From the NCBI RefSeq assembly GCF_025165815.1, contig NZ_JAFFZE010000009.1:434001-498000 (forward strand): DNA of 64,000 nucleotides, in the 5' to 3' direction. Origin of the DNA: Actinophytocola gossypii. GTDB taxonomy: Bacteria; Actinomycetota; Actinomycetes; Mycobacteriales; Pseudonocardiaceae. The notes under the pieces were generated by a model. It ran no database searches, had not been told where the DNA came from, and saw only the letters and a list, made by a program, of their open reading frames with translations. Of this stretch, positions 1 to 64,000 are shown in pieces. The position numbers and the translations under genes were made by a program. The first letter of the stretch is position 1. Every line of letters begins with the position of its first letter.

Positions 1-1
1 C

Positions 2-538
2 GCGAAGTTCCGGTTCCCGTTCCGGAACACGCTGTTCCTGCTGGTGATCGCGACGATGGCGATCCCGTTCTTCGTCAAGATGATCCCGCTGTACGTGATG
101 ATGTCGAACCTGGGCTGGCTGGACACCTACCAGGGGCTGATCACCCCGTTCCTGATGGACGCGTTCGGGATCTTCCTGATGCGCCAGTTCATCCAGCCGG
201 TCCCGGACGAGCTGATCGACGCCGCCCGCATCGACGGGGTCGGCGAGTTCGGCATCTACTGGCGGATCGTGCTGCCGCAGGTCAAACCGGCGCTCGCGGT
301 GCTCGGCGTGTTCACGTTCGTGTTCCAGTGGAACGAGTTCCTCTGGCCGCTGGTCGCCACCTCCACCGAGGAGATGCGCACGATCCCGGTCGGGCTGACG
401 CTGTTCAGCCAGGAGTACTTCACCATCTGGAACCTCACCGCGGCCGGCGCGGTGCTGCTGTTCCTGCCGACGGCGCTGCTGTTCCTGGCCAGCCAACGGT
501 TCTTCGTCCGCGGTATCGCCATCACCGGCATGAAGTAG
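2..538 (+). CDS. Carbohydrate ABC transporter permease (MalG-type), 5' end outside window
   Basis: Inner-membrane permease subunit of a sugar ABC importer. The frame is open from base 2, so the N-terminus lies outside the window. The visible 178 residues contain several hydrophobic membrane segments and the cytoplasmic EAA loop that contacts the ATPase (DELIDAARIDGVGEFGIYW, followed by the conserved I-x-LP). The C-terminus (RGIAITGMK) is typical of the family's MalG/LacG branch. The stop lies 8 bp before the sulfatase start, so the two are probably co-transcribed, which suggests import of a sulfated or otherwise decorated sugar. The substrate cannot be read from this fragment. Confidence 0.93.
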   Translation, partial: AKFRFPFRNTLFLLVIATMAIPFFVKMIPLYVMMSNLGWLDTYQGLITPFLMDAFGIFLMRQFIQPVPDELIDAARIDGVGEFGIYWRIVLPQVKPALAVLGVFTFVFQWNEFLWPLVATSTEEMRTIPVGLTLFSQEYFTIWNLTAAGAVLLFLPTALLFLASQRFFVRGIAITGMK

Positions 539-546
539 GGGGAGCT

Positions 547-1923
547 GTGCGCGACCGTCCGAACGTCATCGTGTTCTTCACCGACCAGCAGCGCTGGGAC
601 ACCACCGGGGTGCACGGCAACCCGCTCGGCCTCACCCCCAACTTCGACCGGATGGCCACCTCCGGCACGCACGTGGCCAACGCGGTGACCCCGCAGCCGG
701 TGTGCGCGCCGGCCCGCGCGGCGATCCAGACCGGCCGCTACCCGACGACGACCGGCGTTTTCCGCAACGGCATCCCGCTGCCGCCGGACGAGCGGACGCT
801 GGCGCACCACTTCGCCGACGCCGGCTACGCCACCGGCTACGTCGGCAAGTGGCACCTCGCCGGTACCGACCCGGTGCCGCCCGCCGAGCGCGGCGGCTAC
901 CGGCACTGGTCGGGGGCGAACCTGCTGGAGTTCACCTCCGACGCCTACCGGACCGTGGTGTTCGACGAGGACGGCGACCCGGTCGCGCTGCCCGGGTACC
1001 GGTCCGACGCGCTCACCGACGAGGCCATCCGGTTCGTCGCCGACCACCACGACGAGCCGTTCTTCCTGTTCGTGTCCTACATCGAGCCGCACCACCAGAA
1101 CGAGGTGGACAACTACCCGGCACCGGAGGGCTACCAGGAGCGGTACGCGGGCCGCTGGCTGCCGACCGACGTGGCGGCGCTGACCGCACCGGGCGACGTG
1201 GCCCGCCAGCACGTCGCCGGCTACTGCGGCCAGGTGAAACGCCTCGACGAGTGCCTCGGCCGGCTGCTGGACGCGCTGCGCAGCCTGGATCTCGCCGACG
1301 ACACGATCGTCGCGTACACCTCCGACCACGGCTGCCACTTCCGCACCCGCAACGACGAGTACAAGCGCTCCTGCCACGACGGCTCGATCCGGGTGCCGCT
1401 GGCCTTCCGCGGCCCCGGCTTCGACGGCGGCGGCCGGGTCGACGCCCCGGTGTCCACCCTGGACCTCGCACCGACCCTGCTCGACGCCGCCGGCCTGCCC
1501 GTGCCCGAGTCGGTGCAGGGCCGGTCGCTGCTGCGCGGCGAGCCGGCGACGGAGTCGTTCATCCAGGTCAGCGAGTCCGAGGTGGGCCGGGGCATCCGCA
1601 CGCCGAGGTGGAAGTACCACGTGGTGGCGCCCGACGCCGACCCGTGGGCCGAGTCGGGTGCGGACCGGTACGTCGAGCACGAGCTGTACGACCTGGACAG
1701 CGACCCGGCCGAGCTGACCAACCTGGCCGGCCTGGTCTCGCACCAGAAGGTCGCCGAGGCACTGCGCGAGCGCCTGGTCCGGCGGATGGTCGAGGCGGGG
1801 GAGCGGGCACCGGTGATCGAACCGGCGCCGCCGCGCTCCGACCAGCAGCGCCAGGTGGACCCGACCGTGCGGACCTGGGACGTGCGCCCTACCCGCTTCG
1901 GTCACCAGCCGAAGACTCGGTAG
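547..1923 (+). CDS. Sulfatase (formylglycine-dependent arylsulfatase family)
   Basis: Predicted sulfuric ester hydrolase of 458 residues. The N-terminal metal-binding Asp is in FFTDQQR (residue 13). The signature C-x-P-x-R (CAPAR, residues 53-57) supplies the Cys that is converted to formylglycine. A second metal motif, TSDHG, lies near residue 258. The C-terminal half has the usual LYDLDSDPAELTNLA stretch. The GTG start at 547 follows an AGGGGGAG ribosome site that overlaps the permease stop. No signal peptide is visible, so it probably acts in the cytoplasm on a sugar brought in by the upstream ABC system. Its 3' end overlaps the convergent TetR gene by 35 bp. The substrate is unknown. Confidence 0.93.
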   Translation: MRDRPNVIVFFTDQQRWDTTGVHGNPLGLTPNFDRMATSGTHVANAVTPQPVCAPARAAIQTGRYPTTTGVFRNGIPLPPDERTLAHHFADAGYATGYVGKWHLAGTDPVPPAERGGYRHWSGANLLEFTSDAYRTVVFDEDGDPVALPGYRSDALTDEAIRFVADHHDEPFFLFVSYIEPHHQNEVDNYPAPEGYQERYAGRWLPTDVAALTAPGDVARQHVAGYCGQVKRLDECLGRLLDALRSLDLADDTIVAYTSDHGCHFRTRNDEYKRSCHDGSIRVPLAFRGPGFDGGGRVDAPVSTLDLAPTLLDAAGLPVPESVQGRSLLRGEPATESFIQVSESEVGRGIRTPRWKYHVVAPDADPWAESGADRYVEHELYDLDSDPAELTNLAGLVSHQKVAEALRERLVRRMVEAGERAPVIEPAPPRSDQQRQVDPTVRTWDVRPTRFGHQPKTR

Positions 1924-2965
1924 TCGCGGTCGCGGCGGCGTGCGCGGCGCCCCGCCCGGCGGCCCTGGCCACGACCGATCCGCCGTGCACGCGGACCGCG
2001 GTCTCGGTGTCGTCGCCCGGGTCGGCCACCCCGGCCGCGGCCGCGAGCAGCCCGTCCTCGTCGAGCACGATCCGCACCCGCGGCAGGGCGTCCGGCGCGA
2101 ACACGCGGCGCAGGCACCGGGTGAGGTCGGCGATCCGCAGCCGAACCAGCCGCCCGGTCTCGGCCGGGTCCCCGGTCACGACGCCCACGGTGACCCGGTC
2201 ACCCGGCCGGGCGGCGCGCACGGCCTCCTCGGCCGCGCTCAGCCGCCGGGCGCCGAGCACCGCCACGACCCCGTCCTCGTCGAGCCGCACCGGGTGACCG
2301 GTGACCTGGTCCACCAGGTCGGCCGGCGGCGCCCAGTCCGCCCGGCACGCCTCGGCCGGTGCCACGAGCGGAAGGTGCGGCGGGTCCCAGCCGTCCGCGA
2401 GGTCGATCCCCGCCAGCTGTTCGCACGCCCTCGTCACGTCGAACGGATCGCCGAACCCCGGCGCGGTGTCGGCCAGGTGTCCCGCGCCGGTGAGCAGCGT
2501 CAGCACCAGCTCCGCCAGCCGCACCCGCCGCGTGCCCGGCGCCTCCAGGGCGAGCCCGAGCAGCATCGCCTCCAGCCGGGCGACCTCGCCCAGCGCGGCC
2601 CTGGCCGGCTCGTCGTCGAGCACACCGGCGAGCGAGCGCAGCTGCAGGTGCCCGGCGGTGGGGCTGTCCCCGGCCAGCGGCAGCCGCTCCAGCCAGACCC
2701 TGGCGAACGCCCCGAGCGGTTCCGGCGAGAAAGCGGGGGCCGGGCCGGTGTCCTCCCGCTCGACCAGGTCCACCAGCACCGCGAGGTACAGCGCCCGCTT
2801 GCTCGGGAAGTTCGAGTACACCGCGCCGCGGGTCAACTCGGCCCGCTCGGCGATCCGGTCGATCTTGACCTCCGCGTACCCGCGCGCCGCGAACTCCGCC
2901 CGCGCCGAGGTCAGCACGGCCGCGCGCGTGCGCTCCTGCTGCTGTGCCCGAGTCAACCGGACCAT
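1889..2965 (-). CDS. TetR-family regulator with long C-terminal extension
   Basis: A 358-residue protein, far longer than the usual ~200 residues for TetR. The N-terminal helix-turn-helix is clear (residues ~7-58, including TRGAVYSNFPSKRALYL). Residues ~75-185 form the expected helical ligand/dimer domain. From ~205 onward there is an alpha/beta-looking region (LVDQVTGHPVRLDEDGVVAV...RVRIVLDEDGLLAAAAGV) that resembles a thioredoxin/peroxiredoxin-like fold without a CxxC pair. That fold call is inference from pattern only. The gene starts 40 bp after the stop of the LLM oxidoreductase on the same strand, so both are probably read from the operator-bearing promoter near 4.1 kb. Confidence 0.88.
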   Translation of the reverse strand: MVRLTRAQQQERTRAAVLTSARAEFAARGYAEVKIDRIAERAELTRGAVYSNFPSKRALYLAVLVDLVEREDTGPAPAFSPEPLGAFARVWLERLPLAGDSPTAGHLQLRSLAGVLDDEPARAALGEVARLEAMLLGLALEAPGTRRVRLAELVLTLLTGAGHLADTAPGFGDPFDVTRACEQLAGIDLADGWDPPHLPLVAPAEACRADWAPPADLVDQVTGHPVRLDEDGVVAVLGARRLSAAEEAVRAARPGDRVTVGVVTGDPAETGRLVRLRIADLTRCLRRVFAPDALPRVRIVLDEDGLLAAAAGVADPGDDTETAVRVHGGSVVARAAGRGAAHAAATATTESSAGDRSG

Positions 2966-3005
2966 CGCGCCTCCTCCCTGGGTCGGGAGAACGGTACGAC
3001 GCCCG

Positions 3006-4058
3006 CTACCGGCCCGTCAGCTCGACCAGCCCGCGGACCGTGGCGATGTCGTGCACGCGGCGCCCGCGGTCCGGGGCGACCGGGGTGAGGTTCAGCGTCG
3101 TGACCCCGCTCGCGGCCAGCACACGCAGGCGCTCGGCCACGTGCTCGCGGGTACCGATCAGGCTCGTCGCCCGGACCAGGTCGGTGGGTACCGCGGCCGC
3201 CGCCTCCTCCTTGCGGCCGGCCAGGTAGTGGTCCTGGACCACGGCGGCCTCCCGCTCGTAGCCGTAGCGCACGGCCAGGTCGTGGTAGAAGTTCCGGCCC
3301 TTCGCGCCCATCCCGCCGACGTACAGCGCCAGCTGCCGGCGCGGCACGTCCAGCAGTTCCTCGACGTCCTCGCCGATGGCCAGGTGCGCGCCGGCCACGA
3401 CGTCGAGGCGCGGCAGCGCGGGGGAGCGGGCGGCGGCACCGCGGGCCAGGGCGTCGCCCCAGACGGCGTCGGCCTGTTCCGGAACGTAGAACAGCGGCTC
3501 CCAGGCGTCGGCCAGTTCGGCGGCCAGCGCCACGTTCTTCTGGCCGATCGCGGCGAGCATGATCGGGATGTGCTCGCGCACGGGGTGGTTGATCAGCCGC
3601 AGCGGCTTGCCGAGGCCCGTTCCCCGGCCGGGCGGCAGCGGGATCTGGTAGTGGCGGCCGTCGAACTCGAGCCGCTCCCGGCGCCAGACCCGGCGGCAGA
3701 TCTCGATGATCTCCCTGGTCCGGCCAAGCGGCGCTTCGTACGGCACGCCGTGGAAGCCCTCGACGACCTGCGGCCCGGACGCGCCGATCCCCAGGGTGAA
3801 CCGGCCGCCGGACACGTGGTCCAGGCCGGCGGCGGTCATCGCGGTCAGGGTGGGGGTCCGGGTGTAGAGCTGGAGGATGCCGCTCGCGATCTCCACGGTG
3901 CTGGTGCGCGCGGCGATGAACCCCAGCTGGCTGACCGCGTCGAAGCTGTACGCCTCCGGCACGAACACGATCTGCAGCCCGGCCGCCTCGTACTCGACGA
4001 GGTCGTCGACCGTCTCCAGGAACCCGCCGCTGTACTCCAGCGGCATCCCGATCCGCAT
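3006..4058 (-). CDS. LLM-class (luciferase-like, probably F420-dependent) oxidoreductase
   Basis: A 350-residue TIM-barrel flavin/F420 oxidoreductase of the luciferase-like family. Recognisable blocks are the N-terminal MRIGMPLEYSGGF, the TLGIGASGPQVVEGFHG segment (family core) and REIIEICRRVWRRE. I chose the ATG at 4058 because a GAAGGGAA ribosome site lies just upstream. Longer in-frame starts would run into the promoter. It is transcribed divergently from the thiolase operon, and the shared ~80-bp region carries two copies of the TGAC-N6-GTCA motif. The family includes F420-dependent dehydrogenases and reductases. The substrate is probably an intermediate of the neighbouring acyl-CoA pathway (inference). 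Confidence 0.88.
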   Translation of the reverse strand: MRIGMPLEYSGGFLETVDDLVEYEAAGLQIVFVPEAYSFDAVSQLGFIAARTSTVEIASGILQLYTRTPTLTAMTAAGLDHVSGGRFTLGIGASGPQVVEGFHGVPYEAPLGRTREIIEICRRVWRRERLEFDGRHYQIPLPPGRGTGLGKPLRLINHPVREHIPIMLAAIGQKNVALAAELADAWEPLFYVPEQADAVWGDALARGAAARSPALPRLDVVAGAHLAIGEDVEELLDVPRRQLALYVGGMGAKGRNFYHDLAVRYGYEREAAVVQDHYLAGRKEEAAAAVPTDLVRATSLIGTREHVAERLRVLAASGVTTLNLTPVAPDRGRRVHDIATVRGLVELTGR

Positions 4059-4072
4059 CCGAGTTCCCTTCG

Positions 4073-4117
4073 TTGACACCGGTGTCCGCTCGCGCGCATA
4101 ATATGACGCTGACGTCA
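4073..4117 (+). promoter_or_regulatory. Divergent promoter with two TGAC-N6-GTCA operator copies
   Basis: On the + strand, TTGACA (4073-4078), an 18-bp spacer and CATAAT (4097-4102) form a good sigma-70-like promoter for the thiolase operon. A perfect TGAC-N6-GTCA palindrome (TGACGCTGACGTCA, 4104-4117) starts 1 bp after the -10. A one-mismatch copy (TGACACCGGTGTCC, 4074-4087) overlaps the -35, exactly 30 bp upstream of the first, on the same face of the helix. The layout suits repression of both divergent units by one TetR-type dimer. The regulator assignment is inference. Confidence 0.7.
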
Positions 4118-4141
4118 AAATCATACCGCAGGGAGCCAACG

Positions 4142-5341
4142 ATGGCCAAGCACGCCGTGATCGTCGACGCGGTCCGCACCCCGGGCGGCAAGCGGGGTGG
4201 CGGGCTCGGCGGCTGGCACGCCGCCGACCTGGCGGCCGAGGTGCTCACCGCCCTGCAACGCCGCAACGACCTCGACCCGGCACTGGTCGACGACGTCATC
4301 ATGGGCTGCGTCTCCCAGGTCGGCGACCAGAGCGTGAACGTCGCCCGCAACGCCGTGCTCGCCGCCGGCTGGCCGGAGACCGTGCCGGCCACCACCGTCG
4401 ACCGCCAGTGCGGGTCCTCGCAGCAGGCCGCGCACTTCGCCGCGCAGGGCGTGCTCGCCGGCGCCTACGACGTCGTGGTCGCCGCCGGCGTCGAGGTGAT
4501 GACCAGGACCCCGATGGGTGCCAGCTCCGCCGGCGGCCGGCCGTTCGGGCCCCGCGCCGAGGCGCGCTACGCCGACCGGGAGACGTTCGGGCAGCGGGGT
4601 CTGGTGCCGCAGGGTCTCGGCGCCGAGCTGATCGCCGAGCGCTGGGGCCTGTCCCGCACCGACCTGGACGCCTACGCGGCCCGCAGCCAGGCTCGCGCGG
4701 CCACGGCCAGGGACGAGGGCCGGTTCGACCGGGAGATCGTGCCGGTCGAGCGCCGCACCTGGGACGCGGAGACCCGGGAGGCGACCGCGCACGGCACCGA
4801 CGTCACCGCCGACGAGGGCATCCGCGAGTCCACAGTGGAGTCCCTGGCGAACCTCAAACCCGCGTTCCTGCCCGACGGCCGGATCACCGCCGCCAACAGC
4901 TCGCAGATCACCGACGGCGCGTCGGCCGTGCTGATCATGAGCGAGGAGAAGGCCACCGCGCTCGGGCTGACGCCGAGGGCGCGCTTCCACGCGTTCGCGC
5001 TGGCCGGCGACGACCCGGTGGCGATGCTGACCGCGCCGATCCCCGCGACCCGCCGAATCCTGGACCGCTCCGGGCTCACCATGGCCGACCTGGACCTGGT
5101 GGAGATCAACGAGGCGTTCGCGCCGGTGGTGCTGGCCTGGCAGCGCGAGCTGGGCGCCGACCCGGATCGGGTCAACGTGAACGGCGGCGCGATCGCGCTC
5201 GGTCACCCGCTCGGCGCGTCCGGCACCAAGCTGATGGCCACCCTGCTGTGCGAACTGGAACGCACCGGCGGCCGGTACGGGCTGCAGACCATGTGCGAGG
5301 GCGGCGGCCTCGCCAACGCGACGATCATCGAGCGCCTGTGA
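4142..5341 (+). CDS. Thiolase (acetyl-CoA C-acyltransferase)
   Basis: A 399-residue thiolase that cleaves a 3-ketoacyl-CoA in the last step of beta-oxidation. The nucleophilic Cys is C90 in TTVDRQCGSSQ. The conserved NVNGGAIALGHPLGASG block (~residue 353) and the C-terminal CEGGG motif (~residue 387) are present, so the catalytic Cys/His/Cys set looks complete. The ATG at 4142 has a GCAGGGAG ribosome site. It is the first gene of a five-gene operon (4.1-10.5 kb) with 4-bp overlaps throughout and is controlled by the operator pair upstream. The full family length argues for an active degradative thiolase, not an SCP2-type protein. Confidence 0.95.
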   Translation: MAKHAVIVDAVRTPGGKRGGGLGGWHAADLAAEVLTALQRRNDLDPALVDDVIMGCVSQVGDQSVNVARNAVLAAGWPETVPATTVDRQCGSSQQAAHFAAQGVLAGAYDVVVAAGVEVMTRTPMGASSAGGRPFGPRAEARYADRETFGQRGLVPQGLGAELIAERWGLSRTDLDAYAARSQARAATARDEGRFDREIVPVERRTWDAETREATAHGTDVTADEGIRESTVESLANLKPAFLPDGRITAANSSQITDGASAVLIMSEEKATALGLTPRARFHAFALAGDDPVAMLTAPIPATRRILDRSGLTMADLDLVEINEAFAPVVLAWQRELGADPDRVNVNGGAIALGHPLGASGTKLMATLLCELERTGGRYGLQTMCEGGGLANATIIERL

Positions 5342-6267
5342 CCCTGGCGGCACGGGTCGCCGAGGTACTCGGCCGCGACACCGTCCACCTGCGACGGTTG
5401 TCGGCCGGCGCGTCCCGGGAGACCTACGAGGTGTGTGCCGGGCCGGACACGTTCGTGCTCCAGCGGGAACGCGCGGGCGCGGGCCTCGGCGCCACCCGGG
5501 TCGACGAGCAGGTGCGGCTGCTGGCGGCGGTCGCCGACCGGGGCGTTCCGGTGCCCGAGATCGTCGCCTGGGACGCCACCGGCGATCGGCTCGGCGCGCC
5601 GTTCGTGCTCTCGGCGCACGTGCCGGGGGAGACGCTGCCCCGCCGGATCCTGCGCGCCCCCGACCTGGCCGGCGCCCGGGAGCGCTTCGCCGGCCAGTGC
5701 GGCGAGATCCTGGCGCGCCTGCACACCACACCGACCGACGAACTGTCCTGGTTGGACGCCGGCGACCAGCTGGAACGCGTGGTGGGCTGGATCGACGACA
5801 CCGCGGAGCCGCATCCCGCGTTCGAACTGGCCATCGCCTGGCTGCGTGCCAACCGCCCCCGGCCGGTCGAGCCGGTACTCGTGCACGGCGACTTCCGCAA
5901 CGGCAACCTGATCGTCGGCCGGGACGGGATCCGTGCGGTCCTGGACTGGGAGATGACCCACCTCGGCGACCCGGTCGAGGACCTGGCCTGGGTGTGCCTC
6001 AAGGCGTGGCGGTTCCGCGGCCCCGGCGAGGTCGGCGGCATGGGCGAGGTGCCCGACCTGCTCGACGCCTACGAGCGGGCGGGCGGCCGCGCGGTCGAGC
6101 CGGAGCGGCTGTTCTGGTGGCGGGTGCTCGGCACGCTCAAGTGGGGTGCGATCTGCCAGCGGCAGGCCGGGATCCACCTGTCCGGTGCCTCCCGGTCGGT
6201 GGAGCTGGCGGCCATCGGCCGACGCGTCTGCGAGACCGAGTACGACCTGTTGGAGCTGCTGCCATGA
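5338..6267 (+). CDS. Phosphotransferase (APH-like kinase) of the acyl-CoA dehydrogenase-associated type
   Basis: A 309-residue aminoglycoside-phosphotransferase-fold protein. The catalytic loop is VHGDFRNGN (H183, D185, N190) and the metal-binding segment is LDWEMTHLGDP (D203). The GTG start overlaps the thiolase stop (GTGA), implying translational coupling. In actinobacteria, members of this branch accompany a DUF6285 protein and an acyl-CoA dehydrogenase, as here. By analogy with ACAD10/11-type systems, the kinase may phosphorylate a hydroxyacyl-CoA before elimination. That role is inference from established ACAD10/11 work, not shown by this sequence. Confidence 0.9.
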   Translation: MTLAARVAEVLGRDTVHLRRLSAGASRETYEVCAGPDTFVLQRERAGAGLGATRVDEQVRLLAAVADRGVPVPEIVAWDATGDRLGAPFVLSAHVPGETLPRRILRAPDLAGARERFAGQCGEILARLHTTPTDELSWLDAGDQLERVVGWIDDTAEPHPAFELAIAWLRANRPRPVEPVLVHGDFRNGNLIVGRDGIRAVLDWEMTHLGDPVEDLAWVCLKAWRFRGPGEVGGMGEVPDLLDAYERAGGRAVEPERLFWWRVLGTLKWGAICQRQAGIHLSGASRSVELAAIGRRVCETEYDLLELLP

Positions 6268-7865
6268 CGCCGAACACCGACGAGCTGCTGGAGGCCGTCG
6301 TCGAGTTCCTGCGCGACGAGCTGTCCGACGCGGTTCCGGAGGAGCACCGGTTCCACCTGCGGGTCGCGGTCAACGTCCTGGAGATCGTCCGCCGCGAACT
6401 GGCCCTCGGTCCCGCCCACGAAGCCGCCCACGCCGAACGCCTGCGCGCGCTCGGCGTCACCGACGACGCCGAGCTGGCCCGCCGCATCCGCGCCGGCGAG
6501 ATCGACCCGGCCGCCGTCCGCGCGGCCGTCCTGGAGTCCGTCGTGGACAAGCTGCGGGTGGCCAACCCCCGTTACCCAAAGGACCGTGAGGCTTCCTGTC
6601 AACCTCCACAACCGCCACCTCAGGGGAACGTGACCCAACCCAGCCACAAGTACGTGACCCAGTCGAACGTGACTTCGCCAACGGGACCAACAGGGATGAA
6701 TTCGGAGAGGCGGAACAGTTTCGAGGTTCCGCCGCACGTGGCCGAGCGGGTGGCCGCGGTGCGCGCGTTCGTCGACGAGCAGGTGATCCCCGCCGAGCCC
6801 GGCCTGCACCACGGCCGTGTGGGGTTGCCCGCCCTCCAGGCCAGGGCGAAGGCGGCCGGTCTGTGGGCACTCGGGCACCCGGCCGAACTCGGCGGCGGCG
6901 GGATGCCGTTCGCCGACTACGTGTACGTCAACGAGGTCCAGGGCCGCAGCGAGTACGGCCAGTACGCCATGGGCACGCACAGCCTGCAGGACAGCCTGAT
7001 GCTGCACCGGCACGCCACCCCGGCCGTCCGCGACCGCTACCTGGCGCGGCTCGTCGCCGCCGAGATCACGCCCAGCTTCGCCATGACCGAGCCCGGACTG
7101 TCCAGTTCGGACCCCACCCAGCTGCGCACCACCGCCCGCCTGGACGGCGACGAATGGGTGGTCTCCGGCCGCAAGTGGTTCGTCACCGGCGCGCGGGACG
7201 CCGCGTTCACCACGGTCATGTGCCGCACCGAGCCTTCGGACACCTCCGCGCACCGGTCGTTCAGCATCATCCTGGTGCCCGCCGGCACCCCCGGCTTCCG
7301 CGTGCTGCGGGAGATCCCCGTGCTCGGCATCGACCACGACCACCACGAGTTGGAGTTCGACGAGGTGCGGGTCCCCGCCGACCACCTCGTCGGCCCGCGC
7401 GGCGGTGGTTTCCGGGTGGCGCAGGAGCGGCTCGGTCCCGGCCGGATCTTCCACGCCATGCGCTGGCTCGGCCAGGCCACCCGCGCCTACGAGCTGATGA
7501 CCGACCGCCTGCGCACGCGTACGGCGTTCGGCACCCCGCTGGCGGACAAGCAGCTGATGCAGCGGCACGTGTTCGAGGCGTACGCCGCGATCGCCGCGAG
7601 CCGGCTGCTCACCCTCGACGCGGCCAGGGTCCTCGACGCCGGCGGCGAGGCCAGGGTGGAGATCGGCATGCTCAAGGTCGTCGGCGCCAGGATGCTCGGC
7701 GACGTCGTCGACCGCGCGCTCCAGGTCTTCGGCGCCGAGGGCCTGTCCGACGACACCCCACTCGGGTTCATGTACCGCACCGCGCGCTTCGCCCGCATCT
7801 ACGACGGCCCCGACGAGGTGCACATCCAGTCGGTCGCCAAGGCCCTGCTGAAGGAGCGTCCGTGA
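6264..7865 (+). CDS. DUF6285 protein fused in frame to acyl-CoA dehydrogenase
   Basis: A single uninterrupted 533-codon frame. Residues 1-~110 are a DUF6285-like helical protein (MTPNTDELLEAVVEFLRDEL). Residues ~145-533 are a complete acyl-CoA dehydrogenase (TEPGLSSSDPTQLRTTARL, RTRTAFGTPLADKQLMQRH, YDGPDEVHIQSVAK). They are joined by a low-complexity linker rich in Gln, Pro and NVT/YVT repeats (about residues 110-144). DUF6285 and the dehydrogenase are normally separate adjacent genes. An alternative dehydrogenase start is ATG 6696, or GTG 6630 with AGGGG 3 bp upstream. A 1-nt indel near the CCCCC run at ~6570 would instead end DUF6285 at TGA 6587-6589. The start overlaps the kinase stop (ATGA). 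Confidence 0.85.
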   Translation: MTPNTDELLEAVVEFLRDELSDAVPEEHRFHLRVAVNVLEIVRRELALGPAHEAAHAERLRALGVTDDAELARRIRAGEIDPAAVRAAVLESVVDKLRVANPRYPKDREASCQPPQPPPQGNVTQPSHKYVTQSNVTSPTGPTGMNSERRNSFEVPPHVAERVAAVRAFVDEQVIPAEPGLHHGRVGLPALQARAKAAGLWALGHPAELGGGGMPFADYVYVNEVQGRSEYGQYAMGTHSLQDSLMLHRHATPAVRDRYLARLVAAEITPSFAMTEPGLSSSDPTQLRTTARLDGDEWVVSGRKWFVTGARDAAFTTVMCRTEPSDTSAHRSFSIILVPAGTPGFRVLREIPVLGIDHDHHELEFDEVRVPADHLVGPRGGGFRVAQERLGPGRIFHAMRWLGQATRAYELMTDRLRTRTAFGTPLADKQLMQRHVFEAYAAIAASRLLTLDAARVLDAGGEARVEIGMLKVVGARMLGDVVDRALQVFGAEGLSDDTPLGFMYRTARFARIYDGPDEVHIQSVAKALLKERP

Positions 7866-8980
7866 CGGGGCCGCTGGCGGGGATCCGCGTGGTCGAGCTG
7901 GCCGGGCTCGCGCCGGGGCCGTTCGCCGCGATGGTCCTCGCCGACCTCGGGGCCGACGTCGTGCGGGTCGACCGGCCGGGCACCACCCCCGACCCGACCG
8001 ACCTGCTCGCCCGCAACCGGACCGTCGTCGCCGCCGACCTCAAGGACCCCGACACCCGGGACCGCGTGCTGCGCCTGGTGGACCGCGCCGACGTCCTGGT
8101 CGAGGGCTTCCGGCCGGGCGTAACGGAACGGCTCGGGCTCGGCCCCGACGTGTGCCTCGCCCGCAACCCCGGGCTCGTCTACGGCCGGATGACCGGCTGG
8201 GGCCAGGACGGCCCGCTCGCCCCCACCGCCGGCCACGACATCAACTACATCTCCCTCGCCGGTGCCCTGCACCCGATCGGACCGGCCGGCGCCCCACCGG
8301 TGCCGCCGCTGAACCTGGTCGGCGACTTCGGCGGCGGCGGGCTCCTGCTCGCCCTCGGCTGCCTGGCCGCCCTGCTCGAACGCCGCCACTCGGGCGCCGG
8401 CCAGGTCGTCGACGCGGCCATGGTCGACGGCGCCGGCCTGCTCACCACCCACCTGCACATGCTGCTCGCCCAAGGGATGTGGCCCGGCGAGCGCGGCCGG
8501 AACCTGCTCGACGGCGGCGCCCCGTTCTACCGCGCCTACCCGACCTCCGACGGCCGGCACGTCGGCGTCGGCGCCATCGAGCCGGCCTTCTACGCCGCGC
8601 TCCTCGACGGACTCGGGCTCGCCGACGCCGGCCTGCCCGACCAGCTCGACCGCGACCGGTGGCCGGAGCTGGAGGCCGCGTTCGCGACCGCGTTCGCGAG
8701 CCGGACCAGGGACGAGTGGGAACGGGTCTTCGCCGGTACCGACGCGTGCGTGAGCCCGGTACTCACCCCCGCCGAGGCCACCACCCACCCACATCAGGCC
8801 CACCGCGGCGGGTTCACCACCGTCGCCGGCGTCCCACAGCCCGCGCCGGCGCCCCGGTTCGGCCGTAGCGCCACCGGCATTCCGACACCGGTCGCCCGCG
8901 CCACCGAGGACACGCTCGCGAGCTGGAGACTGTCCACTGAGGACGTCGAACGCCTCGTCGACGAGGGAGGAGACCCATGA
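7862..8980 (+). CDS. CaiB/BaiF family CoA transferase, alpha-methylacyl-CoA racemase-like
   Basis: A 372-residue class III CoA-transferase-fold protein. The segment TAGHDINYISLAGALHPIG matches the GHDINYxxLxG active-site block of alpha-methylacyl-CoA racemases, where the Asp acts as one of the two acid/base residues. MVLADLGADVVRVDRPG is the family N-terminal block. GTG 7862 overlaps the dehydrogenase stop (GTGA). A racemase here would allow beta-oxidation of 2-methyl-branched acids by converting (2R)- to (2S)-acyl-CoA, fitting a branched or isoprenoid-type substrate for the whole locus (inference). CoA transfer between acids remains possible. Confidence 0.9.
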   Translation: MTGPLAGIRVVELAGLAPGPFAAMVLADLGADVVRVDRPGTTPDPTDLLARNRTVVAADLKDPDTRDRVLRLVDRADVLVEGFRPGVTERLGLGPDVCLARNPGLVYGRMTGWGQDGPLAPTAGHDINYISLAGALHPIGPAGAPPVPPLNLVGDFGGGGLLLALGCLAALLERRHSGAGQVVDAAMVDGAGLLTTHLHMLLAQGMWPGERGRNLLDGGAPFYRAYPTSDGRHVGVGAIEPAFYAALLDGLGLADAGLPDQLDRDRWPELEAAFATAFASRTRDEWERVFAGTDACVSPVLTPAEATTHPHQAHRGGFTTVAGVPQPAPAPRFGRSATGIPTPVARATEDTLASWRLSTEDVERLVDEGGDP

Positions 8981-10506
8981 CGCGGATCAGCCTCGGCGAG
9001 TCCATCACCATGACCGCCAGGAACAAGCCCGACGCGCCCAGCTTCCTGTTCCCCGACGGCGGGCAGCACACCTTCGCCCAGACCAACGCGCGGGTCAACC
9101 GGCTGGTCTCCGCGCTGCGTGCCCAGGGCATCGGCCGGGGCGACCGGCTCGCGGTGTTCTCGCTGGACTCCCACCGCTACGTGGAGATCGTGCTGGCCGC
9201 GCTCAAGCTCGGCGCGGTGTACGTGCCGCTGAACTACCGGCTGCGCCGCGGCGAGATCGACACCCTCGTCGCCCGCGCCGCCCCCGTCGCGTTCTGCTAC
9301 GACGTGCGCTACACCGACCTGCTGGCCGGCCTGCCCGACGCGCACCCCAGCATCAAGCTGTTCCTCGCCATGAACGGCGACGAGCCCGAGTACGAGGCAC
9401 TGCTGGCCACCGGCACCGAGGCCGAACCGCCGGTGGTCGCCTCCGACGAGCACGTCATCGGGCTCGCGTTCACCTCCGGCACCACGGGGCTGCCCAAGGC
9501 CGTGCTCCAGTCGCAGCGGATGATGAAGGCCATCGTCACCGAACAGGTCGTCGAGTACCGGATGCGGCCGGACGACGTCCGCTACGCCGCCGCGCCCACC
9601 TTCCACATCACCGGGATCTGCCAGCTGCTGATGTGTGTCGCCTACGGCACCCCGTCGCTGATCCTGCCGCAGTTCGACCCGCGCACCACCCTGGACTTCC
9701 TCGCCGCCGACCGGCTCACCGCGGTGTTCCTGGTGCCCACGATGATCAGCACGGTCCTCGCCCTGCCGGACGTGCACGACCACACCTACGACCGGCTGCG
9801 CCTGATGTACTACGGCGCCTCGGCGATGTCGCCGAACCTGTTGCGCCGCGCCATGGACACGTTCCGGTGCGACTTCCTCAACGCGTTCGGCGCCGGCACC
9901 GAGGCCGGCCTGCAGGCCGTGCTCACCCCTGAGGACCACCGGGCCGCGCTGGACGGTCGCCCGGAGCTGCTCGGGTCGATCGGCAAACCCGCGTTCGGAG
10001 TCGCGCTGCGGATCGTCGACGAGGACCTGAACGAGGTGCCGACCGGCGAGGTCGGCGAGATCGCCACCCGCAGCGACATGGTGATGGACGGCTACCTGGA
10101 GATGCCGGAGGAGACCGAGCGGGCGCTGCGCGGCGGCTGGTTCCGGGCGGGCGACCTCGGCTACCTGGGCGAGAACGGCTACCTCTACCTGGCCGGGCGC
10201 AAGAAGGACATGATCGTGCGCGGCGGGGAGAACATCTTCCCGATCGAGATCGAGTCGGTGCTCGCCGAGCACCCGGCGGTCGCGCAGGCCGCGGTTGTCG
10301 GGGTCGCCGACGAGCACTGGAGCGAGGTCGTGCGGGCGTGGGTGACGCTGCGGGACGGCGCGACCGCCACCGCCGAGGAACTCGCCGGGCACTGCGCGCA
10401 GCGGCTCGCGAAGTTCAAGGTGCCGGCCGAGTTCCGGTTCGTCGACGCGTTGCCGACCAACGCCAGCGGCAAGATCCTCAAGCGCGAACTGCGTACCTGG
10501 AACTGA
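8977..10506 (+). CDS. Acyl-CoA synthetase (AMP-forming), class I adenylate-forming
   Basis: A 509-residue ligase that activates a carboxylate to acyl-CoA through acyl-AMP. Motifs: AFTSGTTGLPKAV (ATP phosphate loop, ~residue 165), GAGTEAG (adenine pocket), WFRAGDLGYLGENGYLYLAGRKKDMI (hinge), and NASGKILKREL with the catalytic Lys near the C-terminus. ATG 8977 overlaps the preceding stop (ATGA). It is close in sequence to the ligase at 37.3 kb (same NRLVSALRA/NRLAHALAA, ILPQFD and VPTMI blocks), so the two may act on related substrates. It is the last gene of the thiolase operon. Confidence 0.94.
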   Translation: MTRISLGESITMTARNKPDAPSFLFPDGGQHTFAQTNARVNRLVSALRAQGIGRGDRLAVFSLDSHRYVEIVLAALKLGAVYVPLNYRLRRGEIDTLVARAAPVAFCYDVRYTDLLAGLPDAHPSIKLFLAMNGDEPEYEALLATGTEAEPPVVASDEHVIGLAFTSGTTGLPKAVLQSQRMMKAIVTEQVVEYRMRPDDVRYAAAPTFHITGICQLLMCVAYGTPSLILPQFDPRTTLDFLAADRLTAVFLVPTMISTVLALPDVHDHTYDRLRLMYYGASAMSPNLLRRAMDTFRCDFLNAFGAGTEAGLQAVLTPEDHRAALDGRPELLGSIGKPAFGVALRIVDEDLNEVPTGEVGEIATRSDMVMDGYLEMPEETERALRGGWFRAGDLGYLGENGYLYLAGRKKDMIVRGGENIFPIEIESVLAEHPAVAQAAVVGVADEHWSEVVRAWVTLRDGATATAEELAGHCAQRLAKFKVPAEFRFVDALPTNASGKILKRELRTWN

Positions 10507-10519
10507 ACGTGAAGGATTG

Positions 10520-10533
10520 TGACATCATCGTCA
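10520..10533 (+). promoter_or_regulatory. TGAC-N6-GTCA operator upstream of tetR
   Basis: The perfect palindromic arms TGAC/GTCA (TGACATCATCGTCA) lie in the 70-bp gap between the ligase stop and the TetR start, about 44 bp before the ATG. Together with the copies at 4.1, 11.3, 23.0 and 32.4 kb, this is the expected position for autoregulation by the TetR at 10577. Confidence 0.65.
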
Positions 10534-10576
10534 GAACCGCCGGAGCCGACCGTTCCGGCAGACGGAGGATCCACAC

Positions 10577-11251
10577 ATGAGTCCACGCGGGGGAAGTCCG
10601 AAGGGACGGGCGGTCATCGCCGCGTCCGCGTCGCAGAAGGAGCGGCGCGGCGTCGGCCCGATGACGCCCAAGGGGCGGGAGCGGCGCACCGAGATCCTGC
10701 GCGCCGCGCGCACGGTGTTCGAGGAACGCGGTTTCCTGGAGACCAGGGTGGCCGACATCGTCGCCGCGGCCGATGTCGCGCAGGGCACCTTCTACACCTA
10801 CTTCGACTCCAAGGAAGCCGTCTTCGCCGAGGTGGCCCAGCAGGTCATCGAGACGATGATGGACGACCTGCACACCGACTACGTCTCCGACGTCGAGCCG
10901 GTCGAGCGCATCCGTCGCGCGATGGTCCGGTTCGTCGACGCGTTCCGGCCGAACGCGGTGATGATCGGCCTCATCGAGCAGGTCGGCACGTTCACCCCGG
11001 AGATGCGCCGGCTCCGCCTCCGCCTCCGCGAGTCCTTTGTGGACCGATCGGCGCGCGGGATCAAACGGATGCAGGAGGACGGGATCGCCGACCCCGGCGT
11101 CGATCCGGTGATGCTCGCCGAGGTGCTCGGCGCCATGGTGGACCAGACCTGCTACATCTGGTTCTTCCTGGGCAAGCCGTTCGACACCGAGTCCGTCGTG
11201 GAGTCGCTGACCACCGTCTGGGCCCGCGGGATCGGCGTCAAGGGCGCCTGA
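10577..11251 (+). CDS. TetR-family regulator, candidate master regulator of the catabolic island
   Basis: A 224-residue TetR/AcrR protein. After a basic, disordered N-terminal ~30 residues comes the helix-turn-helix (RRTEILRAARTVFEERGFLETRVADIVAAADVAQGTFYTYFDSKEAVF, ~residues 35-82), followed by a ligand-binding helical domain. The ATG is preceded by ACGGAGGAT. A TGAC-N6-GTCA palindrome lies in its own promoter and another directly follows the gene, in the promoter of the next operon. TetR dimers bind palindromes of this size, and acyl-CoAs are common inducers in beta-oxidation regulons. I therefore infer that it is the repressor of this island; the sequence alone does not prove this. Confidence 0.9.
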   Translation: MSPRGGSPKGRAVIAASASQKERRGVGPMTPKGRERRTEILRAARTVFEERGFLETRVADIVAAADVAQGTFYTYFDSKEAVFAEVAQQVIETMMDDLHTDYVSDVEPVERIRRAMVRFVDAFRPNAVMIGLIEQVGTFTPEMRRLRLRLRESFVDRSARGIKRMQEDGIADPGVDPVMLAEVLGAMVDQTCYIWFFLGKPFDTESVVESLTTVWARGIGVKGA

Positions 11252-11261
11252 TTTCCGATAT

Positions 11262-11275
11262 TGACATCGGTGTCA
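11262..11275 (+). promoter_or_regulatory. TGAC-N6-GTCA operator of the nine-gene beta-oxidation operon
   Basis: TGACATCGGTGTCA lies within the extended palindromic context TTGACATCGGTGTCAA (11261-11276). It sits in the 36-bp gap between tetR and the first enoyl-CoA hydratase gene, 12 bp before GTG 11288. No convincing -35 is visible, so the transcription start is unclear. Confidence 0.65.
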
Positions 11276-11287
11276 AAAAAAGGTTGA

Positions 11288-12097
11288 GTGCGAGGGGTGA
11301 CGAACGACCCCGACGCCGTGCTCCTCGAACGCAGTGACGGCGTCGCGACGATCACCCTGAACCGCCCCCGGGTGAAGAACGCCATGACCTGGGACGGCTG
11401 GACCGGGCTGCGGGACGCGGTCCGCGCGATCGACCCGCTCACCGACCGGGTGGTCGTCGTGACCGGTGCCGGCGAGGACTTCTGCGCCGGCGCCGACCTG
11501 ACCGGACCGGCGACCGGCGGCCACCAGGTCGACGACATGCGGATCGTCGGCGACGCCTGCCTCGCGCTGCACCGGCTGCCGATACCGACGATCGCCCGGG
11601 TGGACGGGGTCGCGGTCGGCGCCGGGATGAACCTGGCGCTGGTGTGCGACTTCGTGGTCGCCGCCGCGCGCGCCCGGTTCTCCGAGATCTTCGTCAAGCG
11701 CGCGATGTCGGTGGACTTCGGCGGCTCCTGGTTGCTGCCCCGCCTGGTCGGCCTGCGCCGCGCCAAGGAACTCGTGCTGCTCGGCGACATCATCGACGCC
11801 GCCAAGGCCGACGAGCTTGGCCTGCTGCACCGGGTCGTCGAGCCGGCCGACCTGGACAAGGTCGTCGCCGAGCTGGCCGACCGGCTCGCCGCCGGACCCC
11901 GGCTGGCGATGGCCGGCTCCAAGGCCCTGCTCAACGACGCGTTCGACGTGACGCTGGAACGCGCGCTCGACGAGGAGGCCAGGGCCCAGGCCGTCAGCGT
12001 CTCGTCTCCCGACGCCGCCGAGGCGATCGAGGCCTTCCTGCACAAGCGGACGCCGGACTTCCGGCGGTCCGGCACCACGAACGAGGAGGAGCGATGA
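11288..12097 (+). CDS. Enoyl-CoA hydratase/isomerase (crotonase family)
   Basis: A 269-residue crotonase-fold protein. The oxyanion-hole segments are [10 protein letters not shown] and [13 protein letters not shown]. Both Glu positions of classical hydratases appear to be kept (ARFSEIF and AKELVLLGD), so water addition to an enoyl-CoA is plausible. The start is GTG 11288; GTG 11297 ([15 protein letters not shown]) is also possible, since neither has a strong ribosome site. It is the first gene of a tightly coupled operon (11.3-19.6 kb) directly downstream of the TGAC-N6-GTCA operator. Confidence 0.92.
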
Positions 12098-12846
12098 GGG
12101 TCGAGGGCAGTGTCGCGCTGGTGACCGGTGGCGCGTCCGGGCTCGGGCTCGCGACGGCCAACCGGCTGGCGAAGGCCGGCGCCAGGGTGGTGGTCCTGGA
12201 CCTGCCCACCTCCGCCGGCGCCGAGGTCGAGACCGACGCGATCCGGTTCGTACCCGGCGACGTCACGTCCGCCGACGACGTCACCCGCGCACTGGACGCC
12301 GCCGCCGAACTCGGCCCGCTGCGCGTCACGGTCAACTGCGCCGGCATGGGCGTCCCGGCCAAGACGCTCGGCAAGCACGGCCCGGCCGAGATGGACGGGT
12401 TCGTCCGCACGGTGACGGTGAACCTGTTCGGCACGTTCAACGTCATCCGCCTGGCCGCCGCGCGGATGGCCGCCACCGAACCGGTGGACGGTGAGCGCGG
12501 CGTCGTCGTGAACACCGCGTCGGTGGCGGCCTTCGAGGGGCAGGTCGGGCAGGCCGCCTACTCCGCGTCCAAGGGCGGCATCGTCGGCATGACGCTGCCG
12601 GTGGCCCGCGACCTCGCCTCGTCCGGCATCCGCGTGGTCACCATCGCCCCCGGCATCTTCGACACCCCGCTGCTCGGCACCCTGTCCGAGGAGGTCCGGG
12701 AGTCGCTCGGCCGCCAGGTCCCGCACCCCAGCCGGCTCGGACAGCCCGCCGAGTACGCCGCCCTGGTCGCGCACGTCGTGGAGAACGCGATGATCAACGG
12801 CGAGACGATCCGGCTGGACGGCGCGATCCGGATGGCGCCCCGGTGA
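12094..12846 (+). CDS. Short-chain dehydrogenase, probable 3-hydroxyacyl-CoA dehydrogenase (HSD10-like)
   Basis: A 250-residue classical SDR. NAD-binding TGGASGLG (residues ~10-17), NCAGMG, the catalytic Ser in [11 protein letters not shown] and YSASK (Tyr/Lys). The segment [32 protein letters not shown] and the C-terminal [21 protein letters not shown] match the type-10 17beta-HSD/3-hydroxyacyl-CoA dehydrogenase branch. It probably supplies the third beta-oxidation step, for which this locus has no FadB-type fusion. The start overlaps the hydratase stop (ATGA). Confidence 0.92.
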
Positions 12847-13952
12847 GTGCCGACCCGTTCCGGTGGACGCCGGAGCACGAGGAGTTCCGCGCGGTCCTGC
12901 GCAAGCTGACCGAGTCCCGCACCCCGCTGGCCTGCGCTCCCGCCCCCGCGTCGGCCGACCAGCGCGAACGGGAGCTGTGGCGGGCGTGGGCCGACGAGCT
13001 GGGCCTGCCCGGTCTCGTGGTGCCGGAGTCGCACGGCGGCGCCGGCTTCTCCCGCCTGGAGCTGGCGATCGCGGCCGAGGAGCTGGGCCGCGCGGTCGCC
13101 GGCGGACCGCTGTTCGCCTCGGCCGTGCTCGCTACCGAGGCGCTGCTCGCCACCGGCCCGGACGCCGCGGCCGCCGAGATCCTGCCCGCCCTCGCCGGAG
13201 GAACCTCGGTCGCCGCGCTCGCCGTGGTCGAGGAATCCCACCGCTGGGCGGCCGCCGACGTGCGGACCCGCGTCGGAGACGGCCGGCTGACCGGGGTGAA
13301 GCACGCCGTGCTCGGCGCCGCCGACGCGGACGTGCTCGTGGTCGCCGCCCGCGAGGACGCCGGCGTGTCGCTGTTCCTGGTCGAACCGGGCACTGGTGTC
13401 GAGATCGTGCCGCTGGCGGTACTCGACCCGAGCCGCCCGGCCGCCCGGGTCGACCTGACCGGCGCACCGGCCCGCCGGATCGGCGTCGCGGGGGAGGGCT
13501 GGCCCGCGGTCGAACGCGCGCTGGAGGCCGGTGCGGTGTTCCTGGCCGCCGAACAGGTCGGCGGCAGCCGCGCGCTGCTCGACGCCGCCGTGGAGCACGC
13601 CAACACCCGGGTGCAGTTCGGCCGGCCGGTCGGGCAGTTCCAGGGCGTCAAGCACCGGCTCGCCGACATGGCCGTACGCACCGAGCTGGCCGCCGCGGCC
13701 GCGACCTGGGCGGCCTGGCAGGAACCCGGGACCGACACCGCCCGCCTCGGCGCCGCCGTCGCCCGAGCGCACTGCGCCGACGCCTACCTGGAGACGGCGC
13801 TCGACGCCATCGGCGTGCACGGCGGCATGGCGATCACCTGGGAGCACCACGCGCACCGGTACCTGCGCCGCGCCCGCGCCGACCTCGCGGTCCTGCCCGG
13901 ACCGGCCGAGCAGCGCCGCCTGCTGGAGACCATGATCGGGACGGGGGTCTGA
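12843..13952 (+). CDS. Acyl-CoA dehydrogenase, short subunit of heteromeric pair 1
   Basis: A 369-residue acyl-CoA dehydrogenase-fold protein with a divergent middle domain and no recognisable SEPxAGSD flavin/substrate block. It keeps the C-terminal [22 protein letters not shown] and the [21 protein letters not shown] segment. It is followed 2 bp later by a 410-residue partner that does carry the flavin block. This arrangement matches the alpha2beta2 dehydrogenases known from actinobacterial steroid side-chain degradation (FadE28-FadE29 type). The GTG start overlaps the SDR stop. Confidence 0.9.
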
Positions 13953-13954
13953 GC

Positions 13955-15187
13955 ATGCCGCTCGACGTCACCGGGCTCGGCCTGGACGCGCTCGCCGCCC
14001 GGGTCCGGGCCTGGCTCGAGGACCACCTGCCGGCGCACTGGCGGGACGCCGCGCTCACCGGCGACCGGCACGCGCTCGCCGCGATCGCCCGCGACGACGC
14101 CGTCACCCGCGCCTGGTACGCCGAACTCGGCGACTCCGGGCTCGCCACCGCAGGCTGGCCGGTCGAGCACGGCGGCCTCGGCCTGGCCGCGGACGGGGTC
14201 GCCGTGGTCGCCGACGAGCTGGCCCGCCTGCACGCCGGTCGTCCGATGAGCGACTTCGTCGGTGTCGCCCTCGCCGGGCCGACGATCGTCGAATGGGGCA
14301 CCGACGAACAGAAACGGCGGTTCCTGCGCCCACTCGCGCTCGGCGAGCACCGCTGGTGCCAGCTGTTCAGCGAGCCAGGCGCCGGCTCCGACCTCGCCGC
14401 GCTCACCACCCGCGCCACCCGCTGCGCCGACGGAGACTGGGTGGTCGACGGGCAGAAGGTGTGGAGCTCGTTCTCCGACCGCGCCGACTACGGCCTGCTG
14501 ATGGCCCGGACCGACCCGGGTCGGGCCAAGCACCGCGGCATCACCTACTTCCTGCTCGACATGCGCTCGCCCGGCGTCGAGGTGCGGCCGTTGCGCCAGC
14601 TCAACGGGCAGTCCGAGTTCGGCGAGGTGTTCCTCACCGACGTCATGGTGCCCGACACCGACCGGCTCGGCCGGGAGAACCAGGGCTGGGCGGTCGCCAT
14701 GACCACGCTCGCGCAGGAACGCAGCGGCCTGTCCGGGCGTCCCGGCGTCGGACCCGGTCGCGCCGACGCGCTCGCCGCCCGCGCCCGGGACACCGGCGCC
14801 TGGGACGACCCGCTGCTGCGCGACCGGATCCTGCGGGCGTTCGTGGCCGAACGGGTACTCCAGATGACCACCGTGCGCGCGTTCGCCGACCTCGGCCGCC
14901 GCGAACCCGGCGCGGAGGGTTCGATTCGCAAGCTCGCGCACGGCACGCTGGACGCCACGCTCGGCCTGCTCGCCACCGAGGTCGAACCGGGCGGCGCGGT
15001 CGCGCACGACCCGGCCGACGGGGACGCGGAGGCGGCGCTGGACGCGTTCCTGTCCGGGAAGATCCTGTCGATCGCGGGCGGCACCAGCGAGATCCAGCGC
15101 AACATCATCGGCGAGCGGGTACTCGGCCTGCCCCGCGACCGCGACCCCTACGCCGACGTCCCGTTCGCGGAGCGTCCCCGTGGCTGA
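13955..15187 (+). CDS. Acyl-CoA dehydrogenase, long subunit of heteromeric pair 1
   Basis: A 410-residue acyl-CoA dehydrogenase. The flavin/substrate block is WCQLFSEPGAGSDLAALTTRA (~residue 132), followed by GQKVWSSFSD and FLLDMRSPGVEVRPLRQLNG. The C-terminal GGTSEIQRNIIGERVLG contains the segment where the catalytic Glu usually lies. It probably forms a heterotetramer with the preceding 369-residue protein and makes the 2,3-double bond in a bulky acyl-CoA. The ATG at 13955 lies 2 bp after the previous stop. Its closest relative in the window is the dehydrogenase at 15995. Confidence 0.92.
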   Translation: MPLDVTGLGLDALAARVRAWLEDHLPAHWRDAALTGDRHALAAIARDDAVTRAWYAELGDSGLATAGWPVEHGGLGLAADGVAVVADELARLHAGRPMSDFVGVALAGPTIVEWGTDEQKRRFLRPLALGEHRWCQLFSEPGAGSDLAALTTRATRCADGDWVVDGQKVWSSFSDRADYGLLMARTDPGRAKHRGITYFLLDMRSPGVEVRPLRQLNGQSEFGEVFLTDVMVPDTDRLGRENQGWAVAMTTLAQERSGLSGRPGVGPGRADALAARARDTGAWDDPLLRDRILRAFVAERVLQMTTVRAFADLGRREPGAEGSIRKLAHGTLDATLGLLATEVEPGGAVAHDPADGDAEAALDAFLSGKILSIAGGTSEIQRNIIGERVLGLPRDRDPYADVPFAERPRG

Positions 15188-15986
15188 GCTGCCGTCGACG
15201 GAACGCGTCCGGGTCCACCCGGCCGGGGACGGCGTGGTCGAGGTCGAACTGCACCGGCCCGAGCGCCTCAACGCCATGTCGGTCGAGCTGATCGACGACC
15301 TGCACGCGGTGCTGGCCGCGCTCGCCGGTCGCACCGACGTCCGGGTCGTGGTGCTCACCGGCGCCGGCCGCGGCTTCTGCGCCGGGCTCGACCTGCACGA
15401 CTACGGCGAAGCGGGCCCCGCCGAGACCCCGCAGGCCCGCTTCGCCCTCCAGGAGCGCATCGCCGCCCTGGTCACCGGTCTGCGCGACCTGCCGCAGGTG
15501 GTGGTCGCCGCCGTGCACGGCGCGGCCGCAGGGGGCGGGCTCGCGCTCGCGCTCGGTGCCGACGTCCGAGTCGCCGGCCCGGCCGCCCGGTTCGCGGTGT
15601 CGTTCGTGCGGGTCGGTCTGTCCGGCGCGGACATCGGCGTCAGCTGGCTGCTGCCCCGGCTGGTCGGCGCGTCCGCCGCGTTCGAGCTGCTGCTCACCGG
15701 GCGCGCGGTCGACGCGGACGAGGCCGCCCGCATGGGGCTGGTCACCCGGGTCGCCGACGACCCCCGCGCCGCCGCGCACGAGGTCGCGGCCGAGGTGCTG
15801 GCGAACAGCCCGATGGGGGTGCGGATGACCAAGCAGGTGATGTGGAGCCAGCTCGAGGTCGGCAGCCTGCGCGCCGGCATCGACCTGGAGAACCGGACGC
15901 AGATCATGACCAGCTTCACCCGCGACCACGTCGAGGCCGTGGACGCGTTCGCCGATCGCCGCCCACCCCGCTTCGAGGACCGCTGA
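15180..15986 (+). CDS. Enoyl-CoA hydratase/isomerase family protein
   Basis: A 268-residue crotonase-fold protein with oxyanion-hole blocks GRGFCAGLDL and HGAAAGGGLALALGADVRV. At the first catalytic Glu position it reads AVSF instead of a Glu, while the second (AFELLLTGR) is kept. The active site therefore differs from the hydratase at 11288, and isomerase or hydrolase activity is possible. The GTG start lies 8 bp inside the preceding dehydrogenase gene. It is part of the same operon. Confidence 0.9.
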   Translation: MAELPSTERVRVHPAGDGVVEVELHRPERLNAMSVELIDDLHAVLAALAGRTDVRVVVLTGAGRGFCAGLDLHDYGEAGPAETPQARFALQERIAALVTGLRDLPQVVVAAVHGAAAGGGLALALGADVRVAGPAARFAVSFVRVGLSGADIGVSWLLPRLVGASAAFELLLTGRAVDADEAARMGLVTRVADDPRAAAHEVAAEVLANSPMGVRMTKQVMWSQLEVGSLRAGIDLENRTQIMTSFTRDHVEAVDAFADRRPPRFEDR

Positions 15987-15994
15987 GGAGGACC

Positions 15995-17149
15995 ATGACC
16001 GAGCACCTCGTGGTGGACGCGGCCCGCAGGCTCGTCGCCGAGCACCCGCCGGCCAGCACGCCGACCGAGGAGTTCCTCGGCGCCCGGTTCGACGCCGGGC
16101 TCGCCTGGGTGCACTTCCCGCGCGGGCTCGGCGGGCTCGGGGTCGCCCCCGGCCTGCAGGGCGCCGCCGACGCGGTGGTCGAGGCGGCCGGCGGGCCGAA
16201 CCCGTTCGACCTGAACCCGATGGGCTACGGGATGGCCGCGCCGACCGTGCTGGCCCACGGGAGCCCGGCGCTGCACGAGCGGCTGCTGCGGCCGCTGTAC
16301 ACGTGCGAGGAGATCTGGTGCCAGCTGTTCAGCGAACCCGGCGCCGGCTCCGACCTCGCCGGGCTCGCCACCCGCGCGGTCCGCGACGGCGACGGCTGGC
16401 GCGCGACCGGGCAGAAGGTGTGGACCAGCAAGGCACACGAGGCCAGGTGGGCGCTGCTGCTCGCCCGCACCGACCCGGACGTGCCCAAGCACAAGGGCCT
16501 GACCTACTTCGTGCTCGACATGCGTGACCCCGGCGTCGAGGTGCGGCCGCTGCGGCAGCTCACCGGCGACGCCGAGTTCAACGAGGTCTGGCTGCGCGAC
16601 GCCCGGCTCGACGACGCCTGGCGGCTCGGTGACGTGGGCGCCGGCTGGAAGGTCGCGATGACCACCCTGATGAACGAGCGCACCGCGATCGGCGGCGGCT
16701 CCATCGAGCGGGGCAGCGGCTCGATCGGCGACGCTCTCGCGCTGTGGCGGTCCCAGCCGGACCCCGGACTGCGGGACCGCATCGTGACCCTGTTCGCCCG
16801 CGCCGACGCGCTGCGGCTCACCGGCATGCGGCACGCCGCCGAACGCGGCGACGGCCCGGCCGGACCGATGGGCTCACTCGGCAAGCTCGTGGGCGCCGAG
16901 CTGAACCAGGCCGTCTACGAGCTGTGCGTTGACCTGCTCGGCACCGCCGGCACCCGCCATCCCGGCTACGACGGCGACCCGGCCACGCACGACACGCTCA
17001 CCTGGAAGTTCCTGCGGTCGCGGGCCAACACGATCGAGGGCGGCACCGCCGAGGTACTGCGCGGGATCCTCGCCGAACGGGTGCTCGGCCTGCCCGGCGA
17101 CATCCGGGTGGACAAGGACACGCCGTGGCGGGAGGTGCCCCGTGGCTGA
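15995..17149 (+). CDS. Acyl-CoA dehydrogenase, long subunit of heteromeric pair 2
   Basis: A 384-residue acyl-CoA dehydrogenase with WCQLFSEPGAGSDLAGLATRA, TGQKVWTSKAHEARW and VLDMRDPGVEVRPLRQLTG, the same blocks as the pair-1 long subunit. The C-terminal NTIEGGTAEVLRGILAERVLG is intact. The N-terminal helical domain is shorter than usual. The ATG has a strong GAGGAGGA ribosome site 8 bp after the previous stop. It is immediately followed, with an 8-bp overlap, by a 324-residue partner. Confidence 0.92.
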   Translation: MTEHLVVDAARRLVAEHPPASTPTEEFLGARFDAGLAWVHFPRGLGGLGVAPGLQGAADAVVEAAGGPNPFDLNPMGYGMAAPTVLAHGSPALHERLLRPLYTCEEIWCQLFSEPGAGSDLAGLATRAVRDGDGWRATGQKVWTSKAHEARWALLLARTDPDVPKHKGLTYFVLDMRDPGVEVRPLRQLTGDAEFNEVWLRDARLDDAWRLGDVGAGWKVAMTTLMNERTAIGGGSIERGSGSIGDALALWRSQPDPGLRDRIVTLFARADALRLTGMRHAAERGDGPAGPMGSLGKLVGAELNQAVYELCVDLLGTAGTRHPGYDGDPATHDTLTWKFLRSRANTIEGGTAEVLRGILAERVLGLPGDIRVDKDTPWREVPRG

Positions 17150-18116
17150 CCTGCTGCGCGAGACGGTCCGGGCGGCGGCCGAGGACGGCGCCGACTGGCG
17201 GGCGCTGGGCGAACAACTCGGCGTGCTCGGCCTCGCCGTGCCCGAGCGGTGGGGTGGTTCGGGCGCGGGTCTGGGGGAGGCCGCGGTCGTCGCCGAGGAA
17301 CTGGGCGCCGTACTGGCGTCCGTGCCGTTCGTGTCCACAGTGGTCGCGGCCCGCCTGCTGGTCGAATCCGGCGACGACGCCGCGTGCGCGGACCTGTTGC
17401 CCGGCCTGTGCGACGGCTCCCGCACCTTCGCCGTCGCGTCCCTGCCCACCGGCGTGGACCGGCCGGCCGGCACCGCCGAGGGCGTCGTGGACGGCCCCGG
17501 CGCCACCGACCTGCTCGTCCTGGCCGGCGACGGACTGTTCCACGTGGACGGCGCCGCGGCCGAGGTCGTCCCGGTGCCCACGCTCGACCTCACCCGCCCG
17601 CAGGCCGACATCACGTTCGCCGAGACCCCCGCCCGCCGCCTCGGTCCGGCCGCACCGGCGACCGACGTCGCCGTGACCCTGCTGGCCGCCGAACTGGTCG
17701 GCGTGGCCAGGACGATGCTCGACACCGCCGTCACCTACGCCAGGGAACGGGTGCAGTTCGGGCGGCCGATCGGCTCGTTCCAGGCGGTCAAGCACCGGTG
17801 CGCGGACATGCTCGTCGAGCTGGAGCTGGCCAGGTCGGTGGCCGAGCACGCCGCCCGGACGCACGATCACGGCGGCGACGACCCGGCGCTGGCGTCGAGC
17901 CTCGCCCACGTCGTGGCGACCGACGCGGCGCGCCGGGTGACCGGCGACGCGATCCAGGTGCTCGGCGGCGTCGGGATCACCTGGGAGCATCCCGCACACC
18001 GGTACTACAAGCGGGCGGTCACCTCGGCGGCACTGTGGGGCGGCCGAGCACACCGCGACCGCCTCGCCAAGCTCGCCATCGACGGAAACGACGGGAGGAG
18101 CAGCCATGCCGGATGA
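17142..18116 (+). CDS. Acyl-CoA dehydrogenase, short subunit of heteromeric pair 2
   Basis: A 324-residue dehydrogenase-fold protein, clearly shorter than a stand-alone FadE (~380-400). It lacks the SEPGAGSD block but keeps RERVQFGRPIGSFQAVKHRCADM and QVLGGVGITWEHPAHRYYKRA, paralogous to the short subunit at 12843. GTG 17142 overlaps the partner's end by 8 bp, so equimolar synthesis through coupling is likely. Pairing with the 15995 protein is inferred from this arrangement and from known heteromeric FadE proteins. Confidence 0.9.
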   Translation: MADLLRETVRAAAEDGADWRALGEQLGVLGLAVPERWGGSGAGLGEAAVVAEELGAVLASVPFVSTVVAARLLVESGDDAACADLLPGLCDGSRTFAVASLPTGVDRPAGTAEGVVDGPGATDLLVLAGDGLFHVDGAAAEVVPVPTLDLTRPQADITFAETPARRLGPAAPATDVAVTLLAAELVGVARTMLDTAVTYARERVQFGRPIGSFQAVKHRCADMLVELELARSVAEHAARTHDHGGDDPALASSLAHVVATDAARRVTGDAIQVLGGVGITWEHPAHRYYKRAVTSAALWGGRAHRDRLAKLAIDGNDGRSSHAG

Positions 18117-18873
18117 GGTCACCGTGACCGAACCGGGCGACGGCACCCTGGTCGTCACGATCGACCGGCCGCACGCCCGCAACGCGGTCGACGAGGAGGT
18201 CGCCCGAGGGATCGCCGCCGCCCTGGACCGCCTCGACGCCGACCCGGACCTGGTCGTCGGCGTGATCACCGGTGCCGGCGGCACGTTCTGCGCCGGCATG
18301 GACCTCAAGGCGTTCGTGCGCGGCGAGGTCCCGGTCGTGCCCGGCCGCGGCTTCGCCGGCATCGTCGAACGGTCCGCGCGCAAGCCGGTGATCGCCGCGG
18401 TGGAGGGCTACGCGCTCGCCGGCGGCTTCGAGATCGTGCTGGCCTGCGACCTGGTGGTGGCGGCGCGCGGCGCCACGTTCGGGCTGCCCGAGGTCCGCCG
18501 CGGCCTGGTCGCCGCCGGCGGCGGCCTGCTGCGCCTGCCCAGACGGGTGCCCTACCACGTCGCGATGGAGCTGTCCCTGCTCGGCAGCCACGTCGACACC
18601 GCCCGCATGCACGCCCTCGGCCTGGTGAACCGCCTGGTCGACGACGGCGCCGCGCTCGCCGAGGCCCGCGACCTGGCCCGCGCGATCGCCGCGAACGGCC
18701 CGCTGGCGGTGGCCGCGACCAAGCGGATCGTCGTGGAGAGCGCCGACTGGCCGGCCGACGAGGCGTTCGCCCGTCAGGCGGTGATCGCCGACCCGGTGTC
18801 CACGTCGGCCGACGCACGCGAGGGCGCACTGGCCTTCGCCGAGAAGCGCGCTCCCGTCTGGACCGGCCGGTGA
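18106..18873 (+). CDS. Enoyl-CoA hydratase/isomerase family protein
   Basis: A 255-residue crotonase. Conserved blocks are GGTFCAGMDLKAF, EGYALAGGFEIVLACDLVVAARGATFGLPEVRRGLVAAGGGLLRLPRRVP (with Glu at the first catalytic position, LPEV) and AMELSLLGS. The pattern is close to the EchA/CaiD-like hydratases of actinobacteria. The ATG overlaps the preceding gene by 11 bp. Eighth gene of the operon; three of the four crotonases here differ in their Glu pattern, suggesting different steps. Confidence 0.92.
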   Translation: MPDEVTVTEPGDGTLVVTIDRPHARNAVDEEVARGIAAALDRLDADPDLVVGVITGAGGTFCAGMDLKAFVRGEVPVVPGRGFAGIVERSARKPVIAAVEGYALAGGFEIVLACDLVVAARGATFGLPEVRRGLVAAGGGLLRLPRRVPYHVAMELSLLGSHVDTARMHALGLVNRLVDDGAALAEARDLARAIAANGPLAVAATKRIVVESADWPADEAFARQAVIADPVSTSADAREGALAFAEKRAPVWTGR

Positions 18874-19631
18874 CCGCCGACCCGGTGCTGGTCGACGTCG
18901 ACGGGCCGGTCGCGACCATCACCCTCAACCGCCCCGAAGCACGCAACGCGATCAACCCCGCCCTGCTCGCCGCCCTGGCCGAGGCGATGGCCGAGGCCGA
19001 CGCGGCCGAGAACGTGCACGCGGTCGTGCTCACCGGCGCCGACCCCGCCTTCTGCGCCGGACTCGACCTCCGCGAGCTGACCGGCCTGCACGACGCGGTC
19101 ACCTCGGCGACCGGATCGCCGTGGCCGCCGATCGGCAAGCCGGTGGTGGCCGCCGTGAACGGTCCGGCGGTGACCGGCGGTTTGGAGCTGGTGCTGAACT
19201 GCGACGTGGTGATCTGCTCGGACCGCGCCAGGTTCGCCGACACCCACGCCCGCGTCGGGGTCCTCCCCGGCTGGGGCCTCACCGTGCTGCTGCCGCTCGC
19301 CGTCGGCCGGGCACGGGCCAGGCAGATGAGCCTGACCGGCGACTTCGTCCCCGCCGACCAGGCGCTCGCCGCCGGTCTGGTCAGCGAGGTCGTGCCGCAC
19401 GACGACCTGCTGGCCAGGGCCGGGACGATCGCCGCCACGATCGCCGGCAACAACCAGCGGGCCGTGCGCGCGCTGCTGGCCTCCTACCGCGAGGTGGAGG
19501 CCGAGCTGGTCGCCGGCGGCTACGACGCGGAGGCCCGCGCGGCCCGCTCCTGGGCCGCGACCGACCTCGACCTGGCGGAGTCCACCCGCCGCCGCTCCGC
19601 CGTCGTCGACCGAGGCCGCCGGCAGACCTGA
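18870..19631 (+). CDS. Enoyl-CoA hydratase
   Basis: A 253-residue crotonase-fold protein: DPAFCAGLDLREL, NGPAVTGGLELVLNCDVVICSDRARFADTHARVGVLPGWGLTVLLPLAVG. The first Glu position reads DTHA (no Glu), and RARQMSLTGDF replaces the usual second Glu region. Similar sequences are usually annotated as EchA-type enoyl-CoA hydratases. GTG 18870 overlaps the previous stop. It closes the nine-gene operon and ends 1 bp from the convergent ABC-F gene; no terminator hairpin is visible between them. Confidence 0.9.
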   Translation: MTADPVLVDVDGPVATITLNRPEARNAINPALLAALAEAMAEADAAENVHAVVLTGADPAFCAGLDLRELTGLHDAVTSATGSPWPPIGKPVVAAVNGPAVTGGLELVLNCDVVICSDRARFADTHARVGVLPGWGLTVLLPLAVGRARARQMSLTGDFVPADQALAAGLVSEVVPHDDLLARAGTIAATIAGNNQRAVRALLASYREVEAELVAGGYDAEARAARSWAATDLDLAESTRRRSAVVDRGRRQT

Positions 19632-19632
19632 C

Positions 19633-21264
19633 TCACGCGGCCGTGAACGCGGCGACCCGTCCGTCGCGCAACGCGAGGTGGGACCCGGTGAACCGGGACC
19701 GCATCCGCCGGTCGTGGGTGACGACCACGACCGTGCCCGGGTAGTCGACCAACGCCGCCTCCAGCTCCTCGACGAGCGCGGGGGAGAGGTGGTTGGTCGG
19801 CTCGTCCAGCAGCAGCAGGTCGACCGGCTCGGTGACCAGCCGGGCCAGTTCGATCCGGCGCCGCTGCCCGTAGGACAGGTCCTCCACCCGCTGTAGCAGG
19901 TCGTCCGGGGCGAACAGGCCGAGTGAGAGCAGCGCCTCGGCGTGCTCGTCCACGTCGCCGACCCGGCCGAGGCCGAACGCCCGTACCACCGTCAATCCCG
20001 GTGGCCACGGCTCCTGCTCCTGCCGCAGGTGCCCCACCCGGCCGGCCACCCGCACGTCACCGCTGTCGGGCGCCAGCTCCCCGGACAGCACCCGCAGCAG
20101 CGTCGTCTTGCCGGCCCCGTTCGGCCCGGTGACCAGCAGCCGATCACCGTTCCCCAGCCGCAGCGAGTCCACGTCGAGCCGGTCGCCGACCCGCACCCCG
20201 GCCAGCTCGGTCACCACGTCGTCCGCCTCCGTCGTGATCCTGGCGGTGAAGGTGAGCGGTTCCGGCGGCGCGGGGACCGGGTTCTCGGTCAACCGCGCCA
20301 CCCGCTCCTTGGCGTTGCGGATCCGGCTCATCGCCCCGTGACCCCGCCCGCGCGTCCGGAAGTGCCCGGACCCGAACACCGACATCGGCAGCTTGCGCGG
20401 GATGTTCTCCAGCCGCGTCACGTTCGACGCGATCAGCTCCCGGTTCCGGTCCAGCTCGGCGCGCCACCGCTCGTACGCCAGCAGCCTGCGTTGCCGCTCC
20501 GCCGCCTTCGCCGTCAGGTAGCCCTCGTAGCCGTCCCCGTAGCGGGTCACCGCGCCCGCGTCGACCTCCAGGACCGTCGTGGTGAGCCGGTCGAGGAACA
20601 ACCGGTCGTGGGTGACCGCGACGACGGTGCCCCGGTGTCCGAGCAGGTGGTTCTCCAGCCAGGCCACCGCCTGGTCGTCCAGGTCGTTGGTCGGCTCGTC
20701 GAGCAGCAGCAGCTCGGGCTCCGCCGCCAGCGTCGCGGCCAGCGCCAACCGTGACCGCTCGCCGCCGGACAGGGTGTCCAGCCGCCGGTCGCGCGCCAGG
20801 CCGGGCAGCCCGAGCCCGTGCAGCGCGATCTCCACCCGCGCGTCCGCCTGGTAGCCGTCCCGTGCCTGGTACCGGTCGACCAGCGCGGCGTAGCGCGCCA
20901 GCAGGTCCGCGTGCTCGGCCGGCGGGCGTTCGGCCAGCTCGGCCTCGACCCGGCGCATCCCGGCCTCCAGCTCCCGCAGGTCGGCCAGGGCCAGGTCGAC
21001 GGCGTCCCGCGCGGTGGCCTCGCCCGGCAGCTCCAGCGTCTGGGCCAGGTAGCCGACCCCGCCGGGCGCGACCACGGTCACCGTGCCGTTGTCCGGCCGC
21101 TCGTGCCCGGCGATGAGCTTGACCAGGGTGGACTTGCCGGACCCGTTGTCGCCGATCACGCCGACCTTCTCGCCCGGCCGGACGGTGAAGCCGATCCGGT
21201 CGAACACCACCTGGTCCTGGTAGCGCTTGGTGACCTCGTGCAGTGCGAGTTGCGCCGTCGTCAC
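19633..21264 (-). CDS. ABC-F family ATPase (ribosome-associated, possible antibiotic resistance)
   Basis: A 543-residue protein with two ABC ATPase domains in tandem and no membrane segments. Domain 1: Walker A GDNGSGKST, signature LSGGERSRLALA, Walker B LLLLDEPTNDLDD. Domain 2: GPNGAGKTT, LSYGQRRRIELA, LLLLDEPTNHLSP. The linker between the domains is charged and coiled-coil-like (RLLAYERWRAELDRNRELIASN...). ABC-F proteins act on the ribosomal E-site, either as translation factors or as resistance proteins. The GTG start overlaps the hflX stop (GTGA), so it is coupled to another ribosome-acting protein. I cannot tell housekeeping from resistance function by sequence alone. Confidence 0.92.
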   Translation of the reverse strand: MTTAQLALHEVTKRYQDQVVFDRIGFTVRPGEKVGVIGDNGSGKSTLVKLIAGHERPDNGTVTVVAPGGVGYLAQTLELPGEATARDAVDLALADLRELEAGMRRVEAELAERPPAEHADLLARYAALVDRYQARDGYQADARVEIALHGLGLPGLARDRRLDTLSGGERSRLALAATLAAEPELLLLDEPTNDLDDQAVAWLENHLLGHRGTVVAVTHDRLFLDRLTTTVLEVDAGAVTRYGDGYEGYLTAKAAERQRRLLAYERWRAELDRNRELIASNVTRLENIPRKLPMSVFGSGHFRTRGRGHGAMSRIRNAKERVARLTENPVPAPPEPLTFTARITTEADDVVTELAGVRVGDRLDVDSLRLGNGDRLLVTGPNGAGKTTLLRVLSGELAPDSGDVRVAGRVGHLRQEQEPWPPGLTVVRAFGLGRVGDVDEHAEALLSLGLFAPDDLLQRVEDLSYGQRRRIELARLVTEPVDLLLLDEPTNHLSPALVEELEAALVDYPGTVVVVTHDRRMRSRFTGSHLALRDGRVAAFTAA

Positions 21265-22709
21265 GTGCTGGCACTCCCTTCGTAGTCGGGGTAGGCACGC
21301 AGCGCGGACGCCAGCTCCGGACTCACCCGCGCGGTGAGCCGGGTGCCCTGCGCGGTGTGCTCCTCGGCGAGCACACCGCCCTCCTGGTGCGCCCGCGCGA
21401 CCAGGCCGCCCTCCGTGTAGGGCACCATCGCCTCGACCTCCACCTCCGGGTGCGGCAACAGCCTGTCGACCAGGGCACGCAGCTCGTCGATGCCCTGCCC
21501 GGTACGCGCGGACACCGCGATCGAGCCTGGTTCCTCGTCCAACAGGCGGGCCACGACGGCCGGGTCGGCCGCGTCCGCCTTGTTCACGACCACGACTTCG
21601 GTGACCCCGCCCGCGCCGACCTCGCGCAGCACCTTCCGGACGGCGTCCAGCTGCGCCGCCGGGTCCGGGTGCGTGCCGTCCACGACGTGCAGCACCAGGT
21701 GCGCGTCCGCGACCTCGTCGATCGTGGAGCGGAACGCCTCCACCAGGTGGTGCGGCAGGTGCCGGACGAAGCCCACGGTGTCGGCGACGGTGTAGGTGCG
21801 CCCGCTGGGGGTCTCCGCCCGGCGCACGGTGGTGTCCAGGGTCGCGAACAACGCGTTCCACACCAGCACCCCGGCCCCGGTGAGCTGGTTGAGCAGCGAG
21901 GACTTCCCCGCGTTGGTGTAGCCGGCCAGCGCGACCGACAGCACCTGCCGGCGCCGCCGTTCCTCGCGTTTGACCTCCCGTCCCGTCGCCAGCTCGGCGA
22001 TCTCCCGGCGGAGCTTCGCCATCCGCTGGTTGATCTGCCGCCGGTCGGTCTCGATCTTGGTCTCGCCGGGGCCTCGGGTGGCCATGCCGCCACCGCCACC
22101 GCCGCCCATCTGCCGGGACATCGACTGACCCCAGCCGCGCAGCCTCGGCAGCATGTACCGCATCTGGGCCAGCGCCACCTGTGCCTTGCCCTCCCGGGTC
22201 TTGGCGTGCTGGGCGAAGATGTCCAGGATCAGCGCCGTCCGGTCCACCACCTTGACGCCCACCACGTCCTCGAGGTGCACCAGCTGGCTGGGGCTGAGCT
22301 CCCCGTCGCAGACCACCGTGTCGGCCTCGGCCGCCACCACCAGCTCGCGCAGCTCCTCGGCCTTGCCCGAGCCGATGTAGGTCGCCGGGTCCGGCTTGCG
22401 CCGCCGCTGCACGACCCCGTCGCGCACCTCGGCGCCCGCGGTCTCGGCCAGCGCGGCCAGTTCGGCGAGCGAGCTCTCCGCCTCCTCGGCGGTCCCCGAC
22501 GTCCAGACGCCGACGAGCACGACCCGCTCCAGGCGCAGCTTCCGGTACTCGACCTCGGCGACGTCGGTGAGGTCGGTGGACAGCCCGGCGACCCGGCGCA
22601 GCGCGGACCGCTCCTCGCTCTCGGGGGTGTCCGCCGGCGTGTGCTGGTCGTCCATCAGCGCGTCCGCACGCTGCCGTCGCGGCGCGGAGCCTTCAGGATG
22701 AGTAGTCAA
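21261..22709 (-). CDS. hflX: GTPase HflX
   Basis: A 482-residue HflX GTPase. The N-terminal HflX domain contains DPATYIGSGKAEEL and DRTALILDIFAQHAKTREGKAQVALAQMRYMLPRL. A glycine-rich linker follows (MGGGGGGGMATRGPGETKIETDRR). The G domain has GYTNAGKSSLLN (P-loop), DTVGFVRHLP and NKAD. HflX splits stalled or antibiotic-bound ribosomes. The start codon is TTG at 22709, supported by AAAGGA 9 nt upstream; the next in-frame ATG (22655) has no ribosome site. It is co-transcribed with the ABC-F gene, and both are flanked by convergent or divergent catabolic genes. Confidence 0.95.
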   Translation of the reverse strand: MTTHPEGSAPRRQRADALMDDQHTPADTPESEERSALRRVAGLSTDLTDVAEVEYRKLRLERVVLVGVWTSGTAEEAESSLAELAALAETAGAEVRDGVVQRRRKPDPATYIGSGKAEELRELVVAAEADTVVCDGELSPSQLVHLEDVVGVKVVDRTALILDIFAQHAKTREGKAQVALAQMRYMLPRLRGWGQSMSRQMGGGGGGGMATRGPGETKIETDRRQINQRMAKLRREIAELATGREVKREERRRRQVLSVALAGYTNAGKSSLLNQLTGAGVLVWNALFATLDTTVRRAETPSGRTYTVADTVGFVRHLPHHLVEAFRSTIDEVADAHLVLHVVDGTHPDPAAQLDAVRKVLREVGAGGVTEVVVVNKADAADPAVVARLLDEEPGSIAVSARTGQGIDELRALVDRLLPHPEVEVEAMVPYTEGGLVARAHQEGGVLAEEHTAQGTRLTARVSPELASALRAYPDYEGSAST

Positions 22710-23045
22710 AGGGAGTCCTTTCTCGAGGAAGGAAGCCGTCGACGCCCCGGGACGAACGCACCGGAAGGCGGACAGGTGGAACCAGGGCCCGAACGAGGCC
22801 GGAAAGGGGGATGGCGTACGGCACGACGACGCGGTATCACGACCGGAACGCCGAGAGGGGCGTTCAGGTCAGCGCAGGGTCAGCGCTCGCGTCGGAAAGA
22901 GCCGGTGCCGGAATCTCACACGCCAACGACCGTAGCCGACGCCCCGGCCGGCCGCATCCGGTTTTCCCCTGCGTGCTTGACAAACGGTGCGCCAAGATAT
23001 GACATAGACGTCAGATTCAACTTTTGGTGACGGGAGTGCGCGACG
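22710..23045. other. 336-bp divergent intergenic region between hflX and the HpaB-family gene
   Basis: No gene is supported here. The hflX-side leader holds a short inverted repeat (GAACGCC, 22846-22852, and GGCGTTC, 22859-22865, 6-nt loop) that could form a hairpin in the hflX leader RNA. The right end carries TTGACA (22977-22982), an A/T-rich CAAGATAT (22993-23000) and a TGAC-N6-GTCA palindrome (23000-23013), i.e. the promoter/operator of the HpaB-family gene. The rest is featureless GC-rich sequence. Confidence 0.55.
23000..23013 (+). promoter_or_regulatory. TGAC-N6-GTCA operator of the HpaB-family gene
   Basis: TGACATAGACGTCA directly follows a CAAGAT -10-like hexamer (22993-22998) with a 1-bp gap, the same geometry as at 4.1 and 32.4 kb. 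The spacing to the upstream TTGACA is only 10 bp, so the true -35 is uncertain. It lies 32 bp before ATG 23046. Confidence 0.65.
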
Positions 23046-24425
23046 ATGCTCACGGGTCGGCAGTACAAGGAGTCGCTCAGGGACGGGCGGAAGGTCTACT
23101 TCGAGGGCCGGCTCGTCGAGGACCTGGAGTCCGAGCCCGCTCTCGCCGTCCCGCTGGAGGCGATCGCGGCCGGGTACGACAAGTACCACTCCGCCGATCC
23201 CGACGCGGTGAACCCGCTGACCGTCGCCCCGCGCAGCGCGGACGAGCTGCGCGAGCGCATCCCGGTCATCACCGAGATGGACCTGCTGCTCAACGTCACC
23301 TACCAGTCCCTGATGACGCTACTGGTCGCCGCCGGCCGGCTCGCCGACCACGCACCCGAGTTCGTGCCGAGGATCAACGCCTACGTCGAGGACGCCCGCC
23401 GCCGGGACATCCGGATCACCGAGTGCATCACCGACGCCAAGGGCGACCGCAGCCTCCCGCCCGGCAAGCAGTCGGACCCGGACGCCTACGTGCGCGTCGT
23501 CGAGCGCCGTGCGGACGGCGTGGTGATCCGCGGCGCCAAGCTGCACATCAGCGCCGCCGCGTTCGGGCACGACCTGATGGTCATGCCGACCAAGTCCATG
23601 AAGCCGGGCGAGGAGGACTACGCCATCGCCTGCGCGGTCCCGGTCAACGCGCCCGGCGTGCACATCACCAACACCACCTACCACCCGCGCGGCGGCGACC
23701 CGCGCGACTTCCCGGTCAGCTCCAGGGAGAGCATGCCGGACAGCGTGGTCATCTTCGACGACGTGTTCGTGCCGACCGAGCGGGTCTTCCTCGACGGGCA
23801 GACCGCCCAGGCCGCGGTGTTCGCGCACTCGCTCGGCCTGTGGGAGCGCCTCGGCGGGGTGTCCTTCATGGTCAACCAGGCCGACGAGCTGGTCGGGCTC
23901 GCGCACCTGATCGCCGAGGCCAACGGCACCGGCCGGGTCTCCCACGTCCGGGAGAAGATCGACGAGATGATGATCCACGCGACGCTGCTGCGCGCGGGTC
24001 TGGAGGCGGCGCTGCTGCACGCGCACGCCACCCCGGACGGCTACTACTACCCGGACGACATGTTCACCAACGTCGCCAAGTACCACGGCGCGGCGAACTT
24101 CAACACGATGGTCCGGCACCTGCACGACATCGCCGGTGGCGCCGTGGTCACCGCGCCGTCGATGTCCGACTTCGACAACCCGGACCTCAAACCGTTGCTG
24201 GACAAGTACCTTGGCACCGGCCCGGACGTCTCGGGGGAGTACCGCTCGAAGCTGTTCCACGCGATCCGGGACACCACCGCCGACGCCTACGGCGGCTGGC
24301 ACCAGGTCACCAACCTGCAGTCCGGCGGCGGCCTCTACGCCCAGCGCCTGGTGACCCGCAAGAACTACGACATCCAGCGCGCCCGCGCGCTGGCACTGAA
24401 GGCGGCCGGGCTCTCGGGAGCCTGA
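23046..24425 (+). CDS. HpaB/PvcC-family protein (4-hydroxyphenylacetate 3-monooxygenase / 4-hydroxybutyryl-CoA dehydratase superfamily)
   Basis: A 459-residue acyl-CoA dehydrogenase-like flavoprotein of the HpaB superfamily. The blocks TDAKGDRSLPP, DPDAYVRVVERRADGVVIRGAKLHISAAAFGHDLMVMPTKSM and KIDEMMIHATLLRAGLEAALLHA strongly recall 4-hydroxybutyryl-CoA dehydratase. The Cys residues that bind the 4Fe-4S cluster in that enzyme appear to be absent: only C132-like ECIT and a CAVP Cys are seen, and none around residue 100 or in the ~290-300 region. It is therefore more likely a flavin-only hydroxylase or a redox-neutral isomerase/dehydratase variant. No flavin reductase gene lies next to it. It is controlled by its own TGAC-N6-GTCA site and so probably belongs to the island's pathway. 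Confidence 0.82.
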   Translation: MLTGRQYKESLRDGRKVYFEGRLVEDLESEPALAVPLEAIAAGYDKYHSADPDAVNPLTVAPRSADELRERIPVITEMDLLLNVTYQSLMTLLVAAGRLADHAPEFVPRINAYVEDARRRDIRITECITDAKGDRSLPPGKQSDPDAYVRVVERRADGVVIRGAKLHISAAAFGHDLMVMPTKSMKPGEEDYAIACAVPVNAPGVHITNTTYHPRGGDPRDFPVSSRESMPDSVVIFDDVFVPTERVFLDGQTAQAAVFAHSLGLWERLGGVSFMVNQADELVGLAHLIAEANGTGRVSHVREKIDEMMIHATLLRAGLEAALLHAHATPDGYYYPDDMFTNVAKYHGAANFNTMVRHLHDIAGGAVVTAPSMSDFDNPDLKPLLDKYLGTGPDVSGEYRSKLFHAIRDTTADAYGGWHQVTNLQSGGGLYAQRLVTRKNYDIQRARALALKAAGLSGA

Positions 24426-24434
24426 CGTGCCAGG

Positions 24435-24893
24435 TCAGTCGATCTCGCCGGCCGCCAGCCGCAGCCGCCGCACCAGGTCCCACACCTCGTCGGCCGCGGC
24501 GTCGTCGATGCCGAGCGCCAGCCGCTCGCCGATGTCCCGGGTGGCCGGGTGCACGACCTTGCGGCCGCGCGCGGTGATCTCGGCGAACGTGGTCCGCCGG
24601 TCGCTCGGATGCGGCACCCGCCGGACCAGGCCGTCGCGCTCCAGCCGGTCCACCAGGTTCGTCACCGCCGCCTGGTGGATCAGCAGCCGCTCGCGCATCC
24701 GGCCGAGCGCCATCGAGCCGCTGCGCGTCCAGGACAGCAGGAGCAGCACCTCGAACCGGGCGAACGTGAGCCCGTGCGGCCGCAGGATCCGGTCGATCCG
24801 CCCGGTCGCCACCCCGGCCGCGCGGATCAGGGCCGACGCCGCGTCGAACGCGGCCCGGTCGTCCGCGTCGAGGCCGGCCCACACCTGGTCCAT
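24435..24893 (-). CDS. MarR-family regulator 1
   Basis: A 152-residue winged-helix MarR protein: HGLTFARFEVLLLLSWTRSGSMALGRMRERLLIHQAAVTNLVDRLERDGLVRRVPHPSDRRTTFAEITARGRK contains the recognition helix and the wing (DRR). It is divergent from the ligase/ketosynthase cassette at 24.9-27.6 kb, with only 36 bp between start codons, and is its likely regulator. MarR proteins in aromatic acid pathways often respond to the acyl-CoA product of the adjacent ligase; that ligand is inference here. It converges on the HpaB-family gene with a 9-bp gap. Confidence 0.9.
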   Translation of the reverse strand: MDQVWAGLDADDRAAFDAASALIRAAGVATGRIDRILRPHGLTFARFEVLLLLSWTRSGSMALGRMRERLLIHQAAVTNLVDRLERDGLVRRVPHPSDRRTTFAEITARGRKVVHPATRDIGERLALGIDDAAADEVWDLVRRLRLAAGEID

Positions 24894-24929
24894 CAGCGGA
24901 CCATATCGCGGCGGCTCGCGGCCGGGCCG

Positions 24930-26357
24930 ATGACCGCCGGCCGGGTCTGGGCGGACGCGGTCGCGCGCCACGGCCCGCGCGTGTTCCTGCGCGACGACGA
25001 CCGGGACTGGACCTACGCCGAGTTCGACGCCCTGGCCCGCGCGGTCGCCGGCACGCTGCTGGCCCGCGGCGCCGGTCCCGGCGTCCCGGTGGCGGTCGTG
25101 CTCGGCTCCACCCCGGCGCACCTCGCGGTGCTGGTGGCGCTGTCCCGGCTCGGCGCCGTCGCGGTGCCGCTGGACCCCACCCGCCCCGAGCGCGAGCTGC
25201 GTGACCTGGTCCGCCGCGCCGGCGCGACGCTCGTGGTCGACGAACCCGTCGAGGGCGGCCCGCCCGTGCCAGCCGAACCGGCCGACGTCGGTGAGGACGA
25301 CCCGTGGGCGGTCCTCTACACCTCCGGCAGCACCTCCCGGCCGCGTGGCGTTGTGGTCCCGCAACGCGCGTTCGACGTCACCGGCCGGGCACTCGTCGAC
25401 GCGCACGCCTACACCGCTGACGACACCGTCCTCTGTGTACTCCCGCTGCACCACGCCTCGGCCACCCTGATGAGCTGGGCGCCCTCGGTCGCCGCCGGCG
25501 CGGCGCTGACCCTGGTCGACCGGTTCAGCGTGTCCCGGTTCTGGGATCTCGTTCGCGCCAGGCACGCGACCGTGACGATCGTGGTGCCGACCATCGCCGA
25601 GCTGCTGCTGACCCCGCCTCCGGCACCCGGCGACCGGGACCACCCGCTGCGGCTGCTGGTCACCCACTACGACGTGCCCGCGTTCCGCGACCGGTTCGGC
25701 GTCGAGGTCCGCACGCTCTGGGGGATGACCGAGACCAGCGGCCTCGGCCTCACCACCCGGCCTGGTGAGTCCACTTCGGACGGCGCCGTCGGCCGCCCGT
25801 ACCCGCCGGACGCCCGCGTGCGCGTGGTCGGCCAGGACGGCGACGACGTGCCGCCCGGCGAGGTGGGGGAGCTGTGGTTCGCCCACCCCGCCGCGATGAC
25901 CGGCTACCACGGCGAACCCCCGCCCGTCGACGGCTGGATCGTCTCCGGTGACCTGGTCCGCGAGATCCCCGGCGGCTACGCCTACGTCGGCCGGGCCAAG
26001 GCGGTGATCAAGCGCGGCGGCGAGAACATCTCCGCGCACGAGCTGGAGCGCGCCGTCGCCGGATGCCCCGCCGTGCGCGAGGTCGTCGTGGTGCCGGTGC
26101 CGGACCCGGTGTTCGTCGAGGAGGCGTGCGCGGTCGTCGTCTGGGCCGGTGCCGCCGACCCCGCCGGTCTGCGCGCGTATCTCGCCGATCGGCTCGCCGT
26201 CTGGCAGGTCCCGCGCTACGTCGCCACCTGGCCAGGGCCGCTGCCCAAGCTCGCCAACCACAAGGTCGACCGGCGCCGCGTGGCCGCCGGTGTCGACCCG
26301 GCCGCGGCCGACGACCGCGGCCCGCGTACGCACGCCGAGGAGGACGTCGATGTCTGA
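24930..26357 (+). CDS. AMP-dependent acyl-CoA synthetase (cassette 1)
   Basis: A 475-residue adenylate-forming ligase, slightly short for the family. Motifs: LYTSGSTSRPRGV (phosphate loop, with an unusual SRPRG where most have GxPKG), LWGMTETSG, GWIVSGDLVREIPGGYAYVGRAKAVIKRGGENISAHELE. The C-terminal catalytic Lys region reads GPLPKLANHKVDRRRV instead of the common GK(I/V)xKxxL, so the final Lys is probably K in NHKVD. Start ATG 24930 lies 36 bp from the divergent MarR start, and no clear ribosome site precedes it. The stop overlaps the ketosynthase start by 8 bp. Confidence 0.9.
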   Translation: MTAGRVWADAVARHGPRVFLRDDDRDWTYAEFDALARAVAGTLLARGAGPGVPVAVVLGSTPAHLAVLVALSRLGAVAVPLDPTRPERELRDLVRRAGATLVVDEPVEGGPPVPAEPADVGEDDPWAVLYTSGSTSRPRGVVVPQRAFDVTGRALVDAHAYTADDTVLCVLPLHHASATLMSWAPSVAAGAALTLVDRFSVSRFWDLVRARHATVTIVVPTIAELLLTPPPAPGDRDHPLRLLVTHYDVPAFRDRFGVEVRTLWGMTETSGLGLTTRPGESTSDGAVGRPYPPDARVRVVGQDGDDVPPGEVGELWFAHPAAMTGYHGEPPPVDGWIVSGDLVREIPGGYAYVGRAKAVIKRGGENISAHELERAVAGCPAVREVVVVPVPDPVFVEEACAVVVWAGAADPAGLRAYLADRLAVWQVPRYVATWPGPLPKLANHKVDRRRVAAGVDPAAADDRGPRTHAEEDVDV

Positions 26358-27591
26358 GGTAGTGGTGACCGGGGCCGGCGTGGTGTCCGCGCTCGGCCAC
26401 GACGTGCCGTCGTTCCTGGCCGGCCTGCGTGCCGGCGAGGTCGCCATCCACGAGGCGCCGTGGGCGGACAAGGAGCACTTCGCCTGGTGGTCCGGGGTCC
26501 ACGACTTCGACCCGGCCGCGTGGGTGGAGCCGTCCGTGGAGTCCGGCAGCGACCTGTTCGCGTTGTTCGCCGTGGCCGCCGCCGAGCAGGCACTGCGCCA
26601 GGCCGGGCTCGACACGCTCGACCCGCGCCGCACCGGGGTCGCCGTCGGCACCAGCATGGGCGGCACCCGTGCGCTGCTCAAGGCCCAGCACCAGCTGGAG
26701 ACCGCCGGCCCGGACGCCGTGGACCGCAAGACGATGATCCGGATCTGGCCGAACATGGCCGCCGCCCAGCTCACCATGCGCCACGGGCTGCACGGCCCGT
26801 CGCTCACGTTCTGCACCGCGTGCGCGTCGTCGCTCGACGCCATCGGCTCGGCCGCCGACCTGATCCGCGCCGGCCGCGCCGACGTGGTCCTCGCCGGCGG
26901 CGCCGAGGGCGGCTTCGGTCTCCCCGACGGGCGGCCGGACGGCGACTTCGTGCCGGCGGTGTTCCACAGCCAGGCCGGGTACGGGGTCACCAACGGCGGG
27001 GCCGAGCGGCTGCGCGCGAGCATCCCGTTCGACGTGGACCGCAGGGGCATCGTCGTCGGCGAGGGCAGCGGCATGCTGGTGCTGGAACGGCGCGCCCACG
27101 CCGAGGCCCGCGGCGCCACGATCCTCGGCACCGTCACCGGCTACGCATCCCTGGCCGACGCGTACCACCCGTCCTCCCCGGACCCGACCGGCCGGTGGGA
27201 GGCGGAGACCATGAGCCAGGCCCTCGACGCCGCCGGCCTGGCACCGTCCGACGTGGACGCCGTCATCGCGCACGGCACCTCGACCCCCAAGGGCGACACG
27301 GCCGAGATCCGGGCCATCAACGAGGTCCACCCGGGCCAGGTCAAGGTCACCTCGATCAAGGGGAACCTCGGTCACCCCGGCGGCGCGGCCGGCTCGCTCA
27401 GCGTCGTCGCCGCGCTCGGCGCCCTGGCCGACGGGGAACTGCCGCACACCGCCGGCACGTCCACCGTGGACCCGGAGGCCGAGTTCGAGGTGGTCACCGG
27501 CAGGCCGGGCGCGATCTCCGGCGGGTACGTGCAGGTGAACGCGTTCGGCTTCGGCGGCCAGAACGCGTCACTGGTGCTCGGCCGTGACTAG
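26350..27591 (+). CDS. Stand-alone beta-ketoacyl synthase (cassette 1)
   Basis: A 413-residue KAS I/II-type condensing enzyme. The catalytic triad is intact: Cys158 (TACASS), His308 (AHGTSTPKGD), His342 (GNLGHPGGAAGS), plus Lys338 (SIKGNLGH). It has no fused ACP or AT, and no ACP or malonyltransferase gene lies nearby. It is coupled (8-bp overlap) to an acyl-CoA ligase, and the paralogue at 31145 has the same partner arrangement. The two share the unusual RKTMI[RQ]IWPNMAAAQ and NAFGFGGQNAS segments. It may condense or cleave a CoA-activated acid; the exact reaction is unknown. It ends 24 bp inside the convergent ligase gene. Confidence 0.92.
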   Translation: MSEVVVTGAGVVSALGHDVPSFLAGLRAGEVAIHEAPWADKEHFAWWSGVHDFDPAAWVEPSVESGSDLFALFAVAAAEQALRQAGLDTLDPRRTGVAVGTSMGGTRALLKAQHQLETAGPDAVDRKTMIRIWPNMAAAQLTMRHGLHGPSLTFCTACASSLDAIGSAADLIRAGRADVVLAGGAEGGFGLPDGRPDGDFVPAVFHSQAGYGVTNGGAERLRASIPFDVDRRGIVVGEGSGMLVLERRAHAEARGATILGTVTGYASLADAYHPSSPDPTGRWEAETMSQALDAAGLAPSDVDAVIAHGTSTPKGDTAEIRAINEVHPGQVKVTSIKGNLGHPGGAAGSLSVVAALGALADGELPHTAGTSTVDPEAEFEVVTGRPGAISGGYVQVNAFGFGGQNASLVLGRD

Positions 27592-29097
27592 CTTGCGCAG
27601 CGCGGGCTTGGAGATCTTGCCGGTCGAGGTCTTCGGCATGGTCTCGCGGACGGTCACCGCGACCGGGCGCTTGATGCTCGGCAGCCGGCCGCGGCAGTGA
27701 GCGAGCACCGTTTCGACGTCGACCGCGTCCCCCGGCCGGGGTGCGACGATCGCGTGCGGCCGCTCGCCCCACTCCTCGTCCGGCACGCCGACCACGGCGG
27801 CCTCCAGCACACCGGGCACCTCGTACAGGACGTCCTCGATCTCCTTGCTCGCGATGTTCGCGCCGCCGATGATCAGCAGGTCCTTCTTGCGGTCCACCAG
27901 GTACAGGTAGTCCTCCGCGTCGAGGTAGCCGACGTCGCCGGAGTGCAGCCAGCCGCCTCGGTATGTGGTGTCGGTCAGCACCGGGTCGTCCCAGTAGGAC
28001 TCGAACAGCCACCGCCCGCGCATCACCACCTCGCCCAGCGTCCCGGGCGGCACCGGGCGGTCGTCCTCGTCGACGACCGCCAGCTCCACGCCGTAGGTCG
28101 CGCGCCCGCAGGAGGCGAGCACGCCCTCCCGCTCGGTGCCGACGACGTCGTGGTCGGCCTTCGGCAGCACCGCCGCGAACGAGCACGTCTCGGTCATCCC
28201 GTACGCCTGCACGAAGATCGGGCCGAACCGGTCGAGCATCTGCTTCACCCGGGGCGGCGGGATCGGCGCCGACGCGTAGCCGACCGTGGTGAGACTGCTC
28301 AGGTCGTACGGCGAGTCGTCGGCGGCGAGCAGCCGGAACAGCATCGTCGGCACCAGCTGGCTGTGCGTGACCCGTTCCCGCTCGACGGTGGCGAAGTACC
28401 GCTCGGCGTCGAAGTTCCGCACGTCACCGAACACCAGCCGGCCACCGGCCATCAGCACCGGCCCGAACACGTGGTTCACCGAGCCGGCCGAGTTGTGCGG
28501 GTACGACACCAGGTACCGGGACTCGCCGTCCACGCCGTACTCGTTCAGCACGGCCATCGCGTTGTCCATGGTCTGCTGGTGGGTGAAGAACACGCCCTTG
28601 GGCATCCCGGTCGTGCCGCTGGTGTAGAGCACACAGAACCCGGCGTCGTCCGGCACGTCGTCCGGCACGCGATCCGAGGCGGCGTCGGCGAGAAGTCGCT
28701 CGTAACCGTCGTCCAGGTCAAGCCACGCCTCCACCGGGGTGTCGCTCCCGGCGACCCGGGCGGCCTGCTCGCGGTGCGACCGGCCGACGAACACGACCCG
28801 GGAACCGCTGTGCCGCAACAGGTGCGCCACAGCGTCGTCGTCGAGGCGGAAGTCCAGTGGCACGAACACCAGGCCCGTCTTGGCCGCCGCGACCATCACC
28901 TCGACGCACTCGAGCCGGTTGTCGGTGACCAGCGCCACCCGGTCGCCGCGGGCGAAGCCTTTGGCGCGCAAGGCGTTCGCCAGCCTGGTGGTGCGCTCGT
29001 CGAACTCGGCCCAGGTGCGCGACCGGTCGCCGTCGACCAGGGCCACCCGGTCCGGGTGCCGGGTCGCGTGCCTGGTGACGAACGTCCCGTAGTGCAT
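27568..29097 (-). CDS. AMP-dependent acyl-CoA synthetase (long-chain/aromatic acid type)
   Basis: A 509-residue ligase with complete motifs: LYTSGTTGMPKGVFFTHQ, AYGMTETCSFAA, GWLHSGDVGYLDAEDYLYLVDRKKDLLIIGGANIASKEIEDVLYEVPGV, and TSTGKISKPALRK with the catalytic Lys. It lies between the two ligase/ketosynthase cassettes on the opposite strand and downstream of MarR 2 with a 42-bp gap. That gap contains a perfect 13-bp palindrome and a GATATAT element about 10 bp before the ATG, so it may have its own near-leaderless promoter. It is the most canonical of the five ligases in the window. Confidence 0.93.
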   Translation of the reverse strand: MHYGTFVTRHATRHPDRVALVDGDRSRTWAEFDERTTRLANALRAKGFARGDRVALVTDNRLECVEVMVAAAKTGLVFVPLDFRLDDDAVAHLLRHSGSRVVFVGRSHREQAARVAGSDTPVEAWLDLDDGYERLLADAASDRVPDDVPDDAGFCVLYTSGTTGMPKGVFFTHQQTMDNAMAVLNEYGVDGESRYLVSYPHNSAGSVNHVFGPVLMAGGRLVFGDVRNFDAERYFATVERERVTHSQLVPTMLFRLLAADDSPYDLSSLTTVGYASAPIPPPRVKQMLDRFGPIFVQAYGMTETCSFAAVLPKADHDVVGTEREGVLASCGRATYGVELAVVDEDDRPVPPGTLGEVVMRGRWLFESYWDDPVLTDTTYRGGWLHSGDVGYLDAEDYLYLVDRKKDLLIIGGANIASKEIEDVLYEVPGVLEAAVVGVPDEEWGERPHAIVAPRPGDAVDVETVLAHCRGRLPSIKRPVAVTVRETMPKTSTGKISKPALRKLVTAEHQ

Positions 29098-29119
29098 GCC
29101 GGAACGATATATCCGCCCT

Positions 29120-29132
29120 TTGAACTGTTCAA
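29120..29132 (-). promoter_or_regulatory. 13-bp palindrome TTGAACTGTTCAA upstream of the ligase
   Basis: A perfect odd-centred palindrome (TTGAAC-T-GTTCAA) in the 42-bp gap between MarR 2 and the ligase at 27568. It overlaps the position expected for the -35 of a promoter whose TATATC -10 (29103-29108 region, minus strand) lies near the start codon. It is a likely repressor site, perhaps for one of the MarR proteins (inference). Confidence 0.5.
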
Positions 29133-29139
29133 TAGCCGT

Positions 29140-29604
29140 TCAGTCGTCGATGATCGGCCGAACCAGCTCGGTCAGCCGCCGGGTGTCGACCCGGGACAGC
29201 CCGTCGAGCCCGAATCCGACCTCGCGCAGCCTGCCGAGCGCGGTACGGGTGACGGCCAGTCCGCGCTCGCTCACCCGGACCCTGGTCACCCGGCGGTCGT
29301 CCTCGTCGTCGACGCGCTCGACGTAGCGGGCCCGCTCCAGCCGCGCCACCGTCCTGGCCGCCGTCGTCGGGTGCAGCTTCACCGCGTCGCCGAGTTCTCC
29401 CATGCCGAGCGGGGCCGGCCGGTCGGCGAGCCGGACCAGGATCTCCAGCTGGGCGAAGGTCAGGTCGTGCTCGGCGAGCACCCGCGCCATGGCCGAGGTG
29501 GCGATCTGCTGTCCCCGGGTCAACGCGGTCGCCGCGCTCACCTGGTGCACCGGGCCGGAATCGTGGGCGAGCCAGTTCCGGCGGCCCTCCTCGAGCGGGT
29601 CCAT
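29140..29604 (-). CDS. MarR-family regulator 2
   Basis: A 154-residue winged-helix regulator: TRGQQIATSAMARVLAEHDLTFAQLEILVRLADRPAPLGMGELGDAVKLHPTTAARTVARLERARYVERVDDEDDRRVTRVRVSERG (recognition helix plus DDRR wing). It is divergent from cassette 2 (ligase 29688/ketosynthase 31145) and upstream of the ligase at 27568 on its own strand. It mirrors the MarR-ligase-ketosynthase layout of cassette 1, although the two MarR proteins are not close in sequence. The gap to cassette 2 contains a 21-bp inverted repeat that is a good candidate operator. Confidence 0.9.
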   Translation of the reverse strand: MDPLEEGRRNWLAHDSGPVHQVSAATALTRGQQIATSAMARVLAEHDLTFAQLEILVRLADRPAPLGMGELGDAVKLHPTTAARTVARLERARYVERVDDEDDRRVTRVRVSERGLAVTRTALGRLREVGFGLDGLSRVDTRRLTELVRPIIDD

Positions 29605-29615
29605 CGCCCCAACCT

Positions 29616-29636
29616 AGCAGAACAGAGATATCTGCT
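29616..29636 (+). promoter_or_regulatory. Inverted repeat AGCAGA-N9-TCTGCT between MarR 2 and cassette 2
   Basis: Arms AGCAGA (29616-29621) and TCTGCT (29631-29636) flank an inner AGATATCT palindrome (29625-29632). The element is AT-rich compared with its surroundings and lies 12 bp from the marR start and 51 bp before the ligase ATG. Size and position fit a MarR dimer site controlling both divergent genes. Confidence 0.6.
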
Positions 29637-29687
29637 ATACAAACCATTGAAAGCGCGTGTATTGGCCGAGAGGTAGGTGCGACGACG

Positions 29688-31148
29688 ATGTTGCGGCACA
29701 CGCTGGTGGAGCAGCTGCGGCTCAACGCCGAGGCGTTCCCGGACCGCCCGGCGATCGAGGTGGTCGGCGGACCCGCACTGAGCTACGCCGGCGCGCTGGA
29801 CCGCACACTCGTGCTGGCCACCGCGATCCGCCGGCGCGGCGACGGTTCGCCGGTCGCGATCCTGCTGCGCAACGGTCCGGACGCGGTGCTCGCGTTCCTC
29901 GCCTGCCAGCTCGCCGGCGTGCCCGCGCTGCCGGTCAACAGCGCGCTGACCGCGAGCGAGATCGACTACATCCTCGACGACTCCGCCGCCGGCGTCCTGC
30001 TGCACGCCGGCCCGCCGCCCCCGCTCGCCCCGAAACGTCCTCCGGCCCTGATCGACGTGTCCACGCTGGACGGTCCGGGCGACGCGTGGGACACCTTCAC
30101 CCCGAGCGACCCCGCCGACGTGTTCGTCATCGGCTACACCTCCGGCACCACCGGCTTCCCCAAGGGCGCCCGCTACGACGGCGCCGGTATGTACGTCCAG
30201 TACCTGCGCTGGGCGGTCCACTTCGGGATCACCTCGGACAGCACGCTGCTCACCGCCGGCCCGATGTTCCACAACTCCTACGGCGGCCTGTCGATCCTCG
30301 CGCTCATGGTCGGCGCGACCAACCGGGTGCTCCCCGCGTTCGACCGCCGCGTCGCCCACGACGAACTGGCCGAGCGGGCCACCTTCGCGTTCCTGGTGCC
30401 GTCCATGCTCACCCAGGTGCTCGACGAGTGGCGCGCCCGCGACCGCGCGCCGCTGCCGAGCCTGCGTTGCCTGCTGTCCTCCGGTGCCGCGGTCGACGCC
30501 GGCCTGCTCGCCGACGCGTTCGACGCGTTCCCCGGCGCCGTGGTCGCCGAGGCGTACGGGTGGAGCGAGGGCGGCTGGGTCACCCACGAGGTCAAGACGC
30601 GCGGCGCGGTGCTCCCGCAGTGCGTCGGCTGGCCGATGGTCGGCGCCGATGTCGCGCTGTTCGACGCCGACGGCGCCCGCTGCGGGCCGGGCGAGACCGG
30701 TGAGATCGGCGTGCGGAACGTGACACCGTTCCTCGGCTACGTCAACCCGGACAGTCCACTGGAGACCTCGGCGGACGGCCGCTACCTGCTCTCCGGCGAC
30801 ATCGGCCGGTTCGCCGACGACGGCCGCCTGCTGGTCGTCGACCGCAAGAAGGACATCATCGTCACCGGCGGCGAGAACGTGGCCTCCGGCGAGGTCGAAC
30901 GCGCCATCGACGCGCATTCCGCGGTCCGCGAGTCCGCCGTGGTCGGCCGCCGCGACCCACGCTGGGGCGAGGCGGTCACCGCGGTCGTCGTGCTGGACGG
31001 CACCGCCGACGAACACGACCTGCGGGCGCACTGCCGGGAGCGGCTCGCCGGCTACAAGGTGCCGAAGACGTTCGAGTTCGTCGACGCGCTCCCGCGCAAC
31101 TCCATGGGCAAGGTGCAGAAGTTCCTGCTCCGCGAGCCGAAGCCGTGA
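29688..31148 (+). CDS. AMP-dependent acyl-CoA synthetase (cassette 2)
   Basis: A 486-residue adenylate-forming ligase: GYTSGTTGFPKGARYDG (phosphate loop), EAYGWSEGGW (replacing the usual YGMTE, so the adenine/acyl pocket differs), YLLSGDIGRFADDGRLLVVDRKKDIIVTGGENVASGEVERAI, and NSMGKVQKFLLRE with the catalytic Lys. The YGWSEGGW motif sets it apart from the other ligases here and suggests a different acid. Its stop overlaps the ketosynthase start (GTGA). The promoter region holds the AGCAGA inverted repeat. Confidence 0.92.
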   Translation: MLRHTLVEQLRLNAEAFPDRPAIEVVGGPALSYAGALDRTLVLATAIRRRGDGSPVAILLRNGPDAVLAFLACQLAGVPALPVNSALTASEIDYILDDSAAGVLLHAGPPPPLAPKRPPALIDVSTLDGPGDAWDTFTPSDPADVFVIGYTSGTTGFPKGARYDGAGMYVQYLRWAVHFGITSDSTLLTAGPMFHNSYGGLSILALMVGATNRVLPAFDRRVAHDELAERATFAFLVPSMLTQVLDEWRARDRAPLPSLRCLLSSGAAVDAGLLADAFDAFPGAVVAEAYGWSEGGWVTHEVKTRGAVLPQCVGWPMVGADVALFDADGARCGPGETGEIGVRNVTPFLGYVNPDSPLETSADGRYLLSGDIGRFADDGRLLVVDRKKDIIVTGGENVASGEVERAIDAHSAVRESAVVGRRDPRWGEAVTAVVVLDGTADEHDLRAHCRERLAGYKVPKTFEFVDALPRNSMGKVQKFLLREPKP

Positions 31149-32401
31149 CCCGGGTACTGGTCACGGGCCAGGGCGCCGTGTCGCCGCTGGGCATCGGCGT
31201 CGAACCGATGCTCGCCGGTCTCTGGGCCAACGAGGTCGCCATCGCGCCCGCGCCCTGGGCGCGCACCGAGGCCGACCCGTTCGCCTGGTGGGCCGTCGTG
31301 CCCGGGTTCGATCCGCACGACTGGATGGACGAACGCGTGGTCGCCGGCACCGACCTGTTCGCCCAGTTCGCGCTCGCCGCCGCGGTGCAGGCCGTCGCCG
31401 ACGCCGGGCTGGACCGGCTCGTCCCGGAGCGCACCGCGGTCGTGCACGGCACCAGCATCGGCGGCGGCCGGGCGCTGCTCAAGGCCCAGCACCGGTACGA
31501 GACCGGGGGAGCGGCCGCGGTCGAGCGCAAGACCATGATCCAGATCTGGCCGAACATGGCCGCCGCGCAGATCGCCATGCGCTGGGGCCTGCACGGTCCA
31601 CAGCTGACCGTCTGCACCGCCTGCGCGTCCGCGCTCGACGCGATCGGGCTGGCCCGTACCCTGATCCGCTCCGGCCAGGTCGACGTCGCCGTGGTCGGCG
31701 GCACCGAGGGCGGCCTGCCACTGGCCAACGGCGAGGCGGACGGCGACTTCGTGCCAGCCATGTACGTCGGCCAGGCCGCGTACGGGATGACCACCGCCGA
31801 GCGCGATCCCACTCGCGCGAGCCTCCCGTTCGACGTGCACCGTTCCGGGATCGTCACTGGCGAGGGCTCCGCCGCGCTCGTGCTGGAGTCCGCCGAGCAC
31901 GCCCGTGCCCGCGGTGCCCGGGTGCTCGGCGAGGTCGCCGGATTCGCCTCGCTGGCCGACGGCCACCACCCGTCCTCGCCGAACCCGGAGGGTACCTGGG
32001 AGGCCCGCGCCATGCGGCTCGCCGCCGACGACGCCGGGGTGCCGCCGGACGCGATCGGCGCACTGGTCGCACACGCCACCGCCACGCCGAAGGGCGACGC
32101 CGCCGAGATCAACGCGATCAACGCCGTGCACCGCGACCGTCCGGTTCCGCTGCCCGTGGCATCCCTCAAGGGCCACCTCGGGCACACCGGCGCCGCGTCC
32201 GGCGCGATGGGCGTGCTGGCCGCCGCGCACGCGATGCGCACCGGCTCGTTCCCCAACACCGCCGGCACCCGCGACGTCGACCCCGCCGTCGAGTTCGACG
32301 TCGTCACCGGCGAGCCCGTGTCCCTGGACACGGAGTGCGTCCAGGTCAACGCGTTCGGCTTCGGCGGCCAGAACGCGTCGGTGGTCGTCCGCCGTCCCTG
32401 A
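31145..32401 (+). CDS. Stand-alone beta-ketoacyl synthase (cassette 2)
   Basis: A 418-residue KAS with Cys160 (TACASA), His310 (AHATATPKGD), His347 (GHLGHTGAASG) and Lys342 all present. It is paralogous to the 26350 protein along its full length, including KTMIQIWPNMAAAQIAMRWGLHGP and ADGHHPSSPNPEGTWEARAM, so the two cassettes probably arose by duplication. It lacks an ACP, KR or AT partner. Its gene is coupled to the ligase by a 4-bp overlap. The role is unknown; a condensing step in lipid synthesis or a Claisen/retro-Claisen step on CoA esters are both possible. Confidence 0.92.
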   Translation: MTRVLVTGQGAVSPLGIGVEPMLAGLWANEVAIAPAPWARTEADPFAWWAVVPGFDPHDWMDERVVAGTDLFAQFALAAAVQAVADAGLDRLVPERTAVVHGTSIGGGRALLKAQHRYETGGAAAVERKTMIQIWPNMAAAQIAMRWGLHGPQLTVCTACASALDAIGLARTLIRSGQVDVAVVGGTEGGLPLANGEADGDFVPAMYVGQAAYGMTTAERDPTRASLPFDVHRSGIVTGEGSAALVLESAEHARARGARVLGEVAGFASLADGHHPSSPNPEGTWEARAMRLAADDAGVPPDAIGALVAHATATPKGDAAEINAINAVHRDRPVPLPVASLKGHLGHTGAASGAMGVLAAAHAMRTGSFPNTAGTRDVDPAVEFDVVTGEPVSLDTECVQVNAFGFGGQNASVVVRRP

Positions 32402-32412
32402 TGGAGTGAGCC

Positions 32413-32456
32413 TTGACACGGGCTCCAGCGCCACGCAAGATTTGACATCGACGTCA
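32413..32456 (+). promoter_or_regulatory. Promoter with TGAC-N6-GTCA operator of the Liv-type transporter operon
   Basis: TTGACA (32413-32418), a 17-bp spacer and CAAGAT (32436-32441), followed after 1 bp by TGACATCGACGTCA (32443-32456; TTGACATCGACGTCAA when extended). This is the clearest promoter/operator in the window. The palindrome would cover the transcription start. It is 63 bp before the substrate-binding protein start. Confidence 0.72.
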
Positions 32457-32518
32457 ACAGCTAGTGGATCCGCGCATTCCCCACCGCCCCTTCTCGCGGA
32501 CATAAGGACGGTTCTTCA

Positions 32519-33763
32519 ATGAGGAAGACGACGCTCGCGGCGCTGGCCGCCGTCACTGCCCTCTGGCTCAGCGGATGCGAGGCGGCGCCGTCGGAGTCGG
32601 CGGCCGACTTCGGCACCGAGAACCCCACCGGTGAGCCCATCGTGCTGGGCGTCATGGCCCCGACCACCGGCGCCACCGCCTACCCGGACACCGCGTACGG
32701 CGCGCAGGGCGCGGAGTACTACGTCAACAAGGTCCTCGGCGGCATCGACGGGCGGCCGATCAAGCTCGACATCTGCGGCGGCGACGGCAGCCCAGAACAC
32801 GCCATCAACTGCGCCAACAGCTACGTGTCCAAGAAGGTCCCCGCGGTCATCGACGCCTACGAGCCAGCGCTGCAGGGCGCGCTGCCGATCCTCGGCGCCG
32901 CCGGCATCCCGCTCATCGGCACGCTGGCCGGCACCGGCTCGGCGGACCGAGTCGAGTACGGCGCCGCGTTCTACTACACCGGCCCGACCGAGGTGAGCGC
33001 GCTCGGCTCGCTGACCATGCTGGACTCGATCGGGGTGAAGAAGGCGGCGCTCGCGGTCACCGACGCGCCGGCCTCGCACACCTACGTGGACGAGATCATC
33101 CGCCCGATCGCCGGCGAGCTGGGCATCGACGTCAGCATCCAGTACCCGCCTGGCAACGGCGCGAACTTCAGCGTGCTCGCCGCCACCCAGCTCGCCGAGG
33201 ACCCCGACTCGACCGGTGTCATCGCGCTGCCGGAGGACTCCTGCACCGAGCTGTACAAGGCGATCCGCCAGCAGGGCTTCACCGACACCTTCTTCGCCGG
33301 CTCCTGCTCGAAGTTCATCAACGTGCTCGGCGGCGAGGCCGAGGGCGCGGCGACCCAGCCGAGGCTGTGGGTGCACGCCGCCCGCGACCACGCCCCGGAC
33401 GAGGTGCGCCAGCAACTCGACGACTTCCAGAAGTCGATGGACGCCATCGGCCACGGCGACCAGCTCTCCACCCGCGCGATCTACGCGTTCGCCGGCGTGG
33501 TGAACACGGCCAAGGCGATCGGCACCATCTCCGGCGACGTCACCGCCGCGTCGGTCACCGATGCGATGAAGGGCCTCAAGGACTTCCCGACCTTCGCCGG
33601 CCCGAACGTCACCTGTGACGGGAAGGTCTGGCCCGGCATGCCGACCGCGTGCAGCAAGCAGGCGATCTTCTTCGAGGTGCAGTCCGACGGCACGCTCAAG
33701 TCGGTCGAGGAACAGGGCTACGTCGACCTCGACCTCTCGCTCATCCCCGACACCGCGTCCTGA
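32519..33763 (+). CDS. ABC transporter substrate-binding lipoprotein (LivJ/HAAT type)
   Basis: A 414-residue extracytoplasmic solute receptor. The lipoprotein signal peptide has the lipobox LSGC (Cys20), and the periplasmic-binding fold starts at EPIVLGVMAPTTGATAYPDTAYGAQGAEYYVNKVLGGI, as in the branched-chain amino acid/amide family. First gene of a four-gene importer followed by an acyl-CoA ligase and preceded by the TGAC-N6-GTCA operator. Family members also bind aromatic and other hydrophobic acids. Together with the catabolic genes, the ligand is probably the acid degraded by this island (inference). AAGGAC precedes the ATG. Confidence 0.92.
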   Translation: MRKTTLAALAAVTALWLSGCEAAPSESAADFGTENPTGEPIVLGVMAPTTGATAYPDTAYGAQGAEYYVNKVLGGIDGRPIKLDICGGDGSPEHAINCANSYVSKKVPAVIDAYEPALQGALPILGAAGIPLIGTLAGTGSADRVEYGAAFYYTGPTEVSALGSLTMLDSIGVKKAALAVTDAPASHTYVDEIIRPIAGELGIDVSIQYPPGNGANFSVLAATQLAEDPDSTGVIALPEDSCTELYKAIRQQGFTDTFFAGSCSKFINVLGGEAEGAATQPRLWVHAARDHAPDEVRQQLDDFQKSMDAIGHGDQLSTRAIYAFAGVVNTAKAIGTISGDVTAASVTDAMKGLKDFPTFAGPNVTCDGKVWPGMPTACSKQAIFFEVQSDGTLKSVEEQGYVDLDLSLIPDTAS

Positions 33764-33784
33764 CCGTCCCCGGGAGCTGATGGC

Positions 33785-35773
33785 GTGGACACCTATCTCC
33801 AGTTCATCGTGCTGGGGCTCGGCCTCGGTGCGGTCTACATCGGACTCACCACCGGTCTGGTGCTGGTCTACCGAGCGACCGGAATCATCAACTTCGCCCA
33901 GGGCGCCATGGCGATGTGGGGCGCCTACGTCTTCGCGCAGCTGCGCATCGACGGGACGCTGGTGCTGCCGATCGGGCGGATCACCTTCGGCGCGAAACCG
34001 GTGATCCTGGTCGCCGCGCTGATCGGCGTGCTGATGAGCGTGCTGCTCGGGATCGTCGCGCACTACCTGGTGTTCCGGCCGGTGCGGCACGCACCGGTAC
34101 TGGCCCAGGTGGTGGTCTCGGTGGCGCTGATGCTGACCCTGCAGGCGCTGGTGGTCATCCGGTTCGGTCCGAACAGCATCGTGGTCGACTCGCTGGTGCC
34201 GGCCGGCACGGTCACCCTGTTCGGCGTCGAGGTGTCCAGCCGTGAGCTGATCATGACCGCGGTGATGATCGCGCTCGCCGCGCTGGTCTGGGCGTACCTG
34301 CGGTTCACCAGGGCCGGCGTGGCGACCAGGGCCGCCTCGGAGAACGAGCGCGGCGCGATGCTGATGGGCTTCGCACCGGACCGGCTGGCCGGCGTGGCGA
34401 TGGTGCTGGCGTCCGCGGTCGGCACCGTCGGCGTGCTGCTCGGTTCCAGCCTGACCGGGCTCAACCCGGCCAACTACACGCTGCTCGTGGTGCCGGCGCT
34501 GGCCGTGCTGCTGGTGGCCAGGATGGAGTCGATCGGCGTCGTCGTGGCCGCCTCGCTCGTGCTCGGCGCGTTCCAGTCGGTGGTCAACCTGCTGGTGAGC
34601 AAGCCGTGGTGGCCACAGTGGGCGCAGTCCGGGGTGGACCAGGTGATCCCGTTCGTCGTGGTCATGGTGATCCTGTTCCTGTTCGGCAGGCGGCTGCCCT
34701 CGCGCGGCACGCTGCAAACCGTGCGGCTGCCGGACGTGCACGTGCCGAGGATCCGTCCGGTGCCGGCGCTCGTGCTGGTCGCCGCCGCGGTCGCGGTGCT
34801 CGCGCTGACCCAGGACACCTACCGGTTCGGCGTCACCTACTCGATCATCCTGATGCTGGTCGCGTTGTCCTACGTGATCGTCACCGGCTACCTGGGACAG
34901 ATCTCGCTCGCCCAGACCTCGTTCGCCGGCGCGGCCGGGTTCACCCTGTCCAAGGTGACCACGAACTGGGACATGCCGTTCCCGCTGGCGATCCTGTTCT
35001 GCTCGCTGGTCGCCGCACTGCTCGGCATGATCGTCGCGCTGCCCGCGTTCCGCATCCGGGGCGCGCAGCTCGCGATCGTGACCATCGCCGCGGCGCTCGC
35101 GATCGAGCGGTTCGTGTTCAACAACTACGCGCTCACCCCGCCGTCCGGGAACCCGATCGCCAACCCGTCGCTGTTCGGCCTGAACGTCGGGGTGCGGGAG
35201 GGCAGCGACCTGAGCCGGATGGCGTTCTCGCTCACCGTGCTGGTCGTCGCGGTGCTCGTGGTGCTCGCGTTCGTCCGGCTCGCGTCCGGCACCACCGGCC
35301 GGATGTTCCTCGCGGTCCGGGCCAACGAGCGCGCGGCCGCGTCGGTGGGCATCGACGTGCGCACGGCGAAGGTCATCGGCTTCGGCCTGTCCGCGTTCGT
35401 CGCCGGCATGGCCGGCTGTCTGATCGGCTACAGCGCCGGGCAGCTGTCCGCGGAGTCGTTCACCGTGTTCGTCGGCCTGCAGATCCTCGCGGTCGCCTAC
35501 CTCGGCGGCATCACCTCGTTCGGCGGCGCGGTGATCGCCGGGATCATCGGCCCGCTCGGGATCATCTACGTGGTGCTGCACGAGGTGTTCGACATGGGCG
35601 ACTACTACGCGCTGATCTCCGGCATCGCGCTGATCGCCACCGCGATCCTCAACCCGGTCGGCATCGCGGGGGAGACCCGCAGGCAGATCGCCTGGCTGCG
35701 GGGAAAGCTGCGCGCCCGGCCCGCCGACCCACCGCCCGTTCCCGACCGGAAGGTCCTGTCCGATGTCAGCTGA
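33785..35773 (+). CDS. Fused LivH-LivM ABC transporter permease
   Basis: A 662-residue membrane protein with two permease domains in one chain. Residues 1-~300 are LivH-like (GLVLVYRATGIINFAQGAMAMWGAY, GFAPDRLAGVAM, PALAVLLVARMESIGVVVAASLVLGAFQS). Residues ~320-640 are LivM-like (GYLGQISLAQTSFAGAAGF, LPAFRIRGAQLAIVTIAAALAIERF, VRANERAAASVGIDVRTAKVIGFGLSAFVAGMAG). These are two genes in E. coli; fusions are known in actinobacteria. GTG 33785 lies 21 bp after the receptor stop. It forms the importer channel with the two ATPases downstream. Confidence 0.93.
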   Translation: MDTYLQFIVLGLGLGAVYIGLTTGLVLVYRATGIINFAQGAMAMWGAYVFAQLRIDGTLVLPIGRITFGAKPVILVAALIGVLMSVLLGIVAHYLVFRPVRHAPVLAQVVVSVALMLTLQALVVIRFGPNSIVVDSLVPAGTVTLFGVEVSSRELIMTAVMIALAALVWAYLRFTRAGVATRAASENERGAMLMGFAPDRLAGVAMVLASAVGTVGVLLGSSLTGLNPANYTLLVVPALAVLLVARMESIGVVVAASLVLGAFQSVVNLLVSKPWWPQWAQSGVDQVIPFVVVMVILFLFGRRLPSRGTLQTVRLPDVHVPRIRPVPALVLVAAAVAVLALTQDTYRFGVTYSIILMLVALSYVIVTGYLGQISLAQTSFAGAAGFTLSKVTTNWDMPFPLAILFCSLVAALLGMIVALPAFRIRGAQLAIVTIAAALAIERFVFNNYALTPPSGNPIANPSLFGLNVGVREGSDLSRMAFSLTVLVVAVLVVLAFVRLASGTTGRMFLAVRANERAAASVGIDVRTAKVIGFGLSAFVAGMAGCLIGYSAGQLSAESFTVFVGLQILAVAYLGGITSFGGAVIAGIIGPLGIIYVVLHEVFDMGDYYALISGIALIATAILNPVGIAGETRRQIAWLRGKLRARPADPPPVPDRKVLSDVS

Positions 35774-36533
35774 ACAGCACGGCCTGCGCACCTCCGAACT
35801 GTCGGTGCGCTACGGCGGCCTGGTCGCCAACGACCGGGTGGAACTGCGCGTCGAGCCCGGCGAGATCGTCGGCCTGATCGGCCCGAACGGCGCCGGCAAG
35901 ACCACGTTCGTCGACGCCGTCACCGGCTTCACCACCGCCGAGGGCGAGGTGTTCCTCGGCGGGCAGCGGATCGACGGCCTGCCCCCGCACCAGCGCCGCC
36001 GGCGCGGCCTGTCCCGCACCTGGCAGGCAGGCGAGCTGTTCGGCAACCTGACCGTCGCGCAGAACATCGAGGTGGCCGTCGCGCACGGCGGGTTCGGCGC
36101 GATCGTCCGCGACCTGTTCGGCCGGCGCCGGGCGTCGCTGGGCGAGACGGTGACGGCCGCGCTGCGCACGGTCGGGCTGGACGGCATCGAGGACACCGTC
36201 ACCCGCGACCTGTCGCTCGGCCAGCAGAAGCTCGTCGGCGTCGCCCGCGCGCTGGCCGGCAACGGCCAGGTGGTGCTGCTCGACGAGCCCGCCGCCGGCC
36301 TCGACAGCCAGGAGAGCCTCGAGTTCGCCGAGCGGGTACGCGGCATCGCCCGAGGCGGGCCCGGGGTGCTGCTCATCGACCACGACATGTCGCTGGTGCT
36401 CGGGGTGTGCGACCGGATCTACGTGATGGAGTTCGGCAAGGTGATCTTCACCGGCACCCCGGCCCAGGCCCGCACCGACTCGCGTGTCATCGCCGCCTAC
36501 CTCGGCGTCCCCATGGAGTCAGCCCATGCCTGA
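35763..36533 (+). CDS. ABC transporter ATP-binding protein (LivG type)
   Basis: A 256-residue ATPase: Walker A GPNGAGKTT, GLSRTWQAGELFGNLTVAQNIEVAV (Q-loop region typical of LivG), signature LSLGQQKLVGVARALAG, Walker B VVLLDEPAAGLDSQE, H-loop LIDHDMSLVLGVCDRIYVMEFGKVIFTG. The start lies 11 bp inside the permease gene. It powers the importer together with the LivF-type partner. Confidence 0.94.
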   Translation: MSAEQHGLRTSELSVRYGGLVANDRVELRVEPGEIVGLIGPNGAGKTTFVDAVTGFTTAEGEVFLGGQRIDGLPPHQRRRRGLSRTWQAGELFGNLTVAQNIEVAVAHGGFGAIVRDLFGRRRASLGETVTAALRTVGLDGIEDTVTRDLSLGQQKLVGVARALAGNGQVVLLDEPAAGLDSQESLEFAERVRGIARGGPGVLLIDHDMSLVLGVCDRIYVMEFGKVIFTGTPAQARTDSRVIAAYLGVPMESAHA

Positions 36534-37260
36534 GCAGCTGCTGTCCGCCGAGGGCCTCACCGCCGGCTACAACGGCGTGCCCGCGATCCGCGACCTGGAC
36601 CTGTCCGTCGGCGCCGGCGAGGTCGTCTCGCTGCTCGGCCCGAACGGCTCCGGGAAGACCACCACGCTGCTCGCGCTGGTCGGCCTGCTGCCGGCGATGG
36701 CCGGCACGGTCACCGCGCTCGGCGAGCCCGTCCCGACCAGACGCCCGCACCTGCTTGCCCGGCGCGGCGTGCGGCTGGTGCCCGACGACCGGGGCATCTA
36801 CTTCGGACTGTCCGTGCGCGAGCACCTGCGGCTCGCCCGGCGCCGCCCCGACCCGGCCCGCACCGCCGCCGTGCTCGACCGGTTCCCAGCGCTCGCCGGG
36901 CTGCAGTCCCGCAAGGTCGGCCTGCTCTCCGGCGGCGAGCAGCAGATGCTGGCCATCGCGACCGCCCTGCTCGGCGGACCGAAGGTGCTGATGGTCGACG
37001 AGATGAGCCTCGGTCTCGCGCCCAAGATCGTGCAGGAGATGCTGCCCGCCATCCGCGAGCTGGCCAGGGACGAGGGCATCGCGGTCCTGCTCGTCGAACA
37101 GCACGTCGAGCTGGCCCTGGCCGTGTCGGACCGGGCCGTCGTGCTCAACCACGGCCGTGCCGTGCTCGCCGGTACCGCCACCTACCTGCTCGCCGGCCGC
37201 GACCGCCTGGAGTCCGCGTACTTCGGTGCCGACGAGTTCGCCGCCACCCAGGGAGCCTGA
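36526..37260 (+). CDS. ABC transporter ATP-binding protein (LivF type)
   Basis: A 244-residue ATPase: Walker A GPNGSGKTT, Q-loop VPDDRGIYFGLSVREHLRLAR (LivF branch), signature LSGGEQQMLAIATALLG, Walker B VLMVDEMSLGLAPKI (with Met in place of Pro after DE), H-loop LLVEQHVELALAVSDRAVVLNHG. The ATG at 36526 overlaps livG by 8 bp, and a ligase ATG overlaps its own stop, so transport and CoA activation of the substrate are tightly co-expressed. Confidence 0.94.
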   Translation: MPEQLLSAEGLTAGYNGVPAIRDLDLSVGAGEVVSLLGPNGSGKTTTLLALVGLLPAMAGTVTALGEPVPTRRPHLLARRGVRLVPDDRGIYFGLSVREHLRLARRRPDPARTAAVLDRFPALAGLQSRKVGLLSGGEQQMLAIATALLGGPKVLMVDEMSLGLAPKIVQEMLPAIRELARDEGIAVLLVEQHVELALAVSDRAVVLNHGRAVLAGTATYLLAGRDRLESAYFGADEFAATQGA

Positions 37261-38801
37261 TGACCTACCGCCCGATGCTCCAGCTCGGTGACCACCTGCG
37301 GCTGTCCGCGCACCGGTTCCCCGACCGGCCGTGCTTCGTGCGCGGCGACGGCTCCGCGCAGACCTTCGCCGAGACCAACTCCCGGGTCAACCGGCTCGCA
37401 CACGCCCTCGCCGCGCACGGGATCGGGAAGGCCGATCGCATCGCGATCCTCGCCGTGGACAGCATCGGGTACTACGAGGTGATCCACGCCGGCATGAAGC
37501 TCGGCGCCACCTACGTCCCGCTGAACAACCGGCTCGCCGAGCAGGAGGTGGAGACCCTGCTCCGCCGCGCAGGCCCGGTCGCGTTGTTCGTCAGCTCCCG
37601 CTACGCCGCCACCGCCCGCGCGGTCGCCGGCCGGATCGGCGGCGTGCGGCTGCTGGTGAACCTCGACGAGCCCGACTACGAGGCGCTCGTCGCGTCCGGG
37701 GCGGACGTCGAGCCGGACGTGCGGGTGCTCGACACCGACATCCTCGGGCTCGCGTTCACCTCCGGCACCACCGGGTTGCCCAAGGGCGTGCTGCAACCCC
37801 AGGGCATGCTCAAGGCGCTGGTGGCGATGGAGTCCGTCGAGTACGAGATGCGGCCGGGCGAGTTCCGCTACACCGCGTCGCCCGCGTTCCACATCGCCGG
37901 CCAGGCGATGATCTTCCTGCACGTCGCCCGCGGGTTCCCCACCCTGATCCTGCCGCAGTTCGACGACCGCACCACGCTGCGCTGGATGCGCGAGGGCGGG
38001 CTGACCGGGTGCTTCCTGGTGCCCACCATGATCCGCAGACTGCTGGACCTGCCGGAGGCCCGCGAGTCCACCTACCCGCTGCTGCGCACGATCATCTACG
38101 GCGGCGAGCCGATGAGCGCGGGTCTGCTGCGCGAGGCGATGGACGTGTTCGGCTGCGGGTTCATCAACGCGTTCGGCGCGGCCACCGAGGGCGGCCTGCA
38201 GGGTGTTCTGTCCACAGTGGACCACGAGCGGGCGGCGGCCGGGGAGACCCACCTGCTCGGCTCGATCGGCCTGCCGCCCACCGGGGTCGAGGTGCGGATC
38301 GTCGACGAGGACGACCGGGAGGTCCCGCCCGGCGTGGTCGGCGAGGTGATCTCGCGCAGCGACGCGGTGATGGCCGGCTACCTGGAGATGCCGGCGGAGA
38401 CCGAGCGGGCGCTGCGCGGCGGCTGGTTCCGCGGCGGCGACCTGGCCTACCGCGACGAGCAGGGCTACCTGTACGTCGCCGGCCGCGCCACCGACATGAT
38501 CATCCGGGGCGGCGAGAACGTGTACCCGGTCGAGATCGAGACCGTGCTCGCCCGGCTTCCCGGTGTCGTGCAGGCCGCGGTCGTCGGCAAGCCGGACGAG
38601 CGGTGGGGCGAGGTCGTGGTCGCGGTGCTCACCCTGGCCGACGGCGCGGTCCTCACCACCGACGAGGTGCGCGCGCACTGCCGCGCGCACCTGGCCGCCT
38701 ACAAGGTGCCGGAGCTGGTCCGGTTCGTCGACGCGATGCCGCTCAACGCCAGCGGCAAGATCCTCAAGCGGGAACTGCGCCGGGACCTGGCCACCGTCTG
38801 A
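37260..38801 (+). CDS. Acyl-CoA synthetase (AMP-forming), transporter-linked
   Basis: A 513-residue ligase: AFTSGTTGLPKGVLQPQG, NAFGAATEGGLQG, GWFRGGDLAYRDEQGYLYVAGRATDMIIRGGENVYPVEIE, NASGKILKRELR. It is closely related to the ligase at 8977, with shared ILPQFD, VPTMI and DLxYxxExGYLYxAGR blocks. Its ATG overlaps the livF stop by 1 bp, so it probably traps the imported acid as its CoA ester. It is the last gene of the importer operon, convergent with the DUF2231 gene and separated from it by 6 bp. Confidence 0.94.
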   Translation: MTYRPMLQLGDHLRLSAHRFPDRPCFVRGDGSAQTFAETNSRVNRLAHALAAHGIGKADRIAILAVDSIGYYEVIHAGMKLGATYVPLNNRLAEQEVETLLRRAGPVALFVSSRYAATARAVAGRIGGVRLLVNLDEPDYEALVASGADVEPDVRVLDTDILGLAFTSGTTGLPKGVLQPQGMLKALVAMESVEYEMRPGEFRYTASPAFHIAGQAMIFLHVARGFPTLILPQFDDRTTLRWMREGGLTGCFLVPTMIRRLLDLPEARESTYPLLRTIIYGGEPMSAGLLREAMDVFGCGFINAFGAATEGGLQGVLSTVDHERAAAGETHLLGSIGLPPTGVEVRIVDEDDREVPPGVVGEVISRSDAVMAGYLEMPAETERALRGGWFRGGDLAYRDEQGYLYVAGRATDMIIRGGENVYPVEIETVLARLPGVVQAAVVGKPDERWGEVVVAVLTLADGAVLTTDEVRAHCRAHLAAYKVPELVRFVDAMPLNASGKILKRELRRDLATV

Positions 38802-38807
38802 CCCGGT

Positions 38808-39326
38808 TCAGCCGTGCCCGGCCGCCGGGTCGGTGCGCGCGGGCCGGGAGACGCTGCGCTTGAGCGAGCTGTCCGCGTCCAGGCCGGCGTCCTCGTCGAC
38901 GCTCACGCCGAGCCGTTCCACCAGCTCTCCGCCCTGCCAGGCGGTCACGCCGGAGACCGCCAGCGCGGCGAGCGCGATGACGAACGAGGTCACGGTCGGC
39001 TCCCAGGACACCCGGTCCAGCCGCAGCAGCCAGCTCACCGCGAACAGCACGAGCACGACCATGTTGCCCAGCCCGTGCACCAGGCCGATGCGCTTGGCCC
39101 TGGTCCCTGCGGGGATGGAGAACCAGTCGACCCAGCCGAACAGCGCCGCGACCAGGGCACCGATCACGCCGGCCGCGGTCGTGTACGCGCCGGCCACGGC
39201 GAAGTTCGCCGAGTCGCTCAGCAGGTGGATGGCGTCGAACACCACGGCCGTCACGAACAGGCCGAGTGGGAAGACGATGAGCATGGGGTGGACGGCATGC
39301 CCGGCGAACCGGGCGCGGCTGCGCAT
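38808..39326 (-). CDS. DUF2231 membrane protein
   Basis: A 172-residue integral membrane protein with four predicted transmembrane helices. HAVHPMLIVFPLGLF near the N-terminus is the DUF2231 signature (conserved His/Pro in helix 1), followed by AGVIGALVAALFGWVDW and GLVHGLGNMVVLVLFAVSWLLR. The C-terminal ~50 residues are hydrophilic. The function of the family is not established; conserved His residues suggest possible heme or metal binding. It is not linked in an obvious way to its neighbours. Confidence 0.88.
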   Translation of the reverse strand: MRSRARFAGHAVHPMLIVFPLGLFVTAVVFDAIHLLSDSANFAVAGAYTTAAGVIGALVAALFGWVDWFSIPAGTRAKRIGLVHGLGNMVVLVLFAVSWLLRLDRVSWEPTVTSFVIALAALAVSGVTAWQGGELVERLGVSVDEDAGLDADSSLKRSVSRPARTDPAAGHG

Positions 39327-39470
39327 GATGAGCCTCCCTGACGGACCGGGTCGACACCCGAGTAGCCGAACCGGCGACCCGCGAAACCTTGCGGAACTGT
39401 CAGGTTTTCCCGCTCCGACGTCGGAAACCCGCCCCTCGGCTGCGCGTCACCGAAGGCGGGAGGGAACCAC

Positions 39471-41067
39471 GTGGGCACGACACTCGAACGGGACCTCCTG
39501 GCCGAGGTCGGTGGCGAGGTCCGGTTCGACTCCGGCACCCGCGCCGCGTACTCCACCGCGGCGTCCAACTACCGCCAGGTGCCCATCGGCATGGTCGCGC
39601 CGAGAACCGTCGACGACGCGGTGGCCGCGATCGACGTGTGCCGACGCCACGAGGTGCCGGTGCTGTCCCGGGGCGGCGGCACCAGCCTCGCCGGCCAGTG
39701 CTGCAACACCGCCGTCGTGCTCGACTGGAGCAAGTTCTGCCACCGCGTCGAGTCGGTCGACCGGGAGCGCCGGACCGCCGTGGTCGAACCGGGCATCGCG
39801 CTCGACGTGCTCAACGCCCAGCTCGCCGAACACGGCCTGCGCGTCGGCCCGAAGCCGTCCACGCACGTCAGCTGCACGATCGGCGGCATGATCGGGAACA
39901 ACTCCTGCGGCGCGTCCGCCCAGGCCTACGGCAAGATGGTCGACTCGGTGCGGCGCTTGGAGGTGCTCACCTACGACGGGGTGCGGATGTGGGTCGGCGA
40001 GACCGACGACGAGGAGTACCGCTCGATCCTCGCCGCGGGCGGCCGCCGCGCCGAGCTGTACCGGGGCCTGCGGCTGCTGCGCGACCGGCACCGTGTCGGC
40101 ATCCGCACCCAGTACCCGGACATCCCGCGGCGCGTGTCCGGCTACAACCTCGACTCGCTGCTGGACGAGAACCACTTCCACGTCGCCCGGGCCCTCGTCG
40201 GCAGCGAGAGCACGCTGGTCACCGTGCTGCGCGCGGAGCTCGACCTGGCGCCGACGCCCGGCGCGGACACCCTGGTCGTGCTCGGCTTCCCCGACGTGAC
40301 GGTCGCCGCCGACGCCGTGCCCCGGGTCAACCCGCACGAGCCGACCGCGCTGGAGGGGCTCGACCACCGGCTCATCGAGCTGGAGCACAGCCGCGCGCTC
40401 GCCGAGCAGGCCGCCCAGCACCTGCCGGCGGGCTCCGGCTGGCTGATGGTCCAGTTCTCCGGCGACGACCAGGACGCCGCCGACGCGAAGGCCCGCGCGC
40501 TGATCGACGACCTCGGCGACTCGGTGAGTGCGTCGTTCGTGCACGACCCGCACGAGGAGAAGCAGATGTGGGCGGCGCGCGAGGCCGGTCTCGGCGCCAC
40601 CGCCTACCCGCCGGACGGGCCGGAGACCCACGAGGGCTGGGAGGACGCCGCGGTGCCGCCAGAACGGCTCGGCGACTACCTGCGCCGACGTGCTGGACGC
40701 CGGCTGCTGCGGGCTGGCGGGCAACTTCGGCTTCGAGCGCGGGCACTACGAGGTGTCCATGGCGTGCGCGGAGGACAAGCTGCTCCCGGCCGTCCGTGAC
40801 GCCGACCCGGACACGCTCGTGCTCGCCGACGGCTTCAGCTGCCGCACCCAGATCGAGCACGCCGAGCCCGACCGGCGCCCGGTGCACCTGGCCGAGCTGC
40901 TCGCGTCGGGCCTGCGCGACCGCGCTCCGGCCGCCGACCGGCCCGCCCGGCCGGGCCGCGCCGCCCGTGTTCTCGCGCTGCTCACCGCCGCGGCGCCGGC
41001 CGTGCTGGCCGGTGTGCTCGCCCGGCGCCGGGCGAGGTTTCCCGGCGCGCGCACCGGGCACGCCTGA
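39471..41067 (+). pseudogene. Internally deleted FAD-binding / Fe-S oxidoreductase (D-lactate dehydrogenase/GlpC-fusion type)
   Basis: The first ~405 codons (GTG 39471, frame 3) encode the FAD-binding part of a large FAD/FMN dehydrogenase: VLSRGGGTSLAGQCCNTAV, STHVSCTIGGMIGNNSCGA, SGYNLDSLL. This frame loses similarity after PERLGDYLR at about 40685. Frame 1 then carries on with DVLDAGCCGLAGNFGFERGHYEVSMACAEDKLL and DTLVLADGFSCRTQIEH, the extreme C-terminal CCG/Fe-S part of the same ~950-1000-residue family. The remaining FAD-oxidase C-terminal domain, the ferredoxin domain and the first CCG motif (roughly 400-500 residues) are missing, and the join is out of frame. It is therefore a deletion remnant. 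Confidence 0.85.
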
Positions 41068-41095
41068 ACCGAGCCCAGCCGGGAAGGAGAGCGCC

Positions 41096-41596
41096 ATGGC
41101 CGCGTGCACGATGCTCACCGACGGACCGCCGAGGGTGTTCGCGGTGGTGCTGGACGAGTCGGACTCGGTGACCGAGGCGCTCACCGCGTTCGCCGCCGAC
41201 AACGACGTGCGCGCCGCCGGCCTCACCGCGATCGGCGCGTTCCGCACCGCCACCCTCGGCTTCTTCGACCTCGACGCGAAGGAGTACCTGCACCTCCCGG
41301 TCGACGAGCAGGCCGAGGTGCTGTCGCTGGTCGGCGACATCGGCCGGGACGACCAGGACGACGTCGCCCTGCACGTGCACGCGGTGCTCGGCCTGCGCGA
41401 CGGCACCACCCGCGGCGGCCACCTGCTGAACGCCACGGTCCGCCCGACCCTCGAGGTGATGGTCACGGAGTCACCGGCCCACCTGCGCCGGCGCTACCGC
41501 CCCGACATCGGCCTGGCCCTCATCGACCTGCCGTCCAGCAAGGGCGGCGACCTCTTCGACGACGGCGAACCACTACGGCACGGCCTCGCCCCGTGA
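41096..41596 (+). CDS. PPC/DUF296-domain protein
   Basis: A 166-residue PPC (DUF296)-fold protein: RVFAVVLDESDSVTEALTAFAADNDVRAAGLTAIGAFRTATLGFFD, then HVHAVLGLRDGTTRGGHLLNATVRPTLEVMVTE, including the HxHxxLG...GGHL metal-type motif of prokaryotic PPC proteins. In plants the domain occurs in AT-hook proteins; the bacterial role is unknown. AAGGAGAG precedes the ATG. It lies 25 bp before the thiamine-diphosphate enzyme gene and is probably co-transcribed with it. Confidence 0.9.
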   Translation: MAACTMLTDGPPRVFAVVLDESDSVTEALTAFAADNDVRAAGLTAIGAFRTATLGFFDLDAKEYLHLPVDEQAEVLSLVGDIGRDDQDDVALHVHAVLGLRDGTTRGGHLLNATVRPTLEVMVTESPAHLRRRYRPDIGLALIDLPSSKGGDLFDDGEPLRHGLAP

Positions 41597-41621
41597 CCCA
41601 CATCGGACAGGGAGAACATTC

Positions 41622-43409
41622 ATGACCGAGACCGTTGGCGACCACCTCGTCGGCCGGCTGCGTGACTGGGGGGTCGAGCAGGTGTTCGGCTACGCGGGCG
41701 ACGGCATCAACGGGATCCTGGCGTCGCTGGGGAAGTCCGGGAACAAGCCGCGTTTCGTCCAGGCCAGGCACGAGGAGATGGCCGCGTTCGAGGCCGTCGG
41801 CTATGCGAAGTTCGCCGGGAAGGTGGGGGTCTGCCTCGCCACCTCCGGCCCGGGCGCGATCCACCTGCTCAACGGCCTCTACGACGCCAAGCTCGACCAC
41901 GTTCCGGTGGTGGCGATCGTCGGCCAGACCGCGCGCAGCGCGATGGGCGGCAGCTATCAGCAGGAGGTCGACCTGCAGAGCCTGTTCAAGGACGTCGCCA
42001 GCGAGTACCTGGTCGAGGTGAACGTCGCCGAGCAGCTGCCGAACGCGCTCGACCGCGCGATCCGCACCGCCGAGGCCTCCCGGGCGCCGACCGCCCTGAT
42101 CATCCCCGGCGACCTGCAGGAGGAGGCGTACACCGCGCCGAAGCACGCGTTCAAGCAGGTCCCGTCGAGCGCGCCGAGCCACGTCAACGCCCGGGTGGTG
42201 CCGGACGAGGCGGAGCTGCGGCGGGCCGCCGACGTGCTCAACGCGGGGGAGCGGACCGCGATCCTGGTCGGCCAGGGCGCGCGCGGCGCCGCCGACGAGG
42301 TCCGCGAGGTCGCCGAGCTGACCGGTGCCGGTGTGGCGAAGGCGTTGCTGGGCAAGGACGTCCTGCCCGACGACCTGCCGTGGGTGACCGGCTCGATCGG
42401 CCTGCTCGGCACCCGGCCGAGCTACGAGCTGATGCGCGACTGCGACACGTTGCTCATCGTCGGCTCGAACTTCCCGTACACCCAGTTCATGCCGGAGTTC
42501 GACCAGGCCCGCGCGGTGCAGATCGACATCGACGGCGGCCTGATCGGCATGCGGTACCCGACCGAGGTCAACCTGGTCGGCGACTCGGCCCGCACGCTGC
42601 GGGCGCTGCTGCCGATGCTGCACCGCACCGAGGACCGGTCCTGGCGCGAGACGGTGGAGAAGAACGTCGCCGGCTGGTGGGAGACGATGGAACGGCAGTC
42701 GATGCTCGACGCCGACCCGGTCAACCCGATGCGGGTGGTGTGGGAGCTGTCGCCGCGCATCCCCGAGGACGCGATCGTCACCGCCGACTCCGGCTCGTCG
42801 ACCAACTGGTACGCACGGCTGCTGAAGATGCGTGGCCGGATGCGCGGCTCGCTGTCCGGCACGCTCGCGACCATGGGCTCCGGCGTGCCGTACGCGATCG
42901 GCGCCAAGTTCGCCCACCCGGACCGCCCGGTCGTGGCCCTGGTCGGCGACGGCGCGATGCAGATGAACGGGCTCGCCGAGCTGATGACGATCGCCAAGTA
43001 CCGGGACCTGTGGTCGGACCCGAGGTGCGTGGTGTGCGTGTTCCACAACAACGACCTGAACCAGGTCACCTGGGAGCTGCGGGCGATGGGCGGCGCCCCC
43101 AAGTTCGAGGAGTCCCAGGTCATCCCGGACATCGACTACGCGGCGGTGGCCAGGGGCTTCGGCCTGGACGGCATCTCGGTCGACACCCCGGACGGGGTAG
43201 GGCCCGCGTGGGACCGCGCACTGTCGGCCGACCGCCCGGTGCTGCTCGACGTGCGCTGCGACCCGGAGATGCCGCCGATCCCGCCGCACGCCACGTTCGA
43301 GCAGGCGAAGTCCGCGGCCGAGGCCGTGGTGAAGGGCGACCCGAACGCGTGGCACCTGATCGTGCAGGGCATCAAGACCAAGGCGCAGGAGTTCCTGCCG
43401 AGCCGCTGA
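41622..43409 (+). CDS. Thiamine-diphosphate enzyme, pyruvate oxidase/dehydrogenase (PoxB)-like
   Basis: A 595-residue ThDP-dependent decarboxylase/oxidase. The N-terminal Pyr domain carries the catalytic Glu51 (QARHEEMAAFEAVGYAKF). A middle FAD-type domain spans ~190-340. The C-terminal PP domain has the ThDP/Mg motif GDGAMQMNGLAELMTIAKYRD...FHNNDLN. It resembles pyruvate:quinone oxidoreductases (PoxB) and related 'thiamine pyrophosphate-requiring' proteins. No C-terminal lipid-binding helix like that of E. coli PoxB is obvious. CAGGGAGA precedes the ATG. The substrate could be pyruvate or another 2-oxoacid. Confidence 0.9.
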   Translation: MTETVGDHLVGRLRDWGVEQVFGYAGDGINGILASLGKSGNKPRFVQARHEEMAAFEAVGYAKFAGKVGVCLATSGPGAIHLLNGLYDAKLDHVPVVAIVGQTARSAMGGSYQQEVDLQSLFKDVASEYLVEVNVAEQLPNALDRAIRTAEASRAPTALIIPGDLQEEAYTAPKHAFKQVPSSAPSHVNARVVPDEAELRRAADVLNAGERTAILVGQGARGAADEVREVAELTGAGVAKALLGKDVLPDDLPWVTGSIGLLGTRPSYELMRDCDTLLIVGSNFPYTQFMPEFDQARAVQIDIDGGLIGMRYPTEVNLVGDSARTLRALLPMLHRTEDRSWRETVEKNVAGWWETMERQSMLDADPVNPMRVVWELSPRIPEDAIVTADSGSSTNWYARLLKMRGRMRGSLSGTLATMGSGVPYAIGAKFAHPDRPVVALVGDGAMQMNGLAELMTIAKYRDLWSDPRCVVCVFHNNDLNQVTWELRAMGGAPKFEESQVIPDIDYAAVARGFGLDGISVDTPDGVGPAWDRALSADRPVLLDVRCDPEMPPIPPHATFEQAKSAAEAVVKGDPNAWHLIVQGIKTKAQEFLPSR

Positions 43410-43419
43410 GGGAGGATCG

Positions 43420-44527
43420 TTGGCCGACGAGCCACCCGTCTCGGCGGTGACCGCGACCGCGTACCGCGTACCCACCGCGGGCCCCGAGGCCGACGGCACC
43501 CTGAGCTGGGACGCGACCACGATCGTGCTGGTGCACGCCGAGGCCGGCGGCGTCACCGGCCTCGGCTGGACCTATGTGGACGCGTCGGCCGTCGAGGTGG
43601 TCGACGGCCTGCTCGCACCCGTCGTGACCGGACGGTCGGCCGCCGACGTCCCGGCCCGCTGGCTCGACATGCGGCGCCGGGTGCGCAACGCCGGACGCCC
43701 CGGCCTGGTGTCGTGCGCGATGTCCGCGGTGGACCTCGCACTGTGGGACCTCGCCGCGCGGCTGTCCGACCTGTCACTGGCCCGGCTGCTCGGCCGGGTG
43801 CACGAGTCGGTGCCGCTGTACGGCAGCGGCGGCTTCACCACGTACACGCAGTCCGAGCTGACCGAACAGCTCGACGCCTGGGTGCACGGCCGGGGCATCC
43901 CCCGCGTGAAGATCAAGATCGGCGAGTCGTGGGGCACCGAGGTCGAGCGCGACCTGGCCCGGGTCCGGCACGCCAGGGACGTGATCGGCCCCGAGGCGGA
44001 CCTCTACGTCGACGCCAACGGCGCCTACTCCGTCGGCCAGGCCCGCCGCGTCGGTGCCCTGCTGGCCGCCGCCGACGTGCACTGGTTCGAGGAACCGGTC
44101 TCCAGCGACGACCTGCCTGGCCTGCGTCGCGTCCGCTCGGCCACCCCGGCCGACGTCACCGCCGGCGAGTACGGCTACGACCTGGCGTACTTCACCCGCA
44201 TGATCGACGCCGAAGCGGTTGACTGCGTACAGGTCGACGTCACCCGCTGTGGCGCCGTGACCGAGTGGGCGCGGATCGCCGCCCTGGCCGCCGCGCACAA
44301 CCTCGAGGTGTCCGCGCACTGCGCGCCGAACGTGTCCGCGCACGCCGCCGTGGCCACCCAGAACATCCGCCACCTGGAGTGGTTCGCCGACCACGACCGC
44401 ATCGAGTCCGCCTTCTTCGACGGCGCCCTCGACCCGGCCGGCGGCACGGTCACCCCGTCGACGTCGGCCCCGGGCCACGGCCTGACCCTCCGCACCGACA
44501 CCGCCGAGAAAGTACCGCGTCCGCTAA
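43420..44527 (+). CDS. Enolase-superfamily (mandelate racemase/muconate lactonizing-like) enzyme with 3' frameshift
   Basis: The enolase-superfamily catalytic barrel is complete: VKIKIGESWG (Lys-x-Lys base), DANGAYS, EEPVSSDD, AGEYGYD (three metal ligands) and SAHCAPNVSAHAA (His base). Such enzymes dehydrate or racemise sugar acids. Near the end the frame reads GAG AAA GTA CCG and then runs open to 45156, antisense through the XRE gene. Removing one A from the AAA at 44509-44511 gives Glu-Lys-Tyr-Arg-Val-Arg and a TAA at 44525-44527, a normal family terminus (368 residues). I annotate that end. The indel may be a real mutation or a sequencing error. Start TTG 43420 with GAGGATCG upstream. Confidence 0.85.
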
Positions 44528-45375
44528 CGCCGATAGGCATCGGCCTCGGCGCCCAACACGTCCAGCAGGGCCAGTGCCTCGGTGTCCGGGGATCCCGTCG
44601 GTGCGCTGTAGAGCACGAGGTGCTGGTCGCGGTCGGTGAGCGTGAGCTGGTCGCAGTCGACGGTGAGCTCGCCGACGACCGGGTGCCGGAAGGTCTTGGT
44701 CAGCACCGGCGCGACCCGCACGTCGTGCCGCTCCCAGAGCCGGGCGAACTCGGCGCTGCCGGCGCGCAACTCGTCGACCAGGGTGGTCACCGCCGGGTCG
44801 GACGGGTACCGGGCGAGGGTGGAGCGCAGCTCCGTCACGACGTTGTGCCGGAACTCGGCGGCGTCGGAGATCCCGTACAGCGTCGCGCCGGGATGCGCGG
44901 GTCCGAGGAACGCCCGGCGCGCGAGATTGCGGTCGTGCGGGTCGAGCGCGCCGAAGTCCTCCAGGAGCGCGGCCGCGAGGCCGTTCCAGGCGAGTACCTC
45001 GAACGCGGCGGAGACCACGATCGCGGCCGTCCTCGGCAGCCGCTCGATGAGCGCGAGGATGCTCGGGCGCACGTCCCGCCGGTGCGTCCAGACCCGGCTC
45101 GGCACGGTACCCGCGAGGACGTGGGCGTGGCGGGACTCGGCTTCGGTGAGCCGTAGCGCGCCCGCGATCCCGGCGAGCACCTCGGCCGACGGCCGCGGCG
45201 CCCTGCCCTGCTCGAGCCGGACGTAGTACTCGGTGGAGATGTGCGCGAGGACCGCGACCTCCTCGCGCCGAAGACCCGGTGTCCGGCGCCGAGGGCCCGA
45301 CGGGAGGCCGACGTCCTCCGGCCGGAGCCGCTCGCGACGGCTGCGGAGGAACGCCCCGAGCTCCTGCTTGTCCAT
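44524..45375 (-). CDS. XRE-family regulator with MmyB-type ligand domain
   Basis: A 283-residue regulator. The N-terminal Cro/C1 helix-turn-helix (LGAFLRSRRERLRPEDVGLPSGPRRRTPGLRREEVAVLAHISTEYYVRLEQGRAPRPSAEVLAGIAGALRL) is followed by an MmyB-like PAS-type domain (ILALIERLPRTAAIVVSAAFEVLAWNGLAAALL...GELTVDCDQLTLTDRDQHLVLYSAPTGSPD). This is a common actinobacterial architecture, often divergent from an SDR gene that it controls, as here (85-bp gap to the SDR start). Its stop overlaps the expected end of the enolase-type gene by a few bases. Confidence 0.92.
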   Translation of the reverse strand: MDKQELGAFLRSRRERLRPEDVGLPSGPRRRTPGLRREEVAVLAHISTEYYVRLEQGRAPRPSAEVLAGIAGALRLTEAESRHAHVLAGTVPSRVWTHRRDVRPSILALIERLPRTAAIVVSAAFEVLAWNGLAAALLEDFGALDPHDRNLARRAFLGPAHPGATLYGISDAAEFRHNVVTELRSTLARYPSDPAVTTLVDELRAGSAEFARLWERHDVRVAPVLTKTFRHPVVGELTVDCDQLTLTDRDQHLVLYSAPTGSPDTEALALLDVLGAEADAYRR

Positions 45376-45460
45376 ACCCCGAGTCTGCACCCGGCGCGGC
45401 GACCGAGCCTGGTACAGCCTGTGCCTGCCTCCGCCCGGCGCCCGGGCCGACGCTGTCCCC

Positions 45461-46243
45461 ATGACGAACAACAGCACCAGCGCACCGGTCGGCCTGCTCA
45501 CCGGCAAGGTCGTGCTCATCACCGGCGCCAGCCGCGGCATCGGCGCGGCCGCGGCCCGGCTCTTCGCCAGGGAAGGCGCGGCCGTCGTGCTCGCCGCCCG
45601 CGGCACCGACGCCCTCCGGCGGATCGTCGCCGAGATCCGCGCCGACGGCGGCGTCGCCGACGCGGTGACCGTGGACCTCGCCGACCGGGCGAGCATCCGC
45701 GCCGCCGTCGACCGCGTCGGGGAACTGCACGGCCGGCTCGACGGCGCGTTCAACAACGGCGCGACGGTCCAGCGGCCCGGCCCGCTCGACACGACGAGCG
45801 ACGAGGACGTCGAGGAGCAGTTCGCGGTGAGCTTCCGCGCGCACTGGACCGCGATGACGGCCGAGGCCGAGCTCATGCGCCGGGGCGAGGGCGGGGCCAT
45901 CGTCAACACCTCCAGCATCGGCAGCCGCCGCGCCAACCCGGAACTCCCCGCGTACGGCGCCATGAAGCGCGCGCTGGACAGCATCACCGAATCCGCCGCC
46001 GTGACCTGGGCTCGGCAGCGGATCCGGGTGAACGGCATCACCCCCGGCGGCACCGCGACGAAGATGATCGACGACTGGGAAGCCGCGTCGCCGGGCGTCA
46101 TCGAGCGCATCAACGCGGTCACGCCACTCGGGCGCATGGCCGAGCCCCGCGAGGTGGCCGAGGTGGCCGCGTGGCTGCTCAGCGACCGGGCGTCGATGGT
46201 GACCGGCGCGATCGTGCCGGTCGACGGCGGCGCGGGCGCCTGA
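45461..46243 (+). CDS. Short-chain dehydrogenase/reductase
   Basis: A 260-residue classical SDR: TGASRGIG (NAD(P) loop), NNGATV, NTSSIGSRRANPELPAYGAMKRAL (Ser, Tyr-x3-Lys), and a typical C-terminus (LSDRASMVTGAIVPVDGGAGA). The basic residue pattern after the loop (AARGTDAL) suggests NADPH preference, weakly. It is divergent from the XRE/MmyB regulator, its likely controller. No ribosome site of note precedes ATG 45461, and the upstream run CTGTCCCC suggests a short leader. Confidence 0.92.
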   Translation: MTNNSTSAPVGLLTGKVVLITGASRGIGAAAARLFAREGAAVVLAARGTDALRRIVAEIRADGGVADAVTVDLADRASIRAAVDRVGELHGRLDGAFNNGATVQRPGPLDTTSDEDVEEQFAVSFRAHWTAMTAEAELMRRGEGGAIVNTSSIGSRRANPELPAYGAMKRALDSITESAAVTWARQRIRVNGITPGGTATKMIDDWEAASPGVIERINAVTPLGRMAEPREVAEVAAWLLSDRASMVTGAIVPVDGGAGA

Positions 46244-46285
46244 AAAGGTTGTCTTCCACCGCCGCTGATCCGTTAGGAAGGTGAC

Positions 46286-47470
46286 ATGCCTGCTTTCCCA
46301 CCCACCGCGGCCGTCACCCTGCCCGAGGACGGCGCCTCCGGCGCGCTCGTCGGCCGCGTCTGGCGGCCCGACCTCGGCGGCCCGTCCGTGGTCGCCGTCC
46401 GCCCTGACGGCGTCCACGACGTGACCGCGACGTTCCCGACCGTCCGCGACCTCTGCGAGACCCCCGACCCCGCCACCGCCCTCCGCGCCGCCACCGGCGA
46501 CGTGGTCGGCGACCTCGACACCCTCCTGGCCAACACCCCCGCCGAGCACCGCGATCCCGCGCGCCCCTGGCTGCTCGCCCCCGTCGACCTCCAGGTCGTC
46601 AAGGCCGCCGGTGTCACGTTCGCCGTCTCCATGCTGGAACGCGTCATCGAGGAACGCACCCGCGGCGACGCCGCCGGTGCCGCGTCCGTCCGTGCCGAGA
46701 TCAAGGCACTGTTGGGCGACGACAGCACGCTCGCCGACCTGCGTCCCGGCTCCCCGGAAGCGGCCGAGGTCAAGCGCGTGCTGTCCGAGCGCGGAGTATG
46801 GAGCCAGTACCTCGAGGTCGGCATCGGCCCCGACGCGGAGATCTTCACCAAATCGCCGGTCCTGTCCGCCGTGGGCACCGCGACGGATGCCGGCGTGCAC
46901 CCGGACTCCCGATGGAACAACCCCGAGCCCGAGGTCGTACTGGCCGTGTCGTCCGCCGGCCGGATCGTCGGCGCGGCCCTCGGCAACGACGTGAACCTGC
47001 GCGACATCGAAGGCCGCTCGGCCCTGCTGCTGCCGAAAGCCAAGGACAACAACGCCTCCGCCGCGATAGGCCCGTTCCTCCGCCTCCTCGACCCCGACTT
47101 CGTCCTGGACGACCTCCGTTCCGCCGTCGTCACCCTCACCGTCGACGGCACCGACGGCCACCACGTCGACGGCACGTCCTCCATGCACGAGATCAGCCGC
47201 GACCCCGAGGACCTGGTGTCCCAGCTGGTGAACCCCACGCATCAGTACCCCGACGGTGCTGTGCTCTACCTGGGCACCATGTACGCCCCCGTCGACGACC
47301 GCGACGCACCAGGCCAGGGCTTCACCCACCACCCCGACGACATCGTCGCGATCTCCACGCCGCGCCTGGGCACCCTGGTCAACCGCATCCGCCCGAGCGA
47401 CACCTGCGAACCGTGGACCTTCGGCACCGCCGACCTGTTCCGAAATCTGGCCGCCCGAGGCGTCCTGTAA
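46286..47470 (+). CDS. Fumarylacetoacetase-family protein (2-keto-3-deoxy sugar acid dehydratase-like)
   Basis: A 394-residue FAH-fold protein. WNNPEPEVVLAVSSAGRIVGAALGNDVNLRDIEGRSALLLPKAKDNNASAAIGPFLRLL carries the metal-binding Glu/Asp pattern of the long FAH branch that includes 2-dehydro-3-deoxy-D-arabinonate dehydratases. VKAAGVTFAVSMLERVIEERT is the N-terminal part of the same branch. Together with the enolase-superfamily gene and the SDR it would make a plausible non-phosphorylative sugar-acid route (inference). GTTAGGAAGG precedes the ATG. A rho-independent terminator follows. Confidence 0.87.
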   Translation: MPAFPPTAAVTLPEDGASGALVGRVWRPDLGGPSVVAVRPDGVHDVTATFPTVRDLCETPDPATALRAATGDVVGDLDTLLANTPAEHRDPARPWLLAPVDLQVVKAAGVTFAVSMLERVIEERTRGDAAGAASVRAEIKALLGDDSTLADLRPGSPEAAEVKRVLSERGVWSQYLEVGIGPDAEIFTKSPVLSAVGTATDAGVHPDSRWNNPEPEVVLAVSSAGRIVGAALGNDVNLRDIEGRSALLLPKAKDNNASAAIGPFLRLLDPDFVLDDLRSAVVTLTVDGTDGHHVDGTSSMHEISRDPEDLVSQLVNPTHQYPDGAVLYLGTMYAPVDDRDAPGQGFTHHPDDIVAISTPRLGTLVNRIRPSDTCEPWTFGTADLFRNLAARGVL

Positions 47471-47519
47471 CGCGCGCCTCGGTGATCGCGATGAGCCGGT
47501 TGACCCCGTAGGCGCCGGC

Positions 47520-47560
47520 GGACCCCCGACCTGTCGGCACTGCGGGGTCCTTTCTTTTCT
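47520..47560 (+). terminator. Rho-independent terminator after the FAH-family gene
   Basis: Stem GGACCCC (47520-47526) / GGGGTCC (47544-47550) with a 17-nt loop, followed by TTTCTTTTCT (47551-47560). It is 50 bp after the stop and separates this unit from the kinase gene. Confidence 0.8.
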
Positions 47561-47639
47561 CACCTGATAAGCCACAATGGTTTCGGGTTCAACAGTCCGG
47601 GGTACACGGGGTCCAGGTCGGGAAGAAGGGGTCTGGGCG

Positions 47640-48839
47640 GTGGAACTCAAGGGCGAGTCCGACGGCCTGCTCGGTGGGCGGTATCGGCTCGGTGAGCTGC
47701 TCGGTCGCGGTGGTGGCGCGGCCGTGTACGCCGCCGTGGACGTGATGCTCGGGCGCGAGGTCGCGGTGAAACGGTTCGTGCCGAGCGACAGCCGGATCGC
47801 GTTGTACCGGTTCGGCGCCGAGGCCCGCTTACTCGCCGGGCTGTCCCATCCCGCACTGGTCACCGTGCACGACGTCTGCCTCGACGACGATCGGCCCTAC
47901 CTCGTCATGGAACTGGTCCGCGGCGACACGCTGCGCCGGCTTCTGGACGGCGGGCCCATCGATCCGATCACCGTCGCGCGGATGGGGGCGCGGATCGCCG
48001 ACGTGCTCGCCTACATCCACGACCACGACGTCGTGCACCGAGACATCAAGCCGGCCAACGTGCTCGTCGACGACATAGGGGACGCCTACCTCGCCGACTT
48101 CGGGATCGCCCGGGCGCTCGGTGCGGCGCATCTTACCGTCTCCGGCGAGTTGGTCGGTACGGCCGCCTACCTCGCGCCCGAGCAGGTGACCGACGTCGAC
48201 ACCGGCCCCGAGGCCGACATCTACGCGCTCGGCCTCGTCCTCCTCGAATGCCTGAACGGCGAGCCCGAGTACACCGGCACCACCGCGGAGGCCGCGGTCG
48301 CCCGCCTGTCCCGGCGGCCGCGGGTGCCCCGGGACCTCTCGTCGTCGTGGCGCGGCCTGCTGACCGCGATGACCGAGTGGGACCCGGCCGACCGGCCCGA
48401 CGCCGCCCGCTGCGCCGAACTGCTCACCGCGCTCGCCCGCGATCCGTTGGCGAAGATCCCGGCACCGCGGCCGGCCGCCGGACGGCTCCGGGCGGTGCAC
48501 GCGGCGGTCAGCGCGGCGGTGCTGGTCGGCGCCACCGTGCTCAGCCTGTCGGCCGCCACCAACGTCGTTCCCGGCGAACCCGTCGGCGGGCCGGAGCCGA
48601 CGAGCACCCAGCCCGGCGGCACCCAGGACACGACCCCGCGCGACCCGATCGGGCGGCACACCCGGATCCCGGTGGCGCCCGCCGTCGGAACGGTGACCAC
48701 CGAGCACGCGCCGTCAGCGACGAGGAAGGCCCCGCCTCCGGCAGCGCCCGGCAAGGCCCCCGATCCGGCCAAGGACAGGGGCCCGAACGAGAACGCGAGT
48801 GACAAGGCGAAGGAGAAGGCCAGGAAGAACGGGCATTGA
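47640..48839 (+). CDS. Membrane-anchored Ser/Thr protein kinase (PknB-like)
   Basis: A ~399-residue Hanks-type kinase. Gly-rich loop LGRGGGAAVY, Lys in VAVKRF, catalytic VHRDIKPANV, metal-binding ADFGIA, activation segment ending YLAPEQV. One transmembrane helix follows the kinase domain (VHAAVSAAVLVGATVLSLSAA, ~residues 287-307), then a disordered Pro/Thr-rich tail of ~85 residues outside the cell without PASTA repeats. The GTG start at 47640 follows GAAGAAGGGG; ATG 47577 is a longer alternative. It may signal to the downstream secretion cassette, but a separate promoter precedes the MFS gene. Confidence 0.9.
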   Translation: MELKGESDGLLGGRYRLGELLGRGGGAAVYAAVDVMLGREVAVKRFVPSDSRIALYRFGAEARLLAGLSHPALVTVHDVCLDDDRPYLVMELVRGDTLRRLLDGGPIDPITVARMGARIADVLAYIHDHDVVHRDIKPANVLVDDIGDAYLADFGIARALGAAHLTVSGELVGTAAYLAPEQVTDVDTGPEADIYALGLVLLECLNGEPEYTGTTAEAAVARLSRRPRVPRDLSSSWRGLLTAMTEWDPADRPDAARCAELLTALARDPLAKIPAPRPAAGRLRAVHAAVSAAVLVGATVLSLSAATNVVPGEPVGGPEPTSTQPGGTQDTTPRDPIGRHTRIPVAPAVGTVTTEHAPSATRKAPPPAAPGKAPDPAKDRGPNENASDKAKEKARKNGH

Positions 48840-48850
48840 GCCTGCGAGGC

Positions 48851-48880
48851 TCAACTTAACTGCAAACAAGACGCTACAGT
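48851..48880 (+). promoter_or_regulatory. Probable promoter of a leaderless MFS/type VII operon
   Basis: TCAACT (48851-48856), an 18-bp spacer and TACAGT (48875-48880). The transcript start expected 7 bp later falls on GTG 48887, so the mRNA would be leaderless, a common arrangement in actinobacteria. The stretch is clearly richer in A/T than its surroundings. Confidence 0.55.
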
Positions 48881-48886
48881 GTGCCC

Positions 48887-50110
48887 GTGACAACCGACGC
48901 GGCACACCGGCGGAACGCGCGCATCTACCTCCTCGGCCTGGCCGCGTCGCTCATCGGCAGCAGCGCGATGACGCTGGTCGCCGGCATCTGGGTCAAGTCC
49001 CTCACCGGCAGCAGCAGCGCCGCCGCCGCGGTCGCGGTGTGCATCTACGCACCGTCCCTGTTCAGCCCGCTCGCCGGACTGCTCGTCGACCGGGTCCGCC
49101 GGCGGCGCTTCCTGGTCCTGGTCAACCTGGCCTCCTCGGCCGCGCTACTGCCGCTGCTCCTGGTCGACTCCGCCGGCCGCGTCTGGCTGATCTACGCCGC
49201 GATGCTCGCCTACGGAATCTCGCTGGTCCTGGTCGACCCGGCGGAGAACGCGCTGTTCGCGGTGATGCTGCCGCCCGACGTCCGGCGAAGCGTGAACGGT
49301 CTGCGGCTCGCGCTCCAGGAGGGCGGCAAGCTCGTCGCCCCGGCCCTGGGCGCCGGCCTGTACGTGCTCGTCGGCGGGGGAGCGGTGGCCGCGGTCGACG
49401 CCGCCACGTTCGCGCTCGCCGCGTTCGCGATGACCCGCCTGCGCTTCGACGAGCCGAAGCCCACCCGTACCCGGCGGCGCTGGCGGGCCGAGCTGCTCGC
49501 CGGGTTCCGGCACGTCCGCGCGGTGCCGGTGCTGCGGTCGACGGCCGTCGCGGCCGCGGTCGCCATGGTCGTCGCCGGCTGTGTCACCGCGGCCCAGTAC
49601 GAGCTGGTCGACGCGCTGCACCAGCCGCCGGGGTTCCTCGGCGTACTGACCGGCCTGCTCGGCGCGGGCTCGGTCGTCGCCGGCCTGGTCAGCGGCCGAC
49701 TGGTGCGGCGCCTCGGCGAACGCCGGCTGGCCGTGCTCGGGCTGGTCAACGGCGCGCTCGGGTACCTGCTGTACCTCACCGCCCTGCTCCCGGCCGCCCT
49801 GGTCGGGGCCTTCGTCCTCGGGTTCGCGCTGCCCTGGACGGTGGTCGCGGTGATCAACCTCGCCCAGCGCACCACACCGAACGACCTGCAGGGCCGGGTG
49901 TCCTCGGTGGTCACGCTCCTGCTGTTCGCGCCGCAGCCGCTGGCCCACGCGTTCGGCGCGTTCGCGATCGCGACGATCGACTTCCGAATCCTGTACATCG
50001 CTGCCGCGGCTGTCACACTGTCCGCGGCGCTGTGGCTGAGCCGCCGGCCGGAACTGATCGAAAACAGTGGGAACCGGGACGACTCGCCGCGCGTCGGTGT
50101 GGCCAAGTGA
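48887..50110 (+). CDS. MFS transporter (putative exporter)
   Basis: A ~407-residue major facilitator protein with about 12 hydrophobic segments. The cytoplasmic loop LAGLLVDRVRRRRFLVLVNLASS matches motif A (G-x-L-x-D-R-x-x-R-R-R), with a second copy at SGRLVRRLGERRLAVLGLVNG. Similar sequences are annotated as macrolide- or drug-efflux-like MFS proteins. GTG 48887 fits the leaderless promoter; GTG 48881 is an alternative. Its stop overlaps the next start (GTGA), which is unusual because the next genes look like type VII secretion substrates. Confidence 0.9.
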   Translation: MTTDAAHRRNARIYLLGLAASLIGSSAMTLVAGIWVKSLTGSSSAAAAVAVCIYAPSLFSPLAGLLVDRVRRRRFLVLVNLASSAALLPLLLVDSAGRVWLIYAAMLAYGISLVLVDPAENALFAVMLPPDVRRSVNGLRLALQEGGKLVAPALGAGLYVLVGGGAVAAVDAATFALAAFAMTRLRFDEPKPTRTRRRWRAELLAGFRHVRAVPVLRSTAVAAAVAMVVAGCVTAAQYELVDALHQPPGFLGVLTGLLGAGSVVAGLVSGRLVRRLGERRLAVLGLVNGALGYLLYLTALLPAALVGAFVLGFALPWTVVAVINLAQRTTPNDLQGRVSSVVTLLLFAPQPLAHAFGAFAIATIDFRILYIAAAAVTLSAALWLSRRPELIENSGNRDDSPRVGVAK

Positions 50111-50481
50111 ACGCGTTCGGCAACAACGACGGGTACGGCATGGACGGTTACCGGGTAGAACCTGATCAGCTCCGCACGGCGGCGAACGACATCGGCGACG
50201 CGATCGGTGCCGCCGACGACACCAACCTCGAGGACGTCCCCGGCGACGCCGGCGCGTACGGCCACGGCAAGGTGGCCGACTCGCTCAAGGCCTTCTGCAC
50301 CACCTGGGAGCTGGCCAAGCAGATCCTGCAGCAGCGTTCCGCCTCGGCCGGCGAGGCGCTGGTCGGTTGCGCCACCGTGTACGAGCAGCAGGAGGAGAAC
50401 CACTCCCAGACGTTCGACCCGGCCCATCCAGAACCGAGCCCGAGTCCCGGCCCGGCCCCGACCCCGACGGCGGTGAACTGA
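50107..50481 (+). CDS. EspC-like type VII secretion-associated protein
   Basis: A 124-residue protein. YRVEPDQLRTAANDIGDAIGAADDTNL, then AYGHGKVADSLKAFCTTWELAKQILQQRSASAGEALVGCATVYEQQEENHSQTF, form an all-helical hairpin like the EspC/WXG100-related ESX family (PF10824-type), with a Pro-rich tail. No Sec signal is present, as expected for ESX substrates. GTG 50107 overlaps the MFS stop and its own stop overlaps the next start by 1 bp. It probably acts as a co-secreted partner or adaptor for the large protein encoded next (inference from known EspC/EspA-like pairs). Confidence 0.8.
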   Translation: MNAFGNNDGYGMDGYRVEPDQLRTAANDIGDAIGAADDTNLEDVPGDAGAYGHGKVADSLKAFCTTWELAKQILQQRSASAGEALVGCATVYEQQEENHSQTFDPAHPEPSPSPGPAPTPTAVN

Positions 50482-51857
50482 TGGCGGAGCTCGGGCAGAC
50501 CGAAGACCCCAAGGAGCTCATCCCCGGCGAGCCGAGCAAGGTGACCGACGCGGCCGACGCGCTGCGCACCAAGGCCGACACCATGGACGGTGTCGCCCAG
50601 GACCTCGGCAACGTCCGCATCCCCGACTGGGAGGGCCCGGCGAGCAGCGAGTTCTGGGACAAGTTCACCCCGGAGAAGGCCAACTGGGAACTGGCCCGGG
50701 ACGCGATGCGCTCCGCCGCCGGCACCCTGGACAGCCACTCCTCCACACTGACCTGGGCCCAGGGCCAGGCCGCCGAGGCCATCGACCTGTGGAACGACGG
50801 CGTGGCGGCCACCAACCAGGCGATCCGCGACTTCGAGGCCGACGGCGGCTCGTTCAACCCGGGCACCGACCCGAACGCGTTCCCCGGTACCCCGAGCGGC
50901 CCGCAGCCCATCGGCGGCCGGTTCACCGACCCGGGCGCGGCCAAGCGCCAGCAGGCCAAGGACATCCTCGACCGCGCCCGCGAGCAGCTCAAGACGGCCG
51001 GCGACACCAACGCCGAGGCCATCGACAAGCAGGGCGGCAAGGGCGACAACGTGCCGAGCTGGCTGAGCGGCCCGGCGCAGTTCGTGCAGAAGAACGGGCC
51101 GCAGAAGGTCGCCGTCGACATCAAGGCGACCGAGAGCTGGCTGGAGAAGGCCGAGCGCCAGCAGGGCGAGGGCAACCGCTTCGCCCGCTACGGCCAGTGG
51201 GGCGAGCAGTTCCAGAAGAAGCAGGGCCCCGGCGTCAACGTCACCCTGGTCGGCGGGAAGGCCGAGGTCAGCCTGTGGGGCGCCGACGCGAAGGGCGCGA
51301 CCCAGATCGGCGACGTCACCCTGGCCGGTCAGGCCGGGATCAAGGTGCTCGGTGCCGAGGCCAGTGCGAGCGCCGGGATCAGCCAGGACGGCATCACCGG
51401 CCAGGCCAAGGCCGGCGCCTACCTGGCCCAGGCGTCCGCCGAGGGCTCGGCGCACTACGGGATCGCCGAGGTCGGCGGCTCGGCCCAGGGCATGGTCGGC
51501 GCGGAGGCCGGCGTCAAGGGATCGATCGGCATGGACGGCGTGAACGTCGGCGCCGAGGCGTTCGCCGGCGCGCGGGCCACCGGCGAGATCCACGGTGACG
51601 TCGGCGGCGTCGGTGCCGGGCTCACCGGCGAGGCGTGGGCCGGCGCGGGCGCCGAGGCCAGCGCCACGTTCGGCAAGAACGAGGACGGCAAGTGGACGAT
51701 CGGCGCGGAGGCGGGCGTCGGCCTCGGCGTCGGTGCCAAGCTGGGCTTCGAGATCACCGTCGACCCGGATGAGGTCACCGATACCCTCGGGGACGCCGCC
51801 AACGCGGTCGGGGACGTGGCCAGCGACGTCGGCAGTGCCCTCAACCCGTTCGACTAA
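50481..51857 (+). CDS. Putative type VII-secreted protein with Gly/Ala-rich repetitive C-terminal domain
   Basis: A 458-residue protein. The N-terminal helical WXG-like domain (~1-130; WEGPASSEFWDKFTPEKANWELARDAM contains W-x-G) resembles 'putative T7SS-secreted protein' N-termini. A charged helical linker covers ~150-250. Residues ~255-430 are strikingly rich in Gly and Ala with a repeated pattern of short strands (AEASASAGISQDGITGQAKAGAYLAQASAEGS, then AGVKGSIGMDGVNVGAEAFAGARATG and similar). The end reads DALGDAANAVGDVASDVGSALNPFD. No enzymatic toxin motif is seen. The repeats could build a beta-solenoid or insert into membranes. It lies between an EspC-like gene and a small PsbP/Mog1-like gene. 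Confidence 0.75.
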   Translation: MAELGQTEDPKELIPGEPSKVTDAADALRTKADTMDGVAQDLGNVRIPDWEGPASSEFWDKFTPEKANWELARDAMRSAAGTLDSHSSTLTWAQGQAAEAIDLWNDGVAATNQAIRDFEADGGSFNPGTDPNAFPGTPSGPQPIGGRFTDPGAAKRQQAKDILDRAREQLKTAGDTNAEAIDKQGGKGDNVPSWLSGPAQFVQKNGPQKVAVDIKATESWLEKAERQQGEGNRFARYGQWGEQFQKKQGPGVNVTLVGGKAEVSLWGADAKGATQIGDVTLAGQAGIKVLGAEASASAGISQDGITGQAKAGAYLAQASAEGSAHYGIAEVGGSAQGMVGAEAGVKGSIGMDGVNVGAEAFAGARATGEIHGDVGGVGAGLTGEAWAGAGAEASATFGKNEDGKWTIGAEAGVGLGVGAKLGFEITVDPDEVTDTLGDAANAVGDVASDVGSALNPFD

Positions 51858-51875
51858 CCGCTTGGAGCACCGCTC

Positions 51876-52388
51876 ATGGCCACCCAGCTACCCGTACGCA
51901 TCGAGTTCCGCCTGCCGGACGGCTGGCAGGCGGCACCGCCGGACGAGGTCGGCGCGCCCGGCGTCGCCTTCGTCGCGCTGCACCCGGCCAGCTGCGCCAC
52001 CGAGGGCGGCTTCACCGCGAACATCACCATCGCCGGCCAGGTCCGCGACCCGGCGCTGACGATGCTCGCGCTCGCCGACGAGTCGGTGCGCCGGCTCGAG
52101 CAGAACGCCGGCACCGTGCACGTCCGCTCCCGTACCGAGCTCGGCTCGCCGGAAGCACCCGGCCTGACCCAGGCCCTCGACATCCTGGCCACGGTCCGCG
52201 GCGAGGCGCTGCCGCTGGTCCAGACCCAGGTACTGGTGTCGATGACCGACGTCGACGACCCCACCAAGCGGGTCGTGCTCGAACTCGTGCTCACCTGCAC
52301 CGCCGAGCAGCTGGACGCGGTGATCGGGGACTTCCAGGAGTTCGTGCGCACCGTCCGCCCCGCCGAGGCCGAGGCGGGCCGCTCCTAG
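51876..52388 (+). CDS. Small PsbP/Mog1-like (DUF1795/LpqN-type) protein
   Basis: A 170-residue cytoplasmic protein with the layout RIEFRLPDGWQAAPPDEVGAPGVAFVALHP...GFTANITIAGQ...RLEQNAGTVHVRSRTELGS...QTQVLVSMTDVDDPTKRVVLELVLTCTAEQLDAVIGDFQEFVRTVRPA. The 'LPxGW' opening and closing helix are features of the PsbP/Mog1p/DUF1795 fold, which in proteobacteria includes Eag chaperones that shield membrane segments of type VI effectors. It starts 18 bp after the T7-like effector gene, so a chaperone or immunity role is possible (inference). Confidence 0.72.
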   Translation: MATQLPVRIEFRLPDGWQAAPPDEVGAPGVAFVALHPASCATEGGFTANITIAGQVRDPALTMLALADESVRRLEQNAGTVHVRSRTELGSPEAPGLTQALDILATVRGEALPLVQTQVLVSMTDVDDPTKRVVLELVLTCTAEQLDAVIGDFQEFVRTVRPAEAEAGRS

Positions 52389-53062
52389 CGCAGCGCGTCC
52401 GGCGGGAGCTGCTCGACCAGGTCGCAGAGCCGGTCCAGGGCGGGTACGACCTCGTGCGGGTCGAACCCGCCCCGGTCCGGGCGCCAGGTCAGCAGGGACC
52501 GGTCGCCGAACCGCAGCGGTCCGGCCGGCGGGTCGGCCAGCAGGCGTTGCCGGACCGGCTGGGTGAGCACCCGGCCGGCGAACGGCTCGTCCTCGGTGCC
52601 GACCGCGAACGCCCGGTCGAACTCCTCGTCACCCGTGGTGTACCGGCGGGTCCAGCGCGGCGCCGCGCCCGCCGGGGTGACCAGCGCCGAGGGCACCGGC
52701 GCGGGCAACTCGACCGCGAACACCCGCAGGTAGTCGATCTCCGCCGAGGACTCGCCCGGTGCCAGCGCCCTCGGCGGCGAGTACTGGAAGCACGCGAACT
52801 CGCGTCCCCGGTGCGACCCGGTGACCAGGTCCAGTGCCGGCCCCCCACGGGAGAACGGGTAGCCGTCGTAGCGGCGCGGGAACTCCTCGTCCACCGGCGT
52901 GTAGCGCCAACCGCGGGCGGCGGCGACCCGCGCCAGGTCACGCCCGGCCGCGGGGTCCCGCGCCGCCCGGTTGCGCCGGGCCGTGCGGACCAGCATCCAG
53001 GCCGCGAGCCCGACGATCGCGACGAACACCAGCACGAACGCGACCGGGGCCAGCTCCGACAT
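52385..53062 (-). CDS. Membrane-anchored protein of unknown function
   Basis: A 225-residue protein with one N-terminal transmembrane helix (LAPVAFVLVFVAIVGLAAWMLV, residues ~4-25) and a cytoplasmic domain: RGWRYTPVDEEFPRRYDGYPFSRGGPALDLVTGSHRGREFACFQYS...LRFGDRSLLTWRPDRGGFDPHEVVPALDRLCDLVEQLP. I do not recognise a named family; the pattern (a small beta-rich domain after one helix) recurs in actinobacterial 'DUF3137-like' proteins, but that link is weak. GGGAGGC precedes the ATG at 53062. It converges on the PsbP/Mog1-like gene with a 4-bp overlap. Confidence 0.78.
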   Translation of the reverse strand: MSELAPVAFVLVFVAIVGLAAWMLVRTARRNRAARDPAAGRDLARVAAARGWRYTPVDEEFPRRYDGYPFSRGGPALDLVTGSHRGREFACFQYSPPRALAPGESSAEIDYLRVFAVELPAPVPSALVTPAGAAPRWTRRYTTGDEEFDRAFAVGTEDEPFAGRVLTQPVRQRLLADPPAGPLRFGDRSLLTWRPDRGGFDPHEVVPALDRLCDLVEQLPPDALR

Positions 53063-53177
53063 CGCGTGCCTCCCAGGGTGCGGCGGCGGGGGAGCGTCGA
53101 GCGTAGCGAGCGGGATTTCGGGCAACGTTCCGCCCCTTGTCACCGGCGCGCCAGCCGCGCGGGTGAGGCTGTCGCCC

Positions 53178-55019
53178 GTGACCGACTCCCCTGATCTCTC
53201 CCGCCGTTCCCTCCTCGCGGCCGCCGTCGCCACCCCGGTCGTCGCCGCCACCGCCACCTCGGGCACCGCCGAGGCGACCGGCCGGCACGGCCGACCCGGC
53301 GACCCGGACGACCCCCGGTTCACCGTCGCCGTGCTGCCGGACACCCAGTACCTGATCGACGAGGGCGGCTCGGACCCCGAGCCGGTGCGCGCGGCCCTGC
53401 GTCACCTCGTGGACGAGCGCCGGCAGGACAACATCGTGTTCCTGGCCCAGCTCGGCGACATCACCGAGCACGGCACCGAGGCCGAGATGCGCATCGCCGA
53501 CCGGGTCTACGACACCGTCGACCGCCGGCTCCCGTACAGCGTGCTCGCCGGCAACCACGACATCCCCGGCGGCGACGACCAGCGCGGCGACAGCCCCTAC
53601 CTGCGCACGTTCGGCCCGCACCGGTTCGCCCGCTCGAACACCTACGGCGGCTCGTCGCCGGACGGCTACCACAGCTACCACCGCTTCCACGCCGGCGGCC
53701 GGAAGTGGCTGGTGCTCGCGCTGGACTGGCGGGTGTCCGACCGCGGCATCGCCTGGGCCCAGGGCGTGCTCGACCGCAACCCGACACTGCCGACGATCCT
53801 GACCACCCACGACGTGGTGTGGGGCGAGGACTCCGGCGCGGCGCACCTGTCCGACCACGGCCAGCTGCTGTGGGACCGGCTGATCCGCGGCAACGACCAG
53901 ATCTTCCTCGCGCTCGGCGGGCACTACTGGCCACCCGGGCGCACGACGCTGACCAACGACCACGGCAACACCGTGCACCTGCACATCGTCAACTACCAGG
54001 ACCGCTACTACGGCGGCGCCGGCATGATCCGGCGGTACGCGTTCGACCTGGTTCGCGGCGTGATCGACGTGTCGACGTACTCGCCGTGGCTGATGGCCAA
54101 GCGGCACCCCACCCCGCTGGAGGCCGAGCACCTCGAGCTCACCGGCGACGTCGACCGGTTCAGCGTCGAGATCGACTTCGACACCCGGTTCGCCGGGTTC
54201 GCCCCGCCCGCGCTGCCCGCGCCGCGCCCCCCGGCCGCCGTCATGCCCCGCGGCACCGTCGCGTACTGGCGCTTCGACCGCGCCGGGCTGGACCAGGTCC
54301 CCGACGGCAGCCCGGTACCGGCCGGCGCGGTGGCCCGCGACCTCACCGGCAACGGCAACGACCTGACCGCCCAGCGCCTGCACGACAGCGCGCCCGAGGT
54401 GCTCACCTGGTCGGCCGAGCACCACGACGCGCAGCCCGCGCACGCGAGCCTGCGCTTCGACGGCGGCAAGGCACCCGACCGCGGCGCCGTGCTGCGCACC
54501 GGCCAGAACGCCCCGATCAACGACATGAAGTTCTGGTCCGGGTACACCATCGAGACGTTCATCAAGCTGCCGGAGCCGTTCCAGGGCGACCACGCCTGGA
54601 TGGGCATCCTCAGCTGGGAGGGCCGCGCCGGCGACGCCGGCAAGCACAGCGGCTGGTCCGACGACGAGGTGACGTGCAGCCTCAACCTGTCGGGCGAGCG
54701 GTTCCTGCAGTTCGTGGTCTACCCGGTGCCCGTCGACGCCGACCCGACGTCGTGGAGCCACGCGCTCCCGGTCGGCCGGTGGACGCACATCGCCATCGTC
54801 AACGACGGCCGGCACACCGTGGTCCACGTCGACGGCTCCCGGATCGCCCGCAACGCCGCCGAGGAGTCCCGCGGCATCACCACGATGGGCAAGCCGTTCG
54901 CCATCGGCGGCACCCAGTCCGCCGAGCGGTACGGGCAGGGCTTCTACGGCTGGATCGGCGACACGAGGATCGTGGCCAGGGCACTGCGCCCCGACCAGTT
55001 CCTCACCGCCGTGCGCTAG
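53178..55019 (+). CDS. Secreted metallophosphoesterase with C-terminal LamG-like domain (Tat substrate)
   Basis: A 613-residue exported protein. The Tat signal LSRRSLLAAAVATPVVA is at the N-terminus. The metallophosphoesterase core spans ~45-300: VLPDTQYL, AQLGDITEHG, VLAGNHDIPGG, TTHDVVWG and LGGHYWPPG hold the Asp/His/Asn metal ligands. Residues ~350-610 form a concanavalin/LamG-like domain (GTVAYWRFDRAG, GYTIETFIKLPE, RWTHIAIVNDGRHTVVHVDGSRI, GWIGDTRIVARAL). GTG 53178 is chosen because GGTGAGG lies 10 bp upstream; GTG 53163 is possible. It probably hydrolyses an extracellular phosphoester while the LamG part binds glycan or surface. Confidence 0.9.
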   Translation: MTDSPDLSRRSLLAAAVATPVVAATATSGTAEATGRHGRPGDPDDPRFTVAVLPDTQYLIDEGGSDPEPVRAALRHLVDERRQDNIVFLAQLGDITEHGTEAEMRIADRVYDTVDRRLPYSVLAGNHDIPGGDDQRGDSPYLRTFGPHRFARSNTYGGSSPDGYHSYHRFHAGGRKWLVLALDWRVSDRGIAWAQGVLDRNPTLPTILTTHDVVWGEDSGAAHLSDHGQLLWDRLIRGNDQIFLALGGHYWPPGRTTLTNDHGNTVHLHIVNYQDRYYGGAGMIRRYAFDLVRGVIDVSTYSPWLMAKRHPTPLEAEHLELTGDVDRFSVEIDFDTRFAGFAPPALPAPRPPAAVMPRGTVAYWRFDRAGLDQVPDGSPVPAGAVARDLTGNGNDLTAQRLHDSAPEVLTWSAEHHDAQPAHASLRFDGGKAPDRGAVLRTGQNAPINDMKFWSGYTIETFIKLPEPFQGDHAWMGILSWEGRAGDAGKHSGWSDDEVTCSLNLSGERFLQFVVYPVPVDADPTSWSHALPVGRWTHIAIVNDGRHTVVHVDGSRIARNAAEESRGITTMGKPFAIGGTQSAERYGQGFYGWIGDTRIVARALRPDQFLTAVR

Positions 55020-55828
55020 AACCGGCCGACCCCGCCGTAGCCGAGCAGCCGGGCGGGGGAGTCGGACGGCTTCCCCTCCGGCCGCCACGCGTCGAGCAGC
55101 ACCAGGCCCGGCTCGACGAGCTCGGTGCCGGCGAACCAGCTCTCGATGGTGGCCCGGTCGCGCGGGTACACCTGCTCGTCCGCGCTCTCGTAGAGGTGGA
55201 GCAGGCCGGCGAGCTGCTCGGCGGTCTCCTGGTCGGCCTCGTCCCGGCTCATCGTGGAGATGGCCAGGTAGCCACCGCCGGTGCAGGCCTCGCGGTAGGC
55301 CCGCACCAGGCCGGCCGGGTCGTACTCGTCGCCGATGAACAACAGCAGCCCGGCGACCAGTACCCCGACCGGCTGGGTGAAGTCGAGCATCCGGGTGGTC
55401 TCCGGGTGCTCGAGCACCGAGCGCGGGTCGCGCACGTCGGCCCACACCACGGTGGTGTTCGGGTCGTCCTTGAGCAGTTCGTGGCTGTGGTGCACCGCGA
55501 CCGACTCGTAGTCGACGTACACCACCCGGGTCGCGGGGTCGATGCGCTGCACGATCTCGTGCACGTTGCCCGCGGTCGGGATGCCGGAACCGAGGTCGAG
55601 GTACTGCCGGATCCCCTGCCCCATCAGGTATGTGACCGCGCGGCGCAGCCAGGACCGGTTGATCCGGGCGACGTACCTGACCCACGGCGCCACCTGCTCG
55701 ACCCGCGCGGCCAGCACCCGGTCCGCCTCGAAGTTGTGCGCGCCGCCGAGGTGGTAGTCGTACATGCGGGCCGCGTTGGGCTTCTCCAGGTCGAGCTGCC
55801 GAACGTCGGTCGGGGGGAGGGGGTTCAT
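55016..55828 (-). CDS. DUF574 family SAM-dependent methyltransferase
   Basis: A 270-residue actinobacteria-specific methyltransferase: VRQLDLEKPNAARMYDYHLGGAHNFEADR (family N-terminal block), YLDLGSGIPT (SAM motif I), VVYVDYESVAVHHSHELL (motif II) and VLVAGLLLFIGDEYDPAGLV. Such SAV2177/DUF574 proteins occur in many copies in this phylum and methylate unknown small molecules. It converges on the phosphoesterase gene with a 4-bp overlap and starts 10 bp from the stop of the mannanase gene on the same strand. Confidence 0.93.
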   Translation of the reverse strand: MNPLPPTDVRQLDLEKPNAARMYDYHLGGAHNFEADRVLAARVEQVAPWVRYVARINRSWLRRAVTYLMGQGIRQYLDLGSGIPTAGNVHEIVQRIDPATRVVYVDYESVAVHHSHELLKDDPNTTVVWADVRDPRSVLEHPETTRMLDFTQPVGVLVAGLLLFIGDEYDPAGLVRAYREACTGGGYLAISTMSRDEADQETAEQLAGLLHLYESADEQVYPRDRATIESWFAGTELVEPGLVLLDAWRPEGKPSDSPARLLGYGGVGRF

Positions 55829-55838
55829 GCCGTCAACT

Positions 55839-56834
55839 CTACGAGTACACGGTGGCCTCGCGTGCGGTCTCCCGGATGCCGTCCCGGCCGTGGAAGATCC
55901 GCAGGCCCCAGGACGTCAGCGCGTCCGGGTCGAAGCCGGTCACCATGTCCAGGTACTCGACGCCGCCGCCGTTCCCGCTCCACGACCAGCCGAGGTAGCC
56001 CAGCCCGCTGGCTCGGGTCGCCGCGAGGATGGTGTCCTCGTCGGGGTTGCCGTCGGAGTGGTTGTGCCCGAACTCGCCGACCATGATCGGCAGCCGGGCG
56101 GCGACGAACGTGTCGAGGTAGTTCGTGATCTCCGCCGCGGTGTCGAACACGCCGTACATGTGCACGGAGAACATCGTGTTCCGCGCCGGGTCCGCGGCGA
56201 ACACCGCGGCGGCGTTGTCCCGCATGGTGAACGACCAGTCCTGGCCCCAGTTCGGCGCGTCCACCACCAGGGTGTGCTCGAACCCGCCGGCCCGCAGCCG
56301 GCCGATCGCGTCGATCGTGTCCTGGGTCCACTCGGTGTAGTTGGTGTTGCCGAACGGCTCGTTGCCGATGTTCACCAGCACGTAGCGCTCCTGGCCGACG
56401 AGCGCGGCACGGACCCGCAGCCAGTAGTCCACCGCCTCGGCGAGCGAGACCGCGGCGCTCTGCTCGCCGTACCCGGTGGTGTCGTGCACTTCGAGCACGC
56501 AGACCAGCCGGTTCGCCTTGCACAGCGACACCACGTTCGCCACGTCGTCGACGGTGTTCTCGGTCCACTGGTGACCCGACGACAGGACCACCCGGACGGT
56601 GTTCGCGCCGAGCGCCTTGATGTCGGCGAAGGCGCCCGTCTCACCCCGGAACCAGGTGTGGGCGTGGTTGACGCCACGCATGACGAAGTCGTTGCCGTTC
56701 GCCTCGACGAGCCGGCCGTCGCTGATGTGGAAACCTTGCGCGCGTTCGCTTCCAGTGCCGGTATCCGCACCGGCCGTCGAGGGGGAGCACAGGGCGGCCA
56801 GCACGGCCACCGCGATGGTCAGGGCCTTCTTCAT
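55839..56834 (-). CDS. Secreted endo-beta-1,4-mannanase, GH5 (subfamily 8-like)
   Basis: A 331-residue secreted glycoside hydrolase. Signal peptide at residues 1-~23. The GH5 catalytic domain begins GFHISDGRLVEANGNDFVMRGVNHAHTWF. The acid/base Glu159 is in NEPFGN and the nucleophile Glu254 in VGEFGHNH. The MRGVNHAHTWF and ALGANTVRVVLSSG blocks are typical of the GH5_8 mannanases of actinobacteria. There is no carbohydrate-binding module. ATG 56834 has GAGGAG upstream. A perfect CebR box lies 41 bp upstream, so it is induced with the cellulases, fitting degradation of plant glucomannan together with cellulose. Confidence 0.92.
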   Translation of the reverse strand: MKKALTIAVAVLAALCSPSTAGADTGTGSERAQGFHISDGRLVEANGNDFVMRGVNHAHTWFRGETGAFADIKALGANTVRVVLSSGHQWTENTVDDVANVVSLCKANRLVCVLEVHDTTGYGEQSAAVSLAEAVDYWLRVRAALVGQERYVLVNIGNEPFGNTNYTEWTQDTIDAIGRLRAGGFEHTLVVDAPNWGQDWSFTMRDNAAAVFAADPARNTMFSVHMYGVFDTAAEITNYLDTFVAARLPIMVGEFGHNHSDGNPDEDTILAATRASGLGYLGWSWSGNGGGVEYLDMVTGFDPDALTSWGLRIFHGRDGIRETAREATVYS

Positions 56835-56874
56835 TCGCTCCTCATTCCCGCGCGAAACTTCATTGTTGGCGATT

Positions 56875-56888
56875 TGGGAGCGCTCCCA
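56875..56888 (-). promoter_or_regulatory. CebR operator upstream of the GH5 mannanase
   Basis: Perfect TGGGAGCGCTCCCA, the established CebR site of streptomycetes. It lies between the cebR stop and the mannanase start, 41 bp before the ATG. Confidence 0.92.
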
Positions 56889-56940
56889 GCCTCGACCATA
56901 GCGCGACACGCGCTGTCGGGGAAGTCCGGTTTTTCTCGAC

Positions 56941-57972
56941 TCAGGCGGATTCGCGCCGGACCAGCTCGGTCGGCAGGATCACCGGGGCCAGCTTCGCGTC
57001 CGGATCGCGGAGCTGGGTGATCAACAGCTCGGCGAGCTTGCGGCCCATCCGCTGGGTCGGCTGGCTGACACTGGTCAGCAGCGGGTTGGTGTTCCTGGCC
57101 AGCTCGGAGTCGTCGAAGCCGATCACGGCCACGTCGTCGGGCACCCGTCGGCCGGCCGCCCACAGCGCGCGCAGCGCTCCGGCCGCCATCGGGTCGCTGG
57201 CCGCGAACACCGCGTCCAGCTTCGGGTCCTTCGCCAGCAGCTCACGCATCGCGGACTCACCGCTCGCCTGACCGAAGTCGCCCCGCGCCACCAGCCGCGT
57301 CACGCCCCGCTTGCCGCGCAGGGCGGCGCGGTACCCGCTCAGCCGGTCCAGCCCCGCGGCCATGTCCCTCGGGCCGGTGATCGTCGCGATCCGGCGCCTG
57401 CCCTGCTGGTAGAGGTACTCGGTGGCGGCCCGCGCGCCGGACTCGTTGTCCGCGTCGACGTAGGGCACCGCGCCTCCGTCGGCGACCGGGCGGCCGATCA
57501 GCGCGACCGGCGCACCGGCGGCGAGCAGGTTCTGCGGCAACGGGTCGTCGCCGTGCAGGGAGATCAGCATGACGCCGTCGACGTGCCCGTTGCGCACCAG
57601 CTGCTCGACCCGGTCGTGTTGCCGCGCGGTGCTCGCCATCATCAGGTTGAGCTGCAGGGGAGTGCTGGACAGCTCCTGGCTCAGCCCACGCACGATGCTC
57701 GCGAAGAACGGCTCGCCGAACACCCGGTCCTCGGACTCGGACACCACCAGCAGCACCGTGTCGCTGCGCTGGGTGACCAGGCTGCGGGCCGCCTGGTTGG
57801 GCACGTAGCCGAGCTTGCGGATCGCGTCCCGGACGGCCTTGAGCGCGTACGGGCTCACCTCGAGCGAACCGTTCACCACCCGCGAGGCCGTGCCCCGCGA
57901 CACGTTCGCCTCGACCGCCACCTGCTCCAGTGTGGGGCGCCCGCTCGCCCGGGACCGACCCTTGCCCGCCAT
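56941..57972 (-). CDS. cebR: LacI-family repressor CebR
   Basis: A 343-residue LacI/GalR regulator. HTH residues ~12-35 (TLEQVAVEANVSRGTASRVVNGS), hinge RKLGYVPNQAARSLVTQRSDTV, then the periplasmic-binding-like effector domain (GFDDSELARNTNPLLTSVSQPTQRMGRKLAELL). CebR in Streptomyces represses cellulase and cellobiose uptake genes by binding TGGGAGCGCTCCCA, and is released by cello-oligosaccharides. Six such boxes surround this gene. One imperfect copy lies 50 bp upstream of its own start, implying autoregulation. It is divergent from GH6. Confidence 0.94.
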   Translation of the reverse strand: MAGKGRSRASGRPTLEQVAVEANVSRGTASRVVNGSLEVSPYALKAVRDAIRKLGYVPNQAARSLVTQRSDTVLLVVSESEDRVFGEPFFASIVRGLSQELSSTPLQLNLMMASTARQHDRVEQLVRNGHVDGVMLISLHGDDPLPQNLLAAGAPVALIGRPVADGGAVPYVDADNESGARAATEYLYQQGRRRIATITGPRDMAAGLDRLSGYRAALRGKRGVTRLVARGDFGQASGESAMRELLAKDPKLDAVFAASDPMAAGALRALWAAGRRVPDDVAVIGFDDSELARNTNPLLTSVSQPTQRMGRKLAELLITQLRDPDAKLAPVILPTELVRRESA

Positions 57973-58021
57973 GCTGAACTCTCCCGCGCTCCGGTACCCC
58001 GACGCCTGCTCCCGATACTAC

Positions 58022-58035
58022 TGGGAGCCCTCCCA
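58022..58035 (-). promoter_or_regulatory. Imperfect CebR operator upstream of cebR
   Basis: TGGGAGCCCTCCCA, one mismatch from the perfect box (central CG replaced by CC), 50 bp before the cebR start. It is probably a weaker autoregulatory site. Confidence 0.8.
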
Positions 58036-58065
58036 GGCCACGTGTTCCTTGACTCGATGTGATGA

Positions 58066-59082
<1,017 letters not shown>

Positions 59083-59142
59083 CGGGAGGCCGACCCACCC
59101 CGACCAGGCACCACCACATGACAACGACGTCAGGAGAGTGAC

Positions 59143-59784
59143 GTGTCCGTTCGAACTCGCGCCGCGGCCGTCGTGTCGGCCGCCGCGCTGCTCCTGCTCG
59201 GCATGCCCGGCTCCGCCGCCGCGCACGGCTCGACCACCGACCCGCCGTCCCGGAACTACGGCTGCTGGGAACGCTGGGGCGACGACTTCCAGAACCCCGA
59301 CATGGCAACCGAGGACCCGATGTGCTGGCAGGCCTGGCAGGCCGACCCGAACGCCATGTGGAACTGGAACGGCCTGTACATCGACAACGCGGGTGGCGAC
59401 CACCAGGGCGCGGTTCCGGACGGCCAGCTGTGCAGTGCCGGCCGCACCCAGAACGGCCGCTACGCCGCGATGGACGCGGTCGGCGAGTGGCAGGCGGTGG
59501 AGAAGCCGACGAACTTCACCGTCAACGTCCTCGACCAGGCCCTGCACGGCGCCGACTACTACCGGGTGTACCTCACCAGGCAGGGCTTCGACCCGCTCAC
59601 CGAGCCGCTCGGCTGGTCGGACCTGGAGCTGGTGGCGGAGGTCGGCGAAACCCCGCCGCGGAGCAACACGTCGATCCAGGTCGACGCCGGCTCGCGGACC
59701 GGCCGCCACATCGTCTACACCATCTGGCAGGCCAGCCACATGGACCAGTCGTACTACTTCTGCAGCGATGTCATCTTCGAGTAG
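59143..59784 (+). CDS. AA10 lytic polysaccharide monooxygenase 1
   Basis: A 213-residue secreted copper enzyme. Signal peptide ends at SAAA-H28; His28 becomes the N-terminal copper ligand and His135 (QALHGADYY) completes the histidine brace. PPSRNYGCWERWGDDFQNPDMATEDPMCWQAWQADPN and CSAGRTQNGRY resemble the ScLPMO10B branch (C1/C4 oxidation of cellulose), a knowledge-based comparison. Single domain, no CBM. The GTG start has AGGAGAG upstream and lies 60 bp after GH6, so probably the same transcript. A strong hairpin follows. Confidence 0.94.
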   Translation: MSVRTRAAAVVSAAALLLLGMPGSAAAHGSTTDPPSRNYGCWERWGDDFQNPDMATEDPMCWQAWQADPNAMWNWNGLYIDNAGGDHQGAVPDGQLCSAGRTQNGRYAAMDAVGEWQAVEKPTNFTVNVLDQALHGADYYRVYLTRQGFDPLTEPLGWSDLELVAEVGETPPRSNTSIQVDAGSRTGRHIVYTIWQASHMDQSYYFCSDVIFE

Positions 59785-59791
59785 CACGGGA

Positions 59792-59825
59792 AGGGCCGGC
59801 CGCGGCACGCGCCGCGGCCGGCCCT
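59792..59825. terminator. Bidirectional hairpin terminator between convergent LPMO genes
   Basis: A perfect 15-bp stem, AGGGCCGGCCGCGGC (59792-59806) with its complement (59811-59825), closed by a 4-nt loop ACGC. No T-run follows on either side, as is usual for GC-rich actinobacterial terminators. It lies 8 bp after one LPMO stop and 12 bp from the other. Confidence 0.8.
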
Positions 59826-59836
59826 CCGGTGCCGGA

Positions 59837-60538
59837 TCAGTTGGTGAACACCACGTCGGAGCAGTTGAAGAAGCCCTCGGGGCTGTCCGAGCGCTCCCAC
59901 ACCGAGTAGACGATGTGCCGGCCGGTCTTGTTCGGCATGGTCGCCGGCCAGGTGTACTCCGGGCCGTGCGGGCCGGTGCCGTTCACCGGCGGGTCGGTCA
60001 CCTCGTGCCACGGCTCGAGGTCGTCCCAGCCGAGCGGCTCGTTCGGGTTCCAGCCGTCCTTGGTGATGAACTGGTACCAGGTGCCGGGGTGCTGCGCCCA
60101 CGCGTTGTACCGGATGGTGACGTTGGCGCCGGCCCGTACCTCGGTGGTCGGCCAGTCGGTGCGCGCCAGCCGGTAGGCCGCGTACTTGTCCGACGGCCCG
60201 CACAGCGACCCGTCCGGCAGGCTCCGCCACTGGTCGCCGATGCTGGGCAGCAGGTTGCCGAACCAGTCCCACAGCGGCTGCTTGCCGCCCTGGGCGATCG
60301 CGGCCTGGCAGGCCGGGTTGGTCGGGTTCAGGTCGCCGCCGTTGCCACCTTCGAGGCCGTTGACGTAGCAGGCGTAGGTGCGGGTGGCCGGGAAGGTCAA
60401 CCCGCCGTGTGCCGACGCGGTCGGCGCCGGCACCACCACCAGCAGGGTCGCCGCGAGCGTGGTGATCGCGCCGAGCACCGTCGTGCGGCGGCCGACCCGG
60501 CGATCGGCTCGGCGGCCGGCTCTGCGTCTGGTCCTCAC
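59837..60538 (-). CDS. AA10 lytic polysaccharide monooxygenase 2
   Basis: A 233-residue secreted copper enzyme with a long, Arg-rich signal peptide (residues 1-43, cut ASA-H44). Copper ligands are His44 and His150 (NAWAQHPGTWYQF). GGNGGDLNPTNPACQAAIAQGGKQPLWDWFGNLL and EPLGWDDLEPWHEVTDPP resemble the ScLPMO10C/CelS2 branch (C1-oxidising on cellulose), so the two LPMOs here probably form a complementary pair, as in Streptomyces. No CBM is present. A perfect CebR box lies 28 bp upstream of its start. Confidence 0.93.
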   Translation of the reverse strand: MRTRRRAGRRADRRVGRRTTVLGAITTLAATLLVVVPAPTASAHGGLTFPATRTYACYVNGLEGGNGGDLNPTNPACQAAIAQGGKQPLWDWFGNLLPSIGDQWRSLPDGSLCGPSDKYAAYRLARTDWPTTEVRAGANVTIRYNAWAQHPGTWYQFITKDGWNPNEPLGWDDLEPWHEVTDPPVNGTGPHGPEYTWPATMPNKTGRHIVYSVWERSDSPEGFFNCSDVVFTN

Positions 60539-60565
60539 ATCGCCCTCCTTCGTTGGAGTTCAATG

Positions 60566-60579
60566 TGGGAGCGCTCCCA
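60566..60579 (-). promoter_or_regulatory. CebR operator upstream of LPMO 2
   Basis: Perfect TGGGAGCGCTCCCA, 28 bp before the LPMO 2 ATG in the 224-bp divergent region shared with GH48. Confidence 0.92.
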
Positions 60580-60700
60580 ACCTCTGAGCCTACCGCCGGG
60601 TGTCAATAGCCGCCCGCTCCGGTGCCGGACGAGCAGCTGGATCCGCCTCCAGACGTTGACACCTACTGTGATCAACTGCTAACAATTTGTGTACCCCTTG

Positions 60701-60714
60701 TGGGAGCGCTCCCA
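60701..60714 (+). promoter_or_regulatory. CebR operator upstream of GH48
   Basis: Perfect TGGGAGCGCTCCCA, 49 bp before the GH48 ATG. A second perfect copy lies exactly 84 bp downstream (8 helical turns), inside the gene. Confidence 0.92.
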
Positions 60715-60762
60715 GACTCCCATGCCCTGCATCCTCACTGCGACACCTGCTTGGAGCAACGG

Positions 60763-64000
<3,238 letters not shown>

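Follow-up and report, generated by a model that had tools for sequence, protein, structure and literature searches.

The stretch of DNA analysed here, called the window, is 64,000 nucleotides of the Actinophytocola gossypii genome. It contains a tetR gene and a number of catabolic operons, and short palindromes of the form TGAC-N6-GTCA lie in the gaps between them. The features of this island are:

4073..4078, forward strand: TTGACA, probable -35 box for thiolase transcription
4104..4117: candidate operator site 1, TGACGCTGACGTCA, 1 bp past the -10-like CATAAT (4097-4102), thiolase ATG at 4142
4142..10506, forward strand: operon 1 (Pfam; overlapping junctions)
4142-5341, forward strand: thiolase, operon 1 (Pfam)
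5338-6267, forward strand: APH-type kinase, operon 1 (Pfam)
6264-7865, forward strand: acyl-CoA dehydrogenase with N-terminal DUF6285, operon 1 (Pfam)
7862-8980, forward strand: CoA-transferase III, operon 1 (Pfam)
8977-10506, forward strand: acyl-CoA ligase, operon 1 (Pfam)
10520..10533: candidate operator site 2, TGACATCATCGTCA, precedes tetR (putative autoregulation)
10577..11251, forward strand: tetR, proposed regulator, 224 aa, TetR_N plus EthR_C domains
11262..11275: candidate operator site 3, TGACATCGGTGTCA, flanks TTGAC...GTCAA
11297..19631, forward strand: operon 3 (Pfam; synteny)
11297-12097, 15180-15986, 18106-18873, 18870-19631, forward strand: ECHs, operon 3 (Pfam)
12094-12846, forward strand: SDR, operon 3 (Pfam)
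12843-13952, 13955-15187, 15995-17149, 17142-18116, forward strand: ACADs, operon 3 (Pfam)
23000..23013: candidate operator site 4, TGACATAGACGTCA, 1 bp past CAAGAT, TTGACA (22977-22982) at a non-standard distance
23046..24425, forward strand: HpaB-family flavoenzyme (4-hydroxyphenylacetate 3-hydroxylase / vinylacetyl-CoA isomerase superfamily)
32443..32456: candidate operator site 5, TGACATCGACGTCA, flanks TTGAC...GTCAA, 1 bp past CAAGAT with TTGACA 17 bp further up
32519..38801, forward strand: operon 5 (Pfam for SBP, permease and ligase; SBP/permease/ATPase synteny in relatives)
32519-33763, forward strand: Peripla_BP_6 lipoprotein (SBP), operon 5 (Pfam)
33785-35773, forward strand: fused BPD_transp_2 permease, operon 5 (Pfam)
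35763-36533, 36526-37260, forward strand: two LivG/LivF-type ATPases, operon 5 (named from position and sequence)
37260-38801, forward strand: acyl-CoA ligase, operon 5 (Pfam)

The initial annotation had placed five perfect copies of the palindrome at 4104, 10520, 11262, 23000 and 32443. They are indeed there, and all five lie in gaps between genes. A sixth perfect copy, at 59119, is outside the island. Shuffles of the window have 0.82 copies (sd 1.0), and none of 100 reaches 6. Within the 28.5-kb span of the island, there are 5 matches on 708 intergenic 14-mer positions, where 0.008 would be expected. Of the 256 x 13 palindromes tested in the island gaps, TGAC-N6-GTCA also has the most matches, 5, the runner-up having 2. 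When sequences were shuffled within gaps, one of the 20,000 shuffles reached 2 sites and none had more.

A short palindrome might still cluster by chance in intergenic DNA, which is richer in A and T. The whole genome (7.38 Mb) has 70 copies of TGAC-N6-GTCA (a reversed-pattern control has 29), and 10 of the 18 copies of TGACRNNNNYGTCA outside the window are called intergenic. The earlier estimate of about one chance copy per 65 kb is close to the genome figure, which is about 0.6 per 64 kb. Against this stand the counts in the island gaps just given. The sites are moreover conserved at orthologous promoters in other genera, which refutes the chance reading; we assign it virtually no likelihood.

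The operator consensus first proposed, TGACRTCGAYGTCA, is too narrow. It matches exactly in one of the five sites, 32443, while the other four island sites have 1-2 mismatches. What the sites have in common is TGACR-N4-YGTCA, with TGACRYCGRYGTCA as its core. The flanks that were said to extend the palindrome (TTGAC...GTCAA) are present at 11262 and 32443 only, among the island sites.

The proposed regulon of about 28 kb is not one block. The genes from 24.4 to 32.4 kb come with MarR regulators of their own, lack a TGAC-N6-GTCA site and are excluded. The transporter operon behind 32443 extends the reach to 38.8 kb.

The -10 and -35 hexamers were chosen by eye. As had been reported, a -10-like hexamer precedes the site at 4.1, 23.0 and 32.4 kb, with 1 bp in between. 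The spacing to the presumed -35 box is normal at 4104 (TTGACA, 18 bp, CATAAT) and at 32443 (TTGACA, 17 bp, CAAGAT). At 23000 the TTGACA is just 10 bp from CAAGAT, which is not a standard spacing and therefore puts the -10 assignment in doubt; the true -10 of this promoter may overlap the operator. Of the 47 homologous sites described below, 24 have TTGACA at most 50 bp upstream, where 0.3 would be expected.

A one-mismatch copy at 4074 does exist, but it fails as a second operator. It starts inside the -35-like TTGACA, and the TTGACA found upstream in relatives is in most cases not followed by the remainder of the palindrome. From its sequence context, this copy is likely best read as the thiolase -35 box. 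Overlapping one-mismatch neighbours occur at just one operator of the window, 4104; they are at 4074 and 4110.

Orthologues of the 10577 TetR (50-82% identity) are found in equivalent clusters in Pseudonocardia, Nocardioides, Actinomadura and others, where the motif precedes the same genes. The site before the thiolase gene is also present in a Streptosporangiaceae MAG and three Nocardioides genomes. The one before the tetR orthologue recurs in Actinomadura, Rhodococcoides, two Nocardioides and Geodermatophilus, which makes six genomes including that of the window. The position equivalent to 11262 holds a site in the Streptosporangiaceae MAG and in Nocardioides carbamazepini, the 14-mer at 23000 is identical before hpaB of Actinomadura L104, and eight other genomes have a site in front of the SBP gene. 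In five Pseudonocardia-type loci with a close TetR (L017-L021), there is no perfect copy up to 1.5 kb from tetR.

The composition of the motif was derived from a table of 47 sites, hand-picked from a larger set of related-genome sites. This table omits coding matches, near-duplicate genomes and the other family loci L056, L059, L066, L067, L068 and L072, as well as the pair of sites at a second TetR of Nocardioides, two before an SDR in Geodermatophilus (L158), and L160:15622, L164:1460 and L161:17042. A simple gene caller places three of the 47 (L117:9816, L161:13654, L162:14669) within ORFs, and L104:5652 overlaps a stop codon. Position 5 is a purine in 92 of the 94 half-sites and C in the other two. 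The left-out cluster site L161:17042, TGACACGGGAGTCA, has a T there on one side. A sister clade's TGACTTGACAGTCA was rejected as the same operator: in its context, YTGACTTGACAGTCAKRTCAA, the palindrome is longer and centred elsewhere.

Loci anchored on HpaB show how the motif tracks the TetR. Of 37 such loci, eight were left out of this check (L113, L127, L128, L130, L131, L132, L135, L140), and the Fisher table does not count L136 and L138, which have a 38-39% paralogue. Among the loci checked, an intergenic TGACRNNNNYGTCA is present in 16 of 17 that have the TetR, and in none of 10 that do not; at the 17th the motif copy overlaps a stop codon. The TetR-negative loci include four mycobacterial clusters with a similar HpaB (72-74%), which lack both TetR and motif, and L105, which is a 6.4-kb MAG contig; the rest are further removed, with HpaB at 60-62%. 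The low-GC loci L129, L131 and L132 were treated as wholly intergenic, and still had no site. The initial annotation had pointed to the 10577 TetR, and had suggested a scan of related genomes. In that scan the motif fronts orthologous genes and goes with this TetR, which supports it as the putative regulator. The sites, their intergenic placement, their conservation and their co-occurrence with the TetR and its recognition helix are direct results of the computation.

The palindrome could instead belong to MarR1 (24435), MarR2 (29140) or the TetR at 1889, with the 10577 TetR merely travelling along. MarR1 adjoins hpaB in the window, L104 and L105, and has a weak match (38%) near hpaB of L133. 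However, among the loci with a motif near HpaB, only L104 has a MarR1 match, and none has MarR2 or the 1889 TetR; on this near-absence all three were rejected as binder. The divergent-MarR gaps of the window (24894-24929, 29605-29687) hold no site, and in six genomes the site precedes tetR itself. This makes co-travelling very improbable.

The 10577 protein is a TetR family member, with PF00440 (TetR_N helix-turn-helix) at 59 bits for a cut-off of 24. The fold is all-helical with a C-terminal ligand domain, and EthR_C scores 36 bits (cut-off 27). The recognition helix VAQGTFY[T/S]YF is conserved in 17 of 19 close TetRs. Structure 3vpr of PfmR, which we take to be Thermus TTHB023, matches both by sequence (2.6e-9) and by fold. 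In NCBIfam the protein scores far below the cut-offs for KstR (NF033703, 29.1 bits vs 280), FasR (NF053731, 41.6 vs 330), FadR of bacilli (NF053878, 47.5 vs 200), MftR (TIGR03968, 44.9 vs 224.9) and RutR (TIGR03613, 39.2 vs 368). The E. coli RutR operator TTGACCANNTGGTCAA has the same frame, with C at position 5 and an unrelated regulon.

With high probability, then, TGACR-N4-YGTCA is the operator of the TetR repressor at 10577-11251, the dimer of which would block five promoters until a CoA thioester of the pathway releases it. On the palindrome, which adjoins the -10 box or overlaps it, the dimer would prevent transcription initiation. Its targets would be the thiolase/kinase/ACAD/CoA-transferase/ligase operon, tetR itself (autoregulation), the ECH-SDR-ACAD operon, the HpaB-like gene and the ABC-importer/ligase operon. 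The pathway CoA thioester would most likely fill an EthR/FadR-like pocket, upon which the repressor would leave the DNA. Together, the five operons probably serve to import one carboxylic acid, activate it with CoA and break it down by a beta-oxidation-type route. The promoter boxes, direct binding, repression, a common substrate and an acyl-CoA inducer are what we infer here.

The 10577 TetR might also bind as an activator or dual regulator and repress only part of its promoters, such as the divergent HpaB/ACAD_B ones in Pseudonocardia. There, two sites lie about 100 bp apart between the divergent genes, and FasR, also of the TetR family, is labelled an activator by NCBIfam. But at 4104 and 32443, and ahead of the thiolase gene in relatives, the site is immediately adjacent to the presumed -10 box or overlaps it, where a bound protein would obstruct the polymerase. 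Activation or dual regulation is given a slim chance.

As a repressor with its operator, the predicted pair has a 14-bp code that is kept across several actinobacterial orders for a catabolic cluster. More tentatively, it perhaps marks an undescribed pathway in scattered actinobacteria. In this pathway a bulky cyclic acid might be degraded as CoA thioester by a HAAT-type importer, acyl-CoA ligases, paired ACADs (steroid side-chain relatives) and the HpaB-like flavoenzyme, with the repressor sensing a pathway-specific CoA ester and not general fatty acyl-CoA. The motif can be used to gather pathway genes near 10577-type TetRs in other genomes, and the repressor could act as a sensor for finding the substrate.

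The genome has 24 copies of TGACRNNNNYGTCA. Of the 18 outside the window 8 are coding, and three of the 10 called intergenic overlap a stop or start codon. Among the neighbours scanned for these 10 (at least one per site) there is no acyl-CoA catabolic gene; they are MerR, GDSL, GNAT and HhH-GPD, GH9, LmeA, roadblock, multicopper oxidase, MlaE, M14 peptidase and one familyless gene. A genome-wide regulon was therefore rejected, and the pattern is as expected for a local one. Total numbers also fail as an indicator of the TetR: 12 TetR-positive relatives have 14-31 copies of TGACRNNNNYGTCA vs 27-38 in four TetR-negative mycobacteria, which overlap, and the Rhodococcoides count of 28 is not above its reversed control of 29. 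Since genome totals are no higher with the TetR, the signal is in position and not in number.

Among open-licence PMC papers, none was found with the literal motif in several spellings, with the RutR operator, or with an HpaB/ACAD cluster of this type, and a search of plasmid records for HpaB gave only 32-33% relatives. The passages on PccD taken from PMC11596240 hold nothing comparable, and those on QsdR from PMC6262395 do not print an operator sequence.

KstR and KstR2, the mycobacterial cholesterol regulators, are likewise described as TetR-type repressors that act on catabolic clusters through 14-bp palindromes (PMC3068626). The KstR2 motif given there, AnCAAGnnCTTGnT, differs from TGAC-N6-GTCA. 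The motif of EthR is described as larger, more complex, multi-copy and not a classical palindrome (PMC4482099); EthR is 22-23% identical to the 10577 TetR, and the window has one 14-bp palindrome per promoter. Corynebacterium McbR has the same half-site spacing in TAGAC-N6-GTCTA, with other half-site bases and an unrelated regulon (PMC2723105). The MftR operator as published, T-N2-GGCA-N5-TGCC-N2-A (PMC8728441), does not match the island motif, and the Thermus FadR (TTHA0101) site, given as TTRNACYNRGTNYAA (PMC5597230), differs from it too.

The operator had been called new. This holds for its inner bases and its regulon, but the frame TGAC-N6-GTCA is already published for two Thermus thermophilus TetR family proteins. 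SbtR (TTHA0167) has the 14-bp palindrome TGACTGGCCAGTCA / TGACYRNNYRGTCA, with the same outer half-sites and length (PMC4948773); host and regulon differ, and its position 5 is a pyrimidine. TTHB023 has the same frame in its high-affinity site CTGACCGATCGGTCAG; position 5 is again a pyrimidine, the centre is CGATCG, and its sites map to fatty acid biosynthesis promoters, another regulon (PMC7022988). Compared to this TGACY-N4-RGTCA type, the island sites have the outer half-sites at the same 6 bp, without the pyrimidine at position 5. To the operators known from Thermus, the actinobacterial sites thus add a purine-5 specificity.

The initial annotation placed five TGAC-N6-GTCA palindromes in the catabolic island, and all five were found, at 4104, 10520, 11262, 23000 and 32443. 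Genes were re-annotated using codon-position GC, ORF starts and Pfam; intergenic DNA in the 28.5-kb span comes to 832 bp, with 708 positions able to hold a 14-mer. There, 0.008 matches are expected and five occur. Over 20,000 within-gap shuffles, two copies were reached once, and never more. If all 256 four-base half-sites are ranked over this span with gaps of 0 to 12, TGAC with gap 6 is top with five, and the runners-up have two. The window holds six copies, against a mean of 0.82 in shuffled windows. The sixth, TGACAACGACGTCA at 59119-59132, is far from the island, with an LPMO_10 gene (59143-59784) starting 10 bp after it, and reflects either chance or an unrelated use.

The proposed repressor is the TetR encoded at 10577-11251 (+). 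Orthologues in the same family (50-57% identity) are clustered with genes for HpaB, SBP, permease, LivG/LivF, two ACADs, ECHs and ligase. An HpaB-alignment scan of the genome collection gave 37 loci; 19 of these genomes were searched for TetR, and at further loci it was read directly in the locus. The comparison is between 17 TetR-positive and 10 checked TetR-negative loci, with eight loci lacking a TetR check and two with a 38-39% paralogue kept outside it. At least one intergenic TGACRNNNNYGTCA is present in 16 of the 17 and in none of the 10 (Fisher p = 1.3e-6, genomes counted without kinship correction), so that the motif tracks with tetR in related genomes, as had been proposed. At the seventeenth locus (L104 of Actinomadura), the motif and the stop codon of the ECH gene overlap. 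A gapped-palindrome search ranked TGAC-N6-GTCA first across 13 TetR-positive loci (window excluded), where it occurs in 12, versus 1 of 11 loci that lack a close TetR.

Four mycobacterial loci (L120, L122, L123, L125; HpaB 72-74%) have neither TetR nor motif. These are the most telling negatives, their HpaB being as similar as in positives: Tamaricihabitans and a Pseudonocardiaceae MAG (HpaB 71-72%) have both.

The sites also precede the same genes in several genera, in line with the expected placement before orthologous operons.

Genes preceded by a site, and where
Thiolase gene: window, Streptosporangiaceae MAG, three Nocardioides
tetR (10577-11251, +): window, Actinomadura, Rhodococcoides, two Nocardioides, Geodermatophilus
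First ECH gene: window, Streptosporangiaceae MAG, Nocardioides carbamazepini
HpaB gene (23046-24425, +): window, Actinomadura, two Nocardioides, Geodermatophilus, Pseudonocardiaceae MAG, Actinomycetes MAG, four Pseudonocardia
SBP gene: nine genomes including the window

In Geodermatophilus, 7 of the 14 genome-wide TGACRNNNNYGTCA sites fall within 73 kb containing the cluster and tetR. The symmetrised code from 94 half-sites is TGAC, then G/A (92 of 94), mostly T (52) and mostly C (64), giving the consensus TGACRYC/GRYGTCA.

A common location for a repressor's operator is over the -10 box or immediately after it. The sites at 4.1, 23.0 and 32.4 kb were said to start 1 bp after a -10 hexamer. 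This distance holds at all three: site 4104 follows TTGACA, 18 bp, CATAAT and one base, and site 32443 follows TTGACA, 17 bp, CAAGAT and one base. At 23000, CAAGAT likewise ends 1 bp before the candidate operator, but TTGACA is just 10 bp before CAAGAT, and the true -10 may therefore overlap the operator. No TTGACA was seen in the 45 bp upstream of 10520 and 11262. Across 15 genomes, 24 of 47 oriented sites have TTGACA within 50 bp upstream (0.3 expected from shuffling), starting at -28 to -31 in 11 and at -35 in 8. The apparent weaker palindrome copy at 4074 starts within the thiolase promoter's TTGACA, and its best interpretation is as the -35 box.

The regulon was drawn as spanning about 28 kb. 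Its five sites do lie across that span, but two stretches fall outside the regulon, and operon 5, the ABC-importer/ligase genes from 32519 (+), extends to 38801. Genes at 24435-32401 (two MarR, three ligases, two ketoacyl-synthase-like) are without any site. Each MarR gene and an acyl-CoA ligase gene are divergently arranged, with a ketoacyl-synthase-like gene after the ligase gene; the divergent MarR gaps suggest separate control, apparently as a regulatory unit of its own within the island. Also outside are two minus-strand genes located within the island at 19633-22709, for an HflX-type GTPase (Pfam) and a protein carrying GDNGSGKS, a Walker-like motif.

The whole genome (7.38 Mb) has 70 copies of TGAC-N6-GTCA, versus 29 of the reversed control pattern. 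TGACRNNNNYGTCA occurs 24 times; 18 copies are outside the window, and the remaining six are the five island sites and the one at 59119. In this genome-wide scan, 8 of the 18 are in coding calls. Among the scanned neighbours of the 10 called intergenic, there were no acyl-CoA catabolic genes. Genomes with TetR do not have more copies in total, which leaves position as the only informative feature.

The operator had been called new-looking. Its inner code is, but Thermus SbtR (TGACTGGCCAGTCA) and TTHB023 (CTGACCGATCGGTCAG) operators already have the TGAC-N6-GTCA frame, with a pyrimidine at position 5 where a purine is found here. It had not been recognised as the operator of a named acyl-CoA regulator (KstR, KstR2, FasR), and the TetR scores far under NCBIfam cut-offs for KstR, FasR, Bacillus FadR, RutR and MftR. 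Taken together, the known frame, the purine and these scores point to a local autoregulated TetR regulon of an already known kind, with its own inner operator code.

That the substrate is a bulky or cyclic acid can only be a reasonable guess. Closest PDB matches of HpaB are vinylacetyl-CoA isomerase, then 4-HPA hydroxylases. Aligned with 1u8v and 6vjr, it has no Cys/His at the apparent Fe-S ligand places of 4-hydroxybutyryl-CoA dehydratase. No flavin reductase family was found among the island proteins scanned. ACAD_C is closest to 4x28 and 6wy8/6wy9, which are steroid side-chain ACADs, and the SBP has a weak match (1e-4) to HAAT-family proteins. At 5338-7865, an APH-type kinase precedes an ACAD carrying an N-terminal DUF6285 domain, a pair reminiscent of the 4-hydroxyacid route (levulinate lva).

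A TetR orthologue of at least 49% is absent from the five other same-genus genomes listed, and the cluster closest to 4059-38801 is in Actinomadura (TetR 81%, HpaB 88%), which suggests horizontal transfer.

Other TetRs have palindromes nearby. Two closely placed sites, TTGACATGGCTGTCAA and TGACATGGCCGTCAA, lie upstream of a second TetR in Nocardioides carbamazepini (L111:20036-20867; 51%, VSQGTFYTYF). A sister clade (VAYGSFYTYF) has a conserved palindrome, YTGACTTGACAGTCAKRTCAA, at its own tetR (L035:1421-1434, L036, L037, L038, L032, L151). A tandem TetR gene pair (L067:9312-10638, genome G269), each with about 44% identity to the TetR of the window, has TTGACGCCGACGTCAA near, at 10718.
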